64,000 nucleotides of DNA from the NCBI RefSeq assembly GCF_018271995.1, contig NZ_JAGUCO010000001.1, positions 496,001 through 560,000 of the forward strand. The letters are read 5' to 3'. How positions within the stretch are numbered: the first letter of the stretch is position 1; the number at the start of each line of letters is the position of its first letter. Shown here one piece after another: positions 1-64,000 of the stretch. This DNA comes from Carboxylicivirga linearis. Its GTDB lineage: Bacteria > Bacteroidota > Bacteroidia > Bacteroidales > Marinilabiliaceae. Position numbers and translations under genes: made by a program. The notes below the pieces were generated by a model that worked only from the letters and a program-made list of their open reading frames with translations, ran no database searches and was not told the DNA's origin.

Positions 1-728
1 AGGTCCTTTTCAACGGGAAGAATAAAAATTCCTTTTAAAAGTATGTTTTTTAGTTTTAAGTTAGGTAATTCAATATCCAGTAATTCGCCTTTGGTATTTC
101 TGAAATTAAGCAAAGTAAATATAGGACTTAAACTGTCTTTTTCTCCACGACAGAAAATAACTTTGCTGGCCTCAATGTTTTTCCAATGCACACTTTTGTC
201 GAAAATTTGAAGATCTTTATCATTAAAATCGTCCTCTATTAACAGTTTTGATTTATTTAAGAAGGATCTGTAAGCTTTTAAAAAAGTTAGCATGTCAAGC
301 CGTGCCCCTTTTTTTATTTGTCCGTATCCATAGGGTGCTAGTATGTTCTTTGAAAGAAGATCATTTTTAGGATCGGGGTCAATGTAATCATGCAAGAGGC
401 CTTTTCCCAGTCGGTGTTGCCAGAACTGTTTATCTTTCTCACCATATATCTTATCCATTAATTTAGGATGAAAGAAGGATGCTTCAAGGAATTGTTCCAT
501 TTCCTGATATAAGCTATGGGCATAGGGCAAAAATAGGTCAACATTCCAAGATTTAACCATTCGTTTAATTCCGATAGGATTAATTAGGCCAGCCGCTACT
601 TTTGACGCAGAATTGCTGCTGGGTTTATCAATTACCAGATGGTGAATCTTATTCTTGTATAACTGATAGGATAGTAGTGTGCCAGCTAATCCCTGACCTA
701 CAATAAGAATGTCAGTCTTTAAACTCAT
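1..728 (-). CDS. FAD-dependent oxidoreductase (DAO family), C-terminus outside window
   Basis: The gene is read leftwards from an ATG at 728 and runs off the left edge, so only the first ~242 residues are visible. The N-terminus has a Rossmann dinucleotide fold (ILIVGQGLAGTLLSYQL, residues 7-23), followed by a second short strand (LVID) and SASKVAAGLINPIG, as in glycine/D-amino-acid oxidase-type flavoproteins. The motif G-x-G-x-x-G is intact. Substrate cannot be told from the sequence. It sits upstream of nothing on its own strand in the window; the kinase gene at 787 ends 58 nt before its start on the same strand. Confidence 0.75.
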   Translation of the reverse strand, partial: MSLKTDILIVGQGLAGTLLSYQLYKNKIHHLVIDKPSSNSASKVAAGLINPIGIKRMVKSWNVDLFLPYAHSLYQEMEQFLEASFFHPKLMDKIYGEKDKQFWQHRLGKGLLHDYIDPDPKNDLLSKNILAPYGYGQIKKGARLDMLTFLKAYRSFLNKSKLLIEDDFNDKDLQIFDKSVHWKNIEASKVIFCRGEKDSLSPIFTLLNFRNTKGELLDIELPNLKLKNILLKGIFILPVEKD

Positions 729-786
729 AATCTTCTTTGAAGAATTTCTTTTTTATTACCAAAGAAGAAAAGACTGATATTGTTCA

Positions 787-1731
787 TTATTCACGAATGT
801 ATTTTTTGGGGATAGAAAAGTAGAAAGTGCTGCCTTTACCACTCTGAGATTCCAGCCATATTTTGCCGTCTAAAAGTTCAATCATTTCTTTACAGATGGA
901 TAGACCTAATCCGCTGCCGCCTGATCGATTAAGTCTTTCAATCTCTATTTGTTTAAACTTCTTAAATAAGTTCTGATGGAGCTCTTTTTTGATACCTACT
1001 CCTGTGTCTTCAACAAAGAAAATGATCTGATCTTCTTTGAGTTGATAGCCAATAACTATTTTACCTTTATAAGTATACTTAATAGCATTATTAACCAGGT
1101 TATGAAAAATTCGTCTTAACTTCTCTTCGTCGGAGAAGATTGTTACTCCATTCTGTGAACCATTATTAAATAGCTCCAAACGAACATTTTGCCCCATGAT
1201 TGGAGTGAAGTAACTATAAACGGTTTTAATAAATGGTTGAATCTCAAAATCTGCAGGATTAACGTTCATTGCTCCTGAAGAAAGTAGTGATGTGTCTACT
1301 AAATCTGTTACAACTGTTAGCAGTTCTTTCGAGCTTTTTTCAATTATCTTTAGGTATTCCTTGGTCTCATCGTTGGTGTTTTCTAATGACATGGTCAATT
1401 CCGAAAAACCAATAATGGCATTCATAGGTGTGCGAAGCTCATGAGATATGTTTTTTATGAATTCTGTTTGTAAAAGTTCATGTTTTTCTGCTTTGGTATT
1501 AGCATTTTGCACCTTTTTTATAAGGTATTTTGTAAGTAAGAAAATGACAATAGTACCAGCTATAATCGAAAACCATTCTTTGTAAATTAATACGTTAACA
1601 AGTAGTTGCTTGTCATCCATTGCAATTAATAACAGGTTGTCGGTTGTAATCAGCCATACTAAACCAATAACAAAAAAAGTACCGGCTAACCGATATTCAT
1701 AAGGTATATTTTTAAAAAACTTGGCAAACAT
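787..1731 (-). CDS. Membrane sensor histidine kinase
   Basis: Two hydrophobic segments near the N-terminus bracket a short extracytoplasmic loop. A HisKA dimerisation/phosphoacceptor box follows (SHELRTPMNAIIGF), then a complete HATPase_c domain: N box NLVNNAIKY, G1 EDTGVGI, F box LFKKFKQIE and G2 GGSGLGLSICK. There is no HAMP, PAS or receiver domain, and no response regulator gene is adjacent. I chose the ATG at 1731 (314 residues) because the open frame upstream offers only a TTG at 1746, which lies inside an inverted repeat. The input signal is unknown. Confidence 0.88.
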   Translation of the reverse strand: MFAKFFKNIPYEYRLAGTFFVIGLVWLITTDNLLLIAMDDKQLLVNVLIYKEWFSIIAGTIVIFLLTKYLIKKVQNANTKAEKHELLQTEFIKNISHELRTPMNAIIGFSELTMSLENTNDETKEYLKIIEKSSKELLTVVTDLVDTSLLSSGAMNVNPADFEIQPFIKTVYSYFTPIMGQNVRLELFNNGSQNGVTIFSDEEKLRRIFHNLVNNAIKYTYKGKIVIGYQLKEDQIIFFVEDTGVGIKKELHQNLFKKFKQIEIERLNRSGGSGLGLSICKEMIELLDGKIWLESQSGKGSTFYFSIPKKYIRE

Positions 1732-1735
1732 ATTT

Positions 1736-1816
1736 AAATGTAACAAATAGACGATTTGAAATCAAATAATATGAAATTTATTTATGAGTGTACAAACTAA
1801 TCTATTTGTTACATTT
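1736..1816. promoter_or_regulatory. Perfect 16-bp inverted repeat upstream of the kinase gene
   Basis: The arms are 1736-1751 (aaatgtaacaaataga) and 1801-1816 (its exact reverse complement), separated by 49 nt. The left arm ends 4 nt before the kinase start codon at 1731 and the right arm lies 24 nt beyond the stop of the beta-barrel gene at 1841. It could be a pair of operator half-sites or a long-loop mRNA hairpin covering the translation start. There is no T tract, so a simple terminator is unlikely. Confidence 0.45.
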
Positions 1817-1840
1817 TTATCTTATCTGTAGAATTTTCGT

Positions 1841-3199
1841 TTAATAAATAAGGTTAATTCCAAGTCTAACATTCAGGTATTTTGAATTTTGAGGACTTAA
1901 TACCGAGTTTAAATGATCTGTCATGCAGTATAATTGAATAGGCCCACCTTTTAGCATAACTCCTGCACCAATATTAGCAGGTGCATTCTTCATTATTGAA
2001 TAGGTAAGTACTGATGATACGAAATGACCAGCATGTAATCCGGCTGCTACAGTCGTTTCAGGAATCCATTCACCATTGATAATGTAACTTTTGGTTATAT
2101 TTCCTAAGGTTAACCATTGACGGGGTTCGTATTGAGCCGTAATATTAACTGATGCCATAATTCCTGTTTTGTAAGTGGAGGATTCATCCGTTACTTTAAA
2201 AGAGTTCTCAAAATCTTCTGCCAGTTCATCCCAGTAGTCGTCGTTATCACTTCCTTCATTAATTATTTCATCGGATATATCCATTCCATCGTATATGAAT
2301 TCACCTTCTGAATAAAAAGTTTGGGTGTTGGATTTCCACTTAATGAAACCTAGATCGTTAATTGCCGCACCAATCGTTAATCTTGAGTTTGGCTGATAGG
2401 TTGCCCCAATGTCAAATCCCCAGCCGCGGTTATCATTGGTGAAAAAGGTACCCCTGTCAACATTCTCATCAAAATTAATTGAATTAACGTAGCCATCTTC
2501 ATCGTATGAAATGATTATTGGCATTGAAGTTCGGATGGCTACATCGTTTTTAATTTCAACGGTTGAGTTCTCGTATGTCTGCATCTCAACATTAAATTTT
2601 TCACTTTCGAGGTTACCAATACCGAACAAATATTTTACTCGAATACCAACACTAAAATAATCACCAATGTATCTGCTATATCCCAGAGCTGCTTCGGTGT
2701 AGGCCAATGTGTTCATGTACATGTTAGACAGGCTGTGGTTAATGGGTCGATCATTGTCGTAATCCCAATTCCCATATCTCAGATTAAGTATACTTGACGG
2801 ATAATTGACTTTGCTCTTAAAACGACTGTTTAAATCAAATGTAATGGCTGCTTTTTCGCTTGAAAACCCAAAGCCAATAATTTGTATTGAACCCTCGGTA
2901 GCTAAAATGTTGTTGTCCTGTAGACTTGCAGAAACTTTGTCAAGGTTTACTATTAGAGAATCAGATTGTAATCCTGTACCCGGTGTAATAATGTCTGACC
3001 AGGCGAAACCGGTATTTTGAGTATTAATTTTGACACTTCCTAAAGCAGGGAGTGACAAGTAATTTCCTTTGAATGGTCTGAATGCCGGGTTAACTTGCGT
3101 TGACTGTGGTATGCCTTTTAAAAACACCAGGGCATTATCTTGTGCCAGAACTACTGTGCTAATAAATAGCAATAGCAGTGAAATATATAAACTTTTCAT
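1841..3199 (-). CDS. DUF5723-type outer-membrane beta-barrel protein
   Basis: This 452-residue protein starts with a signal peptide (MKSLYISLLLLFISTVVLAQ). Alternating hydrophobic/aromatic strands follow, such as GWGFDIGATYQ, LTIGAAINDLGFIKW and YLNVRLGINLIY at the very C-terminus, as in an outer-membrane barrel ending in an aromatic residue. The phrase NPAFRPFKGNYLSLPALGSVKI near residue 37 is typical of the DUF5723 family of Bacteroidota. The lipoprotein gene at 3226 ends 26 nt upstream on the same strand, so the two are probably co-transcribed and may act together in the outer membrane. Function is unknown. Confidence 0.75.
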   Translation of the reverse strand: MKSLYISLLLLFISTVVLAQDNALVFLKGIPQSTQVNPAFRPFKGNYLSLPALGSVKINTQNTGFAWSDIITPGTGLQSDSLIVNLDKVSASLQDNNILATEGSIQIIGFGFSSEKAAITFDLNSRFKSKVNYPSSILNLRYGNWDYDNDRPINHSLSNMYMNTLAYTEAALGYSRYIGDYFSVGIRVKYLFGIGNLESEKFNVEMQTYENSTVEIKNDVAIRTSMPIIISYDEDGYVNSINFDENVDRGTFFTNDNRGWGFDIGATYQPNSRLTIGAAINDLGFIKWKSNTQTFYSEGEFIYDGMDISDEIINEGSDNDDYWDELAEDFENSFKVTDESSTYKTGIMASVNITAQYEPRQWLTLGNITKSYIINGEWIPETTVAAGLHAGHFVSSVLTYSIMKNAPANIGAGVMLKGGPIQLYCMTDHLNSVLSPQNSKYLNVRLGINLIY

Positions 3200-3225
3200 T
3201 GATGATTCTTTTTCTGAAATGGTTA

Positions 3226-4737
3226 CTAGTAATTTACTTCTCCTTTGATCGATACCTGCAGCGACAATTCATTGTCTGTTAATAATACCACAGGTTGATT
3301 CTGTTCGTAGTTTGAAGTGCGCAACATAAGTTGCATAATAACCTTATCTGCTTCGGTCAGTTTGTTAATCTGCTCAGGAGTTAATTCAATGGCTTGAGTG
3401 TGTTCTTTTTTTTCTGTTACAATACCATTCTCATCTACTATGGCTGCTGCTATAATATTCGATTCAATTGTTTCGGAAATTGACATTGTTTCAGTATTGT
3501 AGAAATGGAGTAGGGCACCCGCCTGAAAAGGAAAGCCATTAAGGCTAAAGAACTCGATTTTAGCTTTCGTTAAATCCTCGATGAAATCGAAATCTTCCAG
3601 ATCAATAGTGTCTGCATCCATCGTAGAATTCACTATAATTTTTAAGGGGACTTCTACCTGATATCCCATATAAATTCTACTTGCTTCATCTAATTCAATT
3701 TCGCCTGTATGATTGGCATCTGGACGCAGCAGCATATCTCCTTTATAAACGAATTCAGAAGGGACCTCATACAGAAAATCTTTAATGTTTGAATTGTTTT
3801 TATCAATTACAATGGTATCAGAGTTATATTCTTCATTCTCCGGACAGGAGGAGAAAAACAAATTATTAGGAGTGTTAAGCTGTAACGATTCGTTGTTGTC
3901 AACTTTTCCAGTAATGTTGGTATTAAATATACCTTCTAATGGTGTTGAGTTATTTACAAGAATCTTAAATCTTGGATCGTCAAATTCAATTCCATCAGGT
4001 AAGTTGTCGAAAACATCAAAATCAAATTGGTGGTTACCGTTGTCTATATCAATAGCTATTTCATCTATCTGCCCGCGAGCATAGGTTAAACTTATATTTT
4101 CCAGCGATACATTAATGTTTCCAATGTGAGAATAAGAGGTACTGCCATTACTTGGCCTAATGGTAACTTTTAATGGTAATTCATTGTTGGTTAGCTGTAA
4201 CTTTTGACTGACAGAATGACTAACGGTTCCGTTTCCACTTAACTCAACTTCTAAAGGGTTAGTGCCTTCAGTTAATGATTGAAAATCAATTGTAACAGTA
4301 ATTGGATCGTTTAATTGTGAGAAAGTGAAAACAATATCATACGATGCTCCTATAGTGCTAAGTTGTGCATTTGATATATTAAAAGGTATATTTATATTTT
4401 GGGTGATCTCTTGTTGATATTGGAATGAGCTATAAGGTACAGGTATATTAAAGTCCTGACCTGAAATTTTTAAAAAGTCATTTAAACCAATGTGAGATAC
4501 AGAATCACTGTCCTGAAATAACATGATTCGTTCATTGCCATCTTCATCTTTGTAATATTTTACAAAGTCGGTTTCTTCCGATAAAATATCTCCAACTGTT
4601 ATACTGGCTCTCGCCAATGGTAAAGCAATACCAGACGTTAATTCCATTTCGTCCGATAACTTGTCTACATTAAATTCATCCCCGATGCAGCTGGCCATTA
4701 CTCCAAGCAATAGCAAGCTTGTCCAAACTACTCTCAT
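3226..4737 (-). CDS. Large lipoprotein of unknown function
   Basis: From the ATG at 4737 the product is 503 residues with a short signal peptide and a clear lipobox, LLLLGVMASC, so a lipidated Cys is expected at about residue 16. The frame extends upstream only to a TTG at 4779, which would place 14 extra residues before the signal peptide, so I rejected that start. The body is rich in beta-strand patterns with Asn/Asp/Thr turns and no motif I recognise. It lies immediately upstream of the DUF5723 barrel gene, which suggests a shared operon and a surface or periplasm-facing outer-membrane role. Confidence 0.7.
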   Translation of the reverse strand: MRVVWTSLLLLGVMASCIGDEFNVDKLSDEMELTSGIALPLARASITVGDILSEETDFVKYYKDEDGNERIMLFQDSDSVSHIGLNDFLKISGQDFNIPVPYSSFQYQQEITQNINIPFNISNAQLSTIGASYDIVFTFSQLNDPITVTIDFQSLTEGTNPLEVELSGNGTVSHSVSQKLQLTNNELPLKVTIRPSNGSTSYSHIGNINVSLENISLTYARGQIDEIAIDIDNGNHQFDFDVFDNLPDGIEFDDPRFKILVNNSTPLEGIFNTNITGKVDNNESLQLNTPNNLFFSSCPENEEYNSDTIVIDKNNSNIKDFLYEVPSEFVYKGDMLLRPDANHTGEIELDEASRIYMGYQVEVPLKIIVNSTMDADTIDLEDFDFIEDLTKAKIEFFSLNGFPFQAGALLHFYNTETMSISETIESNIIAAAIVDENGIVTEKKEHTQAIELTPEQINKLTEADKVIMQLMLRTSNYEQNQPVVLLTDNELSLQVSIKGEVNY

Positions 4738-4988
4738 AAAATGTAATATTTCAAAAAGGTGTTTAATTTTTAATCTCAATTAATTACTTATGAAGGATGT
4801 AACGATGAGCCTATTCGAAGGTTTCATGGTTTTGATAAAGAAATGTTACTTTTTTTGTCAAAATAGTATGTTGTTGATGAATAATCAGGGTGTTAATAAT
4901 GAGGTGATAAGGTTGTTTTGTGATCAATGATTATGAGAAGAAAAGTATAAATGATGTACGAAAGTATTGATTAAAGTAGTTTAGAAAA

Positions 4989-5020
4989 AGGCAAAAAAAA
5001 GAGCCGCAGTGGGCTCTTTA
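4989..5020 (-). terminator. Rho-independent terminator of grpE-dnaJ
   Basis: Read on the minus strand, an 8-bp stem AAAGAGCC/GGCTCTTT with a 6-nt loop is followed by a run of T. It lies just after the dnaJ stop codon at 5032. Confidence 0.8.
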
Positions 5021-5031
5021 GTATTGGTATG

Positions 5032-6189
5032 TTATTCAAACATATTTTTCATCCTGCTGAAGAAACTTTCTCCTCCGCCGTTGGAAGGATCGAAGCTTTC
5101 AGAAGTCTGTAATTTCTCAATGGCTTTGCGGTCATCTTTAGAAATATTCTTCGGAATAAAAACCTGAATCTGAACAAGCAGGTCGCCTCTTCCGTAGCTG
5201 TTTACTTCTGGTAATCCTTTTCCTCTTAAGCGTAGAATTTTCCCGGGTTGTGTTCCGGGTTCAATCTTAACTTTAACTTTACCTTCAACCGTTGGTATTT
5301 CAACAGGAGTGCCTAATATAGCATCCGGAATACTAATGTTAAGGCTGTAAATTAAGTTATTACCATCCCTTACTAATTCAGGATGTTTTTCTTCTTCTAT
5401 CAGAACAAGTAAATCGCCATTAACGCCACCTCTGCGGGCTGCATTACCTTTACCTGATACAGAAAGTTGCATGCCTTCTTCAACACCAGCAGGAATATTC
5501 AGACTGATGACTTCTTCATCGCGCACAATACCTTCTCCGGCACAAGGAGCACATTTATTGGTGATGTTTTTACCGTCACCTCCACATGTAGGACAAGTGG
5601 ATGAGGTTTGCATCTGACCAAGTATAGTATTTGATATTCTTGTTACCTGACCTGTACCATGACAAGTAGAACAGTTGCTGTATGATGAACTATCTGCAGC
5701 ACCGTTACCGCCACATGATTTACACTGAACGTATTTCTTAACTTTAATTTTCTTTTCGGCACCGTTGGCAATCTCCTCCAGGTTCAGTTTAACTTTTACA
5801 CGAAGGTTAGATCCTTTGTTAACACGTCTGCCACCTCTGGATGATCCGCCGAATCCACCAAAACCACTGAATCCACCAAAGCCTCCACCGAAAATATCTC
5901 CAAAGTGAGAGAAAATGTCATCCATTGACATGCCTCCACCACCGAAACCACCTCCGGCAGCTCCACCAACACCAGCATGACCAAATTGATCATAGCGTTG
6001 ACGTTTTTCAGGACTGGATAATACTTCGTATGCCTCAGCAGCTTCTTTAAACTTTTCTTCAGCAGCTTTATCTCCCTGATTTTTATCCGGGTGGTATTTA
6101 ATAGCTTTTTTACGGTAAGCCTTTTTTATCTCATCCGCACTTGCACTTTTCGATACCTCTAATATTTCGTAATAATCTCTTTTTGACAT
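5032..6189 (-). CDS. dnaJ: Chaperone DnaJ (Hsp40)
   Basis: Co-chaperone that stimulates the DnaK ATPase and delivers unfolded substrates. The J domain is at residues 5-68 with HPD at 33-35. A Gly/Phe-rich linker spans about 72-120. Four zinc-binding repeats of the CxxCxGxG type begin at Cys156, Cys173, Cys199 and Cys213, and two C-terminal substrate-binding beta domains follow. The length of 385 residues is normal for a full type I DnaJ. It lies 12 nt downstream of grpE in a two-gene operon; dnaK is not in the window. Confidence 0.97.
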
Positions 6190-6201
6190 TTGCTTTTTTG
6201 T

Positions 6202-6813
6202 TTATTCCCCTACAACAACTTTTGAAAAACGAATCACCTTTTCGTTTAATGTGTATCCTTTTTCAATGCAATCAATCACTTTTCCTTTCATATCCTCTGT
6301 AGGAGCAGGAATTTTAGTGACAGCTTCGTGCAGGTCGGTGTCAAAATCTTTTTCTTTTGCTTCAATTTCTTTGATGCCTTGTTGTTTTAGGTATTCGTTA
6401 AACTTGTTGTAAATTAGCTTAATACCTTCTTTTAAAGCGTCAATATCTTTGGCTTCATCAATATGAGCCAAGGCGCGATCAAAATCATCAACCACCGGAA
6501 GTAAGGAAAGTAATAAGCCTTCGCCTGCTGATTTACTTAATTCCATCTTCTCCTTTAGAGTTCTGCGTCGGTAGTTGTCAAACTCAGCACTTAAACGAAC
6601 GTATTTGTCGTTCAGTTCATTTACTTTTTCAGCAAGTTTCTCTTCTTCACTTTGCTCAGGAGATTCGTCTTCTTTTGTTTCTTCCACATCATCCGTTGTG
6701 TTCTCCTCAACTGTTTCCTCAGTTTCTTGCGCTTGCTCGTTAGTAGGCTCAACTGTTTCTTCTACTTCTTTAGCCTTCTCCGCATCCTGTTTTTTTGATG
6801 ACTTCTTTACCAT
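6202..6813 (-). CDS. grpE: Nucleotide exchange factor GrpE
   Basis: Exchange factor for DnaK. The N-terminal ~55 residues are highly acidic and low in complexity (runs of Glu, Thr and Asp). The long helical part carries YVRLSAEFDNYRRRTLKE, a typical GrpE signature, and the compact beta domain holds HEAVTKIPAP and GYTLNEKVIRFSKVVV. Length is 203 residues. It is the promoter-proximal gene of grpE-dnaJ. I see no CIRCE element upstream; a short GACAGTT/AACTGTC repeat around 6920-6951 is the only symmetric element. Confidence 0.96.
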   Translation of the reverse strand: MVKKSSKKQDAEKAKEVEETVEPTNEQAQETEETVEENTTDDVEETKEDESPEQSEEEKLAEKVNELNDKYVRLSAEFDNYRRRTLKEKMELSKSAGEGLLLSLLPVVDDFDRALAHIDEAKDIDALKEGIKLIYNKFNEYLKQQGIKEIEAKEKDFDTDLHEAVTKIPAPTEDMKGKVIDCIEKGYTLNEKVIRFSKVVVGE

Positions 6814-6963
6814 GTATATATTTTTTATTTATTCTATATCAAGATGAATACATTTCGAAAATGTACTCGCGCGCAAATTTACACAAATATTCTGCCAACC
6901 CGTTTTTGTTGGTCAAATTGACAGTTTTTTCTAATGTGCAGTTCAACTGTCTGTAATAATGAC

Positions 6964-6995
6964 AAAAAGGCAATGCTCTGAAAGAGTATTGCCTT
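6964..6995 (-). terminator. Terminator of the tlpA-like pair
   Basis: The arms 6967-6979 and 6983-6995 pair with one G-U and a 3-nt loop (core AAGGCAAT/ATTGCCTT). On the minus strand the hairpin is followed by a short U tract. It lies 24 nt past the stop codon at 7019. Confidence 0.75.
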
Positions 6996-7018
6996 AAAGG
7001 AGATGTTATGTTGTCAGT

Positions 7019-7546
7019 TTATTTAACTTGCTGACTTAATTGTGCTTGTAAAGCAGGGCCCCTTAGGTTTTTTGCAACAATTATACCGTCGCCATTAATT
7101 AAAAAATTACTTGGGATGCCTCTCACTCCATACATTACCGCTGTTCGGGTTTGCCAGCCATTAAAATCACATACATGATACGACCAAGCTAACTTATCAT
7201 CTTTAATTGCCTGCTTCCATGCATCCTCATTTTTATCCAAAGATACACTGAAAATAGTAAAGCCTTCACCGTTTTTAAATGTTTCAGATTTATACGCATT
7301 GTAAGCTTTTACCACAGTAGGGTTCTCATATCTACATGGTTTACACCAGCTTGCCCAGAAATCAATCAATACCATTTGGCCTTTGAGATCAGAAAGCGAG
7401 ATGGTTTCGCCATTTACTGATTTCATTTTAATATTGGGTGCCTTATCTCCAATGTTAATGCCTTTTTTTTGAGCGTTAACATTAAAAGAAAAAAGCACAG
7501 CCATTAGTATTACAGCTCCAATGGAGTGTTGTATTTTTTTTTCCAT
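7019..7546 (-). CDS. TlpA-like periplasmic thiol-disulfide oxidoreductase
   Basis: This 175-residue protein has a signal peptide ending about NVNAQ (residue 26) and a thioredoxin-like fold of the AhpC/TSA-Redoxin type. The active site is WASWCKPC with Cys68 and Cys71, and the cis-Pro region is GVRGIPSNFLING. It should act as a periplasmic reductant or in cytochrome maturation-like thiol chemistry. It lies 17 nt downstream of a paralogue on the same strand, so the two are likely one transcript. The paralogue has lost the CxxC. Confidence 0.88.
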   Translation of the reverse strand: MEKKIQHSIGAVILMAVLFSFNVNAQKKGINIGDKAPNIKMKSVNGETISLSDLKGQMVLIDFWASWCKPCRYENPTVVKAYNAYKSETFKNGEGFTIFSVSLDKNEDAWKQAIKDDKLAWSYHVCDFNGWQTRTAVMYGVRGIPSNFLINGDGIIVAKNLRGPALQAQLSQQVK

Positions 7547-7563
7547 GATGTTACTTTTAGTGA

Positions 7564-8094
7564 TTAAATCGCTGCAAGGAAGTTAAGCGATTTTTCAATT
7601 TTAGACAAGCCTGTATCTTTGGCCAGAATGCGTCCTTCACCGTCTAACAGAATGTTAACGGGTTCGTTGATGTGGTATTTTTGTGCGATGTTACCTTCTT
7701 TTCCGGAATAATCGCAGATGTGCATGAAATCAACAATTTCATCTTGATGAATGGCTAGATTCATAGGTGATTTAAAACGATCCAGAGAAATGTTTATAAT
7801 CACAAGATCTTCTCCATTCTGAAAAGATACATCGTTAAATTGCTGATTAATCTGTGTGAGTTGGTAGTTATTCATACGTGATTGTGCGTGATATGACGCC
7901 CAAAAATTAAGAATTACCATTTTCCCTTTAAAATCACCCAGATCAAAATTTGCTCCATCAATAGTTTGTGTTTTGATAGCAGGTGCCTCGTTTCCGATGT
8001 CTAAACCTACCTCTGCGTTGTTCCTGTCATCAATGAACGACAAAAACGTTACGCCCACAAACACAGTAGCTAATATTATTTTTAGCTCCTTCAT
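7564..8094 (-). CDS. Thioredoxin-fold protein lacking the CxxC motif
   Basis: A 176-residue paralogue of the downstream TlpA-like protein. It has the same frame of motifs: IGNEAPAIKTQTIDG, then VILNFWAS, then HINEPVNILLDGEGRILA. Where the active one has WASWCKPC it reads WASYHAQS, so Tyr68 and Gln71 replace both cysteines and thiol redox catalysis is not possible. The N-terminal hydrophobic stretch suggests export or a membrane anchor. It is the first gene of the pair. A scaffold or partner role beside its neighbour is a guess. Confidence 0.75.
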   Translation of the reverse strand: MKELKIILATVFVGVTFLSFIDDRNNAEVGLDIGNEAPAIKTQTIDGANFDLGDFKGKMVILNFWASYHAQSRMNNYQLTQINQQFNDVSFQNGEDLVIINISLDRFKSPMNLAIHQDEIVDFMHICDYSGKEGNIAQKYHINEPVNILLDGEGRILAKDTGLSKIEKSLNFLAAI

Positions 8095-8443
8095 ATGAAT
8101 TTGTTTTGATTAAAATCGAGTTAAAGTTTCAAAAAAAAAAGAATGCGATGTTGTAGTTTTTAGATGAACATGCCGTTAAATGTGATTAGTGGCTTAAATG
8201 CGGATGCAAAGTTATTTAGGGTTACAAAAATGGACAAGAAAAAACAGCTAGGATTTATGGTTTATATTTTTATATTATGAGACCTTTGATGAGTTAAATA
8301 TCATGTAGTCAATGTAGTATATAAGTTGATAAGGGTGTTTTTAGGGGTAAAATAAAGCTGGAATCATTCTAAATAGGATGATTTTAACCTTATTAAGTAT
8401 ATAAAAAATGTTAAAAAAGGTAGCGATTAGGCAGAGTAATTTA
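8095..8443. other. Intergenic region between murA end and the tlpA-like pair
   Basis: No gene is visible. A minus-strand TAACTTTG (8214-8207), matching the Bacteroidota -7 element TAnnTTTG, lies about 110 nt upstream of the start at 8094; no clear -33 TTTG is at the right distance. A 9-bp hairpin with one wobble pair (8362-8383) lies downstream of murA and may end that transcript, although its T tract is poor. Confidence 0.4.
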
Positions 8444-9757
8444 TTAGTGAACTTCTACTCGTTTGATTTTTGCTCCTAACTTTTGTAACCTAATATCGAT
8501 GTTTTGGTACCCTCTGTCAATCTGTTCAATGTTTTGTATTGTGCTTTTACCTTTTGCGGATAAAGCTGCTATTAATAAGGCAACTCCTGCACGAATATCG
8601 GGTGAGGTCAACTTAGCTCCGCGAAGCATATTTTCTTTGTTTAAACCAATAACAGTTGCTCTGTGAGGATCACATAAAATAATGCGGGCACCCATATCAA
8701 TAAGCTTATCAACAAAGAATAAGCGACTTTCAAACATTTTTTGATGGATAAGTACACTTCCTTTTGCCTGTGTAGCAATAACCAGAAATACACTTAATAG
8801 GTCTGGTGTTAAGCCTGGCCATGGTGCGTCAGCAATGGTCATGATTGAGCCATCAATGAAAGTATCAATCTCGTAACTCTCCTGAGCTGGAATATGAATG
8901 TCGTCTCCTTTAATCTCCATTTTAATTCCCATACGCTCAAAAGCCATTGGGATAACACCAAGGTGTTTAATGCCGGCATCTTTAATGGTAATTTCTGATC
9001 CAGTCATGGCAGCCATTCCAATAAAGCTACCTACCTCAATCATATCAGGTAAAATTTGGTGCTGGCAGCCATTCATTTGTTTTACACCTTCAATGTGCAA
9101 TAAATTAGATCCTATGCCTTCAATTTTGGCTCCCATTGATACCAACATTCTGCATAACTGCTGTAGGTATGGTTCGCAAGCTGCGTTATAGATTGTGGTT
9201 TTTCCAGGAGTGAGGGCTGCGGCCATTACAATATTGGCAGTACCGGTTACTGAAGCTTCATCAAGTAACATGTAGGTACCTTTCATTTCTGAAGCTTCTA
9301 CGGTATAAAAGATATCCTGAGCATCGAAATTAAATTTGGCTCCCAGTTTTTCAAAACCAATAAAGTGAGTGTCTAGTCTTCGGCGACCGATTTTATCTCC
9401 TCCGGGTTTAGGGAAATAGGCTTTCCCAAAACGGGCCAAAAGTGGCCCCATTATCATAATAGATCCTCTGAGAGAAGAGGCTCTTTTTTTAAATTCTTTG
9501 CTTTGAAGAAATTCCAGATTTACATTGTCGGCCTGAAATTCACAAGAATTGCGTGTGACTCTGTTAGTCTTCACACCCATTACATGTAATAAATCAATCA
9601 GGTTGTTTACATCCACAATGTCAGGGATGTTAGAAATAGTAACTTTTTCGGAAGTTAGTAACACGGCGCAGATGACCTGTAAGGCTTCGTTTTTTGCACC
9701 TTGGGGAGTGATTTCGCCATTTAAACGAATACCACCCTCTATTTCAAAGCAATTCAT
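8444..9757 (-). CDS. murA: UDP-N-acetylglucosamine 1-carboxyvinyltransferase (Cys-to-Asp active site)
   Basis: Catalyses the first committed step of peptidoglycan synthesis, transferring enolpyruvate from PEP to UDP-GlcNAc. The 437-residue product has the EPT fold throughout: GAKNEALQ at 20-27 with the conserved Lys22-Asn23, and LRGSIMIMGPLLARFG. The active-site loop reads PKPGGDKIGRRRLD. The residue that is Cys115 in E. coli MurA is Asp121 here. Family knowledge links this change to fosfomycin insensitivity. The DUF4290 gene ends 33 nt upstream on the same strand. Confidence 0.95.
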   Translation of the reverse strand: MNCFEIEGGIRLNGEITPQGAKNEALQVICAVLLTSEKVTISNIPDIVDVNNLIDLLHVMGVKTNRVTRNSCEFQADNVNLEFLQSKEFKKRASSLRGSIMIMGPLLARFGKAYFPKPGGDKIGRRRLDTHFIGFEKLGAKFNFDAQDIFYTVEASEMKGTYMLLDEASVTGTANIVMAAALTPGKTTIYNAACEPYLQQLCRMLVSMGAKIEGIGSNLLHIEGVKQMNGCQHQILPDMIEVGSFIGMAAMTGSEITIKDAGIKHLGVIPMAFERMGIKMEIKGDDIHIPAQESYEIDTFIDGSIMTIADAPWPGLTPDLLSVFLVIATQAKGSVLIHQKMFESRLFFVDKLIDMGARIILCDPHRATVIGLNKENMLRGAKLTSPDIRAGVALLIAALSAKGKSTIQNIEQIDRGYQNIDIRLQKLGAKIKRVEVH

Positions 9758-9790
9758 TCAAGGGGAGTTTTAATTTCGCAATAAAAATAC

Positions 9791-10387
9791 TTATTTTTTA
9801 TCGTTATTGCGTTTTTTGTTTGTTCTGCTTCTGTTTTGGAAGTTGTCTCTTATCTCTGGTAATTTAGTTCCTTCACTAACCGTTAATTTACCGTTAGAAA
9901 GTCTTGACAAGTCGTTAAAGATTCGATCATCAGTAACAGAATCGTGATTCCAGTGGTACAATGATTTCTTCATGTGACCAGCAATTAAAAGAATAAGCTT
10001 CTCTTTCTGCTCCTCATCCTCAAATTCGATGGCTTTGGCGATCATTTGTTCAATTAACTCGCCATAATGCATATAACTGATCTTGTTATTTCGGTAAGGA
10101 ACCTTGTCCGGTTTAGCATTGAGAGTTTCTTTTTCTGGTAGATCATATGGAAAATCAATGTCTAATTTAAAGTCAGACATTATGGCCAAATGGTCCCAAA
10201 GTTTGTGTTTGAAGTCATTCACATCTCTCAGATGCGGAAACATGTTACCCATAATACCAATTATGGTTTTTGCACATTTAGTTCGTTCTTCACGATCTTC
10301 AATGGTAACAGCATGGTCGATCATCTTCTGAATATGACGCCCGTATTCCGGCATTGCCAGGGTTTTACGATTCGAATTGTAATCCAT
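9791..10387 (-). CDS. DUF4290 family protein
   Basis: A 198-residue soluble protein opening MDYNSNRKTLAMPEYGRH, with conserved blocks MIDHAVTIEDREER, FPHLRDVNDFKHKLWDHL and MHYGELIEQMI. These are typical of DUF4290, a Bacteroidota-restricted family with no assigned activity. The basic C-terminus (RTNKKRNNDKK) may bind nucleic acid or simply be a tail. It precedes murA by 33 nt, and this pairing is common in the phylum, which hints at a link to cell-envelope growth. Confidence 0.85.
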   Translation of the reverse strand: MDYNSNRKTLAMPEYGRHIQKMIDHAVTIEDREERTKCAKTIIGIMGNMFPHLRDVNDFKHKLWDHLAIMSDFKLDIDFPYDLPEKETLNAKPDKVPYRNNKISYMHYGELIEQMIAKAIEFEDEEQKEKLILLIAGHMKKSLYHWNHDSVTDDRIFNDLSRLSNGKLTVSEGTKLPEIRDNFQNRSRTNKKRNNDKK

Positions 10388-10521
10388 GTATTCTGAAATT
10401 CTTCTACAATTTTTTTATACTCCCCAATGGTTGGTGTTTCAGGAAAAAGTTTCTTATTAATTATTCCTTATGGAGGTAGGTTACACTATTATCTAAGTGA
10501 CAGGTAACTGATGACACAAAA

Positions 10522-12810
10522 CTAAGTCAAAATTTTAAGTTTGGCAAATTTGAGTAATAATTGTTTTTGTCCTGCATTTTCAAATGCTACCGTTGCTTTT
10601 CGATTTGGTTCCAATCCTTCCACATTGATAACTTTTCCGCGCCCAAATCGTTCATGCTCAACCTTTACTCCGGGTACTATCTGATCGGGAGTAGCAGCAT
10701 TAAAATTAAGATTTATTTTAGGCTTGGTTGGGCTGCCTGAATAATTCATTTTGATATTAGGTCTGTCAGACGGTTGGTTGCCAACTTTTCTAAAGTTGCG
10801 AGGAATAGAAGCGGTGTTATTTTTAGGCTGCACTGAAGTTATATCTTCAGCATTCACTTCCAGATAGCTTTGGTCGATATCTCCAATAAACCGACTTGGA
10901 CGACTATAGGTTAATTCACCGTATTTGTACCTTGATCGGGCAAATGATATGGTTGCATTTTCTTCAGCCCGTGTAACAGCAACATAAAATAAACGTCTTT
11001 CTTCTTCCAGAGCTTTTTCGCTGTCAACAGATTGAAGCGAAGGAAACAAACCTTCTTCAACTCCAACAATATAAACGTTCTTGAATTCAAGCCCCTTAGC
11101 AGAGTGAATAGTCATCAGGGTTATTTTATTAATGTCGTCTTCCCCTTCATTATCCTGATCCGTTAATAGGGATACTTCTTCAAGAAAGGTTACAAGGCTG
11201 GGCGTAATCCCTTCTTCTTGTTTGGTGGTACTAAAATCTTTAATACCATTTAATAATTCATTGATGTTATCAATTCTACCCTGGCCTTCAATGGATTTAT
11301 CTCCATGTAAATCATGCATTATACCACTGGCCGATGCAATGTCGGCTGCCAATTCGTAGGCTGATAGTTGTTCGAGCTGGGCTGCAAATCTTGCGATTAA
11401 GGCAACAAAGGCGTGCAATTTCTTTAGGGTTCCGGCATTTACATTTAGCTGAGTAGCACTCGCATTAAGTAATATCTCCCAGATGGTTTTTCCTGAAGCA
11501 TCGGCTGCGGCCGTTACTTTATCCATGGTGGTTTTACCAATGCCTCGGGCAGGGTAATTAATTACTCTTTTTAATGCTTCCTGGTCGGCCGGATTAACAG
11601 TCAGTCTGAAATAGGCCAGAAGGTCTTTAATTTCCTTGCGCTGATAAAAAGATAAGCCTCCGTATATTTTATAGGGTAAATTCTTTTTCCGAAGCGCTTC
11701 CTCAAAAACCCTTGATTGAGCATTGGTTCTGTAAAGAATAGCAAAGTCTTTAAACTCTTGCTGGTACTTCATCCGCTTCTCGTAAATATCATTGGTAATC
11801 AAAAAACCTTCTTCAACATCAGAATAGGCCTTTAAAACTCTAATGGGATTACCTATCTGATTTTCGGAAAAAACATTTTTTTGAATCTGTCCCTGGTTTT
11901 TATCAATGATGCTATTGGCGGCATTTACAATGTTTTGCGACGAACGATAATTTTGTTCCAGCTTAAATATTTTATAACCCGGATAATCATTTCTGAAGTT
12001 CAGAATGTTTTCAATTTTCGCACCTCGGAAACTATAAATACTCTGCGCATCGTCACCAACCACACATATGTTCTTATGATTTTCAGCCAGTTTTTTAATA
12101 ATCAAGTATTGCGAAAAGTTGGTATCCTGATACTCATCCACCATTATATAATCATACTGATGCTGGTATTTTTGTAAGATATCCGGAAAATCGCGAAATA
12201 AAATATTGGTATTCAATAATAAATCATCAAAATCCATCACGCCTGACTTATAGCATTCGCGCATATATTGCGAATAAATTTCATAAACCATTGGCATTTG
12301 TGATGCTTTGTCGGCGCTTATTCTGTTGGCATCACGTGCATAGGCAACAGGAGTAACCAAATCGTTTTTGGCAGATGAAATACGAGAGAGAACACTACCC
12401 GGCTTATATGCCTTTTCGTTTAATTTCATCTTTTTGACAATGCTTTTAACCAGATTTTTAGAATCGGTAGTGTCGTAGATGGTAAACGAAGATGGATAGC
12501 CGAGATGTTTAGATTCAAAACGTAATATTCTGGCAAAAATGGAGTGAAAAGTACCCATCCAAAGGCTGGAGGCATTGTGTTGACCAACCACAGTGGCAAT
12601 ACGCTCTTTCATCTCTCGCGCAGCTTTATTGGTAAATGTCAGAGCTAAAATACGGTACGGTTTCACCTCTTGCTGCAACAAATGAGCAATCCGATAGGTT
12701 AATACCCTTGTTTTTCCCGATCCGGCACCTGCAATTACTAAGGATGGTCCTTCTGTTTCGACCACTGCTGAGCGTTGTGCCTCATTTAACTCGTCTAAAT
12801 AATTCTGCAC
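10522..12810 (-). CDS. UvrD/PcrA-type ATP-dependent DNA helicase
   Basis: Superfamily 1A 3'-5' helicase involved in nucleotide excision and mismatch repair and in clearing proteins from DNA. All motifs are present: Q motif LNEAQRSAV; Walker A GAGSGKT near residue 28; Ia TFTNKAAREM; II VDEYQDTN; III GDDAQSIYSFRGA; IV EQNYRSSQNI; V MTIHSAKGLEF; VI YVAVTRAEE. The C-terminus carries the Tudor-like PcrA/UvrD segment GVKVEHERFGRGKVI, which in relatives contacts RNA polymerase. Length 762 is normal. A minus-strand TATTTTTG (12848-12841) is a possible promoter element 30 nt upstream. Confidence 0.95.
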   Translation of the reverse strand: MQNYLDELNEAQRSAVVETEGPSLVIAGAGSGKTRVLTYRIAHLLQQEVKPYRILALTFTNKAAREMKERIATVVGQHNASSLWMGTFHSIFARILRFESKHLGYPSSFTIYDTTDSKNLVKSIVKKMKLNEKAYKPGSVLSRISSAKNDLVTPVAYARDANRISADKASQMPMVYEIYSQYMRECYKSGVMDFDDLLLNTNILFRDFPDILQKYQHQYDYIMVDEYQDTNFSQYLIIKKLAENHKNICVVGDDAQSIYSFRGAKIENILNFRNDYPGYKIFKLEQNYRSSQNIVNAANSIIDKNQGQIQKNVFSENQIGNPIRVLKAYSDVEEGFLITNDIYEKRMKYQQEFKDFAILYRTNAQSRVFEEALRKKNLPYKIYGGLSFYQRKEIKDLLAYFRLTVNPADQEALKRVINYPARGIGKTTMDKVTAAADASGKTIWEILLNASATQLNVNAGTLKKLHAFVALIARFAAQLEQLSAYELAADIASASGIMHDLHGDKSIEGQGRIDNINELLNGIKDFSTTKQEEGITPSLVTFLEEVSLLTDQDNEGEDDINKITLMTIHSAKGLEFKNVYIVGVEEGLFPSLQSVDSEKALEEERRLFYVAVTRAEENATISFARSRYKYGELTYSRPSRFIGDIDQSYLEVNAEDITSVQPKNNTASIPRNFRKVGNQPSDRPNIKMNYSGSPTKPKINLNFNAATPDQIVPGVKVEHERFGRGKVINVEGLEPNRKATVAFENAGQKQLLLKFAKLKILT

Positions 12811-12992
12811 AATAAACTTTTATGATGATTGATGATTTTGCAAAAATAGAAGATCATTTGAGATAATTGGGATGATATGACTATTTTTAGAAAGGATTGT
12901 ATTTTTAATGAATGAAAATGGCTTTTGGCTGTAATAAGAAGTTGTTTTTTACCGTTTGAAAGAAATATTATAGTTTTGACTTGTTGAATCAC

Positions 12993-13009
12993 ACTTCAAA
13001 TTTTGAAGT
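12993..13009. promoter_or_regulatory. 17-bp palindrome upstream of the secreted-protein gene
   Basis: The sequence acttcaaattttgaagt is a perfect 8-bp inverted repeat around one base. It ends 14 nt before the start codon at 13024 and lies in the divergent gap between the helicase gene and this one. It could be an operator or a leader hairpin. Confidence 0.4.
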
Positions 13010-13023
13010 TATCCACTTGATAC

Positions 13024-14235
13024 ATGAATCAAATACAACAGATTTTAATAGTACTTATTTGTGTTCTGCCTCAATTAGTGACAGGACAGCAGATTACTTC
13101 CAATGCTCTTTATTCCGAAGAAACTGACTACCCAAATGGTGAGAATGATCCGGTTTTTTTCTTCTCATCTATGTCTGATGCTCGGTTAAACGCGCCAGTC
13201 ACTACCGGAGCAACTTATAACTGGTATTCATACAATGTATCAACCGGTGCTTTTGATGTATTGGAGCAAACCGGAGGCGATGCCTTACTTTCAGTGTCTG
13301 AAAAAGGATATAGGGTTGAAGTAAATGCGAGCGGTACTGTATCTAATTATTATTGCTGGAATTTTGTTCCTGAGGCTGTGATCGATTCTATTGGCATACC
13401 ATCCGATTCAGAAACATGTAATAACTTGAGATTAACAGCCTATGTTAGTAATAAGGCTTTGGTATATTACAATCACAAGGATGATGGCGATTCTGAGTTA
13501 ATCGATTATGGATATAATTGGACTTCGGTACCAACAGGTGAGATGGATGGAGAAACGGTAGTGTCGAAATCAATTGCAGCACCTACTGAGGATACCGAAT
13601 ATTCAGTTACTATAGGGCAAAAGTTTGTAGCTGTTATCACTCCTGTTACAGAAAGTTTATTATATGAAGCAATTGCTGTTGAAGCTGCTTTTAGTTTTGA
13701 GTCGGAAGATACACCAGAAAACGAAGCTAATGAAGGTTCAGCGCCGATGGTGGTGAGATATACTGATGAATCATTAGGGAATGTAACCGATTGGGAGTGG
13801 ACCTTTGGTGAATCGGGAAAAGATTATGTGCCTGATCCCATCTTTACTTTTCAGGACGCTGGTGAGTTTCCGGTTACTCTTTGGGTGATGAACTCTGATT
13901 CGGGATGTGAAGATCAGATTGGCCCAGAGATTTTTACGGTGAAAGAAATTATTTTGAAAGTACCGGATGCCTTTACACCATTTAGTAGTCCAGGTAAAAA
14001 TGATGAATTTAAGGTGCTCTATCGTTCTATTAAAAAGTATCGGATTGTTATTTATAATAGATGGGGGCGCAAAGTATATACCAGTACTGATCCGGCTGAA
14101 GGATGGAATGGAAGGATAGGAAACAGAAAAGCAGAGCCGGGAGTTTACTTTTACGATATTGAGGCAGAAGGCTTCAATGAGGGTGAGAAAATTACCCGAG
14201 AAGGAGCTATTCACTTAATTATTACCAAAGACTGA
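13024..14235 (+). CDS. Secreted protein with PKD domain and T9SS type-B sorting domain
   Basis: This 403-residue protein has a signal peptide (residues 1-22, ending VTGQQ). A large N-terminal region with no recognisable fold comes next. A PKD-like domain around 235-305 contains the typical DWEWTFGESG and FTFQDAGEFPVTLWV. The C-terminal ~90 residues match the gliding motility-associated C-terminal domain: VPDAFTPFSSPGKNDEF, YRIVIYNRWGRKVY, GWNGRIG and PGVYFYDI. That domain directs export through the type IX secretion system and retention at the surface. It is transcribed alone and ends at a strong bidirectional terminator. Confidence 0.88.
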   Translation: MNQIQQILIVLICVLPQLVTGQQITSNALYSEETDYPNGENDPVFFFSSMSDARLNAPVTTGATYNWYSYNVSTGAFDVLEQTGGDALLSVSEKGYRVEVNASGTVSNYYCWNFVPEAVIDSIGIPSDSETCNNLRLTAYVSNKALVYYNHKDDGDSELIDYGYNWTSVPTGEMDGETVVSKSIAAPTEDTEYSVTIGQKFVAVITPVTESLLYEAIAVEAAFSFESEDTPENEANEGSAPMVVRYTDESLGNVTDWEWTFGESGKDYVPDPIFTFQDAGEFPVTLWVMNSDSGCEDQIGPEIFTVKEIILKVPDAFTPFSSPGKNDEFKVLYRSIKKYRIVIYNRWGRKVYTSTDPAEGWNGRIGNRKAEPGVYFYDIEAEGFNEGEKITREGAIHLIITKD

Positions 14236-14254
14236 TAGAATAATTTAATAATAG

Positions 14255-14290
14255 AAAAGAGGTTGATTTTCATCAACCTCTTTTGTTTTT
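14255..14290. terminator. Bidirectional intrinsic terminator
   Basis: A perfect 13-bp stem (14255-14267 with 14272-14284) with a 4-nt loop has A's on the left and T's on the right. It lies between the convergent genes ending at 14235 (plus) and 14307 (minus) and can serve both. Confidence 0.9.
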
Positions 14291-14306
14291 TGTATTGAAT
14301 TTTAAA

Positions 14307-16463
14307 TTAAGCTTCTACCTGTTCTTTTTCAAATGCTTTAATTAGTTCAGCTTGTACTTCTGGCGGAACTTTATCGTAATTAGCAAATTCCATGGTGTAA
14401 AAAGCACGACCTCCTGTAATACTGCTTAAGGAGGTAGAATATTTATTCATCTCTTTTAAAGGTACTTTTGCTTTAATTACTTCAAAGCCTTTTTCGCTCG
14501 ACATACCTTCAATCATAGCACGGCGTCCCTGAAGATCACTCATAACATCACCCATTCGATCGCTCGGAACTTTTACTTCTACGTTGTATACAGGTTCCAT
14601 AATTTTAGGCCCTGCTGTTTTAAATGCCTGGCTAAATGCATTACGTCCGGCCAGTTTAAATGATATTTCGTTTGAATCAACAGGATGCATTTTTCCATCA
14701 TAAACAAATACACGTATATCACGGGCGTAAGATCCGGTAAGAGGACCTTCTTCCATTTTTTCCATAATACCTTTTAAAATGGCTGGCATAAAACGTGCAT
14801 CAATAGATCCGCCTACAATACAGTTATTATAAACCAATTTACCTCCCCAATGCAATTTAATCTCATCTGTATCACGCACGTTCAACTTAATTTCCTGACC
14901 ATCTATCTTCATGGTAGCCGGAGTATCCATACCTTCGTAATATGGCTCTATAATCATGTGTACTTCACCAAACTGTCCGGCACCACCTGATTGTTTTTTA
15001 TGGCGATAGTCGGCACGAGCAACTTTGGTAATGGTTTCGCGATAAGGGATGCGAGGAGATAAAAACTCGATATTAATCTTATCGTTATTTTCAATACGCC
15101 ACTTCATGGTATTCAGGTGGAATTCACCCTGGCCAAATACTATTATTTGTTTTAATTCTTTTGAATATTCAATAACTAAAGTAGGATCTTCCTCGTGCAT
15201 GCGCTGCAGAACTTCTCCTAATTTTTCATCATCACTTTCACTTACTGCTTTAATGGCAGATCGGTATTTAGGATTTGGATAATGTATAGGTTCGAATAGA
15301 TAATCGCAGCCTTTTTCGTTTAAGGTATGATTGGTATGCGTTTCTTTTAACTTAACGGTAACACCAATGTCACCAGCAACCAGTTCTGTTACTTTATGTC
15401 GGTTATTACCCGCCACGCAGTTTAGCTGAGCAATGCGTTCTTTTGCATTTTTATTGGCATTTACCAAGTCCATGCCTTCTGATACTTTACCCGACATTAC
15501 TTTAAAGAATGATACCTCACCCAGATGAGGCTCAACAGACGTTTTAAAGATAAATAATGAAGTGGGTCCGTTTGGATCACAACTTACTTCAACACCATCT
15601 TTAGTAACCGGAGCAGGCATGTCGGATACATTAGGAACTACGTTCCCCAGGAATTCCATCAGTCGTCGACCTCCCATATCTTTCTCCGCAGAAACACAAA
15701 AAACGGGGAACATGTCGCGGGCAATTAAGCCTTTGCGTATTCCCTGACGCATTTGATCTTCGTTTAAGGTTCCTTCTTCGAAGTAAAGCTCCATTAAAGG
15801 TTCGTCATTTTCGGCGGCAGCTTCAACTAAAGCATTGTGTAATTCGTCAGCTTTTTCTTTTTGGTCAGCTGGAATGTCTAAAATTTCAGGTTCGCCACCA
15901 TCAGGTCCCCATTGATACATCTTCATTTTTAAAACATCAACTACAGCGTTGAAACCAGTGCCTGCAGTTACTGGGTACTGAACTACAACAACCTTATTGC
16001 CAAAAACCTCAATAGCATTTTCCAGCGTTTGATCATAATTGGCCTTTTCATGGTCAAGCTGATTCATTACAAAAATTAAAGGTTTGTTGTATTGTTCGGT
16101 ATATCTGAACAGGTTTTCGGTACCTACTTCAACACCTTGAGTGGCATTAAGAAGCATAAGAGCTGTATCGGTAACATTTAATGATGTGATAGCTCCACCA
16201 ATGAAATCATCGGAACCGGGGCAATCAAGAATATTAAATTTACGTCCCTGGTATTCGGTAAATAATACAGACGAAAAAACCGAGTAGCCATATTCATGCT
16301 CAACCCGGTGATAATCAGATACAGTATTGTTACTACCGACGTCGCCGCGTCGGCTGATGACACCACCTTCGTATAGCATTGCTTCTGCAAGGGTGGTTTT
16401 ACCCGAGCCGCTACTACCAAGCAGCGCTAAGTTTTTAATTTGATCAGCTTGATATACTTTCAT
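14307..16463 (-). CDS. Elongation factor G paralogue (EF-G2-like translational GTPase)
   Basis: This 718-residue protein has all EF-G domains: GTPase, domain II (GPTSLFIFKTSVEPHLGEVSFFKVMSG), III/IV (QFGEVHMIIEPYY, GGSIDARFMPAILKG) and V (GDVMSDLQGRRAMIEGM). Its G motifs differ from housekeeping EF-G. The P-loop is GSSGSGKT rather than GHVDAGKT, G3 is DCPG rather than DTPG, and G4 is NQLD rather than NKxD. These changes resemble the second EF-G class found in many bacteria whose exact role is unclear. It is not linked to rpsL/rpsG/tuf here, so it is unlikely to be the main fusA. Confidence 0.88.
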   Translation of the reverse strand: MKVYQADQIKNLALLGSSGSGKTTLAEAMLYEGGVISRRGDVGSNNTVSDYHRVEHEYGYSVFSSVLFTEYQGRKFNILDCPGSDDFIGGAITSLNVTDTALMLLNATQGVEVGTENLFRYTEQYNKPLIFVMNQLDHEKANYDQTLENAIEVFGNKVVVVQYPVTAGTGFNAVVDVLKMKMYQWGPDGGEPEILDIPADQKEKADELHNALVEAAAENDEPLMELYFEEGTLNEDQMRQGIRKGLIARDMFPVFCVSAEKDMGGRRLMEFLGNVVPNVSDMPAPVTKDGVEVSCDPNGPTSLFIFKTSVEPHLGEVSFFKVMSGKVSEGMDLVNANKNAKERIAQLNCVAGNNRHKVTELVAGDIGVTVKLKETHTNHTLNEKGCDYLFEPIHYPNPKYRSAIKAVSESDDEKLGEVLQRMHEEDPTLVIEYSKELKQIIVFGQGEFHLNTMKWRIENNDKINIEFLSPRIPYRETITKVARADYRHKKQSGGAGQFGEVHMIIEPYYEGMDTPATMKIDGQEIKLNVRDTDEIKLHWGGKLVYNNCIVGGSIDARFMPAILKGIMEKMEEGPLTGSYARDIRVFVYDGKMHPVDSNEISFKLAGRNAFSQAFKTAGPKIMEPVYNVEVKVPSDRMGDVMSDLQGRRAMIEGMSSEKGFEVIKAKVPLKEMNKYSTSLSSITGGRAFYTMEFANYDKVPPEVQAELIKAFEKEQVEA

Positions 16464-16727
16464 AAAACTTGATTTAAGAGTTTGTAACTAATTTTCTTAG
16501 GTAATAAATAAGGGTACCTGTAAAATTAGCAATTATTAGCAAACGATCAAGTAAAAGCATCACAAACTGAAAGCTTCCTATCTTATTTATTATCGGTATA
16601 AAAAACCAATATGAAAAAGTGATGAGTACAATTTGCTTATGATTTTTTAATGAGGTAGAGTTTTTATTGAAATTGTAAGTATTAAGTCGTAATTTGACTT
16701 TATTCATAAAACAAACCAAGCACACTT

Positions 16728-17078
16728 ATGGTACTAGATGGAGAAGCAAAAAAGCTAAAAATTATTGTTAGTGAAGATGGCGTAGTGTACCAGCGTGCAC
16801 TGCACGAAGCGATATTGTTTGCCGCCAAAAAATACAAAATAGCAGGGGCTACTATGTATAAGGGCATGTTATCTTATGGAGCTGATGATATAGTTAATAA
16901 TACCAAGGTTTTTTCTATATCGGAGAATCTACCTATAATTATAGAAATGGTCGACCGGGAGGAAAGGATCTATGATTTTGCTGAAATAATATCAAAGTTG
17001 GTTGATAAGGCAGGTTGCGGAGGTATTATCTATGTAGAGAACGTTGATGTGATATCTTATAAAAAAAGCGTTTCTTAG
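16728..17078 (+). CDS. DUF190 (PII-like) protein
   Basis: A 116-residue protein with the DUF190 pattern: KLKIIVSEDG, then ALHEAILFAAKKYKIAGATM, KGMLSYGAD, and LPIIIEMVDREERI before ENVDVISY. The fold is a ferredoxin-like PII relative, usually trimeric. The family often sits beside CrcB fluoride channels but no crcB or fluoride riboswitch is visible here. It is divergent from the EF-G paralogue and 61 nt upstream of the phosphatase-like gene, so co-transcription with the latter is possible. Confidence 0.82.
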   Translation: MVLDGEAKKLKIIVSEDGVVYQRALHEAILFAAKKYKIAGATMYKGMLSYGADDIVNNTKVFSISENLPIIIEMVDREERIYDFAEIISKLVDKAGCGGIIYVENVDVISYKKSVS

Positions 17079-17112
17079 TACTTGATCCTTTTTATTTAGT
17101 TGTTGCTATGGT

Positions 17113-17120
17113 TATATTTG
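17113..17120 (+). promoter_or_regulatory. Possible -7 element TATATTTG
   Basis: Matches TAnnTTTG of Bacteroidota promoters, 20 nt before the start codon at 17140. No TTTG is present at the usual -33 spacing, so support is weak. Confidence 0.3.
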
Positions 17121-17139
17121 GCCTTCAAATAAAATCATA

Positions 17140-18741
17140 ATGACAAGAATAAAACTCCCCATTATTATATTCATCCTATTGCATTTTGCGCATACTGCAG
17201 TGGCTCAACATCGTATTGCTTCGCCTAAGCCTAAGTTGGTAGTGTTTTTTTTGATTGACGAACTGAGTACAGATCAGTTGGTGGCTTTCAGAGATAAATT
17301 CACAAATGATGGTTTTAATCGAATAATTGACGGAGGAGCCTTTTATCGAAATGCATCTTTCCCGGCTGGTTCGGTGTATGCCGGGTGTAACCTTTCAACA
17401 TTATACAGTGGGGCTTATCCGGCCACACATGGTATTATTTCTGATACCTGGTTTGAGCCGTTACGGTATTCAAGAGTAAAAGCTGACGGGGCTGACACAG
17501 ATAAGGGAATTTTACCTTCATCAAAAAATATGTTGGCTTCAACTTTTACAGATGAACTGAAATGGATGTATAATGGACAGTCAAAAGTAACTTCCATTGG
17601 CTTTAATACCGATTTTTTGGTTTGGACTGCCGGGCATTCTTCAGATTATCTTTATTATCCGGATGCTATTACAGGCGATATGAAATTGAATGCTGACACA
17701 TCAAACGTTAGTCTGCCGGATTGGGTTCAGGAATTTAACCAGAAGAAATTACTGGATGTATTTGCCGAGCGTCAATGGGGACCTGTTGCTGATTTAAATG
17801 AATACCATCAGTTACTTTATTATACCGATGAATTACCTCAGGGACATACCTTTTTATATTCATTAAAGAAAGGGAAGGATAAAAAAGCATATCAAAAAGT
17901 GTTGGAATCACCTTATGGTAATAAATTAATCCGTGATTTTACAGTTAGCCAGGTATTAAATGGTGGATATGGAAAAGATGATGTGACCGATATATTAACC
18001 GTTCAGTTTACCAGTAAATCTGTTCATCGTCCATCGGCAGCTGCCTTTGAGGCCGAAACAGAAGACATGCTTTTGCGACTGGATAAAGAGATTGCTGATA
18101 TGCTTCAAATATTGGATGATGAGGTAGGACTGGAAAATACTCTAATAATAACTTCGGCTATTTCTGCTCCGGTTCGATCAGTTGGCGAGAATGGAAGGGC
18201 AGGAATACCAACCGGATTATTTAGCGGTAAAAAGGCAGCTTCTTTACTTAATTTGTATCTGATGGCTTTGCACGGACAAGGTAGTTGGGTGAAAGCTTAT
18301 CATGATGGACAGATCTATTTAAATCATGAGTTACTGGAGCAATCGAAAATATCGAAAAAAGAGATTTTAGCGCAATCGGCAAAGTTTTTAATGCAGGTGG
18401 AAGGTGTTGCCTATGCATTACCAGCCAATGAGCTGATGGCTTCAACATCTGATTTAGCTGCTTTAGAGAGCCTGAAGTTGAATTATCATCCCAAGCGATC
18501 AGGTGATTTATTAATCAGACTTCAGCCCGGATGGAACGAAGAAATAGAGGGGCAGGACCCGGTGCATCGACACTGGACTTCATCAACCGTACCATTGGTG
18601 TTTTATGGATGGAAAGTGGGGCGTAGAAATATTTATGAGAAAGTATCTATGACTGATGTTGCACCAACTATTTCATCTTTTCTTGAAATACCTTTCCCAA
18701 ATGGATGTGAAGGCAAACCCTTAAAAGAGGTATTGCCTTAA
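17140..18741 (+). CDS. Alkaline-phosphatase-superfamily protein with degenerate active site
   Basis: A 533-residue exported protein (signal peptide to about residue 22, AVAQH). The core resembles PafA-type phosphatases/phosphodiesterases: VVFFLIDELSTDQL, YSGAYPATHGIISDTWF and VPLVFYGWKVG. The metal and nucleophile positions look lost. The nucleophile loop that in active relatives reads like YTGPGHAS is YAGCNLST, with Ala81 at the expected Thr. The usual ADHG segment is SAISAPV, and the YDTHVPLLF-like segment is TSSTVPLVF. Only the first Asp (Asp40) remains. I read it as a pseudoenzyme that may bind rather than hydrolyse a ligand. Confidence 0.7.
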   Translation: MTRIKLPIIIFILLHFAHTAVAQHRIASPKPKLVVFFLIDELSTDQLVAFRDKFTNDGFNRIIDGGAFYRNASFPAGSVYAGCNLSTLYSGAYPATHGIISDTWFEPLRYSRVKADGADTDKGILPSSKNMLASTFTDELKWMYNGQSKVTSIGFNTDFLVWTAGHSSDYLYYPDAITGDMKLNADTSNVSLPDWVQEFNQKKLLDVFAERQWGPVADLNEYHQLLYYTDELPQGHTFLYSLKKGKDKKAYQKVLESPYGNKLIRDFTVSQVLNGGYGKDDVTDILTVQFTSKSVHRPSAAAFEAETEDMLLRLDKEIADMLQILDDEVGLENTLIITSAISAPVRSVGENGRAGIPTGLFSGKKAASLLNLYLMALHGQGSWVKAYHDGQIYLNHELLEQSKISKKEILAQSAKFLMQVEGVAYALPANELMASTSDLAALESLKLNYHPKRSGDLLIRLQPGWNEEIEGQDPVHRHWTSSTVPLVFYGWKVGRRNIYEKVSMTDVAPTISSFLEIPFPNGCEGKPLKEVLP

Positions 18742-18766
18742 TCCATTTTATATCCAACATAGGTTA

Positions 18767-19651
18767 TTATTTTTTTTCAGATTCAAACAGTGCTTTTGCC
18801 TCTTTCGTTTGCGGATCGAGGTATAGTTTTCCTTTGTCATAATCAAATGTTACTAAAAATTGATTAAGGAACTGATAACCTAATAAAGGTTTTACATCAT
18901 CACTGAAGGTAATGGGTGCATTGTATATAGAAAAAGAATGATCGAAGTCGATGGTTTTTACAAACTGTTCGGTAATGGTAATGGTTTTTACATCGTCTAA
19001 TTTCACCTTGTACGATTGCATATTGGTATTATTTCGGTAACGCACTTCCAGTGCCGGTCCATTCCAAGCAAGAACAATGCCTAATGGTACAGATACTTCC
19101 ACTTCGAGGCGCTGAGTCATGTATTGCCAGGGTTGAATTTCAATAATAGGGATATGATTTAAGAAACTTTGGCTAAAAGGAATGTAATTAGTTCCTTCAG
19201 GTATATTAAGTTCTTCTTTGGTGTCGGCAATGCGAATTACTTTCTTCTGAAAGTCGAACTGAACGCTCAAATCTTTGAACAGTTGTGAACCAATGGTTCC
19301 TAATACGGCATTGGGAAATGAGTATTCACTTCTTTTGCCCAGCTTATTTTTAGTTTCAAATTTAACCTTCTCAATGGTACGATCACCCATTTTTATATGA
19401 GCAAACTTATAGCCCTTTTTTAAGGTGTCAAGGCCTAAAGTGCTTAATCGGTAGTTCATATCGCTTCGCAGGAAGTTACCTCCCGATGTTTCCACAATAA
19501 ATAGTTGAGGTAAATCTATGCCATCTATTGTGAGCTCAACAACCAGCTGTCCGGTGGGTAGTTGTGTATAGGGTATTTCAGTTACTTTGGCGTATGTCGA
19601 ACTAAATAGGAGGCTGACTATAAGAAAGATGAATATTTTTTTTGCTGACAT
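18767..19651 (-). CDS. Aspartic-protease-fold periplasmic protein, catalytic Asp not evident
   Basis: This 294-residue protein has a signal peptide (to about Ala21). Two related halves have retropepsin-like features: LFIVETSGGNFL with VLGTIGSQLFKDLSVQFDF, then PLLGYQFLNQFLVTFDYDKGKLYL. The catalytic D-T-G is E-T-S (Glu54) in the first half and has no counterpart in the second, where GIVLAWNGPAL occupies the position. It probably lacks peptidase activity, although the fold assignment is by pattern only. It is convergent with the degenerate phosphatase, 25 nt apart. Confidence 0.6.
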   Translation of the reverse strand: MSAKKIFIFLIVSLLFSSTYAKVTEIPYTQLPTGQLVVELTIDGIDLPQLFIVETSGGNFLRSDMNYRLSTLGLDTLKKGYKFAHIKMGDRTIEKVKFETKNKLGKRSEYSFPNAVLGTIGSQLFKDLSVQFDFQKKVIRIADTKEELNIPEGTNYIPFSQSFLNHIPIIEIQPWQYMTQRLEVEVSVPLGIVLAWNGPALEVRYRNNTNMQSYKVKLDDVKTITITEQFVKTIDFDHSFSIYNAPITFSDDVKPLLGYQFLNQFLVTFDYDKGKLYLDPQTKEAKALFESEKK

Positions 19652-19855
19652 TGTTTGATGTGTTATAAATTACTATTGGCATAAAAATAAGTATTTGTTT
19701 CATTTTGATAATGAAGTTTTGAAGAATAATGGATCAATTTATATTGTTGCAGAACAGTCATAGATTCACTTAAAGAAATTTGATTCTTTAATTCAAGTTT
19801 GAGATTTATAAAACGGATATTGAATACTGCAATAAACTTTCAACAAATATTGTTA

Positions 19856-20110
19856 TCTCGTCACTCCAACCTCAGCAACACAGCTCGTGGAAAGAGTTAT
19901 TTATATTTCTTTTTTAGAAAACCTGCCTGTCGTCAGCCAGGGGAATCAAAAATCTTTCGCATTGAGGCGATTGCTGCGCAACGTTGACGAATTTAAGGCT
20001 TCAGGTCCAACTTCTGGTTCCTCTAAGCCACCATTCCGCCATGCTCGCAACTATCGCTGACAATCCCAAGTTCGAAACTTTGTTTCGGGTGGGGTGATCC
20101 TGGTTCTAAT
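19856..20110. repeat. GC-richer segment, possible dispersed repeat
   Basis: About 250 bp clearly richer in G and C than the flanks and not coding in any frame. It contains a small stem CGAAAC/GTTTCG (20073-20087). The composition shift and lack of coding potential suggest a dispersed non-coding repeat or a relic of inserted DNA. I cannot name a family. Confidence 0.35.
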
Positions 20111-20204
20111 AGCTATTCGAATATAAATTTAATCGGTAAGTAATATGTATTAATATACTCCTGCTCTTTCACCATTAAAGCCATAGGATGAGTTTATAAT
20201 CACA

Positions 20205-20530
20205 GGGCAATTTTGATGAATCTATGGGCAGTTTTCATAAGTCATTGGGCAACTTTTATTCATTGGGGGGCATTAGCAGCTGATGGCTTAGCATTTTAGA
20301 TAAACAAGCAGGCGGTTTCTGACAATCGGTTCGCACAAAAGATAAATAGGTTTGTAATGGAAGTACCTATGTTGATATTTTTCGCAGGGTTATTTGTGTT
20401 TTTTGCTATTTAGTTAACTTAAGTTGAGCAAGAATTACCATTGGAAGCACCTGGGTTAAGGTTTTTGGTGCGTCGGTTAATCAATTCCGTTGGTGAGTTT
20501 ACAAAATGTGTAAGTGAGTTTATTTTTTAT
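20205..20530 (+). repeat. Degenerate 21-bp tandem repeats
   Basis: GGGC occurs at 20205, 20226, 20247 and 20268, each exactly 21 bp apart, usually followed by A and a T-rich run. Farther right a GT(C/G)(A/G)GTTT-like word recurs at 20472, 20493 and 20514, again every 21 bp, and related words GGAAGTACCT and GGAAGCACCT are 84 bp (4 x 21) apart at 20359 and 20443. In one plus-strand frame the left part reads as heptads (GNFDESM, GSFHKSL, GNFYSLG), but stops interrupt it. It looks like a decayed heptad-type repeat array. Confidence 0.55.
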
Positions 20531-20532
20531 GA

Positions 20533-20563
20533 GGGGAGGGGTACTTCCGAAGTACCCCTCCCC
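20533..20563. repeat. Perfect 15-bp inverted repeat (hairpin)
   Basis: Arm 20533-20547 (ggggaggggtacttc) pairs exactly with 20549-20563 around one base. It lies 50 nt beyond the stop of the gene at 20614. A long GC stem fits a terminator but neither side has a T tract, so a transcript-stabilising hairpin or protein site is equally possible. Confidence 0.6.
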
Positions 20564-20613
20564 GGTAATCAACCATCATTTATTAGCAGACCAGTTGGTA
20601 TTATCTGTATTGA

Positions 20614-21090
20614 TTAAGATTCTGTTTGGCCTTTACCTCCGTTACGGCTAAACCGTTCTTTTAATTGGTTGTAAATGCTTTGTGCACCCGGTACGCCGGC
20701 TTTACCTGCTGTTTTGGCCATGTTATAAACCAAAAGAGAAGTTGAGTAGGCCTCTGATCCGGCCAGCATTTGCGTGTCGCGTACTTTATCGTATAAATAA
20801 GTTAACGGCACCAGAATTTCCTCCAATGCTTCATAAAGTTCCAAATCTTTTGTCATCTCATCGGGTTTGATGTAAGCGGGAAGGATGTTGGTATCGCTTT
20901 TGATGGCATTAACCGCATCAACTACAAAATCTTTGTTTCTGCTATCCATTTTTGGCAAGCGTTTTCTATCATCAGCAGATAAGCCCTGCAGGAAAGGCAT
21001 CTTTTCAATTACATTATTCAATAAAGTTTTGATTTCTTCTCGAACTTCAATGGTGAGTTCCGCTGATACTCGATTTTCTGTGTTGTTCAT
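20614..21090 (-). CDS. Conserved protein of unknown function next to 21-bp repeats
   Basis: A 158-residue soluble, mostly helical protein. It has two conserved-looking blocks: an N-terminal KMPFLQGLSADDRKRLPKM with FVVDAVNAI, and a C-terminal GSEAYSTSLLVYNMAKTAG with GVPGAQSIYNQLKERF. I have the impression of a family with these two blocks in many bacteria, but I cannot name a function and know no structure. There is no signal peptide. It is transcribed alone, with the gene-free repeat region immediately 3' of it. Confidence 0.7.
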   Translation of the reverse strand: MNNTENRVSAELTIEVREEIKTLLNNVIEKMPFLQGLSADDRKRLPKMDSRNKDFVVDAVNAIKSDTNILPAYIKPDEMTKDLELYEALEEILVPLTYLYDKVRDTQMLAGSEAYSTSLLVYNMAKTAGKAGVPGAQSIYNQLKERFSRNGGKGQTES

Positions 21091-21427
21091 TATACAACTG
21101 ATTTAGGTTATAAAAAAAAGGGATTTTATGGGGTGTTAATAATTTTAAATAGCACTTATGTTTATTAGTTAATGTCAATACTGAAGTTTTGTAACACTAT
21201 TTTAATTGGTAAAATGATAAACGTGTATTGATTGTAGATGAATGACTTTGTTTTTAATGTGGATGGGTTCATATCTGCTATCAAATTCTTAAATACACTG
21301 CCAACCCAATAAAAAAACGATGGCCAATGCGTATCGCATCAGCCATCTCCTTCTTCCCTAAAATCACCCTCACCCCAAATCAATGGCAAGTTTCAATTTG
21401 CCTAACTGTAGATTTTATTTCTGGATA
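21091..21427. other. Intergenic region before the 158-aa gene
   Basis: No gene is visible. The only clear element is the minus-strand terminator at 21308-21347. The rest is AT-rich and should hold the promoter of the gene at 20614, but I see no convincing element. Confidence 0.5.
21308..21347 (-). terminator. Intrinsic terminator after the MCP gene
   Basis: Stem GATGGC/GCCATC (21319-21324 with 21342-21347) continues, after a 2x2 internal loop, into ATGCG/CGCAT with a 3-nt loop. On the minus strand it is followed by CGTTTTTTT. It lies 81 nt past the MCP stop codon. Confidence 0.85.
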
Positions 21428-23320
21428 TTATATTTTAAAAAATGAGATTATTTCACTCAGTTGTTCAGCCTGACTAGCCAGTTCTTCTGATCCGGTTGCC
21501 ATCTCCTCGCTCGATGCAGCGTTTTGCTGGGTAATATTACTCAGCTCTTGAATAGCAGAATTAATCTGTTCCGATCCCTGATTTTGCTCATGCGATGCTG
21601 CAGCTATTTCGTTTACTAATCCCACTGCTTTTTCTATTTCAGGAATAACCAGGCTCAGTTGTTTTCCGGCCACCTGTGCTTTTTCAACGCCGTTATTAGA
21701 AACGGTTAAAATCTCCTCTGCTGCAACCTTACTTCTTTCAGCAAGTTTACGTACTTCAGCAGCCACTACGGCAAATCCTCTACCATGTTCACCTGCTCTG
21801 GCAGATTCTACTGCTGCATTTAGTGCCAGTATGTTGGTTTGCATAGCTATATCGTTGATAATTTGAATTTTTTCAGCAATGTCAACCATCGAATGGGCAG
21901 CATCTTTAGCCGTTTCGTAGCCCGTTTGAATACTTTTAGCAGTAGCTTGCACTGTTTCTGTCGCCTGCTTTGAGTTGTAATTGTTTTGCTCAATATTGGC
22001 AACCATTTCTTCCATTGATGAGGATACTTCTTCTGATGAGGAGGCTTGCTCGGAGGCCCCTTGAGATATTTGTTCAGAAGCAGTGCTCAATTGACTACTG
22101 GCTTCGGATACATTATTGGCTCCCTGTTGAACGCTGGTTATGATCTCCTTTAGTTTATACGACATTTTGCTTAATGCATCAGCCAGAATACCAACTTCAT
22201 CTTTTTGATTTAGATCAATCTGATAGCTTAAGTCGCCCTCAGATAATGCTTTGGCTAAATCAACGCCTTTGTTAAGTCCTTTACTAATGTTATTACTTAA
22301 GTAAGTATTTATTAAGAAGAACAGTACAAGCGATACGAACATAGCCAATAATATAGAGCGACGAGCCATGGTAACCGGTTGCATTAAATCATCATGGTAA
22401 ACAAGGGCAATAACATACGAGTCAATTGATTCAATGTACTCGTAATAGATCTCAACATCTTCATTTTCCCAGGTGGTTTCCAACCTTCCTACTTGTTCTT
22501 TTGAAGCTTTAATGGCTTCATAAATAGGTTGGTCGGAAAGATTTGTTCCTTCTAATGATTTGTGAATAAGTATTTCGCCGTCTGATTCCAATAAAAACGG
22601 ATAACCATTATTGTAATAGGTTTTGGCGTAAAACAATTCTTTTAGTCCACCCAAATCTTTTTCATTAACACCAAAGTATAAAATTCCCTGTACTTCGTCG
22701 TTGATAATAATAGGGCTATATCCTGTAAGGTACCAGTCGTTAACAACAAAAGCACGACCGAAAAAAGCTTTTCCTGAGCTAATGGTTTGTGCCACTGGTG
22801 AACTATCAGGTATATAAGTGCCAATGGCTCTTTTACCTTCGTTGTTAATTACGTTGGTTGATATACGAAGGTATCCATCTTCAATTCTTTGAAAAATGGT
22901 TGCTGTACCTCCAATTTTATCTTTTATAGCATCCACTATGGAATTTTCACCTTGAATAGTTTCTCCGTTAATAGTCCATTTATCAAGACTTACATACTTT
23001 TGGTCTTTTGTAATCTGGTTGGTGGCATTGAAATCTATCTGGTTCTTACCATCCACTTTTAATTCTCCTAAATTAGAGAAGTAACTTTCTACATAGTGAA
23101 GACCAATGTTTACTTGTTCCTGATTTAATTTGATTTCATTATCCAGAAACTTCGAAATATCATCCACTTGTTCTGATAATCGGCTATGGGCATCATTCAA
23201 AATTGCCACTTTTTGTGTTGTAACAGTATAAAAAGTTAGCGTTCCAAATATTACTACCATAGCTAAGCCCAAAACAATGTTTAGTCTAACCCCAATCTTT
23301 ATGTTGTTTAAAAACTTCAT
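21428..23320 (-). CDS. Methyl-accepting chemotaxis protein with Cache sensor
   Basis: Transmembrane receptor of 630 residues. TM1 spans about 13-33 and a large extracytoplasmic sensor about 34-318 resembles Cache_3-Cache_2 (motif [20 protein letters not shown]). TM2 spans about 320-341, a HAMP domain follows to about 395, and the long signalling coiled coil has the hairpin tip at about 495-525 ([20 protein letters not shown], then EVRKLAERS). Unlike most genes here it has a strong ribosome binding site, GGGGAGGAGA, 7 nt before ATG. A REC-only regulator lies 33 nt upstream. No cheA/cheW/cheR/cheB is nearby. Confidence 0.93.
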
Positions 23321-23353
23321 AATATTCTCCTCCCCTGGTTTATGTAATGATGT

Positions 23354-23755
23354 TTATAGGTTTTTAATTTTTAGGTAGTTTGGAAAAGAGTATTCGTTGT
23401 TGTATACCTGATTAAGTGTTTTTGACATATGATCAAACACCGTGTTTTTAGGCACAAAGCCTTTAAAGCCGGAACTTATTAAGTCATTCAAAAAAACTTT
23501 ATCAGTATGATTGGTTACAGCCACAATTTTAAGATGATGGTACTTATACAGCAGCCTTTTGGCAACTTCAAAACCATCCATATCCGGCATTTCAATATCC
23601 AGCAAAATAATATCTACCTGATTTAGTTTATAGCTATCAAGTAGTTCAATGCCGGAGTTGAATTTATCAATAACGTTAAAGTGTAATTTCTCCTCAAGAA
23701 AGAATGTCACAGCTTCCAGAAAACTTTTATTATCATCTACCACTATTAATTTCAT
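23354..23755 (-). CDS. Single-domain response regulator
   Basis: A receiver-only protein of 133 residues from the ATG at 23755; a TTG at 23800 would add 15 residues and was rejected. Receiver features are present: VDDN near the N-terminus, phospho-acceptor Asp53 in ILLDIEMPDMDGF, Thr in AVTNHTD and Lys in FVPKN. No output domain follows. It precedes the MCP gene by 33 nt, which suggests a CheY-like or adaptor role in the same sensory pathway, but this is inferred from position. Confidence 0.85.
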   Translation of the reverse strand: MKLIVVDDNKSFLEAVTFFLEEKLHFNVIDKFNSGIELLDSYKLNQVDIILLDIEMPDMDGFEVAKRLLYKYHHLKIVAVTNHTDKVFLNDLISSGFKGFVPKNTVFDHMSKTLNQVYNNEYSFPNYLKIKNL

Positions 23756-23961
23756 CTTACCCACATTTTTGGATCTGTTAAAACGAACAGAATTATACAA
23801 CTCGTTTTAATTTTCTTTCATGATGTAAAAGTAGATGTATAGATGTTGTAATATAAGAGGGGAATTATAGGAATTTATAGGGTAAAATTACCCATTGTTA
23901 GAATAGGGTTTTCCATAAGTGGGGTGAGGGTAAACTATATTCGTACGAGATCTGATAAGAA

Positions 23962-24618
23962 TTAAATTTCGATTAGTTGATGTTTTATGGCATATACAAC
24001 AAGGCTTACAGCGTTTTTGCAGCCAGTTTTTTCAAGCATCAGAGTTTTATAGTTAGAGACTGTTTTGGGCGATAGGTGTGTTTTTTCAGCTATCTCTTTA
24101 GCTGATAGTCCATCAACCATGAACGATATAATTTCAATTTCTTTTTCGTTTAGCTGAACTTCTTCTTTGGTATTGTTTTCGTTTTTCTCGTTTTGATACT
24201 TTATAATCATTTCCTGTAATAATGAAGAAGAAAAGTAGGTGCCTCCTTTTAAAACCGATTTTATGGCGTTTATCAGTTCGTCTTTATTGGCTGTTTTAAA
24301 GATAAACCCTTTAGCGCCCGAGGTCATTATATCGTAGTAATATTGGTGGTCGGTAAACATTGAAATAACAAGAACCTTTAAGGAAGGGGTGATCTCCATT
24401 GCTTTTTGTAAAGCCTCAATGCCATTCATGTTTGGCATTTCAATATCCATTAACACTATATCCGGAGTGCCTTGCTTTAGTGTATCAATAAATTCTAAAC
24501 CATCTGAAGCCTCTGCAATAACCTGTCCCACAGAATTAAGTTCGAGGAGTGTTTTTACTCCATCTCTGAATAAATCGTGATCGTCAACAATTACTATTTG
24601 GGGCAAACTTTCTTTCAT
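23962..24618 (-). CDS. NarL/FixJ-type response regulator
   Basis: A 218-residue DNA-binding regulator. The receiver domain has acidic VDDHDLFRDG at the N-terminus and Asp58 in IVLMDIEMPNMNG. The LuxR-type helix-turn-helix lies at about 150-212 (LNEKEIEIISFMVDGLSAKE, then KTVSNYKTLMLEKTG). Its start is 14 nt downstream of the PAS histidine kinase gene, so the two form a two-component pair. Confidence 0.93.
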   Translation of the reverse strand: MKESLPQIVIVDDHDLFRDGVKTLLELNSVGQVIAEASDGLEFIDTLKQGTPDIVLMDIEMPNMNGIEALQKAMEITPSLKVLVISMFTDHQYYYDIMTSGAKGFIFKTANKDELINAIKSVLKGGTYFSSSLLQEMIIKYQNEKNENNTKEEVQLNEKEIEIISFMVDGLSAKEIAEKTHLSPKTVSNYKTLMLEKTGCKNAVSLVVYAIKHQLIEI

Positions 24619-24632
24619 TCTATATTATGAGG

Positions 24633-25874
24633 TTAATTCGATTTTGTATCCTCATCAATGAGGATATTATTGTTTGCAAATATTTTTATTTTAAAACCTT
24701 TGTGTTTGGGGTAGTTGAAGTTACAAATGCCACCAACGCTTTTTACCCGGTTAATAATGTTATAGAGTCCAATGCCAGGATCGGGTGTTTTTTGTGAATT
24801 TTGAGGTAAGCCAATTCCGTTATCAGAATAAGTAAAATGGATATCGTCACCCTCTTGTTTAAATTTTAGTTTGGCATTAATTGCATTGGCATGTTTAATT
24901 GTGTTGTTAATAAGTTCAGTACATACCCTATAAAACATTATCTCCAGATCTTTATTGAGCCTTCCTTTTACGTTGTGTTTTAAGGTAATGTTCAGTTTCC
25001 CTGATTCGTTAATACGGTTTACAAATATATTTAATGCTTCAATAAGACCATAATTGCTTAGTACATGTGGACTTAAATTATGTGATACTTCTTTAATTGA
25101 TTTGGTAGCCTCGTTAATGCTTTCGTTAATTTTTTTCTTAATAATTTCTATATGCTCCTGGTTGTCTGTGTCACTGAGCCATTGAAGATACAGCTTAATG
25201 GTTGATAAAATAGGACCGATACCATCATGTAGCTCCTTAGAAAAACGCATTCTCTCCCTCTCTTCTGTTCTGATGGTGGCCATACTGAAGTTTCGTTCCA
25301 GTTTTTTAAATTCGGTTATGTCTCTTACAATTGCCTGTACAAATTTCTCATCATTTATATTGATGCCACTCAATGATACCTCGCAATACACAATACTATT
25401 ATCTTTTTTTCTTACTGTCCATTCAAATATATGTGAGTGACCGTTTAAAACTTTATTTCTGTGTTGTTCCAGTTCTTTTACTGAAAGTCTGCCATTGGCC
25501 TGATGATTAGGGGATATGTCAATGGGTGTTGTGCCAAGCACATCTTCTTTATTTGATAATTGTAAGAGTTCAAGGGCTTTGGAATTACATTCTACACAAA
25601 TATTACTGGTGGTATAGATAAAAATAGCATCGTTGGCATTTTCAAATAATGCCCTGAACTTATTCTCACTTTCGGCTAATAATGCCTTGGTTGCCTCAAG
25701 ATCTTTTATGGTGTTATTTAGTTCAATTGTTTTGGCTTCAAGAGCTTTAGTTTGAAGCTGTAATTCGTTAATATTTTGTTGTAACTGAGGGTAGTAGCTT
25801 TTACTGACAGAATCCTCTCCAAGACCAATTACCTTTCTCCTTATTAACTCCTTATTATCTTTTTGTCCGCTCAT
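24633..25874 (-). CDS. PAS-domain histidine kinase of the NarX/DesK type
   Basis: A 413-residue protein without membrane segments. An N-terminal coiled coil (about 25-70) leads into a PAS domain at about 70-195 (FRALFENANDAIFIY, then FVQAIVRDITEFKKLE). A HisKA_3 dimerisation domain has the phospho-acceptor His216 in FSKELHDGIGP. The ATPase domain has ELINNTIKHANA, SDNGIGLP and GIGLYNIINRV. It is cytosolic and should phosphorylate the regulator encoded 14 nt downstream. The alcohol dehydrogenase gene ends 34 nt upstream on the same strand, so they may share a transcript. Confidence 0.92.
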   Translation of the reverse strand: MSGQKDNKELIRRKVIGLGEDSVSKSYYPQLQQNINELQLQTKALEAKTIELNNTIKDLEATKALLAESENKFRALFENANDAIFIYTTSNICVECNSKALELLQLSNKEDVLGTTPIDISPNHQANGRLSVKELEQHRNKVLNGHSHIFEWTVRKKDNSIVYCEVSLSGININDEKFVQAIVRDITEFKKLERNFSMATIRTEERERMRFSKELHDGIGPILSTIKLYLQWLSDTDNQEHIEIIKKKINESINEATKSIKEVSHNLSPHVLSNYGLIEALNIFVNRINESGKLNITLKHNVKGRLNKDLEIMFYRVCTELINNTIKHANAINAKLKFKQEGDDIHFTYSDNGIGLPQNSQKTPDPGIGLYNIINRVKSVGGICNFNYPKHKGFKIKIFANNNILIDEDTKSN

Positions 25875-25908
25875 GTTTGTGTAAGGTTAATGATAGAATG
25901 ATCTACAT

Positions 25909-27087
25909 TTATTTAATTAGCTTTTCGAAGATCATTTTAATATCCTCCACTTCGGCGTTACGAGGATTGGTAACAATACATGGGTCGTTGTATGCATTGA
26001 TTGCTATTTCTTCTAACTCGTGATGTTGAATATGATAGTGTTCAAACGAATCAGCAATGCCTATTGAATTACTTAATTGATTTATTTTTTCAGTCAAATG
26101 TTTTTTAACTTCTGATGACTCCATGGAAGGATCTCCTCCCATTGCAATGTAAACATCCTTGTATTTATCCGGACAACTTTCAAAATTAAAATCAATGCAA
26201 TGTTCCAAAAGAATAGCATTACATTCTCCATGAGGCAAATCTTTTAAACCTCCTAAACTATGTGCCATAGCATGTACAATCCCTAAACTTGCATTCGAAA
26301 AGGCAATGCCGGCCAATGTGCAACCCATCATCATGTTATTGCGAGCCATCATATTGTATGGTTCATTTACTGCATTAATTAGGTTGTTATTGATTAGATT
26401 AATTGCCTCTAAGGCATGTATGTTGGTTAATAAAGAACTGGCATTTGACACATAGGCTTCAATACTATGTACCAGAGCATCCATTCCTGTATTGGCTGTA
26501 AGCTCCTTGCTCATTGTAGTGGTAGTAATGCCATCTATTATAGATACATCAGGAACTAAGGCTTTACTTATGATAGCAATCTTTTTTCTTTTGGGAGTAT
26601 TTAAAATTATAGCAAACTGAGAAATATCCGCAGCAGAACCGGCGGTAGTGGGTACACAAATGAGGGGCGGCATAGGTATACGAATATTGTCAACGCCTTC
26701 AAACTCGTTAATATCCTTTTTATTTGTGCAAACAATTCCAATTCCTTTAGCACAATCTAAAACAGATCCTCCACCCACCGCAATTAGTAGGTTACATTTT
26801 TCTTGTATATAGCTTTGGGCCCCTTCGTTAACCTCATAGTCCTTAGGGTTGGGAGTAACGTTTTTATAAATAATATATTTAAGATAGTTGTCGTTTAGTA
26901 TGTCTTCAATTACTTTTATCCACCCGGCATCAATAACCCCCTGGTCGGTAACAACCATTATCTTTTCTGCGTTATAATTTTTAGCATATTTTGCTACCAG
27001 TTCAATAGATTTATCCCCGTATACAATTTCGGGAACTTTATATTTTCTTAAATCCATATGTGAATTTATTCGTTGTGTTGCAGACAT
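25909..27087 (-). CDS. Iron-containing alcohol dehydrogenase
   Basis: A group III Fe-dependent dehydrogenase of 392 residues. It has the NAD-binding GGGSVLDCAKGIGI, the substrate loop PTTAGSAADIS, and the metal-binding region DALVHSIEAYVSN with GIVHAMAHSLGGLKDLPHGE, in which several His and an Asp supply ligands. The likely reaction is reversible NAD(P)-linked oxidation of an alcohol or reduction of an aldehyde; the substrate is unknown. It lies 52 nt downstream of the AraC regulator gene, which itself is divergent from the hydroxyproline operon, so it may be part of that response. Confidence 0.9.
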   Translation of the reverse strand: MSATQRINSHMDLRKYKVPEIVYGDKSIELVAKYAKNYNAEKIMVVTDQGVIDAGWIKVIEDILNDNYLKYIIYKNVTPNPKDYEVNEGAQSYIQEKCNLLIAVGGGSVLDCAKGIGIVCTNKKDINEFEGVDNIRIPMPPLICVPTTAGSAADISQFAIILNTPKRKKIAIISKALVPDVSIIDGITTTTMSKELTANTGMDALVHSIEAYVSNASSLLTNIHALEAINLINNNLINAVNEPYNMMARNNMMMGCTLAGIAFSNASLGIVHAMAHSLGGLKDLPHGECNAILLEHCIDFNFESCPDKYKDVYIAMGGDPSMESSEVKKHLTEKINQLSNSIGIADSFEHYHIQHHELEEIAINAYNDPCIVTNPRNAEVEDIKMIFEKLIK

Positions 27088-27139
27088 AAGTTACAAGAAA
27101 AAAATCTTTTTTGCCTTATTTTTTACAAAAGGGGGTAAG

Positions 27140-28012
27140 TTATGCTTTACGATAATATTTTTTTCGGTATTGCAAAGGTGTAAGCTTTGTAATGTTTTTA
27201 AACTGACGATTGAAGTAAGAGATACTGTTATAACCACTTTGGATGGCAATACTTCCAAAATTATCATTTGTTGCTGCTATTAAGCTACCTGCATATTCAA
27301 TTCTCATTTCATTTAAGAATGTAGTATAGGGTTTTCCTGTTCTTTGTTTGAAATAACGGCAAAATGAGTTGGGTGTCATATTGGCTACTTCCGATACGTC
27401 TTGTAATTCAATGTTTTCCTTAAAGTTTTTAGATAAGTATTGAAATACCACATTTATCCTTTCGTTATCAGTTTGTTTCGATGGAGAAATATAACTAATG
27501 GAGGACAAAGTTCGGGTATCTGATGATTGTGCAAAAATATTTAAAATACTCATAAATGTATGAAAGCGATCAAATCCATCCAGGTTCTGGCAGTCTTTTA
27601 TTAACTGCGATACCTTTTCTTTGTCGGAGCCTTCAAGTCTTAATCCTTTGGAAGCCTGAGATAACAACCTCTTGATATGTGCCATTTCCGGTATTTCAAA
27701 AAACTGATGGCCAAATGACTCATCTTTAAAGAATAATGAAATGCTATAAACTGTTAGTTCAGAATCAGGTTTGTAGTAAGCTTCATCGCAGCGTGATACG
27801 TGGGGAACATTCTTGCCAATCATAAATAAGTCACCGGGCTTAAATCGTTCAATATGATTGCCAATAAAGCTCGTTCCTTCTCCTTTTATAATTAATGTAA
27901 TCTGATGTTCAGGATGATAGTGTATGTTATCGTAAAATGTTACTCCTTTATCTATCTGGTGACGAAAAGAATTACCTCCGGTTTTTGGAATAACAAAACG
28001 TATGGCCTTCAT
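27140..28012 (-). CDS. AraC-family regulator, probable controller of hydroxyproline genes
   Basis: A 290-residue regulator. The N-terminal cupin has HYHPEHQITLIIKG and FKPGDLFMIGKNVPH. The C-terminal pair of helix-turn-helices (about 190-288) includes LQDVSEVANMTPNSFCRYFK and IAIQSGYNSISYFNRQFK. It is transcribed away from the hydroxyproline operon across a 148-nt gap, the usual arrangement for an autoregulated local activator, with trans-4-hydroxyproline or an intermediate as the probable effector. I see no clear direct-repeat operator in the gap. Confidence 0.88.
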   Translation of the reverse strand: MKAIRFVIPKTGGNSFRHQIDKGVTFYDNIHYHPEHQITLIIKGEGTSFIGNHIERFKPGDLFMIGKNVPHVSRCDEAYYKPDSELTVYSISLFFKDESFGHQFFEIPEMAHIKRLLSQASKGLRLEGSDKEKVSQLIKDCQNLDGFDRFHTFMSILNIFAQSSDTRTLSSISYISPSKQTDNERINVVFQYLSKNFKENIELQDVSEVANMTPNSFCRYFKQRTGKPYTTFLNEMRIEYAGSLIAATNDNFGSIAIQSGYNSISYFNRQFKNITKLTPLQYRKKYYRKA

Positions 28013-28160
28013 AATTTCTATTTTACTCTAATATTACCTTAAATTAATTCATCTATTATAAAAGTAGAATAAATAGTTCAAAAAATGGTTAAAATAAGAA
28101 TATAAAAGGATGATATTATCTGATATGTTTGTGATAGTATTAATCATTAAAACTATTTGT

Positions 28161-29054
28161 ATGAGACCAAGCTGGACAGGTGTTTACCCTGCTGTAACAA
28201 CAAAGTTTAAAGAAAATGGAGATCTTGATATTCCTGCATTTGTGAAAAATGTTGAATTTCAAATAGAATCAGGTGTTTCAGGAATTATTCTTGGAGGATC
28301 ATTAGGAGAATCAAGTACCTTAAGTGCCGATGAAAAATTGCAATTAGTAGAGGCACTTCAACCATATAGATCAAAGGTGCCTGTAATTATGAATATAGCC
28401 GAATCGAGCACAGTACGGGCCATTGAAGCAGCTAAAAAAGCAGAAGAGGCCGGTGCTGATGGATTAATGTTATTGCCACCTCTGTTGTACAAGGCCGATG
28501 GTGATGAGACGGTAGCCTATTTTAAAGAAGTTGCAGCTTCAACCTCTTTACCAATACTACTTTATAACAACCCGGTTGATTATAAAATTGAAATCACAGT
28601 AGAAATGTTTAAGCAGCTGCAGGATGTTGAAAATATTGAAGCAGTTAAGGAGTCAACGCGCGATCTAACAAACATAACGCGTATGAAAAATGCGTTTGGT
28701 AATCGCTTTAAAATTATGGGCGGAGTTGATACGCTATGTTTGGAAGCTTTATTGCTTGGTGCTGATGGATTGGTGGCCGGACTGGTTTGTGCCTTTCCAA
28801 AAGAAACTGTTGTGTTATTTGAGTTAGCAAAGCAAGGGAAAGTAGAGGAAGCTGTTGAATTATATCGCTGGTTTATGCCTTTGCTTGAAATGGATATCCA
28901 TTCGAAGCTGGTGCAATACATTAAGCTTTGTGAGGTATATACCGGTATTGGAACTGAGTTTGTGCGTGCGCCACGGAAAATGATTACCGGAGTTGAAAGA
29001 GAGAAGATAACTCAAACCATTGAAGTGGCTTTAGAGAATAGACCAAGCTATTAA
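28161..29054 (+). CDS. DapA-family lyase, probable pyrroline-4-hydroxy-2-carboxylate deaminase
   Basis: A (beta/alpha)8 Schiff-base enzyme of 297 residues. Lys163 (EAVKESTRD) and Tyr135 (LLYNNPVDY) match the catalytic Lys and Tyr of the dihydrodipicolinate synthase family, and GGSLGESSTL is the carboxylate-binding loop. Its operon partners, a hydroxyproline epimerase, an FAD dehydrogenase and an aldehyde dehydrogenase, point to deamination of delta1-pyrroline-4-hydroxy-2-carboxylate to 2-oxoglutarate semialdehyde. I chose ATG 28161 because an upstream start at 28110 would add a hydrophobic 17-residue leader not seen in the family. Confidence 0.85.
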   Translation: MRPSWTGVYPAVTTKFKENGDLDIPAFVKNVEFQIESGVSGIILGGSLGESSTLSADEKLQLVEALQPYRSKVPVIMNIAESSTVRAIEAAKKAEEAGADGLMLLPPLLYKADGDETVAYFKEVAASTSLPILLYNNPVDYKIEITVEMFKQLQDVENIEAVKESTRDLTNITRMKNAFGNRFKIMGGVDTLCLEALLLGADGLVAGLVCAFPKETVVLFELAKQGKVEEAVELYRWFMPLLEMDIHSKLVQYIKLCEVYTGIGTEFVRAPRKMITGVEREKITQTIEVALENRPSY

Positions 29055-29072
29055 TTATTAAAAGTTTAATTT

Positions 29073-30548
29073 ATGAAAGCTATTGAAGAAAGTGTTCATA
29101 AAGTTATGATGGAAGCTGCTGAAGCTTTCGAAGTTTATAAGCATATCTCCGGAAAGCAAAAAGCTCAATTTCTGCGAAATATAGGAGAGGAGATTGTTAA
29201 TCTGGGCGATGAGCTTATCCAAACTGTTATTGAAGAAACGAACTTACCAGAAGCAAGAGTGGTTGGGGAAAGAGGAAGAACGGTAGGGCAATTAAATAAG
29301 TTTGCTGATTTGGTTGAAGAAGGATCGTGGAAAGAGGCGGTAATTGATATTGGTGATGCCAATCGAGAGCCATTGCCTAAACCCGATTTGAGAAAGATGC
29401 TTATTCCAATGGGACCAGTGGTAGTTTTTGGAGCTGGTAATTTTCCATTGGCCTTTTCGGTTGCAGGTGGCGATACTGCTTCTGCTTTAGCTGCAGGTAA
29501 TCCTGTGGTAGTGAAAGGTCATCCGGCACATCCAAAGACCAGTGATCTGGTTGCTTCGGCCATTCAAAAGGCTATTAAAAAGAACGATTTACCATATGGG
29601 GTTTTTGCTCTGGTGCAAGATGATGGAATTGAATCAGGAAAGTTTTTGGTACAGCACCCAAAGGCAAAAGCTGTTGGATTTACAGGTTCGGGCAATGGAG
29701 GTTTGGCATTGGTTAAACTAGCTTCTGAGCGGGAAGAGCCCATTCCTGTTTTTGCTGAAATGGGCAGTGTAAATCCGGTTGTAATATTAGAGAATGCATT
29801 GAAAAATAACTATTCAGACATTGCCTCAAAATTGGTTGCTTCTGTAAATATGGGAGCCGGCCAGTTTTGTACCAACCCGGGGTTATTGATTACAATCAAA
29901 ACAGAAGGATTTAATGAGTTTGTTGATGCTTTGTCGAATAATATAAATGAAGCAACCGGGGCTCAAATGTTCAGCCCTGGTGTATTACGCAACTATCTTG
30001 TGAATGCCGATCAGGTGATGTCGCATGAAACGGTTACTACTATTGCCAAAGGTGATGAGGTTGAACCGAATGTTGTGCGTCCGGCCATAGCAACGGTTTC
30101 TGCTGCCGATTTCATGAAGAATCCACATTTGCATGAAGAGGTTTTTGGACCTTTTAGCTTGCTTGTTGTTTGTGATGATACAAAAGAAGTAAAAGATGTT
30201 GTTGCCAGTTTAAAAGGGCAGTTAACAGCAACTCTTCAGGCTAAAGATGAAGAATTAACTAAGAATCAGGAGCTAATTGATTTGTTGGTTGAAAAATGCG
30301 GAAGGTTATTGCTAAATGGAGTGCCAACAGGTGTAGAGGTAGGTGCTGCAATGCAACACGGAGGGCCGTTTCCGGCATCCAGTGACTCGCGATTTACATC
30401 AGTTGGAGTAGGTGCAATCAAACGATTTGTAAGACCAGTGTGCTATCAGGATTTTCCTGATCAATTACTACCCAAAGAATTGCAAAATAGCAATCCGCTT
30501 GATGTTTGGCGATTAGTTGATAATAGCTGGACTAAAAATGCTATTTAA
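29073..30548 (+). CDS. Aldehyde dehydrogenase, probable 2-oxoglutarate semialdehyde dehydrogenase
   Basis: A 491-residue NAD(P)-dependent enzyme with catalytic Cys266 (GAGQFCTNPG) and general base Glu229 (FAEMGSVNPV). The cofactor loop is FTGSGNGGLAL, and the N-terminal VFGAGNFPLAFSVAGGDT is typical of the 2-oxoglutarate semialdehyde (KGSADH) branch. It should finish hydroxyproline breakdown by making 2-oxoglutarate. The gene starts 18 nt after the deaminase gene, in the same operon. Confidence 0.88.
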   Translation: MKAIEESVHKVMMEAAEAFEVYKHISGKQKAQFLRNIGEEIVNLGDELIQTVIEETNLPEARVVGERGRTVGQLNKFADLVEEGSWKEAVIDIGDANREPLPKPDLRKMLIPMGPVVVFGAGNFPLAFSVAGGDTASALAAGNPVVVKGHPAHPKTSDLVASAIQKAIKKNDLPYGVFALVQDDGIESGKFLVQHPKAKAVGFTGSGNGGLALVKLASEREEPIPVFAEMGSVNPVVILENALKNNYSDIASKLVASVNMGAGQFCTNPGLLITIKTEGFNEFVDALSNNINEATGAQMFSPGVLRNYLVNADQVMSHETVTTIAKGDEVEPNVVRPAIATVSAADFMKNPHLHEEVFGPFSLLVVCDDTKEVKDVVASLKGQLTATLQAKDEELTKNQELIDLLVEKCGRLLLNGVPTGVEVGAAMQHGGPFPASSDSRFTSVGVGAIKRFVRPVCYQDFPDQLLPKELQNSNPLDVWRLVDNSWTKNAI

Positions 30549-30579
30549 ATAATTCTCTAAACCTAATAACCATAAGCTT

Positions 30580-31596
30580 ATGGCGAGAAAATCATTTTTT
30601 TGTATCGACGGACATACCTGCGGTAATCCTGTTAGAGTAGTTGCAGGTGGAGTTCCTAACTTAAAGGGGAAAAGCATTTTTGAAAAACGTGAGCATTTTC
30701 AAAATGAATATGACTGGATACGAACTGGTTTAATGTTCGAGCCACGTGGTCATGAACAAATGTCCGGCAGTATCATCTTTCCGCCGGAAAACCCTCAGAA
30801 CGATGCTGGTATTTTGTTTATCGAAACCAGTGGTTGTTTGCCTATGTGTGGTCATGGCACCATTGGTACGGTCACCATTGCTATTGAAGAAGGCTTAATC
30901 ACCCCAAATACACCAGGTGAATTAAGGTTAGAAACTCCTGCTGGTCTGGTGTTGGCAAAATATAAGCAGAATGATAAAGGAAAGGTTATTTCAGTTAAAA
31001 TTATTAATGTTCCTTCTTTTCTATATAAAAAAGGATTAACCATTATTAGTCCTGATTTGGGTGAGTTGACCGTAGATGTAGCTTATGGAGGTAATTTTTA
31101 CGCCATTGTTGATGAGCAAGAAAATTTCTCTGGAATGCATCATTACAGTGCTGATGAATTAATCTCGTTTAGCGGCGAGATTAGACGGTTACTTAATGAG
31201 AAATATAGTTTCGTGCATCCACAAAACGAGAAGATTAGTGGCTTAAGCCATGTGCTGTGGACGGGTAATACGATGAGTGAAGAGGCAGATGCCCGAAATG
31301 CGGTCTTTTACGGTGAGAAAGCTATTGATCGGTGTCCATGCGGAACGGGTACTTCTGCACGGATGGCTCAATGGTATTCGCAAGGAAGGCTGGAAGTAGG
31401 TTCTTCTTTTTTGCATGAAAGCGTGATAGGTAGTCAGTTTATTGGAACAGTAGAATCTGATCAGAAAATAGGAGAATTCGACGCAATAGTTCCGGGCATT
31501 GAAGGATGGGCAAAGATTACCGGATACAATCACATTATTATTGATGACGAAGATGATCCGTATGCTTTTGGTTTTAGGGTAGTTGGTAAATTATAG
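30580..31596 (+). CDS. 4-hydroxyproline 2-epimerase (proline racemase family)
   Basis: Cofactor-independent epimerase of 338 residues that converts trans-4-hydroxy-L-proline to cis-4-hydroxy-D-proline. Both catalytic cysteines are present: Cys90 in LPMCGHGTIG and Cys254 in DRCPCGTGTSA. Having Cys in both positions excludes the trans-3-hydroxyproline dehydratase type, which has Thr in the second, but a proline racemase is not excluded by sequence alone. The neighbouring deaminase and semialdehyde dehydrogenase favour the hydroxyproline substrate. Confidence 0.87.
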   Translation: MARKSFFCIDGHTCGNPVRVVAGGVPNLKGKSIFEKREHFQNEYDWIRTGLMFEPRGHEQMSGSIIFPPENPQNDAGILFIETSGCLPMCGHGTIGTVTIAIEEGLITPNTPGELRLETPAGLVLAKYKQNDKGKVISVKIINVPSFLYKKGLTIISPDLGELTVDVAYGGNFYAIVDEQENFSGMHHYSADELISFSGEIRRLLNEKYSFVHPQNEKISGLSHVLWTGNTMSEEADARNAVFYGEKAIDRCPCGTGTSARMAQWYSQGRLEVGSSFLHESVIGSQFIGTVESDQKIGEFDAIVPGIEGWAKITGYNHIIIDDEDDPYAFGFRVVGKL

Positions 31597-31599
31597 TCT

Positions 31600-32838
31600 A
31601 TGAAAAAAAAGGTACTCATAATTGGAGCTGGAGTAATCGGTCTTCATTGTGCTTATTATTTAAATGAGAGAGGGTGTGAAGTAGAAGTTATAGACGCAAA
31701 TGAGCGTGAAGATGAAAGTGGATGTTCCTATGGAAATTGTGGTCTGATTGTTCCCAGTCACTTTCTGCCTATGGCCTCGCCTGCTATGTTGCAACAGGGG
31801 CTTAAGTTAATGTTTGATCGTACAAGTCCGGTTTATCTTCCTTTGGCCAGAAATATAAAAAATGCAAGTTGGTTTTTTAGGTTTATTCAGGCAGCGAATA
31901 AAAATAAGGTAAATCAAGGGATTCCTATTCTTTATCAATTGAATGCTGAAAGTCATAAGTTATACAAAGAGTTGAATAAGATTTCGAGGCAACAGAGTAA
32001 CTATCATCATAAAGGATTATTGATGATGGCAACTACTCAAAAAGGATTGGATGAAGAAGGTCATTTGTCAGAAAAAGCACAGAGCCTTGGCATTAAAACG
32101 CAGATGATGAGTGCTTCGGAAGTTGTTGCCTTGGAGCCTAATGTTAAAGTTGATATTAAAGGGGCGGTTTTTTATGATAGTGATGGAAATGTTTCGCCTG
32201 AACATCATATGAGATGGTTGAAATCATGGCTTGAAGAAGCCGGAGTTATTTTTCATTATGGAACAAAGACTGAAAAAATAATAGTGAATAAAGGCAAAAT
32301 TGATGGTGTTCAAACAAGAAGTAAGAAGTATAAAGCTGACGATTATATTTTGGCTACCGGAGTGCAAACATCAGCCCTTGTGCGCTCACTTGGAATTTCT
32401 TTGCCAATAATTGCCGGTAAAGGCTATAGCATTGATTTACCTTCTGCTGAATTACCTTTAAAGATTCCTGCAATATTATCTGAAGCTAAAGTTGCAATAA
32501 CTCCTTTGGGTAATAAGGTAAGATTAGGCAGCGGAATGGAGTTTGGAGGAAGAGTAGGGGAATTACGAATGCAACGGATACAATCCATGTTAAATCAAAC
32601 CTGTGCAGCAATACCATCAATAAAACCAAAGGTAGCTAAAGAGCAAGTTGTTTGGGAAGGGCTACGGCCCTTGTCGCCCACAGGTATACCATACATTGGA
32701 GGCTTTAAATCATACAAAAATCTATTTGTGGCATCCGGGCATGCTATGATGGGAATGAGTCTGGCTCCAATAACAGGGAAATTGATATCGCAGCATGTTA
32801 TGGGTGAAAAACCAATGATTGATTTAGGAGCTTATTGA
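31600..32838 (+). CDS. FAD-dependent D-amino-acid dehydrogenase, probable D-hydroxyproline dehydrogenase
   Basis: A 412-residue DAO-family flavoprotein with N-terminal GAGVIGLHCAYYL (Rossmann GxGxxG), the FAD-contacting GCSYGNCGLIVPSH and the C-terminal WEGLRPLSPTGIPYIGG. The start is only 4 nt after the epimerase stop. It should oxidise cis-4-hydroxy-D-proline to delta1-pyrroline-4-hydroxy-2-carboxylate, feeding the deaminase. Its 3' end overlaps the convergent GGGP synthase gene by 7 nt. It is a single-subunit form, unlike the multi-subunit oxidase of pseudomonads. Confidence 0.85.
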   Translation: MKKKVLIIGAGVIGLHCAYYLNERGCEVEVIDANEREDESGCSYGNCGLIVPSHFLPMASPAMLQQGLKLMFDRTSPVYLPLARNIKNASWFFRFIQAANKNKVNQGIPILYQLNAESHKLYKELNKISRQQSNYHHKGLLMMATTQKGLDEEGHLSEKAQSLGIKTQMMSASEVVALEPNVKVDIKGAVFYDSDGNVSPEHHMRWLKSWLEEAGVIFHYGTKTEKIIVNKGKIDGVQTRSKKYKADDYILATGVQTSALVRSLGISLPIIAGKGYSIDLPSAELPLKIPAILSEAKVAITPLGNKVRLGSGMEFGGRVGELRMQRIQSMLNQTCAAIPSIKPKVAKEQVVWEGLRPLSPTGIPYIGGFKSYKNLFVASGHAMMGMSLAPITGKLISQHVMGEKPMIDLGAY

Positions 32839-33578
32839 TTAAAAGACCTGACTATATCGCTGAATTCTTCAATTAGTGAAAGGTCTTTTTCAAAGGCATT
32901 GCCAATAACAATTATGTCAGCACCTGCTGAGCATGCGTCTTTTACTTTGGCTGCAGTATTTAATCCGCCGCCTATCATTAGTGGTATATCTAATTGATGC
33001 TTCACTGCCGAAATCATATTTGCCGGTATGGGCTGAATAGCTCCGCTTCCGGCATCCATGTATATAAGTTTCATGCCAAGGAATTGCCCCGCCAAAGCAG
33101 TGGCAATGGCAATGTCATTTTTATTGGCAGGTATGGGCTGTGTCTGGCTAATATACTGAACAGATGTTGTGCAGCCTCCATCAATCAGTAAATAGCCTGT
33201 TGAGATGACCTCGGTATTATTAGCTTTAATCAATGGGGCACTTGCCACATGATGACTGATTAGATATTCAGAATTACGACCGGATAACAATGATAAAAAT
33301 AAAATGGCATCTACATTGGATGCATATTGGGTTGAAGAGCCAGGATAAAGAACTACCGGAAGGTTTATATGCTTTTTAAGCTGTTCAATAAAAGTAAAAG
33401 TATCAGTACTGACAAGGCTGCCTCCAACCAACAATAAGTCAGGAGTTACTCGCTCTAATATTTCGGATAAAGATCGCATTTGCTCATCACTGAACTTATC
33501 CGGATCGATTAACAACGCTAATTGTTTTATATTTTGCTTATGGTTTTCTGATATCTGTTTATAAATCATTTTAGTCAT
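32832..33578 (-). CDS. Geranylgeranylglyceryl phosphate synthase family protein
   Basis: A 248-residue (beta/alpha)8 prenyltransferase that joins a polyprenyl chain to sn-glycerol-1-phosphate. The phosphate-binding features are clear: LALLIDPDKF near the N-terminus and PLMIGGGLNTAAKVKDACSA with GADIIVIGNAFE near the C-terminus. Such bacterial enzymes are known from Bacteroidota; their physiological product is unsettled. The gene overlaps the phosphopantetheinyl transferase stop by 8 nt (ATGACTAA) and so is the last gene of the gldE-gldD-PPTase transcript. Confidence 0.88.
   Translation of the reverse strand: MTKMIYKQISENHKQNIKQLALLIDPDKFSDEQMRSLSEILERVTPDLLLVGGSLVSTDTFTFIEQLKKHINLPVVLYPGSSTQYASNVDAILFLSLLSGRNSEYLISHHVASAPLIKANNTEVISTGYLLIDGGCTTSVQYISQTQPIPANKNDIAIATALAGQFLGMKLIYMDAGSGAIQPIPANMISAVKHQLDIPLMIGGGLNTAAKVKDACSAGADIIVIGNAFEKDLSLIEEFSDIVRSFNQ
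32841..32891 (+). terminator. Possible plus-strand terminator of the hydroxyproline operon
   Basis: AAAAGACCT (32841-32849) and its reverse complement at 32881-32889 form a 9-bp stem with a 31-nt spacer and a terminal T run. It lies directly after the dehydrogenase stop, but inside the opposite-strand GGGP synthase coding region. The long spacer keeps confidence low. Confidence 0.4.
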
Positions 33579-34203
33579 TTAAATGATAGACCAGCGCGTA
33601 ATTGGGAGTAATCTCATAATCGAGAACCAGATCTTTGTTGTGTTGTTTATACTTGCAATGTGATTTAAACTGACCCTTTGAAGAAATTTCAAATGATTTT
33701 ATTCTGAAATGTTCTTTAAAAACCACGCCCCATTCATCAAAGTACTTATACAATGTCTCTTTGGCTGACCAAATCAAGGTAAGAAAATTTACTCGTTCCT
33801 CATCAGTAATAAACAGCCATTCGTCAGTATGAACAAATCTGGAGGCTGCTTTTTCAACGCGAGGTGAGCAAATTTCAATATCTAGGGCTGTAGGGAAATC
33901 AGAAATGCTAACTGCTACATAGCCCGAAGCATGAGAAATACTGATATGATTTGATTGATTCGAAAGAAAGGGTTTGCCGTTATCCGTATATTCTATTTGA
34001 GGATATTCACCTAATAAGTGCTGAATCAGAATTCTTGAACAGATCCACTCTTGTTTTCTTTTATCCAAACGAAATTCTTTCAGAGTTTCCTGATCTTTTT
34101 TCGATAAGTTAATCAACTGCAATAAATCATCCAGAGATTCAGTTAAATGCCAGATTGCAACCTTTTCTTTTTCAGATTTTTCTATGATTCTTTCAAGCGG
34201 CAT
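33571..34203 (-). CDS. 4'-phosphopantetheinyl transferase superfamily protein
   Basis: Transfers phosphopantetheine from CoA to acyl- or peptidyl-carrier proteins. The signature residues are visible: ALDIEICSPRVEKAASRF (D-x-E magnesium motif) and IWSAKETLYKYF (W-S-x-K-E-x-x-x-K). From ATG 34203 it is 210 residues, Sfp-like length. A TTG at 34245 would overlap gldD by 35 nt and add residues unlike the family, so I rejected it. The start lies 7 nt after the gldD stop codon. Confidence 0.85.
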   Translation of the reverse strand: MPLERIIEKSEKEKVAIWHLTESLDDLLQLINLSKKDQETLKEFRLDKRKQEWICSRILIQHLLGEYPQIEYTDNGKPFLSNQSNHISISHASGYVAVSISDFPTALDIEICSPRVEKAASRFVHTDEWLFITDEERVNFLTLIWSAKETLYKYFDEWGVVFKEHFRIKSFEISSKGQFKSHCKYKQHNKDLVLDYEITPNYALVYHLND

Positions 34204-34210
34204 TACAATC

Positions 34211-34801
34211 TTATTTCCATTCAATACTCTCAATAATGTGCTCAATATCTGCTTTTACAAACTCAATCACCGGAGCCAATGAATCTTTATTGGGCACCGT
34301 ATTAAAATATAATGAGCCACGTAAAAAATGTTCGGTGCTATCCGTTACAAAAAACTGAAATGGTGAAGCTGCATTACCTTTGATTTCATACAAAATACCC
34401 ATAACCTGTTTGTCAGGATTTTCAAAGAATCGTTCGTTAATAGCATCCGCTTTTATGGAGTGTTTGTAAGCCAAATTACGGCTGTCTTCCAAAAGTTCGT
34501 AAAACTGATCGCCAACTGTTTTGTAGCTTAAATGAATTTGTCCGTTTAACGATGGGAATGCAATGTTGCACCAATAGGCTTCCGCACCAGGTAATGTGTC
34601 CATAACAATCTTCGAATACTTTGGGTATTCAAATCTATACGGGAAAGTGGTATCGAACTGCTGATAGCTATGTTCAGGAAACTCAATTCGAAAGTATCCT
34701 CTCGGTTTAGGTGACTGATGTCCTCTGCATGATAACATAGTTGCTATAAACAACATTAGCACAACTGATAATTTAAGTGAATCTATCCAGTTTTTTCTCA
34801 T
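34211..34801 (-). CDS. gldD: Gliding motility lipoprotein GldD
   Basis: A 196-residue lipoprotein with lipobox FIATMLSC at about residues 17-24. The conserved start of the mature protein is PKPRGYFRIEFP, followed by FPYRFEYPKYSKI and IHLSYKTV, as in GldD. It is needed for gliding and type IX secretion function in Flavobacterium. It overlaps gldE by 4 nt (ATGA), consistent with translational coupling. Confidence 0.9.
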   Translation of the reverse strand: MRKNWIDSLKLSVVLMLFIATMLSCRGHQSPKPRGYFRIEFPEHSYQQFDTTFPYRFEYPKYSKIVMDTLPGAEAYWCNIAFPSLNGQIHLSYKTVGDQFYELLEDSRNLAYKHSIKADAINERFFENPDKQVMGILYEIKGNAASPFQFFVTDSTEHFLRGSLYFNTVPNKDSLAPVIEFVKADIEHIIESIEWK

Positions 34802-36129
34802 TTCTTCTTCTCCTTTTTCAACTCAAATTTCAATCTTTTAATTCTGCGGTTGTCAACGGATATTACTGTGAAGATGAAATTCTTATAAGTAATTTTTTCG
34901 TTTTTTTGAGGAATCTCACCTTTTAATTCCAATATTAGTCCGGCCAGCGTTTCGGCTTCACCTCTTACCTCATTGAAATATTCTTCATCTGTATCAGTGA
35001 CTTTATGGAAATCGTTGATTTGTGTTTTCCCTTCAAAGCTATAGGTTCCATCAGGAAGAATAGTATAAAAATCCTCTTCATCGTCCAGCTCATCGTTGAT
35101 ATCTCCAACAATCTCTTCCAGGATATCCTCTAAAGTAGCAATTCCTGATGTGCCTCCATATTCATCAACCACAATAGCCATATGAATTTTCTTGGCCTGG
35201 AATTCTTCCAGCAGATCATTTAGCATCTTGGTTTCGGGCACGTAATAAGCTTCCCGAATCAGACTTTGCCATTCAAAGGTGTTGTCATTATCTAAATGCG
35301 AAAGCAAATCTTTTACATATAATATACCTTTAACATTGTCAGGCGTATCCTCAAAAACAGGTATGCGCGAATAACCTGAATCAATAATGGTTTGAAGTAC
35401 TTTGCTAAATTCGCTCTTAATTTCCACATCAATCACATCTACACGGGCCGTCATAATTTCAACCACATTGATGTTACCAAACTTAACGATGCCTTCCAGA
35501 ATCTCCTTTTCGTCTGTTATGTCATTACCTGTTAACTCCAAAGCATGAGAAATATCATCCATCGAAAGATTCTTTAATCTTCGGGTAAGCCTGCGATTAA
35601 CAAAACCTGTTGATTTCGTTAATAAGAAACTAAGTGGACTAAGTATTTTTGTTAAGACCCATAAAGGAAAAGCCATTAATCCGGCAAAAGTAACAGGTGA
35701 TTTTGATGCATATACCTTAGGAAGAATCTCACCAAAAAACAATATTATTGAAGTAATAAAAACAATTTCAATAATAATTTGAATGAGGGTATTGCCGTTA
35801 AAGACAATTAACTGACTGGTTATATACGACGTTAGTATAACAATAGCTACATTAACAAAGTTATTACCAATTAAAATAGTGGCCAATAAAGTTTCTTTGT
35901 CCACTAAGTGTTCCAGTATTAGTTTGTTCTTTCTCGATTTTTTCTCTTTTAATTTATCCAGATCAATAGGTTCTAGAGAAAAATAAGCAACCTCGGATCC
36001 TGAGATGAGTCCTGAAGACAAAAGAAAAAAGAGATTTAAGATGATGGCAAACGCAGTACCTACCGTTAAAGGTAAAAAGTGCACGCCTGCGCTTGCCTGC
36101 ATTATCAGGGGAATACTATCTGCTTCCAA
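34798..36129 (-). CDS. gldE: Gliding motility-associated membrane protein GldE (CNNM/CorC type)
   Basis: About 443 residues. The N-terminal membrane domain is of the DUF21/CNNM kind with several hydrophobic helices (AIILNLFFLLSSGLISGSE, then LLATILIGNNFVNVAIVIL). A pair of CBS domains follows (VMTARVDVIDVE, then FQAKKIHMAIVVDEYGGTSG), and a CorC/HlyC-type C-terminal domain ends the protein. An in-frame stop precedes a TTG at 36129, so either that TTG or the ATG at 36102 is the start; I kept the longer form. It precedes gldD with a 4-nt overlap. Confidence 0.88.
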   Translation of the reverse strand: MEADSIPLIMQASAGVHFLPLTVGTAFAIILNLFFLLSSGLISGSEVAYFSLEPIDLDKLKEKKSRKNKLILEHLVDKETLLATILIGNNFVNVAIVILTSYITSQLIVFNGNTLIQIIIEIVFITSIILFFGEILPKVYASKSPVTFAGLMAFPLWVLTKILSPLSFLLTKSTGFVNRRLTRRLKNLSMDDISHALELTGNDITDEKEILEGIVKFGNINVVEIMTARVDVIDVEIKSEFSKVLQTIIDSGYSRIPVFEDTPDNVKGILYVKDLLSHLDNDNTFEWQSLIREAYYVPETKMLNDLLEEFQAKKIHMAIVVDEYGGTSGIATLEDILEEIVGDINDELDDEEDFYTILPDGTYSFEGKTQINDFHKVTDTDEEYFNEVRGEAETLAGLILELKGEIPQKNEKITYKNFIFTVISVDNRRIKRLKFELKKEKKK

Positions 36130-36150
36130 TCAATAATAATTTAAATAGAA

Positions 36151-36615
36151 CTAAAATGGCAGATCATCGGTTTCATCTTCCTTCAAAAAGTCATCGTTTT
36201 GAGGAGGAGCAGAGATCGGCTGTGATTGCGGAGAAGAAGGCTGTTGACTGCTGCCTGGAGCAGAACTACCTGGATTATCGCCGCGTCGGCCTAATAATTG
36301 TAGGTTATCAGCGTAAACTTCAGTTGTATATCTCTTATTACCGTCTTTGTCGTCCCACGATCTTGTCCTAAGTTTACCTTCAATATAAACCTGAGTTCCT
36401 TTTTTTACATAGTTCTCAACGATTTTAGCCAAACCTCTCCATGCAACCACATTATGCCACTCTGTACGCTCCGGAATTTCTTGTCCGTTTCGTGTTGTGT
36501 AGCCTCGTTCTGAAGTTGCAACAGGGAAATTGGCAACTGCACCATCGTCTTCAAAATGTCTGACTTCCGGATCTTTACCTACGTTGCCTACTAAAATTAC
36601 TTTGTTAACCGACAT
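36151..36615 (-). CDS. ssb: Single-stranded DNA-binding protein
   Basis: A 154-residue SSB with the OB fold at residues 1-110 (MSVNKVILVGNVGKDPEVR, then VQVYIEGKLRTRSWDDKDG-like strand). A disordered Ser/Pro/Gln-rich linker leads to the acidic tip DETDDLPF, which binds replication and repair partners. It lies between mutY and gldE on the same strand, a common Bacteroidota arrangement. Confidence 0.96.
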   Translation of the reverse strand: MSVNKVILVGNVGKDPEVRHFEDDGAVANFPVATSERGYTTRNGQEIPERTEWHNVVAWRGLAKIVENYVKKGTQVYIEGKLRTRSWDDKDGNKRYTTEVYADNLQLLGRRGDNPGSSAPGSSQQPSSPQSQPISAPPQNDDFLKEDETDDLPF

Positions 36616-36673
36616 TATATATTTATTAAATTTTAGAATTTAAAAGTACAAAACTTTCATTTTAAAACAAACG

Positions 36674-37720
36674 CTACTCATTTTTGTAACCAGGCATTTG
36701 CTGTTCGTTAAAAAAGTTTACAACCAACTGAGGAAAAGCATATTCAATGCAATTTTGAGTTTTAATTTTTTGGTAGTTATCAATTCCTAATTTGGTTAGG
36801 GCCTGAACTGACGTACTGAAAAAGCGAGAATGAATAACCTGATGACTTAAAATATGTTTGGTTTCTTTGAGTAGTTTAACTTCTGCATTCGTTGTTTTCT
36901 TTAAGTGATTAACCGATAACTTTTTGTCGGCTTCCAATAATGGTAGCTGATATAGGTTTTGCCAAATGTCTTTTGCGTTGCGTTGCTGGATTAGCACATT
37001 GTCTTTCTCTGGATGTACAAGAAAGTAGTGAAAGTAACGATGACGTTGTAGAATTTTCTTACTTTTTACAGGCAAGAAGTTTATTTGGCCGGTTTGAAAA
37101 GCAGCACAATTGGATTGAAACGGGCATTGATCGCACTCGGGTGATTGAGCCTTGCAAATGATGGCTCCCATCTCCATCATGGCTTGATTATGATGGGCCG
37201 GATCTTTTTTATTTAATAATACATTGGCCAATTCTGTAAATCGTTTTTTGCCTTCATTTGAATCAATAGGTGTGTCAATCCCTTTTAATCGAGCCAGGAA
37301 ACGATAAACATTACCATCTAAAACAGCATAGGGAAGTTTGAAAGCAAACGAAGCTATAGCAGCAGCTGTATATGGTCCTACTCCTTTTAATTGTAGTATC
37401 TCTTTATATGTGTTTGGAAATTTGGCATTGTGTTTTTCAACAATTGTTTTAGCTGCATAATGTAAATTGCGAGCTCGAGAGTAATATCCCAAACCTTGCC
37501 ATAAACGTAATACCTGATCCTCTTTAGCGGCTGCAAGAGATTGTACGTTAGGGAAATTGTCAATAAAACGATGGTAGTAATCCATTCCTTGTGCAACACG
37601 TGTTTGCTGAAGAATGATTTCAGATATCCAAATTTTATAAGGGTCAGTGGTTTGGCGCCAGGGAAGGCTTCTGTAATTGTTATGATACCATTCTAGCAAG
37701 CGGGTTCCGAAATCAGTCAT
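36674..37720 (-). CDS. mutY: A/G-specific adenine DNA glycosylase
   Basis: Removes adenine mispaired with 8-oxoguanine. From ATG 37720 it has 348 residues. The HhH-GPD domain includes SEIILQQTRV, the hairpin LKGVGPYTAAAIASFAF and the catalytic Asp in AVLDGNVYRFLAR. The 4Fe-4S cluster cysteines follow (CKAQSPECDQCPFQSNC). A C-terminal NUDIX-like 8-oxoG recognition domain completes the protein. The TTG at 37738 was rejected. It is divergent from the HU gene. Confidence 0.94.
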   Translation of the reverse strand: MTDFGTRLLEWYHNNYRSLPWRQTTDPYKIWISEIILQQTRVAQGMDYYHRFIDNFPNVQSLAAAKEDQVLRLWQGLGYYSRARNLHYAAKTIVEKHNAKFPNTYKEILQLKGVGPYTAAAIASFAFKLPYAVLDGNVYRFLARLKGIDTPIDSNEGKKRFTELANVLLNKKDPAHHNQAMMEMGAIICKAQSPECDQCPFQSNCAAFQTGQINFLPVKSKKILQRHRYFHYFLVHPEKDNVLIQQRNAKDIWQNLYQLPLLEADKKLSVNHLKKTTNAEVKLLKETKHILSHQVIHSRFFSTSVQALTKLGIDNYQKIKTQNCIEYAFPQLVVNFFNEQQMPGYKNE

Positions 37721-37748
37721 TATTAAAATTTTAAGCAAAAATAATGGT

Positions 37749-37783
37749 TTTGTTTTTTTTTATTGAGATTTCATTTATCTTTG
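37749..37783 (+). promoter_or_regulatory. Promoter of the HU gene
   Basis: TTTG at 37749-37752 and TATCTTTG at 37776-37783 match the Bacteroidota consensus (TTTG, about 20 nt, TAnnTTTG). The spacing is 23 nt and the start codon follows 60 nt downstream. Confidence 0.6.
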
Positions 37784-37843
37784 CAATCTGAATTTTAGAG
37801 AATTAGCTGTAAATAATTGATAATTAAATAATTTTAAGAGAAA

Positions 37844-38128
37844 ATGACAAAGGCTGATATTGTAAACGAAATTTCGAAAAATACTGGAATCGAGAAGGTT
37901 ACTGTTCAGAAGACTGTAGAAGCCTTCATGGACACTATTAAAGGTTCATTGGTAAAAGGTAAAAATGTGTATTTGAGAGGTTTTGGGTCTTTCGTAGTGA
38001 AGAAAAGAGCAGAAAAAACTGCACGTAATATTTCTAAAAATACTACTATTATCATTCCAGAACACTTTATCCCATCATTCAAGCCTTCAAAAAGCTTCGT
38101 GACTAAAGTGAAGAATAACGTAAAGTAA
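37844..38128 (+). CDS. HU family DNA-binding protein
   Basis: A 94-residue nucleoid protein with the standard helical N-terminus (MTKADIVNEISKNTG) and the conserved GSFVVKKRAEKTARN leading into the DNA-binding arm, which carries Pro. It binds and bends DNA without sequence specificity. It has its own promoter and is followed closely by a tiny basic-protein gene and RNase E/G, a conserved trio in Bacteroidota. Confidence 0.93.
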   Translation: MTKADIVNEISKNTGIEKVTVQKTVEAFMDTIKGSLVKGKNVYLRGFGSFVVKKRAEKTARNISKNTTIIIPEHFIPSFKPSKSFVTKVKNNVK

Positions 38129-38153
38129 GTATAACCAATTAAAACGTACAGCC

Positions 38154-38246
38154 ATGCCAAGTGGAAAAAAGCGTAAAAGACATAAGATGGCTACGCATAA
38201 GCGTAAAAAGAGACTAAGAAAAAATCGTCATAAGAAGAAGAAATAA
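38154..38246 (+). CDS. 30-residue AURKAIP1/COX24-domain protein (ribosome-associated)
   Basis: A very short gene encoding MPSGKKRKRHKMATHKRKKR followed by LRKNRHKKKK, with 22 Lys/Arg/His among 30 residues. The K-R-x-K-M-x-x-H-K-x-K-K motif is that of the AURKAIP1/COX24 domain, related to bS22 of mycobacteria and mS38 of mitochondria, which binds the small ribosomal subunit near the decoding region. It lies 25 nt after the HU stop, probably on the same transcript, and ends before a strong hairpin. Confidence 0.85.
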   Translation: MPSGKKRKRHKMATHKRKKRLRKNRHKKKK

Positions 38247-38270
38247 TTTTCTTTAGTCTAAAAAATTAGC

Positions 38271-38304
38271 AAACAGAAAGTGTTACACTTTCTGTTTGTT
38301 GTTT
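38271..38304 (+). terminator. Intrinsic terminator after the HU transcript
   Basis: A perfect 12-bp stem AAACAGAAAGTG (38271-38282) pairs with 38286-38297 with a 3-nt loop, followed by a T-rich tail. Confidence 0.75.
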
Positions 38305-38347
38305 GTATTTATATACAACGATCTTTGAAATAAATTGCGATCATATA

Positions 38348-39898
38348 GTGAATGCAGAACTGTTTGTAGATGTTACTCCTGAGCATCTTTCAATGGCTTT
38401 ATTGGAAGATAAGCGTTTGGTAGAACTCCGTAAGGAGAAAAGTAATGTTCAGTTTGCTGTTGGAGATATTTATCTGGGTAGAGTAAAGAAAATTATGCCC
38501 GGTTTGAATGCAGCATTTATTGATGTAGGATATGAAAAGGATGCCTTTTTACATTATCTAGATCTTGGACCACAATTTCGTTCCCTACAGAAATTTTTGA
38601 ATATTGCTTCCAATAAAAAAGGAGTAGTTGCATTGCACAAGCTTAAACCGGAACAGGACATTAATAAAAATGGTACCATTCCGGAAGTTTTAACAGCAGG
38701 ACAAAATGTTTTGGTCCAGGTGGCCAAGGAGCCCATTTCAACAAAAGGGCCACGTTTAACATCAGAACTATCAATAGCAGGAAGAAACCTGGTACTATTA
38801 CCCTTCTCCGACAAAGTGTCGGTAAGCCAAAAAATTTCTTCAGCAGAAGAAAGAAATCGCCTCAAGCATCTAGTTACGAGTATTAAGTCCAAAAACTTTG
38901 GAGTTATAATTCGCACCGTTGCTGAAGGAAAACAGGCTGCCGAACTGGATAAAGAATTACGTACATTAGTAAAAAGGTGGGAAGAAAATACCGCCAAAAT
39001 AAAAGACGTAAAAGCACCAGGGCTGGTTATTGGTGAAATTGGCAGAACCTCTGCTTTGTTAAGAGATATTCTTAACCCATCATTTAATTCAATTTTTGTA
39101 AATGATGAAGGGGTCTGCAGTGAAATAAAAAATTATGTGGGGTTAATAGCCCCCGATCGGCAAAAAATTGTAAAGCACTATAAGGGTGGAGCGCCTATTT
39201 TTGACCAGTTTCAAATTCATCGTCAAATAAAGGCCTTGTTCGGAACAACAGTATCGTTTAAAAGCGGTGCGTACCTTATTATAGAACATACCGAAGCCCT
39301 TCATGTAATTGATGTTAATAGTGGAAACCGTTCAAAATCTGCCTCCAATCAAGAGAATAATGCTCTTGAGGTAAATCTGGCAGCCGCTGACGAAATTGCT
39401 CGTCAGTTGAGGTTGAGAGATATGGGTGGAATTATTGTTGTTGACTTTATTGATATGCAGAATAATGAAAACCGTCAGAAGGTTTTCGAAAAAATGAAAC
39501 AGGCCATGGCGTCTGATCGAACCAAGCACAATATTTTACCATTAAGTAAATTTGGCTTGATGCAGATTACCCGCCAACGTGTAAGACCTGAAATGCATAT
39601 TCAAACAACAGAAGGGTGTCCTACCTGTAATGGTAAAGGAACTATTCAGCCTTCTATTTTTTGGCCAAAAGTATTAGAAGATGCTGTTAAAAAAGCTGTG
39701 CAAGCACTTAAAATGAAAAAGTTGATCCTGAAGGTTCACCCCATGGTGTATGCTTACCTTAAAAGAGGTTTTCCGTCAACAGTATTAAGATGGAAATTTA
39801 AATATACGCATGGATTAAAGGTGTTTCCTTCCGACTCTCTAGGCTTTTTGGAATACAAGATTGTAGATAATGAAGATAACGAGGTTGACCTTTCTTAG
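38348..39898 (+). CDS. RNase E/G family endoribonuclease
   Basis: A 516-residue Rne/Rng family enzyme for rRNA maturation and mRNA decay. The S1 RNA-binding domain occupies about 37-125 (GDIYLGRVKKIMPGLNAAFI). The catalytic domain has the metal-binding aspartates in VIDVNSGNRS and IIVVDFIDMQNNENR, and the zinc-link CPTCNGKG is present. I chose GTG 38348 because the product then starts M-NAELFVDVTP like its relatives; a TTG at 38303 adds 15 atypical residues and lies in the terminator tail. Confidence 0.92.
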   Translation: MNAELFVDVTPEHLSMALLEDKRLVELRKEKSNVQFAVGDIYLGRVKKIMPGLNAAFIDVGYEKDAFLHYLDLGPQFRSLQKFLNIASNKKGVVALHKLKPEQDINKNGTIPEVLTAGQNVLVQVAKEPISTKGPRLTSELSIAGRNLVLLPFSDKVSVSQKISSAEERNRLKHLVTSIKSKNFGVIIRTVAEGKQAAELDKELRTLVKRWEENTAKIKDVKAPGLVIGEIGRTSALLRDILNPSFNSIFVNDEGVCSEIKNYVGLIAPDRQKIVKHYKGGAPIFDQFQIHRQIKALFGTTVSFKSGAYLIIEHTEALHVIDVNSGNRSKSASNQENNALEVNLAAADEIARQLRLRDMGGIIVVDFIDMQNNENRQKVFEKMKQAMASDRTKHNILPLSKFGLMQITRQRVRPEMHIQTTEGCPTCNGKGTIQPSIFWPKVLEDAVKKAVQALKMKKLILKVHPMVYAYLKRGFPSTVLRWKFKYTHGLKVFPSDSLGFLEYKIVDNEDNEVDLS

Positions 39899-39913
39899 GT
39901 CAACCTTTTTTTG
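39882..39913 (+). terminator. Terminator overlapping the RNase E/G stop codon
   Basis: Stem AGGTTGACCT (39882-39891) with AGGTCAACCT (39897-39906) and T7 after it. The stop codon TAG (39896-39898) overlaps the hairpin, so translation termination and transcript end are superposed. Confidence 0.85.
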
Positions 39914-40335
39914 TGCCATTTTTTCTGCGAAAAACTTGAAACCAGACAGAATATCAGGAATTGTATCAATATAATACTCTACTGAATATTTGGCAGTGAT
40001 ATAAATCATGTTAAAATATTGTTAATGCATTCACCCTTTTTATTCTCTTTGGTGTCTTAATTATAACATGTTAACCTTGTCTAAAGAATTCTGGTGTCAT
40101 TAATGGGATTGATAAAATTCTTATTTTTAAAGCATTCAAAGTGATATCTTTGTTTTTCAATGCTAAAGAACGCTTTTGTGTGTATCAGTAATTTTGTTTA
40201 AATGAATCGAAACACATACACACATATAGAAATGTAAATATAATGGCAAGAAATTTGTAGTTTTTGGTGTTATATGTTTAGAAGGTTTAGATTTGATTAT
40301 AAGGAATTGAAAGAAAAATAAGCACATATAAAAAT
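39899..40335. other. Intergenic region between RNase E/G and dsbD-like gene
   Basis: No gene is visible. Past the terminator there is AT-rich sequence; a TATCTTTG (40145-40152) fits the -7 element of the dsbD-like gene and would give a leader of about 180 nt. I see no riboswitch-like structure in that leader. Confidence 0.45.
40145..40152 (+). promoter_or_regulatory. Candidate -7 element TATCTTTG
   Basis: Exact TAnnTTTG match upstream of the dsbD-like gene; no exact TTTG at -33. Confidence 0.4.
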
Positions 40336-42300
40336 ATGAGAAGAACATTTTTAACATTGGTAATGATGTTGACTGTTGTAAGTGGTCTACTTGCGCAGAT
40401 GGAGCAACATATTTCTTGGCAGTTTTCAACTAAAATGTTGGAAGATAATAAGGTGGAGGTAATTTGCGAAGCAACCGTTGATAATGGGTGGCATGTGTAT
40501 TCATCTGTTTTGCCTGAAGGTACCGCTATTCCAACCTATATTGAAATTGAGGAAAGTGATGCTTATACCATTTTAGATGGTATTAATGAATCACCTGAAC
40601 CAACAAAACACTATGATGAAACCTTTGGTGCAGAAATGCAATGGTTTGAAGGTAATGTGAAGTTTTCTCGTGTTGTTCAATTAAAAGAACAAAATAATGT
40701 TCTGATAAAGGGATATGTTGAGTCAATGATATGTAACGACGAAACTTGCATGCCTCCCGAGATGGTTGATTTCGAACTTCAGGTAGGACAAACTAATAGT
40801 AAAGAAACGGTCCAATCTCAAGATGCTGCTGAGGCAGAAGAATCAATGGCAACCACTGAAGAGGAAGAAGAATCGTATTGGGCAATATTTCTATTGGCAT
40901 TTGGTGGTGGTTTGGCTGCTTTATTAACTCCATGTGTTTTTCCAATGATACCTATGACCGTTAGTTTTTTTACTAAGCAAAGTGCCACGAAAGCTGCCGG
41001 TATCAGAAATGCTATCACTTATGGACTTTCTATTATTGCTATCTATGTGATTTTAGGAGTTGCTGTTTCGGCCATTTTTGGAGCGAGTGCCTTAAATGCC
41101 TTGTCTACCAATGTGTGGTTTAATCTGTTCTTTTTCTTGTTGCTGGTTGTATTTGCGGCTTCTTTCTTTGGAGCCTTCGAAATAGTTATGCCTAGTTCCT
41201 GGGTGAACTTCACTACAAAAAATGAAGACAAAGGAGGTATAATAGGTATTTTCTTTATGGCTTTTACATTGGCTTTAGTTTCATTTAGCTGTACCGGTCC
41301 TATAGTTGGATCATTGCTGGTCAAAGCTGCCACCGGTGGTTATATGGGACCAATTATTGGTATGCTTGGATTTTCTTTAGCATTGGCGTTGCCGTTTGCT
41401 TTATTTGCAGCCTTCCCGGGTTATTTAAATTCTCTTCCTAAGTCTGGCGGCTGGTTGAATTCAGTTAAAGTTATACTGGGTTTTCTTGAATTAGCATTTG
41501 CATTCAAGTTTTTATCGATTGCCGATATGACGATGGGATGGCACATTCTGGAACGTGAGGTTTTTATAGCCATCTGGATTGCTATTTTTGCTGCCATGGG
41601 ATTCTATTTAATGGGGAAAATAAAATTGCCACACGATTCACCAATGAATCATGTGCCGGTATCACGTTTTATGATGGCGTTGGTTGTATTTAGTTTTACT
41701 ATCTATCTAATTCCTGGTTTATGGGGTGCGCCGGTTAGTTTGATTAGTGGTTTTCCTCCTCCAAAGAATTATGCAGAATCGCCTTATGGCGTTGGTAACG
41801 AAACTCCGGGTATTATTACTGGTGCTGACTCTCATGCATTCGGTTTACCAGAAGGTATGCATCCCGGACCTCAGGGGATACCGGCTTTTGATGATTACGA
41901 AACAGCTTTGGCATACTCAAAAAAAGTCAATAAGCCTATGTTGCTCGATTTTACCGGTTTAGGATGTACTAATTGCCGGAAGATGGAGGATGCTGTATGG
42001 TCAAATCAGTCTGTTAAGTCAATACTTACCAATGATTATATATTAGTTTCTCTGTATGTTGATGACAGAAAGAAATTAGATGAAGTATATGTATCTGAAG
42101 TTACAGGTAAAAAAATAAGAACAGTTGGACAGAAATGGGCTGAGTTTCAATTTGAGCGTTATCAGCAGCAAGGACAACCATACTATGTAATTGTTGATGA
42201 AGAAGAAAATACATTAAATAAACCAGTTGCATACGATCCGGATGTTGAGCGATATAAAAATTGGTTGCTAGATGGATTGAAAAAATTCAATGAGAATTAA
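40336..42300 (+). CDS. DsbD-type thiol:disulfide interchange protein
   Basis: A 654-residue membrane protein that moves reducing power from cytosolic thioredoxin to the periplasm. A signal peptide ends about LLAQ (residue 21). An N-terminal DsbD alpha-like domain carries Cys pairs (MICNDETCMPPE). Eight predicted membrane helices form the beta domain with conserved LTPCVFPMIP and FSCTGPIVG cysteines. A C-terminal thioredoxin domain has LGCTNCRKME. All three redox centres are intact. It is monocistronic, ending at a terminator. Confidence 0.92.
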   Translation: MRRTFLTLVMMLTVVSGLLAQMEQHISWQFSTKMLEDNKVEVICEATVDNGWHVYSSVLPEGTAIPTYIEIEESDAYTILDGINESPEPTKHYDETFGAEMQWFEGNVKFSRVVQLKEQNNVLIKGYVESMICNDETCMPPEMVDFELQVGQTNSKETVQSQDAAEAEESMATTEEEEESYWAIFLLAFGGGLAALLTPCVFPMIPMTVSFFTKQSATKAAGIRNAITYGLSIIAIYVILGVAVSAIFGASALNALSTNVWFNLFFFLLLVVFAASFFGAFEIVMPSSWVNFTTKNEDKGGIIGIFFMAFTLALVSFSCTGPIVGSLLVKAATGGYMGPIIGMLGFSLALALPFALFAAFPGYLNSLPKSGGWLNSVKVILGFLELAFAFKFLSIADMTMGWHILEREVFIAIWIAIFAAMGFYLMGKIKLPHDSPMNHVPVSRFMMALVVFSFTIYLIPGLWGAPVSLISGFPPPKNYAESPYGVGNETPGIITGADSHAFGLPEGMHPGPQGIPAFDDYETALAYSKKVNKPMLLDFTGLGCTNCRKMEDAVWSNQSVKSILTNDYILVSLYVDDRKKLDEVYVSEVTGKKIRTVGQKWAEFQFERYQQQGQPYYVIVDEEENTLNKPVAYDPDVERYKNWLLDGLKKFNEN

Positions 42301-42323
42301 AAGTTAGAAATCACGAACTTACG

Positions 42324-42354
42324 AGCCTCTTCAGTAATTGGAGAGGCTTTTTTA
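42324..42354 (+). terminator. Terminator after the dsbD-like gene
   Basis: Stem AGCCTCT/AGAGGCT (42324-42330 with 42342-42348) and T6 directly after it. Confidence 0.8.
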
Positions 42355-42604
42355 TTAAAAAAAGTGTAGTTGTATTGATTTTTAATCAATCTTGTAGTAT
42401 CTAATTTAAAATAGATCTATGTTTTTATTTGCAACCAAAATATTGAATAATGCGTACAGATCATCATACTGAATTATGATTATATCGACTTTCAAAAGAT
42501 GCGTTTAAAATGAGAGAGTGTTGGTGGAATTACGTGATAATGTAAAAAAGGGTTAAACGTTCAAATTTTTAATCTAAAACAATACAAAATATAAATTTTA
42601 AGCA

Positions 42605-42612
42605 TATTTTTG
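42605..42612 (+). promoter_or_regulatory. Candidate -7 element of the exopolysaccharide operon
   Basis: TATTTTTG fits TAnnTTTG and lies 152 nt before the exporter start; no TTTG at a proper -33 distance. Confidence 0.35.
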
Positions 42613-42651
42613 CGGCATTTACGCAGCGATATTTGTGTTTTCACGTATTAT

Positions 42652-42673
42652 TTAGTCACATTTATGTGACTAA
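42652..42673. promoter_or_regulatory. 22-bp palindrome in the exopolysaccharide leader
   Basis: TTAGTCACAT, a TT spacer, then ATGTGACTAA form a perfect 10-bp inverted repeat. It lies about 40 nt past the -7-like element, and is followed by GGTGGCGAAGCTG. It may be an operator or an RNA hairpin where elongation is controlled. Confidence 0.45.
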
Positions 42674-42764
42674 GGTGGCGAAGCTGTGTGAGAAAGCAAA
42701 AAAAATAGATCGAAAATCCATAGATTTAGAATAGATTCAAGCGTTTTTTGAAAACAAAATTCAA

Positions 42765-45176
42765 ATGAAGTATTTTTTAATAGTATTTGTAACTGTAATA
42801 TGTTCGTTAGGCAATGTTGTAAGAGCGCAACAAATTGATCCTTCAAGTGTAAATGTAAAAGAACTTTCTGATAGTCAAATCAATCAAATTGTAAATGAGA
42901 TTGAGAAAAGAGGACTTTCTGATGAAGAAGCCATTGCAGTAGCAAGGATGAAGGGAGCATCTTCTGCTCAGATAAATGAAGTAATGCAGCGCATTCGACA
43001 AGCACGTAATGGAAGTGTAGGCATTGGTTCAACAAACGGGGGTGCTAACTATCAAACGATAAATGATGATAGTACGAAAGGTAACTCGTTATCTAAGAAA
43101 CAATCATTTGAATTGAATGATGCGGATGAGACTTTTGGTTATAGTCTGTTTAATACAAAGAATTTAACCTTTGAACCATCTGTTAATATTCCTACTCCTA
43201 AGAACTATATATTAGGTATTGGGGATGAAGTGGTGATTACTGTTTGGGGTGCTTCGCAAGCTACTTATCAGTTGCAAGTTAGTAAAGAAGGAACTATTAA
43301 TATACCGGATATTGGTCCTGTAAACGTATTTGGACAGACGTTTGAATCAGTTTCTAAAAAAATAGAAAAGCATTTAACTGGTATTTATCAGGGGATGAAA
43401 GGTCAAAATCCTAATACTTATGCCGAAGTCAGTTTGGGAGCATTACGCTCAATAAAAGTAAATGTTGTTGGGGAAGTGAATGTACCGGGTACTTATACGG
43501 TTCCTGCAACTGCCGCAGCCTACAATGTATTATATCTCTCAGGTGGCCCCAATAGAAATGGATCATTTCGCAGCATTCAGATCCTTCGTGATGGAAAAAG
43601 TATCGAAACAATTGATGTTTATGAGTTTCTTCTTAGAGGAGAAGTTATTGATAATCTTAACCTGAAGGAAAATGATATTATTTATGTGCCGAGTTACAGA
43701 AGTAAAGTTCATTTGTCCGGATCGTTTAAACGAAGCGGTTATTTCGAAACATTAGAAGAAACAACTATTGCGGATATAATTGAATTGGCTGGAGGATTTG
43801 AGAACAATGCCTTTCAAAAAAATCTAACAGTAATCAGAAAGACCGATAGCGAGTTAAAGTACAAGGATGTGGCCAAAGCTGATTTTGATAGCTTTATCCT
43901 GGAAAATGGAGATGAAATAATATCGGGTCAATTATTGAATAGATATGAGAATAGAGTTACCATATCAGGTGCAGTATTTCGCCCCGGTAGCTATGAATTA
44001 TCTGAGGGTATGATGTTAACAGACCTGATCGATAAAGCGGAAGGTTTTATACCTGAAGTATATATGCAAAGAGGCATTATTACACGTCTAAATGAAGATG
44101 GATCATATCAAAATATCTCCTTTAGATTAAATGATGTTCTTGAAGGAAGTTGGAATACTCAGCTACAAAGAGAAGATGAAGTAACCATCAGAAGTGTTCA
44201 GGATATGAAAGAAGAGGAGCTTATTACTGTTAAAGGATTTGTGAATAATCCTGGTGAGCTGCCTTTTGCTTCTAATATGACATTAGCGGATGTAATTTTT
44301 ATAACTGGTGGTTTTCAAAATGATGCAGATATTAATGAAATTGAAATATCCCGTCGTCTTTCTTTTGACGAGGGACAAGAATATACCAATCAATTGGGGC
44401 ATATATTTACATTTAATGTAAGTAGAGATCTGCAACTTTCTGATGCGGATCAGGATTTTAAAATAGAACCCTATGATGTAATTAATGTAAGAAAAGCACC
44501 TGGTATTCGTGAAGGTGGTAGTGTTATCATTACAGGAGAGGTAATGCGAACAGGAACCTATAGTTTGGATAACAGAAAGGAACGAATCTCTGATTTGATT
44601 AACAGAAGTGGAGGATTAACACCTCTCGCTTATTCTAAAGGAGCTATGCTTCAACGTGAAGTTAAACTTACAGAGCAAGAAAGAGTTCAACGTCAATTGA
44701 TGATTGAAAGAGATTCATTGTTAGGCCTAGAAATGGAACAGCATGAACAAGTGGGTATCAGACTGGATAAAATTTTAAATAATCCGGGTAGTTCAGATGA
44801 CTTATTACTGGCAGCAGGTGATAAAATTTATATACCAAGAGAAATTAGAACAGTTAAGATTTCCGGTAACGTGATGAACCCTATCTCCATGACCTATAAA
44901 AATGGTAAAAGGGCTAAATTCTTTATAAAACAGGCTGGTGGATTTGATATCAGACCTAAAAGAAGTAGCGTCTATGTAGTAAGTGCCAATGGTATCTCAA
45001 AAACTACAAAAAACTATGTTTTATTCAAACGTTATCCTAAAGTTGAACCCGGCAGTGAGATAATGGTGCCACAGCGACCTGAATCAAATGTGGGCGTTGG
45101 GCAATGGGTAGCAATTGGTTCTGCTATTACCGGTTTGGCGATTAGTATTACCTCATTAGCTAATATTTTAAAATAA
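42765..45176 (+). CDS. Polysaccharide export protein (Wza-like) with six SLBB repeats
   Basis: An 803-residue outer-membrane exporter subunit. The signal peptide ends about VRAQQ (residue 23). A Poly_export domain follows at about 140-205 (NYILGIGDEVVITVWGAS). Six SLBB repeats are visible, each opening with a strand like NVVGEVNVPGTY, LSGSFKRSGYF, ISGAVFRPGSYE, VKGFVNNPGELP, ITGEVMRTGTYS and ISGNVMNPISM. A short hydrophobic C-terminal stretch ends it. Typical Wza has two to three SLBB repeats, so this is an elongated type common in Bacteroidota. It is the first gene of the locus. Confidence 0.92.
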   Translation: MKYFLIVFVTVICSLGNVVRAQQIDPSSVNVKELSDSQINQIVNEIEKRGLSDEEAIAVARMKGASSAQINEVMQRIRQARNGSVGIGSTNGGANYQTINDDSTKGNSLSKKQSFELNDADETFGYSLFNTKNLTFEPSVNIPTPKNYILGIGDEVVITVWGASQATYQLQVSKEGTINIPDIGPVNVFGQTFESVSKKIEKHLTGIYQGMKGQNPNTYAEVSLGALRSIKVNVVGEVNVPGTYTVPATAAAYNVLYLSGGPNRNGSFRSIQILRDGKSIETIDVYEFLLRGEVIDNLNLKENDIIYVPSYRSKVHLSGSFKRSGYFETLEETTIADIIELAGGFENNAFQKNLTVIRKTDSELKYKDVAKADFDSFILENGDEIISGQLLNRYENRVTISGAVFRPGSYELSEGMMLTDLIDKAEGFIPEVYMQRGIITRLNEDGSYQNISFRLNDVLEGSWNTQLQREDEVTIRSVQDMKEEELITVKGFVNNPGELPFASNMTLADVIFITGGFQNDADINEIEISRRLSFDEGQEYTNQLGHIFTFNVSRDLQLSDADQDFKIEPYDVINVRKAPGIREGGSVIITGEVMRTGTYSLDNRKERISDLINRSGGLTPLAYSKGAMLQREVKLTEQERVQRQLMIERDSLLGLEMEQHEQVGIRLDKILNNPGSSDDLLLAAGDKIYIPREIRTVKISGNVMNPISMTYKNGKRAKFFIKQAGGFDIRPKRSSVYVVSANGISKTTKNYVLFKRYPKVEPGSEIMVPQRPESNVGVGQWVAIGSAITGLAISITSLANILK

Positions 45177-45188
45177 AATAGTGATAGG
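45130..45188. other. Superseded marker for hairpin (see 45188-45230)
   Basis: Coordinate correction: the hairpin between the exporter and Wzz genes occupies 45188-45230; see the following entry for its description. Confidence 0.05.
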
Positions 45189-45230
45189 GAACGGTTCTTT
45201 ATAAACTTAATGTAGATAAAGAACCGTTCC
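45188..45230 (+). terminator. Strong hairpin after the exporter gene
   Basis: A perfect 15-bp stem, GGAACGGTTCTTTAT (45188-45202) with its reverse complement at 45216-45230, closes a 13-nt loop. It begins 11 nt after the stop codon and has no T tract. It could weaken read-through or protect the exporter mRNA 3' end, thereby setting the exporter level above that of downstream genes. Confidence 0.55.
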
Positions 45231-45246
45231 ATAGATAAAATATAAC

Positions 45247-45373
45247 AACCTCATCCCAACCCTCTCCTAAGAAGAGTAGAAGTCAAACTCAAGCAAGTAT
45301 TGAGGATAGTTTGGACGAGGAATTAGTGATGAGAATGGCTTCCTCTCCTCAAGGAGAGGATCAGAGGAGAGGT
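45247..45373. repeat. Small palindromic element (MITE-like) between exporter and Wzz genes
   Basis: About 127 bp with imperfect terminal inverted repeats: the left end AACCTCATCCCAACCCTCTC matches the right end when reversed (AACCTCTCCTCTGATCCTCT). An inner palindrome CCTCTCCT-CA-AGGAGAGG lies at 45342-45359. There is no coding capacity. The base composition and layout suggest a small dispersed repeat inserted in the operon. No target-site duplication was identified. Confidence 0.5.
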
Positions 45374-45449
45374 TTTAATACTAAAAATGAGTACCAACAT
45401 ACCAAACTTCTACCTTCTGCCTCAATAACTAACAAACTAATATAAAACC

Positions 45450-46556
45450 ATGGAACAAAAACATATATCCCCCGAAATAGAAGATGATGAAATTGACTTA
45501 ATTGCCATTGCTAAGACTATATGGGATGGACGTAGAATCATTATTAAATCAGTTATAGTTTTTACTATTATAGGTTTGTTTGTTGCAATCTTCTCACCCA
45601 AAGAGTATGTTGCCAGTTGTATTTTTGTGCCTCAGGTATCTGATGCCAAAGCTTCAGGTGGTAGCTTAAGTGGCTTGGCTGCAATGGCCGGAATTAGCTT
45701 AGGAAGTGGCGGGCAAAGTGCAGAGATCTCTCCTGCTATCTATCCTCAAGTAATTGCAGGAACTTCTTTCTGTAAAGAACTAATGGCAACAAAAATAAAG
45801 GTTTCTGATATTGAACAAGAAGTATCTTTTTTTGAATATTTTAAAGAAATAAAATCACCTTCAGTTGTTAGTAGTATAAAGAAATATACCATAGGATTAC
45901 CGGGAGTTATTAAAAATGCGATTTTACCTAAAAAAGAATCAGAATTAGGTGGTGAAATTGAGATAGGTGTCGAAACGTTAACAGAGGATGAATATAAAAT
46001 CAAACAATTAATTGGGGATATTCTAAGTTTAGAGGTAGATGATAAAGTTGGATATGTAAGTATCTCTGCAAAAATGCCGGAAGCTTATTCAGCTGCCCAG
46101 GTAGCTAAAAGTGCCCAGGATTTATTGCAAAAGTATGTCACGGATTATAAAATCAGCAACGCTCAAAAAGATTTGAATTTTGTAGTAGAACGATTTGCTG
46201 AGAAGGAAAAAGAGTTTTATCTGGCTCAGGAAGAATTAGCTAAATATACCGATCAGAATAAAAATATTACTTCAGCATATATAAAAGCCCAGTATGAAAG
46301 GTTGTCTTCAGATTACCAATTGAAATTTAATATCTACAATGAATTAGCCAAGCAACTTGAGCAAGCAAAGATTAAGGTAACAGAAGATACTCCGACATTT
46401 AATACTATTCAGAAAGTGACAGTGCCGAATGAAAAGGCTGCACCAAAAAGAGGGTTGATAATGGTAGTTTTTGTTTTTCTTGGTGGAGCTAGTGGCATTG
46501 GAATTGTTTATGGAAAAACATTATTGGCAGAAGTTAAAACTAAATGGATAGAATAA
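45450..46556 (+). CDS. Wzz-family chain-length determinant protein
   Basis: A 368-residue inner-membrane protein with one helix at about 32-51 (IIIKSVIVFTIIGLFVAIF), a large coiled-coil periplasmic part and a second helix near the C-terminus (GLIMVVFVFLGGASGIGIVY) preceded by the Pro-rich PNEKAAPKRG. This is the Wzz/PCP topology. There is no cytosolic tyrosine-kinase domain (no Walker A), so it is a Wzz-like or kinase-less PCP; a partner kinase is not in the window. Confidence 0.88.
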   Translation: MEQKHISPEIEDDEIDLIAIAKTIWDGRRIIIKSVIVFTIIGLFVAIFSPKEYVASCIFVPQVSDAKASGGSLSGLAAMAGISLGSGGQSAEISPAIYPQVIAGTSFCKELMATKIKVSDIEQEVSFFEYFKEIKSPSVVSSIKKYTIGLPGVIKNAILPKKESELGGEIEIGVETLTEDEYKIKQLIGDILSLEVDDKVGYVSISAKMPEAYSAAQVAKSAQDLLQKYVTDYKISNAQKDLNFVVERFAEKEKEFYLAQEELAKYTDQNKNITSAYIKAQYERLSSDYQLKFNIYNELAKQLEQAKIKVTEDTPTFNTIQKVTVPNEKAAPKRGLIMVVFVFLGGASGIGIVYGKTLLAEVKTKWIE

Positions 46557-46613
46557 TCGATTTTTTGTTGAGTTGACTATTGGATAGTAATTATGTTAGT
46601 CTAGGTATTAATT

Positions 46614-47255
46614 ATGGTAAAGAAGAATATACTTACAATTATGGATAACCACATATACACTACGTTTGATAAAATAAAAGACAGGCAAGCCAAAGAGATC
46701 TATCTAAAACAAAAGGGGAAAGTCATTTGGTTTACAGGTCTTTCTGGATCGGGTAAAACAACTTTAGCCAGCTTGTTGGAAGAACAATTATTTGAGCTAA
46801 ATTATTTCTGTCAGATACTAGATGGAGATAATGTTCGATCAGGGATTAATAAAAATTTAATTTTTACTGAGGAAGATCGATTAGAAAATATCCGGAGAAT
46901 AGCTGAAGTTTCCAAGTTATTTATGAATTGTGGTATTATTTTAATTTGTGCATTCATAAGTCCAACCAATAAAATGCGTTCATTAGCGCGTGAAATAATT
47001 GGTGATGAAGACTTTCTTGAAGTGTTTGTTAATACTCCATTGGAGGTTTGTGAACAAAGAGATCCTAAAGGGTTATATAAAAAGGCTCGTAAGGGTGAAA
47101 TTAAGAATTTTACAGGGATCTCATCTCCATTTGAACAACCGGATAAACCTTTTATTACAGTTGATAATACAAATGCTAATATGGAAGAGACGGTTAGAGA
47201 AATGTTGAAGAAAATACTACCGGAAATCAAATTTGATCCGATTTCAATACTTTAA
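46614..47255 (+). CDS. cysC: Adenylylsulfate kinase
   Basis: Phosphorylates APS to PAPS, the universal sulfate donor. The 213-residue protein has an intact P-loop GLSGSGKTTLAS, LDGDNVRSGIN, the APS-binding ICAFISPTNKMR, and RDPKGLYKKARKGEIKNF with TGISSPFE. All diagnostic motifs are conserved. It is the first of three sulfate-activation genes placed between the Wzz and flippase genes of an exopolysaccharide locus. No APS or PAPS reductase lies nearby, so its product is likely used for sulfation. Confidence 0.93.
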   Translation: MVKKNILTIMDNHIYTTFDKIKDRQAKEIYLKQKGKVIWFTGLSGSGKTTLASLLEEQLFELNYFCQILDGDNVRSGINKNLIFTEEDRLENIRRIAEVSKLFMNCGIILICAFISPTNKMRSLAREIIGDEDFLEVFVNTPLEVCEQRDPKGLYKKARKGEIKNFTGISSPFEQPDKPFITVDNTNANMEETVREMLKKILPEIKFDPISIL

Positions 47256-47303
47256 AGATTGATTTGTCAAAAAATTAGGTTACAACAGTATAAAAAAATA
47301 ATA

Positions 47304-48215
47304 ATGTCTGATAACTATTCATTATCCAATTTAAGGGAATTAGAAGCCGAGGCTATACACATTATTCGTGAAGTTGCCGCTGAATTCGAAAATCCTGTAA
47401 TGCTTTATTCAATAGGAAAAGATTCTTCAGTGATGGCTCGGTTAGCAGAAAAAGCTTTCTTTCCTGGTAAAGTTCCTTTTCCACTGATGCACATTGACTC
47501 CAAATGGAAGTTTCAGGAAATGATTGATTTTCGTGATCAATATGCAAAAGATAATGGATGGGACTTAATAGTTCATTACAATAAGCAAGGATTTGAAAGT
47601 GGAGTTGGTCCTTTTACTCATGGCAGTAAAGTTCACACTGATGTAATGAAAACACAGGCTTTATTAGAGGGACTGGATAAATATAAATTTGATGCAGCTT
47701 TTGGAGGGGCGAGGCGTGATGAAGAAAAATCACGAGCTAAAGAACGAATTTTTTCATTTCGGGACAGGTTTCATCAATGGGATCCCAAAAATCAGAGACC
47801 TGAATTGTGGAATATATATAATGCAAAAGTACATAAAGGAGAGAGTATTCGTGTTTTTCCAATTAGTAACTGGACAGAATTGGATATCTGGCAATATATT
47901 CGTTTAGAAAATATTCCAATCGTTCCACTGTATTACGCAAAAGAACGGCCGGTAGTTGAAGTAGATGGAAACCTAATTATGGTGGATGACGAACGGATGC
48001 CTGAAGAGTTAAGAAATAAAGCTGAAATGCGAATGGTTCGGTTTAGAACTTTAGGTTGTTATCCATTAACCGGTGCGGTTGAATCTGAAGCAGATACTAT
48101 TGAGAAGATTGTAGAAGAAATGATGACTGCTACTCAGTCGGAACGTACTACTCGCGTTATAGATTTTGATCAGGATGGGAGTATGGAACAAAAGAAGAGA
48201 GAAGGTTATTTTTAG
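47304..48215 (+). CDS. cysD: Sulfate adenylyltransferase subunit 2
   Basis: The catalytic ATP-sulfurylase subunit, which makes APS from sulfate and ATP. It has the PP-loop motif [38 protein letters not shown] and the C-terminal [17 protein letters not shown]. From ATG 47304 it is 303 residues; the frame extends upstream to 47259 but the first 15 residues are not family-like. It works with the GTPase CysN encoded downstream. Confidence 0.95.
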
Positions 48216-48287
48216 TAGAAGGTAACGTTCTTAATTATATAGCGGATAGGTGCCTAATTTAACCATTTACAAGCATTAGTATAGAAA

Positions 48288-50207
48288 ATGACAAATAATA
48301 AACTCGATATACAGGAGTTCTTAGATCAGGATCAAAAAAAAGATCTACTTCGATTATTAACAGCAGGATCCGTGGATGATGGAAAATCAACCCTGATTGG
48401 GCGTCTAATGTTCGATAGTAAGATGCTGTATGAAGATCAGCTGTCAGCCTTAGAGAGGGATAGTAAACGAATTGGCCATGCCGGGGAAGAAATAGATTAT
48501 GCATTGCTTTTAGATGGACTAAAAGCAGAACGGGAACAGGGAATTACTATTGATGTTGCGTATCGCTATTTTGCAACAAATAAAAGGAAGTTCATTATCG
48601 CTGATACTCCGGGACACGAGCAATATACTCGTAATATGATTACGGGTGGATCAACGGCCAATTTAGCAATCATACTGGTTGATGCAACAAAAGGTGTAAT
48701 AACGCAAACCCGTCGTCACACCTTTTTAGCCTCTTTGCTTGGAATTAAGCATATCGTTTTAGCCGTAAATAAAATGGATCTGGTTGATTTTGATCAGCAG
48801 GTTTTTGATAATATTTGCGCCGATTATACTCGATTTATCACTCAATTGGATATTCCGGATTTTCATGCAATACCTCTTTCAGCTTTAAAAGGGGATAATG
48901 TTGTTGATTTATCGGATAAAACACCTTGGTATCACGGGAAAAGTTTGCTTGAATTTCTGGAAACTGTTCATGTAGGTAGTGATCGAAATCTAAATGATTT
49001 TCGTTATCCAGTGCAAAATGTTTTACGCCCCGACAGATATTTTAGAGGATTTTCAGGAGTTGTTGTTTCAGGGGTTGTTGAAAAGGGAGATTCGGTTGTA
49101 GCATTGCCATCTGGTAAACAATCTCGTGTCAAATCTATACCTACTTACGATGGGGAATTGGAAAAGGCATTTGCACCACAGGCTATTACTATTGAGCTCG
49201 AAGATGAAATTGATATTTCACGTGGTGAGATGTTAGTTCACCCTGATAATGTGCCCAGAAAAGAGCGTCATTTTGAAGCGATGCTGGTTTGGATGGATGA
49301 AAAGAACATGGATCCTAATGCACAGTTTTTCCTAAAACAGACATCCAATACAGTAAGAGCCAGAATAGACCAGATTAGATATAAAACAGATGTTAATACT
49401 CTGGAGCATTCAGAAGTTGACCAACTTAAGTTAAATGAAATTGGTCGGACAGTAATTACGACTGCCAAACCTATTTTCTTTGATCCGTATAAGAAAAATA
49501 AAGCTACAGGCTCTTTTATACTTATCGACACAATGACAAATAATACGGTTGCTGTGGGTATGATAATAGATAAAATTGAGTCAGAATATCTACCTTCTAA
49601 AATAACATCAGAGGAAGAAGTAAAAATTGAAAAGGGAATTGGATTAGTACAGCAAAGCGAATATCAAAAAAGATATAATCAAAAGGGTGCTACTATTTGG
49701 ATAACTGGTCTGCATGGTTCCGGTAAAAATAAGTTGGCTTTTAGTTTGGAAAAACAGCTCTTCCAATCTGGTGCAACTGTTGTTTTATTGGATGGAAGTA
49801 CTCTTCGTTCCGGGTTAAATAGGGAACTTGATTTTTCCCCTTCTGACCGGGCTGAGCATTTACGGCGAGTTTCTCATATTGCTAAAATTTTAAATGATCA
49901 GGGAATTATTGTTATCTGTTCATTTATATCACATGATGAGGATATTCGTAGTCAATGTGCCCAAATTGTAGGAAAGGATCGCTTCCATTTGGTATATATG
50001 AATGCCGATATTGAATACTGTAGAACAAACCGTCCGGAATTATATAAATTAGGCGAAGACGGAAAAATATCACATATCCCCGGTTTTGATATTGAATATC
50101 AGATTCCTAATAATGCTAACCTTATTTTAAAGTCTTTCGATAAAGATCTTCATCCTAACATTGTATTAAACTATTTAGGAGAAAATGAAATCTATCCATT
50201 AAAATAA
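48288..50207 (+). CDS. cysN: CysN GTPase fused to a degenerate APS-kinase domain
   Basis: A 639-residue two-part protein. Residues 1 to about 445 are CysN, the GTPase subunit of ATP sulfurylase: P-loop GSVDDGKST (27-35), [12 protein letters not shown] and NKMDLVD, followed by beta-barrel domains. Residues about 460-639 are an APS-kinase-like domain. Its P-loop is GLHGSGKNK (Lys480, Asn481), LDGDN is changed to LDGST, and the usual RDPKGLYKKAR segment is [11 protein letters not shown]. These losses suggest that this domain is no longer an active kinase; the separate cysC gene would supply the activity. Confidence 0.92.
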
Positions 50208-50258
50208 TCCTAAGGTTTGGTTATTCTGAAGAAAAATTAAAACGGTAATAAATTAGAC

Positions 50259-51590
50259 TTGGTAAATAAGATAATATATAAAATAAATGCCATTGGCAAT
50301 AAGTTAGATATTCATACGCTAGAAGTAATAAAAAAATCTTCAGCTTCCATGCTTGTCAAGATTATAGGTATGTCAGCTACATTTGGCATTAGTATCATTC
50401 TTGGTCATAAAATTGGTCCTGAAGGTCTAGGGATTATTAATCTAGCTAATCGGATTGTGGCCATTGTAATTGTTCTGGCTATGATAGGTATGAATAATGT
50501 AATTTTAAAGGAAGTAGCAATAGCCTTTGAAAGAAAAGATTGGCATCATGTAGCCAATACAATTTATACAGCTTATTTAGTCAATATTCCCTTGGCTTTA
50601 GTTATTAGTATAATATTTATTATATTAACACCTTGGGTTAATAAAAATTTTTTCCAAGAGCCTTCTCTTGATATACCTTTGATTGTTGCTTTATCTGTAG
50701 TTGTACCTCAAGTTCTTTCACGAATTTTTGCCTCAGGAATTAACGGTTTCAGGAAGATATGGCAAAGTAGTGTGGTAAATGATACATTAAGTTCTGGGGT
50801 CGTGGTAATTGGCTTAGTAACACTTCTAGCATTAGAAATAGAGATAACAGTAGTCCGTGTTGCTATATTATTTGCTATTAGTCGTATTGTGGTAACTATT
50901 GCTGTTGGAAGCTACTGGAAGAAATTATTTAAATTTGAAGGAAAACGAATCCCTAGAATCCATCCGATGATAAAAGTTGCCATGCCATTACTAATTGTAT
51001 CTGCTACAACTTTGATAGCAAGTAATGCTGATACTGTAATGCTTGGTTGGCTAAGTAATGCTCGTCAGGTAGGGTTTTATAGTGTAGCAGCAGGCTTGGG
51101 GCTTTTAACAAGTTTTTTTCATATTCTTACAGCTTCAACTCTCACTCCAAAAATTGCAGCATTAAATTCACAAGGGAAATTGCAGACTTTACAAACTATG
51201 GTTCAACAGGTGACTAAAGGATTGATAGTTATCGGAGGTGTAGGATTACTCATATTTTTTCTTGGAGGAGAATATATATTAAAATTATGGGGTGAAGAAT
51301 TTAGTGCTGCCTATTGGCCTTTGGTTATTATTTCTATAGGCCAACTATTTAATATTGGAACCGGTGCAACAGGGATAATATTAATAATGACAGGTCACGA
51401 AAAAATTGTTGGTTATATTACATTAGTATCAGCAGTTACCAATCTAATGTTAAACTACTTTTTAATTCCTCTATATGGTGCGACAGGGGCTGCTATTGCA
51501 ACAGCAGTTACTGTTATTTTAGAAAACATTATAAAAGTCATTATTGTTAAACAACAGGTGAATATCTATACAATTCCATATTTAAAATAA
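50259..51590 (+). CDS. Wzx-type polysaccharide flippase
   Basis: A 443-residue membrane protein with 12-14 hydrophobic segments, from the MATE-like polysaccharide biosynthesis family. The opening IIGMSATFGISIILGHKIGPEGLGIINL is characteristic. It should flip the lipid-linked repeat unit across the inner membrane. The frame is closed by a stop at 50238, and the first ATG (50349) would cut into the first helix, so I accept the TTG at 50259. It separates the sulfate-activation genes from the sulfotransferase. Confidence 0.88.
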   Translation: MVNKIIYKINAIGNKLDIHTLEVIKKSSASMLVKIIGMSATFGISIILGHKIGPEGLGIINLANRIVAIVIVLAMIGMNNVILKEVAIAFERKDWHHVANTIYTAYLVNIPLALVISIIFIILTPWVNKNFFQEPSLDIPLIVALSVVVPQVLSRIFASGINGFRKIWQSSVVNDTLSSGVVVIGLVTLLALEIEITVVRVAILFAISRIVVTIAVGSYWKKLFKFEGKRIPRIHPMIKVAMPLLIVSATTLIASNADTVMLGWLSNARQVGFYSVAAGLGLLTSFFHILTASTLTPKIAALNSQGKLQTLQTMVQQVTKGLIVIGGVGLLIFFLGGEYILKLWGEEFSAAYWPLVIISIGQLFNIGTGATGIILIMTGHEKIVGYITLVSAVTNLMLNYFLIPLYGATGAAIATAVTVILENIIKVIIVKQQVNIYTIPYLK

Positions 51591-51606
51591 TTAATTAACA
51601 AATAAG

Positions 51607-52374
51607 ATGAAAATTATTCCGAATATAAAGCTCATAGTCAAACGAATACTTAATTACAAGGTGCCTGGTAAATACCTTACAATTAGACCGGATGATATTT
51701 ATCTGGTTTCCTATCCTAAGTCGGGTAATACTTGGTTGCGGTTTCTATTTGGCAATCTACTATATAATGACGGAGTAAGCTTTCTGGATATTAATTCCAA
51801 AGTACCTGATATATATATGACATCTAAAAAAGAAATCGATGGATTATCGTCCCCACGAGTTATTAAGAGTCATGAGCCTTATGATGCAAGATTACCAAAA
51901 GTAGTATACATTTATCGTGATCCTAGGGATGTAGTTATCTCATATTATTATTGGTGTCAAAAGTTTTCTGTTATTAAAGAAGAGAGTTTTGATTCTTTTT
52001 TTCAATCTTTTATAAAAGGAGATGTCCCATTTGGGCTTTGGTCGGATCATGTTAATGGTTGGTTAAGTGCTGCAAAAAAATTTCCCGAAAAAATTCTGAC
52101 AATTACTTATGAAGAATTAAAGGAGGATACTTATGAAGGCTTCAAGAAAATCCTGGATTTCTGCAATTTTGATTATAACGAGAAAGATATTATGAATGCT
52201 GTTAATGCATCAAGTTTTGCTGAAATGAAGAAAAATGAGAAGGAAACGGAAGCAAATTCTTTTTTTAATTCAACGAATAAAAATATTTCTTTTGTGAGAT
52301 CTGGAAAGAGTGAGTGGAAAAGTAAACTCACAGAAACTCAATTGAGGATTATAAATGATAAGTTTAATTTATGA
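51607..52374 (+). CDS. PAPS-dependent sulfotransferase
   Basis: A 255-residue cytosolic enzyme with the two PAPS-binding motifs: 5' phosphosulfate loop SYPKSGNTW (residues 35-43) and 3' phosphate motif YRDPRDVVISYY (103-114, Ser112). A catalytic-type His89 lies in IKSHEP. The C-terminal VRSGKSEWKSKL matches the usual R-K-G-x-x-G-D-W-K region loosely. It should transfer sulfate to a sugar hydroxyl of the repeat unit. It lies in the exopolysaccharide operon downstream of cysC-cysD-cysN and overlaps the next gene by 4 nt (ATGA). Confidence 0.9.
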   Translation: MKIIPNIKLIVKRILNYKVPGKYLTIRPDDIYLVSYPKSGNTWLRFLFGNLLYNDGVSFLDINSKVPDIYMTSKKEIDGLSSPRVIKSHEPYDARLPKVVYIYRDPRDVVISYYYWCQKFSVIKEESFDSFFQSFIKGDVPFGLWSDHVNGWLSAAKKFPEKILTITYEELKEDTYEGFKKILDFCNFDYNEKDIMNAVNASSFAEMKKNEKETEANSFFNSTNKNISFVRSGKSEWKSKLTETQLRIINDKFNL

Positions 52375-53081
52375 TTAGAGGATTATTTATTTTGTTCTTA
52401 AAAAATCCAATTTTAATATGGTGTAGAAGTTTCTACAATGGATGCAAGTTATTATGGCGCCATAGATATAAGAATTTAAAAATTCATTACAATGTCCATA
52501 TAGGTGGAACAATATTAGGTATGTATAATACCTTCTATGATAATGTTGAAGTGCGTAATTGCAGTGTTGGAAGTCATGTATATGTTTCTCAAAATACAAT
52601 TATATCAAATGCCACCATTGGTAGTTTTTGCTCTATAGGTGCCAATTGCAAAATCGGTTTAGGAAAACATCCGATAAATTATTTATCAACTTATCCTGCC
52701 TTCTATTCAAATCGTAAACAATCTCAGATAAGCTTTGTAAAAGAAAATCATTTTGAAGAGATAGGAAGAGTCGTCATCGGAAATGATGTATGGATTGGAA
52801 GCAATGTTACTATTTTAGACGACGTAACTATTGGGAATGGTGCCATAATTGCAGCTGGTGCTGTTGTTAATAAAGATGTATCTCCCTATTCGATTGTTGG
52901 GGGAATACCTGCGCGTCATATAAAATTTCGATTTTCAATTGAGGTTATTGAAAAGCTAAAACAATTTAAATGGTGGGAAAAAGAAGAGAAATGGCTTCTT
53001 GAAAATCTAAACTTCTTTACCTCTGAGAAAGGGGTTGATGAATATCTTAAAAAGAATTTCGATGAAACGAATATTATCTGA
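52371..53081 (+). CDS. Hexapeptide-repeat O-acetyltransferase
   Basis: A 236-residue left-handed beta-helix enzyme of the CatB/xenobiotic acyltransferase branch. Its hexapeptide runs include NATIGSFCSIGANCKIG, VWIGSNVTILDDVTIGNG and AIIAAGAVVNKDVSPY. The likely catalytic His is in IGLGKHPINY, and the C-terminal IVGGIPARHIKFRF is typical. It should O-acetylate a sugar of the polymer or its precursor. Its start overlaps the sulfotransferase stop (ATGA), and its 3' end overlaps the next glycosyltransferase. Confidence 0.88.
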   Translation: MIRGLFILFLKNPILIWCRSFYNGCKLLWRHRYKNLKIHYNVHIGGTILGMYNTFYDNVEVRNCSVGSHVYVSQNTIISNATIGSFCSIGANCKIGLGKHPINYLSTYPAFYSNRKQSQISFVKENHFEEIGRVVIGNDVWIGSNVTILDDVTIGNGAIIAAGAVVNKDVSPYSIVGGIPARHIKFRFSIEVIEKLKQFKWWEKEEKWLLENLNFFTSEKGVDEYLKKNFDETNII

Positions 53082-53856
53082 TTCTCCGAAAGTATCTATA
53101 ATTACAGTGGTTTACAATGACTCTGAGAGAGTTTTGACTACTTTAAAGAGTGTATCAAAGCAGACTTATCCTTATATAGAATATATTGTAATTGATGGAA
53201 ATAGTAATGATAATACATTAGAAGTAATAAAAGAATCTAATGTTAAGATTGATATTTTGATTAGTGAACCCGATAAAGGTATTTATGATGCGATGAATAA
53301 GGGCTGTAAATATACATCTGGTGAGTTCATAATGTTTCTTAATGCTGGAGATACCTTATTTTCGAATGACACTATTAAAGAAATACTCGATTTTGATAAA
53401 AGTAAAGATTGTGATGTAATTTATGGTAAATACATGAATGACTATGTAACCTTCAAAAAAGAGATAAATCCAATGCCTATTGGCAAGATGTATAAAACTA
53501 TGCCATTTTGTCACCAAGCAACTCTTACTAAGCGAGAATGGTTAATAAAATATCCCTTTAACCTTAAATATAGGCTTATTGCTGATTATGATTTCTTTAG
53601 AAAGATTTATAAAAATGGAGCCCATTATTTATTTCGCCCTATTGTTATTTCTAATTATTTATGTACAGGGGGGGCTTCTGCAGATAACTTGTTAAAAGTT
53701 TATAAAGAGAATTTCTATATAACAAAAGATATCAATGTGATTTTAAGATCTTATTGGTTAATAAAGAAAGTGTTTAACTACTATCTCTCGTTATTTACAA
53801 AATTTATTCTTCCAGAATCGACCGTTAATTGGATTAAGAAATTAAAATCCAAATAA
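53062..53856 (+). CDS. GT2-family glycosyltransferase
   Basis: A GT-A fold enzyme of 264 residues from ATG 53062. The N-terminus is PKVSIITVVYNDSERVL; the nucleotide-binding region is IVIDGNSNDNTLEVI; the metal motif region is FLNAGDTLFSND; and CHQATLTKREWL follows. It belongs to the family of WcaA/WcaE-like transferases. ATGs at 53038 and 53062 are possible; the second gives the usual N-terminus. It overlaps the acetyltransferase gene by 20 nt, showing tight operon packing. Confidence 0.87.
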   Translation: MKRILSDSPKVSIITVVYNDSERVLTTLKSVSKQTYPYIEYIVIDGNSNDNTLEVIKESNVKIDILISEPDKGIYDAMNKGCKYTSGEFIMFLNAGDTLFSNDTIKEILDFDKSKDCDVIYGKYMNDYVTFKKEINPMPIGKMYKTMPFCHQATLTKREWLIKYPFNLKYRLIADYDFFRKIYKNGAHYLFRPIVISNYLCTGGASADNLLKVYKENFYITKDINVILRSYWLIKKVFNYYLSLFTKFILPESTVNWIKKLKSK

Positions 53857-53925
53857 TAAATAGCGAGTAGTATCTTCAATTATTTTATATAATTTATTAA
53901 CGAGATTAGACACAATTAATTAGAA

Positions 53926-54777
53926 ATGAAAATAATCTATCTTGTTCCTTTTGGTGGTTTAGCTAACCGTTTACGGGTAATTGCATCCGCAATTGAGTTT
54001 TCAAAAGAATACAATTTTAAATTGAAAGTATTTTGGATAAATAGACCCGAACTTAATAGTAGTTATGATGATTTACTTTGCAGTATTCCGAATGTAGAGA
54101 TTATATCAAAAAAGAATAATATCTTATGGAGAGCGCTGATACATATATCGTCTCATTATACAATATATTCATGGTTAAAAAAGACATTGTTATTAACTGA
54201 CTATATGCTTAAGTCTAAATTTGAGAAAGGCTACTTTGATATAGAATCAGAAAAATTCTGTAATTATTTGATGAAATCACATAAATCTAAAAACTGGTTA
54301 ATAACTTGTAGAAAATTTTATAATTATTCAAATAAAACACTTAATCTTTTCGTTCCTCAAATTAAAGTTCAAGACAAAGTAGATAAGTTTATTAAAGAGA
54401 ACATTGGGGGGAAATTTATTGCTGTACATATTCGTAGAACAGATAATAGTATCTCTATTGAAAATTCACCACTCCATTTATTTGAAGCTGTAATTGAAAA
54501 AGCTATTCTTAAAAACACAAAAATTTTAGTTTGCACAGATAGTTCATCAACCAAACAATATCTTAAAGAAAAATATTCTAGTAGTTTGGTTATACCTGAG
54601 TCAAATTTATCTCGTAATTCTAAAGAAGGAATTACAGATGCTTTTGTAGAATTTATTTTACTAAGTAATTCCCTTAAGATATATGCTTCACAAGGTTCTA
54701 CTTTTTCGCTTTTAGCATCGGAGTTTAAAAGTATTGATCTTGAGATTGTATCAAAAACTGCAGAAATTAGTTCCTAA
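53926..54777 (+). CDS. GT-B-type transferase with HIRRTD motif, probable fucosyltransferase
   Basis: A 283-residue enzyme. The N-terminus has GGLANRLRVIASAIEFSKEY, a nucleotide-sugar binding loop with G-G-L-x-N-R. HIRRTDN at 168-174 resembles the H-x-R-R-x-D motif of O-fucosyltransferase-type (GT11/GT23-like) enzymes. The C-terminal ASQGSTFSLLASEF fits the donor site. gmd and fcl in the same locus supply GDP-L-fucose, so it is a good candidate for the enzyme that adds fucose. The family assignment is by motif. The gene is very AT-rich. Confidence 0.68.
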   Translation: MKIIYLVPFGGLANRLRVIASAIEFSKEYNFKLKVFWINRPELNSSYDDLLCSIPNVEIISKKNNILWRALIHISSHYTIYSWLKKTLLLTDYMLKSKFEKGYFDIESEKFCNYLMKSHKSKNWLITCRKFYNYSNKTLNLFVPQIKVQDKVDKFIKENIGGKFIAVHIRRTDNSISIENSPLHLFEAVIEKAILKNTKILVCTDSSSTKQYLKEKYSSSLVIPESNLSRNSKEGITDAFVEFILLSNSLKIYASQGSTFSLLASEFKSIDLEIVSKTAEISS

Positions 54778-54782
54778 TTATA

Positions 54783-55973
54783 ATGATTTTAATCTTAAGA
54801 ATCCTAGCAGATATACTTTGGTTTATAAAACCTGTTAATATATCTGTCAATATTATATTATTAATACCATTTTTAAGGCAAATAAAAAGAGGAAAAATTA
54901 GGAAAAGTCTGCTGGGACAGATTCTGAAGTATATGGTGTTGATTTTCTTGTTGCTATTTATTGTCTCATATTGTAGAGATATAAGTACTGGGTCAACAAA
55001 ATTAATTTTTAAAATCGCCTTCTCATTCATAATGTTTTATTATGGAACTCAATATAAAGGTGATTTAGAAATTTTTTTAAAAAAAATATGTAATTTTTCT
55101 ATTATAGGTTTAATCACATTCTTCTTTCTTTCGTTTATTCCTGCTTCATATCAGAATTGGGGTGATAAAAATACATTTGTTGGATTATACTATTTTAAAA
55201 CGGATATGGCTCTTTCTATTGTAATATTTCTTTCATTTGCTATAATCGATAATATCAAGAAGATGTATTTGTTTTTGTTGACCATAATCTCTTTATACCT
55301 TATAATTATTACTAATGCTAGAATTCATTTGCTTTCATTCTTTTTTTTAATTTGTTTAAGAGTTATTCCAAATTCTATCTTCAATAATCTTAGAAGAAAA
55401 TTATTGTATGTAGTACCAATTTTTATATTCATTTCATTGCTTTTCTTAAAATTATATTTTGAGCATATAGCTTCTGCTGATACACTGAAGGTTAGTTTTA
55501 GTGAAGAAGAACTTTTTTCAGGGGAAAATACTCAAGGTAGAAATGTAATTTGGTTATCAGTGTTAGATGGATTTTTTAAAGAGAATGGAATAAACAAAAT
55601 TGTTGGAACTCATTTATTACAGGATGAAGAATATGTATATAAATATAGTAAGTTAAGTCATAATGCCCATAATGGATATTTGTTTGTTCTTGTCTCAACT
55701 GGAGTTATTGGATTACTTTTATTCTTGATAATTATTTTTATAATTTTTGATAGGCTAATTAACCTTGGACAAATGATGTTTGATTTTAATTTACTAAGGA
55801 AAAATGAATTTTCTTATAAAATTCTATTCATAACAATTGTCCATTTGTTTGTATTTGTAATTACTAATTTGACAAATAATTCAATACTATTTCAGCAACA
55901 GACGTGGTTTTTTATGTTCTTTGCAGGAATCCTTTATAATAAAAAAGTAATTAACCAAATAATTAATTTATAG
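54783..55973 (+). CDS. Wzy-type O-antigen/exopolysaccharide polymerase
   Basis: A 396-residue membrane protein with about ten hydrophobic helices and a large loop near residues 235-295. It lacks long conserved motifs, as is normal for Wzy, but SHNAHNGYLFVLVSTGVIGL is the usual H-N family region of the O-antigen ligase/polymerase group. It should link repeat units at the outer face of the inner membrane. The AT content is among the highest in the window. Confidence 0.78.
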   Translation: MILILRILADILWFIKPVNISVNIILLIPFLRQIKRGKIRKSLLGQILKYMVLIFLLLFIVSYCRDISTGSTKLIFKIAFSFIMFYYGTQYKGDLEIFLKKICNFSIIGLITFFFLSFIPASYQNWGDKNTFVGLYYFKTDMALSIVIFLSFAIIDNIKKMYLFLLTIISLYLIIITNARIHLLSFFFLICLRVIPNSIFNNLRRKLLYVVPIFIFISLLFLKLYFEHIASADTLKVSFSEEELFSGENTQGRNVIWLSVLDGFFKENGINKIVGTHLLQDEEYVYKYSKLSHNAHNGYLFVLVSTGVIGLLLFLIIIFIIFDRLINLGQMMFDFNLLRKNEFSYKILFITIVHLFVFVITNLTNNSILFQQQTWFFMFFAGILYNKKVINQIINL

Positions 55974-55977
55974 TTTA

Positions 55978-56856
55978 ATGCTTGCTCCTATTTGCCTGTT
56001 TACCTATAATCGACCCGAAGAGGTTAAACAAACTATTTGTGCCTTAAAAAATAATTTTCTATCCAAAAAATCGAAGCTTTATATTTTTTCAGACGGATAT
56101 AAAGGAGAAAGCGATATTAATCAAGTAAAAGAGGTAAGAAATTTATTAAAAAATATTGATGGTTTTGCTGAAGTAGTGGTTTATGAAAGTGATATTAATA
56201 AAGGGTTAGCAGAATCTGTAATTTCTGGTGTATCAATGGTATTAAAAGAAAACGATTCAGCAATTGTTTTGGAAGATGATTTATTAACTTCACGGAATTT
56301 TTTAACTTTCATGAATCAGGCTATTGAATTTTATGTGAATTCTAATAATATTTTTTCCATTTCAGGTTATACGCTAGATCTGCCCGGTTTAAAGACGTAC
56401 GAAAGGGATTACTATTTTGGATATAGGGCGTCATCATGGGGATGGGCAACTTGGAAAGATAGATGGAATAAAATAGATTGGGATGTAAAAGATTATAATA
56501 TTATATTACGCAGTCCATTGAAGCAAATTAAATTTATGAAGGGGGGGTCGGACCTCCCATACATGTTATGGAAACAGATGAACGGAAAAATTGATTCATG
56601 GGCAATTAGATGGTGTTTTAATCAATTTCAATCTAAAACGTATACAGTTTTCCCTAAGAAATCGAAAATTGAGAGTATTGGGTTTGGAGCTTCAGCGACC
56701 CATACTAAAAAGACAACTCGCTTTAATACATTACTTGATGACGGTGACCAACAAGAGTTTGAATTTGAGGAATTTGATGGAGTTGATAAGAATTTAGCTA
56801 AACAATTTCGAAATAAATTTTCGATAAAAAACAGGCTATTAGGAAAGATATGGTAG
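55978..56856 (+). CDS. GNT-I/GT2-like glycosyltransferase
   Basis: A 292-residue enzyme whose start PICLFTYNRPEEVKQTI and VVVYESDINKGLAESVISG resemble GT2-type sugar transferases with a GT-A fold. The metal motif is LEDDLLTSRNFL. The central block FGYRASSWGWATWKDRW is a typical marker of this family. Acceptor and donor are unknown. It begins 4 nt after the polymerase stop and overlaps the next gene by 7 nt. Confidence 0.82.
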   Translation: MLAPICLFTYNRPEEVKQTICALKNNFLSKKSKLYIFSDGYKGESDINQVKEVRNLLKNIDGFAEVVVYESDINKGLAESVISGVSMVLKENDSAIVLEDDLLTSRNFLTFMNQAIEFYVNSNNIFSISGYTLDLPGLKTYERDYYFGYRASSWGWATWKDRWNKIDWDVKDYNIILRSPLKQIKFMKGGSDLPYMLWKQMNGKIDSWAIRWCFNQFQSKTYTVFPKKSKIESIGFGASATHTKKTTRFNTLLDDGDQQEFEFEEFDGVDKNLAKQFRNKFSIKNRLLGKIW

Positions 56857-57959
56857 CGAAAGAAAAAGTCCTATTTCTCCTCCACCTCCCACCTCCTGTT
56901 CATGGTTCTTCGCTGGTAGGTCAATATATCAAAGGGAGTGATCTTATAAACAATAAGTTTTCAACACGATATATTAATTTACTGGCATCAAAAAGAGTAG
57001 ATGATTCAGGAAAAGTCAGTTTAAGTAAACTATTAGGGATGATTGTAACTATTATTAATCTATTAAGAGAGTTAATATTACATCGCCCTCAATTGTGTTA
57101 TTTAGCATTAACTTCGACAGGAGCCGCATTCTATCGTGATGTACTATTGATTAGTTTACTTAAATTATTCGGTGTAAAACGTATTTACCATATGCACAAT
57201 AAGGGAATACGTAGAAATGAAGATTATCCTTTTCATAGTTTCTTTTACCGATTTGTTTTTAATGGAAGTAATGTAATTCTTCTAGCAAAAAAACTGTATA
57301 AAGATGTTCAGACTTTTGTACCTGAGAAAAATGTAGATATTCTTCCCAATGGTATTCCTCAGAAACCATTTAAAGTAGAAGAGATAAAAGACAAGGAAAT
57401 AATTAATATATTGTTTCTATCCAATTTAATTGAGTCAAAAGGGGTATATGTGCTGCTTAGAGCGATGGCTATTCTTAAAAGAAAGGGGATTGTTTTTAAA
57501 GGAACATTTATCGGTGGTGAAGGAGATATTTCTAGTGATCAATTAACACAGAAAGTCAATCAGTTTGAATTACAGAATCAGGTGGAATATCTTGGAAAGA
57601 GATATGGTGCAGATAAAGAATTAGCATTTTGTATAGCAGATATCTTTGCATTTCCAACATTCTATGCAAATGAATGTTTTCCATTAGTTTTGTTGGAAGC
57701 TATGCAACATTCTTTACCTGTTATTTCAACAAATGAAGGAGGAATACCTGATATTATAGAAGAAAGTATAACAGGGTTTATTGTTACTAAAAATGATTCA
57801 CTGGCTTTAGCTAATAAATTGGAAGTACTAATAACAAATCCTGAATTAAGAAAGAGTATGGGAAAAAAAGGTTATGAAAAATTTCATACTCATTATACTA
57901 TTGATCAATTTGAAAATCGTCTTTGTGAAATTTTAGAAATAGTACTGCAAAAAGATTAA
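56850..57959 (+). CDS. GT4-family glycosyltransferase
   Basis: A 369-residue GT-B enzyme. The N-terminus LHLPPPVHGSSLVGQYI is the acceptor-side opening typical of many GT4 members. The C-terminal donor domain has ILFLSNLIESKGVYVLLRA, FIGGEGD and the E-x7-E motif region CFPLVLLEAMQHSLPVIST. It adds one sugar of the repeat unit. Confidence 0.9.
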   Translation: MVAKEKVLFLLHLPPPVHGSSLVGQYIKGSDLINNKFSTRYINLLASKRVDDSGKVSLSKLLGMIVTIINLLRELILHRPQLCYLALTSTGAAFYRDVLLISLLKLFGVKRIYHMHNKGIRRNEDYPFHSFFYRFVFNGSNVILLAKKLYKDVQTFVPEKNVDILPNGIPQKPFKVEEIKDKEIINILFLSNLIESKGVYVLLRAMAILKRKGIVFKGTFIGGEGDISSDQLTQKVNQFELQNQVEYLGKRYGADKELAFCIADIFAFPTFYANECFPLVLLEAMQHSLPVISTNEGGIPDIIEESITGFIVTKNDSLALANKLEVLITNPELRKSMGKKGYEKFHTHYTIDQFENRLCEILEIVLQKD

Positions 57960-57961
57960 TA

Positions 57962-58675
57962 ATGTTAAAGTCATTTGATGTATTTAACGGTTTACTTGTT
58001 AGTTTGAGTTCGAAGAAAATGTTGATATCAACAATAAATGCACATTCTTATAATGTTAGTAAGAAAGATGATGTATTTCGCCAAGCGTTGCAAAAGAGTC
58101 AGGTGTTAATACCTGATGGGGTCAGTGTTGTTTGGGCTTTTAAATGGTTAAAAGGACAGAAATTAACTAAAATTGCCGGAGCTGATTTGTTTTATTATGA
58201 AATGAAGCGATTACAGGAAAAGGGCGGCAAATGCTTTTTCTTAGGGAGTACAGTTGAAACATTGGATAAGATAAAGAAAAGAGCTTCTATTGAATTTCCA
58301 AATATTAGTATTGAAACATATTCACCTCCATATAAGCCTGAATTTACAAAGGAAGATAATGGTGTCATGGTGGAAAAAATAAATTCCTTTCAACCGGATG
58401 TACTTTTTATTGGTTTAACTGCCCCGAAACAAGAAAAATGGGCTTATAAACATTATGATGATTTAGATGTAGGGCATATTGGATGTATAGGTGCAGTGTT
58501 TGATTTTTATGCAGGAACGATCAAAAGAGCTCCAAACTGGATGATAAATCTAGGATTAGAATGGTTTTACCGTTTGATTAAAGAACCCAAACGAATGTGG
58601 AAGAGATATATAATTGGGAATATGATTTTTATTTTTACTATAATAATTGAAAAATATTTTAGAACTTTAGAATAA
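57962..58675 (+). CDS. WecG/TagA/CpsF-family glycosyltransferase (GT26)
   Basis: A 237-residue enzyme with the GT26 markers: [40 protein letters not shown] and [17 protein letters not shown], and a C-terminal amphipathic helix region [13 protein letters not shown]. This family transfers the second sugar onto a lipid-linked first sugar, such as N-acetylmannosamine(uronate) or glucose. It therefore implies an initiating transferase that is not in this window. Confidence 0.9.
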
Positions 58676-58676
58676 A

Positions 58677-59840
58677 ATGGCAAATCAAAAAGTTGCATTT
58701 ATAACAGGTATTACAGGTCAGGATGGTGCATATCTGACTGAGTTTTTATTAAAAAAAGGATATATTGTACATGGTTTAAAGCGTCGTTCTTCGATGTTTA
58801 ATACTGATAGGATTGATCATTTATACCAGGATCCTCATGTGGAGAATCGCAATCTGGTTCTTCATTATGGTGATTTAACAGATTCAATGAACCTGACTCG
58901 GATCATTCAGGAGGTTCAACCAGATGAGATTTATAATCTGGCGGCTATGAGTCATGTTAAAGTAAGCTTTGATACTCCTGAATATACAGCTAATGCGGAT
59001 GGTATTGGTACTTTGCGTATTTTAGAGGCAGTACGTTTGTTAGGCCTAACTGAAAAAACTCGTATTTATCAGGCTTCAACTTCTGAGTTATATGGTTTAG
59101 TACAAGCGGTACCTCAGTCTGAGACAACACCGTTTTACCCACGTTCGCCATATGCTGTGGCTAAAATGTATGCATACTGGATTACAGTAAATTACCGTGA
59201 AGCATATAATATGCATGCATCAAACGGTATCTTATTTAATCATGAAAGTCCGGTGCGAGGAGAGACTTTTGTTACCCGTAAGGTAACACGGGCTATGAGT
59301 CGTATTGCTTTAAGCATGCAGGAAAAAGTTTATATGGGTAACCTATCAAGTAAACGTGACTGGGGACATGCAAAAGATTATATCAAGGCTATGCACTTAA
59401 TCTTGCAGCAAGATCAGCCGGATGATTATGTAATTGCAACAGGTATTACAACCACTATTCGTGATTTTATCAAAATGGCAGGAGCAGAAGCAGGATTGGA
59501 GATCATCTTTAAAGGTGAAGATGCTGATGAAAAAGGATATATTGCATCTGTTGATGAAAATATTTTCTGTGAAAAAGTAGGTGAACAATACCTGGCTAAT
59601 ATCAAAGAAAAAATTGCTTCACAGTCTGAAATAGTTGAAGTAGATCCTCAATATTTCCGTCCGACAGAAGTGGATTTGTTAATTGGAGATCCAACAAAAT
59701 CTAAAACAGTTCTTGGATGGGAGCCTGAATATGATCTTAAAGGCTTAGTTGAAGATATGATGCAGTCGGATATTAAACTAATGCAAAAAGATGCCTATCT
59801 TAAAGCCGGAGGATATCAGACTTTAAATTATTTCGAGTAA
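58677..59840 (+). CDS. gmd: GDP-mannose 4,6-dehydratase
   Basis: An SDR enzyme of 387 residues that makes GDP-4-keto-6-deoxymannose, the first step toward GDP-L-fucose. NAD-binding [15 protein letters not shown] and the catalytic Thr-Glu-Tyr-Lys region (ASTSELYG, then [12 protein letters not shown]) are intact. [15 protein letters not shown] and [11 protein letters not shown] are typical of Gmd. It ends the main run of glycosyltransferase genes and is followed by a hairpin before fcl. Confidence 0.96.
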
Positions 59841-59871
59841 GGAAAGAGTGTTAGTACAATAATTAATAGGT

Positions 59872-59903
59872 AAAGCAGATCGTATTATGGTCTGCTTTTT
59901 TAG
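59872..59903 (+). terminator. Terminator-like hairpin in front of fcl
   Basis: AAAGCAGA (59872-59879) pairs with TCTGCTTT (59891-59898) and is followed by T6. It ends 4 nt before the fcl start codon at 59906. It may terminate the long operon, or act as an attenuator if fcl has no promoter of its own. Confidence 0.75.
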
Positions 59904-59905
59904 TT

Positions 59906-61030
59906 ATGGAAAAAATGAATAAAGATTCAAAAATATATATTGCAGGTCATCGTGGTTTGGTAGGGTCTGCCATCTTAAAGAATTTAATAGAACAAGGTTA
60001 TACTAATCTGATATTTCGTACTCACCGAGAACTGGATTTAACTGATCAAAAATCTGTAGCAGACTTTTTTGAAATAGAAAAACCTGAGTATGTTATTCTT
60101 GCTGCAGCAAAAGTTGGAGGTATTGTAGCCAATAATACTTATAGAGGTGATTTTATTTATGCAAATATGCAGATTCAGAATAATGTGATTCATCAATCGT
60201 ATTTGCATGGTGTAAAGAAACTCTTATTTCTCGGTTCTACCTGCATTTACCCAAAGAATGCACCGCAGCCTATGCCGGAAGATTGTCTGCTTACCGATAC
60301 ATTGGAATATACCAATGAGCCATATGCTATTGCAAAAATAGCCGGATTAAAGATGTGTGAAAGTTATAATCTTCAATACGGGACTAATTTTATATCTGTA
60401 ATGCCAACAAATCTGTATGGTCCAAATGATAATTTTAACCTAGAGACTTCACATGTATTACCGGCAATGGTGCGTAAAATTCATTTGTCAAATTGCCTTG
60501 AGGAAAGCAATTGGGATGCTATCAGAGCTGATTTAAATGCTCGCCCTATAGAAGATGTCGATGGTAATGTTTCAGAAAATGAGATGATTGGTATTTTAAA
60601 TAAATATGGGATTTCTAATAATGAGCAAACAGGAGAAGTAAGTCTGGCATTATGGGGTAGTGGGAAACCGATGCGTGAATTTCTATGGAGTGAAGACATG
60701 GCTGATGCATGTATTTTCATCATGGAGAATCGTGATTTTAGTGATGTGATTGAGCAAAGTTTTTCCAAAGAAAGAGCTAATGAAATTAGAAATACACATA
60801 TTAATATTGGTACTGGTAAGGAACTAAAGATTAGTGGATTGGCAAAAATTATTAAAGAAACAATTGGATTTAGTGGCAATATTTGTTTTGATTCTTCTAA
60901 ACCGGATGGTACCATGCGTAAATTGACTGATCCATCTAAACTTCATAATCTGGGTTGGAAACATAAAGTTGATTTGGAAGAAGGAATTAGATTGATGTAT
61001 CAATATTATTTAGAATCAATTACAAAATAG
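59906..61030 (+). CDS. fcl: GDP-L-fucose synthase
   Basis: An epimerase-reductase of 374 residues. The N-terminus is [15 protein letters not shown]. The catalytic Ser-Tyr-Lys are in [18 protein letters not shown] and [14 protein letters not shown]. It is about 50 residues longer than E. coli Fcl, owing to an insertion around 190-240 ([18 protein letters not shown]). It completes GDP-L-fucose synthesis with gmd and is the last gene of the locus. The start could also be the ATG 9 nt farther in. Confidence 0.95.
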
Positions 61031-61051
61031 TTTATTATTCTAATGCTTATC

Positions 61052-61082
61052 AAGCCCATTCACCCCGAAGGGGCTTTTTTTT
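61052..61082 (+). terminator. Terminator after fcl
   Basis: A GC-rich stem (CCCC-GAA-GGGG, or AGCCC pairing with GGGCT) precedes a run of eight T. Confidence 0.8.
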
Positions 61083-61100
61083 GCCTGAACCTCTGATTTC

Positions 61101-61241
61101 TTCGGTATCCAGGAGAGTATTCTTCGATTTGTCTTCGGACCTCCTTCGAATCTTCTTCGGTGTTTGTTCGTAGATTGTTCGATCATCTTTCGATCAATAG
61201 GATGCGAAGAACTAACGAAGCAATATCGATTAAGAAACGAT
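61101..61241. repeat. Helically phased TTCG array (11-bp period)
   Basis: TTCG begins at 61101, 61123, 61134, 61145, 61156, 61167, 61178 and 61189: eight copies on an exact 11-bp grid, with one position (61112) vacant. On the right the reverse-type words CGAAG, CGAAG, CGATT and CGATT begin at 61205, 61216, 61227 and 61238, again 11 bp apart but shifted by 3 nt. The bases between are not conserved. The 11-bp period excludes a coding repeat. Confidence 0.7.
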
Positions 61242-61379
61242 TAGGGTAACAAAGCTTCAATTGAAAATGAATTAATGTTAGTGTAATTTTTCACCACTTT
61301 AGTAAAAATTCTAATTAAGAATGGTTTTATGACGTGAGTAAAAGCTTTAGCTTTACTTGTTAGTGCTAAATAATTGCAT

Positions 61380-62747
61380 ATGAACCGTTTTTCAACCCTT
61401 ATTTGTATATGGTTACTGAGTTCACTCAGCTTCTCATCTATTGCACAGATTGATTTTGCCAACCTCGATGAAGAACAGATATACCGTAAAGAAAATAAAT
61501 ATAATACCTGGGCGGTGACGCTTGGGTATGGTCCGGTAATTTACTATGTTGATGTAATTGATTATACCGTATTTCCTAAGAATGACTGGAAAATGGGCCC
61601 AACCATAATGCTGAGTAAGCAGTTTAATCGCCCATGGGGATTAGATGCTCAGTTTATGATGGCGGATATGTATGGCCAAAAGAACACTCGCTATTTCAAG
61701 GGTGACTTACTTGATTTTTCTTTAAATCTAACTTTCTCAATCAATCAGTTTGCCATATTTGGACCAATAAATGACAAGTGGAATATTTATGGAAAGGTTG
61801 GATTTGGTTTAACCTATTTCAGAAGTAAACAATATCGCCTAACCAATGGCTCTTATACCAATCCGGATGGAACTGTTGAGCAGTTAATACCAGGTCAGGT
61901 GTTAAGGGTAAAACATGTATATGACTATAATCTGGGCTACCCAGATGCTTATGGTTGGGATCGGGAAGACTATCTTGCTATTGGCTATGCGCGTAATGGG
62001 GAGGGAGCGCCTGATAAAGAGATAGATCGGCACAATGAAATTGTCATTCCCTTTGGATTAGGTGTTAAGTATCGCATCAATAAAAGTTTTGATATTGGGG
62101 CAGAAGTTCTGATGAGAAGTATGTCAGCTGATAATTTGGATGTTAATTTAAGTGGAGCCGATAATGACAGTTACATGTACACGTCAGTTAACTTAACTTA
62201 CAAAATAGGAAAGAAAAATAAGCGACATGCAGCCTGGACATACAAAGACTTCAATATGGAGTATAAACGATTACGCCAGAATGATCCTTTGGCTGTGCGT
62301 TTAGATTCTATAAGGTCTGAAATCGAATATCTGGCGGCTCAGGATTCTTTGGCCTCTGATACAACAACTATCTACACAGAGTCAATTATCTATCAGGAAG
62401 GTATTTCAGAATCGGTATTTTTTGATTTTGATAAGTCAGATATTGATAGGAGGTCAGAACGAACCCTGGCTAAATTGGCAAGGGTAATGAAGGCTAATGA
62501 AGAAATCAGAATTCGTATTGTTGGGTATTGCGATGAACGTGGTTCGGAAGAATATAACCTTGCATTAAGTAAGCGCCGTTGTAACTCAGTCTTGAATACA
62601 TTGGTAAATCAATTTAAGTTACCGGCAGAGCGCTTCCAGATTGATCCAAGAGGTGAAAGTGAAATGTTATCAGATACAAAACAATTGCAGCCTTATGGCT
62701 TGCATTTGGTCAATCGCAGGGTAGATATGTTTGTAATTGTTGAATAA
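61380..62747 (+). CDS. OmpA-family outer-membrane protein
   Basis: A 455-residue protein from ATG 61380 (a TTG at 61374 was rejected). A signal peptide ends SSIAQ (about residue 23). An N-terminal barrel-like region (about 35-280) has repeated aromatic strands, for example NTWAVTLGYGPVIYY. A linker leads to a C-terminal OmpA/Pal domain with VFFDFDKSDIDRRS and the peptidoglycan-binding Asp and Arg in GYCDERGSEEYNLALSKRR. It should connect the outer membrane to the cell wall. A paralogue starts 1 nt after its stop codon. Confidence 0.9.
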   Translation: MNRFSTLICIWLLSSLSFSSIAQIDFANLDEEQIYRKENKYNTWAVTLGYGPVIYYVDVIDYTVFPKNDWKMGPTIMLSKQFNRPWGLDAQFMMADMYGQKNTRYFKGDLLDFSLNLTFSINQFAIFGPINDKWNIYGKVGFGLTYFRSKQYRLTNGSYTNPDGTVEQLIPGQVLRVKHVYDYNLGYPDAYGWDREDYLAIGYARNGEGAPDKEIDRHNEIVIPFGLGVKYRINKSFDIGAEVLMRSMSADNLDVNLSGADNDSYMYTSVNLTYKIGKKNKRHAAWTYKDFNMEYKRLRQNDPLAVRLDSIRSEIEYLAAQDSLASDTTTIYTESIIYQEGISESVFFDFDKSDIDRRSERTLAKLARVMKANEEIRIRIVGYCDERGSEEYNLALSKRRCNSVLNTLVNQFKLPAERFQIDPRGESEMLSDTKQLQPYGLHLVNRRVDMFVIVE

Positions 62748-62748
62748 T

Positions 62749-64000
62749 ATGAGCCGTAGTTACATTAAAATATTGTTGGCGGCTGTGTTATTTGTTTTCG
62801 GACATTGGGCTAATGGTCAGTACTCAACCGATAATCGGGTGATATTTGAACATATGCGCTACAGCGCTGAAAAGCCATTTAATACATGGTCGGTTTCTTT
62901 AGGTTACGGACCTTTAATCATGTATAACGATTTGGCCAATTATAAAGTATTTCCAATGCATTGGAAATTTGGGCCTAATATTACAGTGGCTAAGCAGTTA
63001 GTGCCGGCCTGGGCTTTTGACCTGCAGTTTCTTTCTGGTGATTTTGTTGCTGGTGGAAGCACGTTCTACAGTGAAGGAAATATCATGGAATTTTCCTTAA
63101 ATAGTCAAACCTATATTAACCAATTACTACTATTACCGGGACCACTCAATGATAAATGGAACTTTTATTTTAAATTGGGATTTGGATTAACAGCCTTCAG
63201 AACTAGAGTAAGATATAACGATACAGATGAGTTTGTTCATTTTGGAGATTTTGGTGAGGCAAATGAGGAGGATGGTTATATTGTTTTAGGGTACGATAAG
63301 GATGATCCAACAAAGAAGATTGCACGTGCAAAGGAGTTTGTTGTCCCCATTGGAGCAGGGGTTCAATATCGTTTAAATCGCAGTTTTGATTTGGCTTTTG
63401 AGACTTCGATGCGATTATCATTGGAGGATAAACTGGATAATATTTTAGTGGGTGCTCAAAATGACAAATATTGGAGTACCAGTATCAGCATCTGTTATAA
63501 GATTGGAAAGAAGGATAAGAGGCATAGCCGATGGACCTATAGGGGATATGGATTTAATGTATTTGGAGCACCTAAAAACGATCCTCTGCAAAATGAGATA
63601 AGAGTACTGGAAGAAGATTTTAAAAAGTATCAGGAAGGCAGAGTGGTCAAGAAAGATTCAATTACAGTTATTCATAGTGCACAAAAGGTATATGGAACAG
63701 CTAATCTGGTAACTGTGTTTTTTGAATTGGAAAAGTACAATGAAGTGGATAACGAGTCATTGGTTGAGTTGGCAACACTGGCTTTGAATATGACAAAGAA
63801 CAAATCGTGGAAAGCTGATATTTATGGTTATTCCGATGAGTATGATAAATCAGAAAATAATATTGAGATTAGCCGTAAACGCTGTGAAAGGATATTACAG
63901 TTTTTTGTCCGTGATTTAGGACTTGAAAGAGAACGTTTTGTTATTCATCCTTTAGGAGAAGAAGATATTTTACCCCAGGATATTACATCAAAGAAAGCTC
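62749..64000 (+). CDS. Second OmpA-like outer-membrane protein, truncated by window edge
   Basis: The ATG at 62749 starts a frame that stays open to the right edge, about 417 visible residues. It has a signal peptide (MSRSYIKILLAAVLFVFGHW, cleavage near NGQ) and a barrel region parallel to its neighbour (NTWSVSLGYGPLIMYND, WKFGPNITVAKQ, KWNFYFKLGFGLTAFR). A diverged OmpA C-terminal domain has VFFELEKYNEVDN in place of FFDFDKSDID, then YGYSDEYDKSENNIEISRKR. It looks like a tandem duplicate whose cell-wall domain has drifted. The end is outside the window. Confidence 0.85.
   Translation, partial: MSRSYIKILLAAVLFVFGHWANGQYSTDNRVIFEHMRYSAEKPFNTWSVSLGYGPLIMYNDLANYKVFPMHWKFGPNITVAKQLVPAWAFDLQFLSGDFVAGGSTFYSEGNIMEFSLNSQTYINQLLLLPGPLNDKWNFYFKLGFGLTAFRTRVRYNDTDEFVHFGDFGEANEEDGYIVLGYDKDDPTKKIARAKEFVVPIGAGVQYRLNRSFDLAFETSMRLSLEDKLDNILVGAQNDKYWSTSISICYKIGKKDKRHSRWTYRGYGFNVFGAPKNDPLQNEIRVLEEDFKKYQEGRVVKKDSITVIHSAQKVYGTANLVTVFFELEKYNEVDNESLVELATLALNMTKNKSWKADIYGYSDEYDKSENNIEISRKRCERILQFFVRDLGLERERFVIHPLGEEDILPQDITSKKA

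Follow-up and report, generated by a model that had tools for sequence, protein, structure and literature searches.

Why should a polysaccharide locus carry its own genes for sulfate activation? In Carboxylicivirga linearis (NCBI RefSeq assembly GCF_018271995.1), a reading of our window (the whole stretch of 64,000 nucleotides that was analysed, from contig NZ_JAGUCO010000001.1) gives 16 co-oriented genes at 42765-61030 on the forward strand. A previous sequence-only reading described them as a Wzx/Wzy locus with cysC, cysD, cysN, a sulfotransferase gene and gmd-fcl, and these gene identities are supported by Pfam and NCBIfam. It is probable (about 0.8) that the locus directs synthesis and export of a Wzx/Wzy-type polysaccharide, the repeat unit of which is sulfated in the cytoplasm via a dedicated PAPS set. 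CysD-CysN would convert sulfate and ATP to APS, stand-alone CysC would convert APS to PAPS, and the sulfotransferase would place the sulfate on a sugar, probably while the repeat unit is still lipid-linked and not yet flipped by Wzx. Gmd-Fcl would supply GDP-L-fucose. The CysC-CysD-CysN set would be dedicated to sulfation, and another CysD-CysN would feed cysteine synthesis via an APS reductase.

The export machinery consists of an outer-membrane polysaccharide export protein of the OPX/Wza type (42765..45176; Poly_export PF02563, 59.7 bits; SLBB PF10531, 159.4 bits), a Wzz-type co-polymerase for chain length (45450..46556; PF02706, 40.9 bits; PF13807, 30.4 bits), a Wzx flippase (50259..51590; Polysacc_synt PF01943, 78.4 bits) and a candidate Wzy polymerase (54783..55973; Wzy_C PF04932, 32.4 bits, barely above the cut-off of 31.7). 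All four parts of the pathway (Wzx, Wzy, PCP and OPX) are present by Pfam, Wzy marginally, and no initiating sugar-phosphate transferase was found among the locus proteins scanned with Pfam. Glycosyltransferases of the GT2 (53035..53856; PF00535, 77.7 bits), GT4 (56850..57959; PF00534, 110.8 bits) and WecG/TagA/CpsF (57962..58675; PF03808, 190.9 bits) types are accompanied by a probable GT-A enzyme (55978..56856; sub-threshold PF00535, E 0.0018), a relative of which lies in the C137 sugar cluster of the same genome (144.9 bits).

Gmd, the GDP-mannose 4,6-dehydratase (58677..59840; PF16363, 484.3 bits), is followed by Fcl, the GDP-L-fucose synthase (59906..61030), a protein of 374 aa with an internal insert; its epimerase domain scores 196.5 bits in Pfam, and NF047922 matches in two stretches with 434.9 bits, below the cut-off of 500. 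The HIRRTD motif of the candidate fucosyltransferase (53926..54777) is visible as described, but its family assignment stays sub-threshold: no Pfam match was obtained at E 0.001, the two best matches being O-FucT (E 0.043) and NodZ (E 0.065). Against PDB sequences it gave a single chance-level match (E 0.64), and no relatives were confirmed in viral contigs. A single-sequence structural model of this protein (pLDDT 36) was set aside. The predicted fucose content of the polymer is based on Gmd-Fcl together with this weakly supported candidate. The polymer may also be acetylated, as proposed from one hexapeptide O-acetyltransferase candidate (52371..53081; hexapeptide repeats PF00132, 62.8 bits; no NCBIfam model above its cut-off among the matches listed, 25 of 47). 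The suggested likeness to algal fucans is only an analogy.

The sulfate-activation genes comprise a stand-alone APS kinase, CysC (46614..47255; APS_kinase PF01583, 216.6 bits; TIGR00455, 230.7, above cut-off), the small subunit of sulfate adenylyltransferase, CysD (47259..48215; Pfam CysD domain, 181.7 bits; TIGR02039, 505.3, above cut-off), and the large subunit, CysN (48288..50207; NF004035, 871.3 bits, and TIGR02034, 619.1 bits, both above cut-off; GTPase domain, 149.8 bits in Pfam). The CysN identity proposed before stands, but the protein is no plain CysN: its 639 aa include an APS-kinase-like domain fused at the C-terminus. In the CysN tree, the window copy groups with those of Tangfeifania, Mariniphaga and one Bacteroidales MAG (100/98), and the stand-alone copy of the same genome falls within its own genus (100/97). 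The position of the window CysN inside Prolixibacteraceae copies suggests transfer, the direction of which we infer, and CysC-CysD-CysN is probably a second, horizontally acquired set.

Could these three genes serve ordinary or back-up assimilation, having landed in a polysaccharide locus by chance? Their closest CysD-CysN relatives, in Prolixibacteraceae, do look assimilatory. In a set of 32 genomes, which is biased because its members were picked for CysN relatives or for interest, the fused domain is the sole APS-kinase match in 14 (several of them incomplete MAGs), and 12 of these 14 carry exactly one CysD-type and one CysH-type match. However, a genome-wide profile search located a separate assimilatory set: a second CysD and the stand-alone CysN on contig C159, CysH on C148, and CysJ/CysI/CysK on C110. 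The possibility that the window holds the only cysDNC set of the genome therefore falls. Apart from the CysD of the window itself, every PF01507 and PF01077 match in the genome falls on a different contig, so that no PAPS/APS reductase or sulfite reductase was detected in the window, in agreement with the sequence-only reading. With the reductases elsewhere and a second cysDN in the genome, the window set does not have the makeup of an assimilatory operon. No Sat-type ATP sulfurylase (PF01747) was matched in the genome. A further cysC copy, on C137, might stand in for that of the window.

CysH passes the APS reductase model TIGR02055 (266.4 versus a cut-off of 235.3) and fails the PAPS reductase model TIGR02057 (190.1 versus 254.2), and it also passes two broader models named for PAPS reductase (NF002537, 297 versus 154; TIGR00434, 209 versus 165). 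The CC and CxxC cysteines are present in all seven sequences checked (its own and those of six relatives). Since these cysteines are of the APS-reductase type, PAPS is not necessarily used in assimilation, and CysC would be unnecessary there. Furthermore, the window operon is flanked by Wzz and Wzx and has a sulfotransferase gene next to it, an arrangement that recurs in two other genomes (G012 and G036). A purely assimilatory role is thus very unlikely.

The sulfotransferase (51607..52374; Sulfotransfer_1 PF00685, 150.4 bits) shows by eye the motifs YPKSGNTW, KSH, YRDPRDVVISYY and RSGKSEWK, the last one residue short of the usual RKGxxGDWK. We take these to be the PAPS motifs, which had been reported as intact and are indeed visible. 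Among solved structures, a PDB sequence search placed it nearest to cytosolic SULTs that act on small molecules (best E 1.7e-29). This leaves room for another acceptor, a small molecule or a lipid, with the polymer itself unsulfated. A precedent is found within Bacteroidota, where putative PAPS genes of Bacteroides thetaiotaomicron (BT_0411-BT_0416; PMC9417993) adjoin a sulfotransferase as in the window, and Parabacteroides (L075) likewise has PAPS-type genes beside a sulfotransferase. In the account of BT_0411-BT_0416, though, the acceptor of BT_0416 is cholesterol and no polysaccharide locus is described. The window gene, in contrast, lies between Wzx and the acetyltransferase in a sugar operon, and the order Wzx-sulfotransferase-acetyltransferase-GT2 is conserved in G051. 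In G012 and G036, loci of this kind hold other sulfotransferases, one of them from a different family. We therefore regard an acceptor outside the polymer as unlikely.

Comparable loci vary in content. G012 and G036 keep the order Wzz-CysC-CysD-CysN-Wzx, with the sulfotransferase in the locus, and G051 has the order CysQ-type phosphatase-CysC-Wzx-sulfotransferase-acetyltransferase. In two members of the same genus (G009 and G015), CysD-CysN lies in a matching export locus, and neither genome gives an APS-kinase or PF00685 match genome-wide. CysD-CysN in such a locus is thus by itself no proof of sulfation. These two loci would also fit a module that is a relic, its genes still open in C. linearis with the sulfated polymer no longer made. 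Against such decay, the window genes are all open and full length, the CysC motifs GLSGSGKT, DGDNVR and DPKGLY are intact, and the sulfotransferase aligns with solved enzymes over most of its length. We consider a relic highly improbable.

Sulfation by a dedicated PAPS set is also consistent with gene co-occurrence. Among 71 genomes of the family, 21 have PF00685 matches, and all 21 have an APS-kinase match, compared with 7 of the 50 genomes lacking PF00685 (Fisher p 2e-12, or 7e-11 when the one fused-only genome is removed; the tests ignore phylogeny, and the PF00685 count misses other sulfotransferase families). In 20 of the 21, the APS-kinase match is additional to the fused domain, that of G016 being a contig-edge fragment. 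Where APS is what assimilation uses, an APS kinase that stands alone would serve as a marker of sulfation. The association holds by genus (7/7 versus 3/14, p 0.001) and inside the window's genus (11/11 versus 0/3, p 0.003), and is not significant inside genera g8, g15 and g18 (p 1, 1 and 0.17, respectively). For 16 of 36 sulfotransferase matches, the start is no farther than about 10.3 kb from a non-fused APS kinase of that contig (37 of 42 rows kept, five fused-domain rows being dropped). By hand count in the 32-genome set, 15 genomes have a non-fused APS kinase (the fragment in G080 uncounted), 10 of them with PF00685, against 3 of the 17 without one. In G028, G082 and G084, PF00685 matches are found, yet the sole APS kinase is the dead-looking fused domain. 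The earlier proposal that the sulfate donor is made for polymer sulfation thus gains support from the separate assimilatory set, the APS-type CysH, the co-occurrence and the G012 and G036 loci.

The CysN tail (49683..50129; PF01583, 149.3 bits) is a predicted pseudokinase, judging by its residues and its predicted fold. The predicted structure has an APS-kinase fold (pLDDT 89.2). The Mg ligand, the base and the catalytic lysine are replaced in 28/28 aligned relatives, which lack the residues equivalent to Ser457, Asp480 and Lys562 of M. tuberculosis CysC (the Lys562 equivalent is our own mapping across a gapped stretch); PMC4373884 describes the catalytic roles of these residues. The 28 rows include the window copy (L022) and two from one genome (L066 and L069, the latter cut by a contig end), and omit 4 of the 32 full-length fusions, which come from other phyla: L084 and L092 have intact kinase motifs, and L076 and L077 keep the P-loop but have DGK. 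In Parabacteroides L075, G009 and G015, the tail is a short stretch only, and the CysN protein of G015 gave no APS-kinase match. The tail is probably catalytically dead, and PAPS must then derive from the separate CysC.

The tail is nevertheless under purifying selection (dN/dS from the only four pairs whose dS was usable, three being within Maribellus), and it retains the Walker lysine and the arginines that contact APS with the catalytic positions gone, which makes sensing of APS or PAPS conceivable. Tentatively, the tail might be kept for regulation, sensing one of these and throttling the GTP-driven sulfate-activating complex. It might then be a bacterial counterpart of the allosteric domain of fungal ATP sulfurylase (PMC3779200; PDB 1i2d), where a domain resembling APS kinase likewise has no kinase role and is joined to a sulfate-activating enzyme. 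In the fungal type, PAPS bound to this domain inhibits the sulfurylase. The fungal domain is fused to the catalytic sulfurylase, whereas the domain predicted here is built on the GTPase subunit CysN. Such a tail, widespread in Prolixibacteraceae and seemingly serving assimilation there, could possibly have been carried into a sulfation module beside a live CysC. PAPS sensing as its only role is less likely, because the 14 fused-only genomes presumably make no PAPS, and APS would then be the likelier ligand. Among the literature matches listed (titles and abstract starts), we found no report of a degenerate APS-kinase domain on CysN.

Sulfated-polysaccharide clusters with dedicated PAPS genes are a kind already published. 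Vibrio sp. KMM 8419 (PMC11641403) is described with a second cysC, cysN and cysD plus sulfotransferases in a polysaccharide cluster, and the window likewise has extra PAPS genes besides an assimilatory set, together with a sulfotransferase gene. The Vibrio polymer is a capsule built of rhamnose and glucose, exported by an ABC transporter and with its structure solved by NMR; ours would be of Wzx/Wzy type with Gmd-Fcl. The capsule cluster of Cobetia marina KMM 1449 (PMC11766843) also has a CysN/CysC fusion, cysD and sulfotransferase genes. There, cysN/cysC is described as bifunctional, and cysQ and a sulfate permease are present. In contrast, the window has a dead-looking fused kinase and a separate CysC, with no cysQ or permease in the locus. 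Synechan (xss) of Synechocystis 6803 (PMC8205485) is likewise a Wzx/Wzy-dependent exopolysaccharide with sulfotransferases, mutant-tested there; the main text does not contain the term PAPS and the cluster described has no OPX gene, whereas both PAPS genes and OPX lie inside our locus. A putative sulfated-polymer cluster is described for Pontiella of the Verrucomicrobiota (PMC7356697). Among the literature matches listed (titles and abstract starts), none dealt with genes for sulfated exopolysaccharides in Bacteroidota or Prolixibacteraceae.

The conserved, dead-looking CysN tail raises a regulatory question that simple enzymology could answer. The recurrent APS-kinase signature would allow sulfated polymers of the family to be sought and found through their genomes.

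Sixteen closely spaced genes in one orientation occupy positions 42765-61030 (+) of the window, which itself corresponds to C93:496001-560000 in a source genome of 6.05 Mb and 180 contigs. Pfam and NCBIfam matches identify them, in order, as a Poly_export/SLBB export protein, Wzz, the APS kinase CysC, CysD, CysN with a second APS-kinase-like domain, Wzx, a Sulfotransfer_1 protein, a hexapeptide transferase, a GT2, a protein carrying a HIRRTD motif without a match, a marginal Wzy, a weakly matched protein, a GT4, WecG, Gmd, and Fcl. The gene list from which the sequence-only reading had predicted a sulfated, fucose-containing, acetylated exopolysaccharide is correct, with one addition, the tail on CysN. 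The G+C content mid-locus is ~0.26-0.31 versus 0.357 for the whole window; reduced G+C is common in sugar-unit cassettes. Fcl (59906-61030, 374 aa) contains an insert that splits the GDP-fucose synthase model match into two stretches, and a relative of equal length is present in G012, a genome of the same genus.

A check proposed with the same reading was to search the genome for a separate assimilatory set. A genome search found exactly this: contig C159 carries another CysD and a stand-alone CysN, C148 carries the one CysH, and CysJ, CysI, and CysK are grouped on C110. Therefore, the CysC-CysD-CysN set of the window is a spare. The CysH of the source genome passes the cut-off for TIGR02055 (APS reductase) and falls under that for TIGR02057 (PAPS reductase), although it also clears two more general CysH models named for PAPS reductase. 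All seven CysH sequences checked (the source genome's and six relatives') carry CC...CxxC, the cysteine pattern of APS reductases. Thus, judging from this sequence type, the organism can probably synthesize cysteine from APS without PAPS.

In the most likely scheme, CysD-CysN would convert sulfate to APS, the separate CysC would convert APS to PAPS, and the sulfotransferase would add sulfate to a repeat-unit sugar, GDP-fucose from Gmd-Fcl being a likely building block. The polymer would then be assembled and exported by Wzx, Wzy, Wzz, and the export protein. The enzyme steps follow established family functions, and we infer which sugar accepts the sulfate, when it does so, and what the chemistry of the polymer is.

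The family set of 71 genomes includes 28 with an APS-kinase match and 21 with a match to the sulfotransferase family PF00685, all 21 lying within those 28. An APS-kinase match besides the fused domain occurs in 20 of the 21 genomes with PF00685 (including G016, where it is a contig-edge fragment only) versus 7 of the 50 without. For the association, Fisher p is 2e-12, or 7e-11 leaving out G028, the PF00685 genome whose only APS-kinase match is the fused domain (relatedness ignored). Again ignoring relatedness, the association is 7/7 versus 3/14 by genus (p 0.001) and 11/11 versus 0/3 within the window's genus (p 0.003); inside three other genera of this set, it was not significant (p 1, 1, and 0.17). 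For 16 of the 36 sulfotransferase matches, the contig also holds a non-fused APS kinase no more than ~10.3 kb from the start of the match. Some sulfotransferases escape PF00685, such as the Sulfotransfer_4 protein in the locus of G036, from another genus, where Wzz-CysC-CysD-CysN fusion-Wzx is followed further along by a pyruvyl transferase and that protein.

The window's sulfotransferase is rare; with a cut-off of E 1e-15, matches occur in 2 of the 71 genomes. G012 has the order export protein-Wzz-UDP-sugar dehydrogenase-CysC-CysD-CysN fusion-Wzx-sulfotransferase, and its sugar genes 3′ of the sulfotransferase, Gmd-Fcl among them, differ from the window's. G051 has an inositol-phosphatase-family protein, presumably of the CysQ type, followed by CysC-Wzx-sulfotransferase-acetyltransferase-GT2, and CysDN is absent from its 12.6 kb contig. 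Two further genomes of the window's genus, G009 and G015, form a counter-example. Their loci (L240 and L239) share the export protein, Wzz, and the dehydrogenase with G012 and retain CysD-CysN, but a DegT aminotransferase comes next, along with a different Wzx, and no APS-kinase or PF00685 match occurs in either genome. CysDN by itself in such an export locus is therefore no proof of sulfation. The window, unlike these two loci, holds both CysC and the sulfotransferase.

Maximum likelihood applied to 69 CysN sequences gave a tree, rooted at the midpoint only, in which the window's CysN shares a clade with copies from Tangfeifania, Mariniphaga, and a single Bacteroidales MAG (support 100/98), and the source genome's stand-alone CysN groups within its own genus (100/97). 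Identity to Prolixibacteraceae copies reaches 86% for CysC and ~90-92% for CysD, and the CysC-CysD-CysN fusion order also occurs in L069 (Prolixibacteraceae) and L073 (Bacteroidales). Horizontal transfer from a donor of this sort is the simplest reading, its direction being suggested by this one tree.

On contig C137 of the source genome (L015, 174000-193900), an APS kinase (17094-17684 of that locus) lies ~8 kb from another sulfotransferase (8781-9557) in an ABC-transporter-type sugar cluster, so this locus may make a second sulfated glycan. It also encodes a methyltransferase, glycosyltransferases, and an ABC-transporter ATPase; the spacing in G019 is similar (7.8 kb). A third sulfotransferase, of family Sulfotransfer_3 (L016, 9262-10389), lies on C103, a contig without an APS-kinase match.

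Residue roles in the CysN tail were assigned from the available portion of a report on M. tuberculosis CysC (Lys456, Ser457, Asp478, Asp480, Arg483, Arg497, and Lys562; PMC4373884). Across 28 aligned fusions, the window's included, the Walker Ser/Thr is replaced in all (Asn in 26, Arg in 2), the catalytic Asp by Ser in 24, Lys in 2, and otherwise Ile or Ala, and the catalytic Lys, which we mapped across an alignment gap, by Pro in 23 and otherwise Ser, Tyr, or Thr. All 28 retain the Walker Lys, the leading Asp of the DGD motif, and the APS-contacting Arg, and 27 retain a second Arg. In contrast, among the stand-alone APS kinases of the retrieved loci (43 distinct ORFs), DGD is present in 42 and GK[ST] in 41. 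Purifying selection acts on the tail (dN/dS 0.00-0.06 versus 0.014-0.022 for the GTPase part, four usable pairs). Modeled with AlphaFold (pLDDT 89.2), the tail adopts the fold of an APS kinase. Foldseek places APS kinases of Arabidopsis, Penicillium, and human highest (TM ~0.9), and the fungal sulfurylase with the allosteric domain ranks 49 (TM 0.83). The tail likely has a regulatory or structural role. The fused domain is the sole APS-kinase match in 14 of 32 genomes examined, and in 12 of these 14 there is exactly one match each of the CysD and CysH types; therefore, the fusion seems to work for assimilation in Prolixibacteraceae, and the dead-looking tail did not originate in the sulfation locus. 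Lentisphaeria/Victivallales CysN (L078-L083, L088) have a more decayed, possibly independently decayed, tail, the P-loop being gone except in L078, where its lysine is altered. CysN-CysC fusions of Halopseudomonas (L076) and another gammaproteobacterium (L077) have an intact P-loop and DGK in place of DGD.

As far as the accessible parts of these papers go, published clusters that combine spare cysC/D/N with sulfotransferases come from Vibrio KMM 8419, where PAPS plus sulfotransferase genes are called a hallmark (PMC11641403), and from Cobetia (PMC11766843); synechan is the tested Wzx/Wzy example (PMC8205485), and a Bacteroides PAPS-sulfotransferase cluster yields cholesterol sulfate (PMC9417993). 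The latter is resembled by a gene row in Parabacteroides sp. 52 (L075, 7343-14099): an Inositol_P family protein, apparently of the CysQ type, an SLC13-like permease, CysC, CysD, a short-tailed CysN, and Sulfotransfer_3. Since such clusters are published, the window's locus is a further instance of a known sort; titles and abstract openings in our literature search described none for its group. The most original part of the locus is its unusual CysN.
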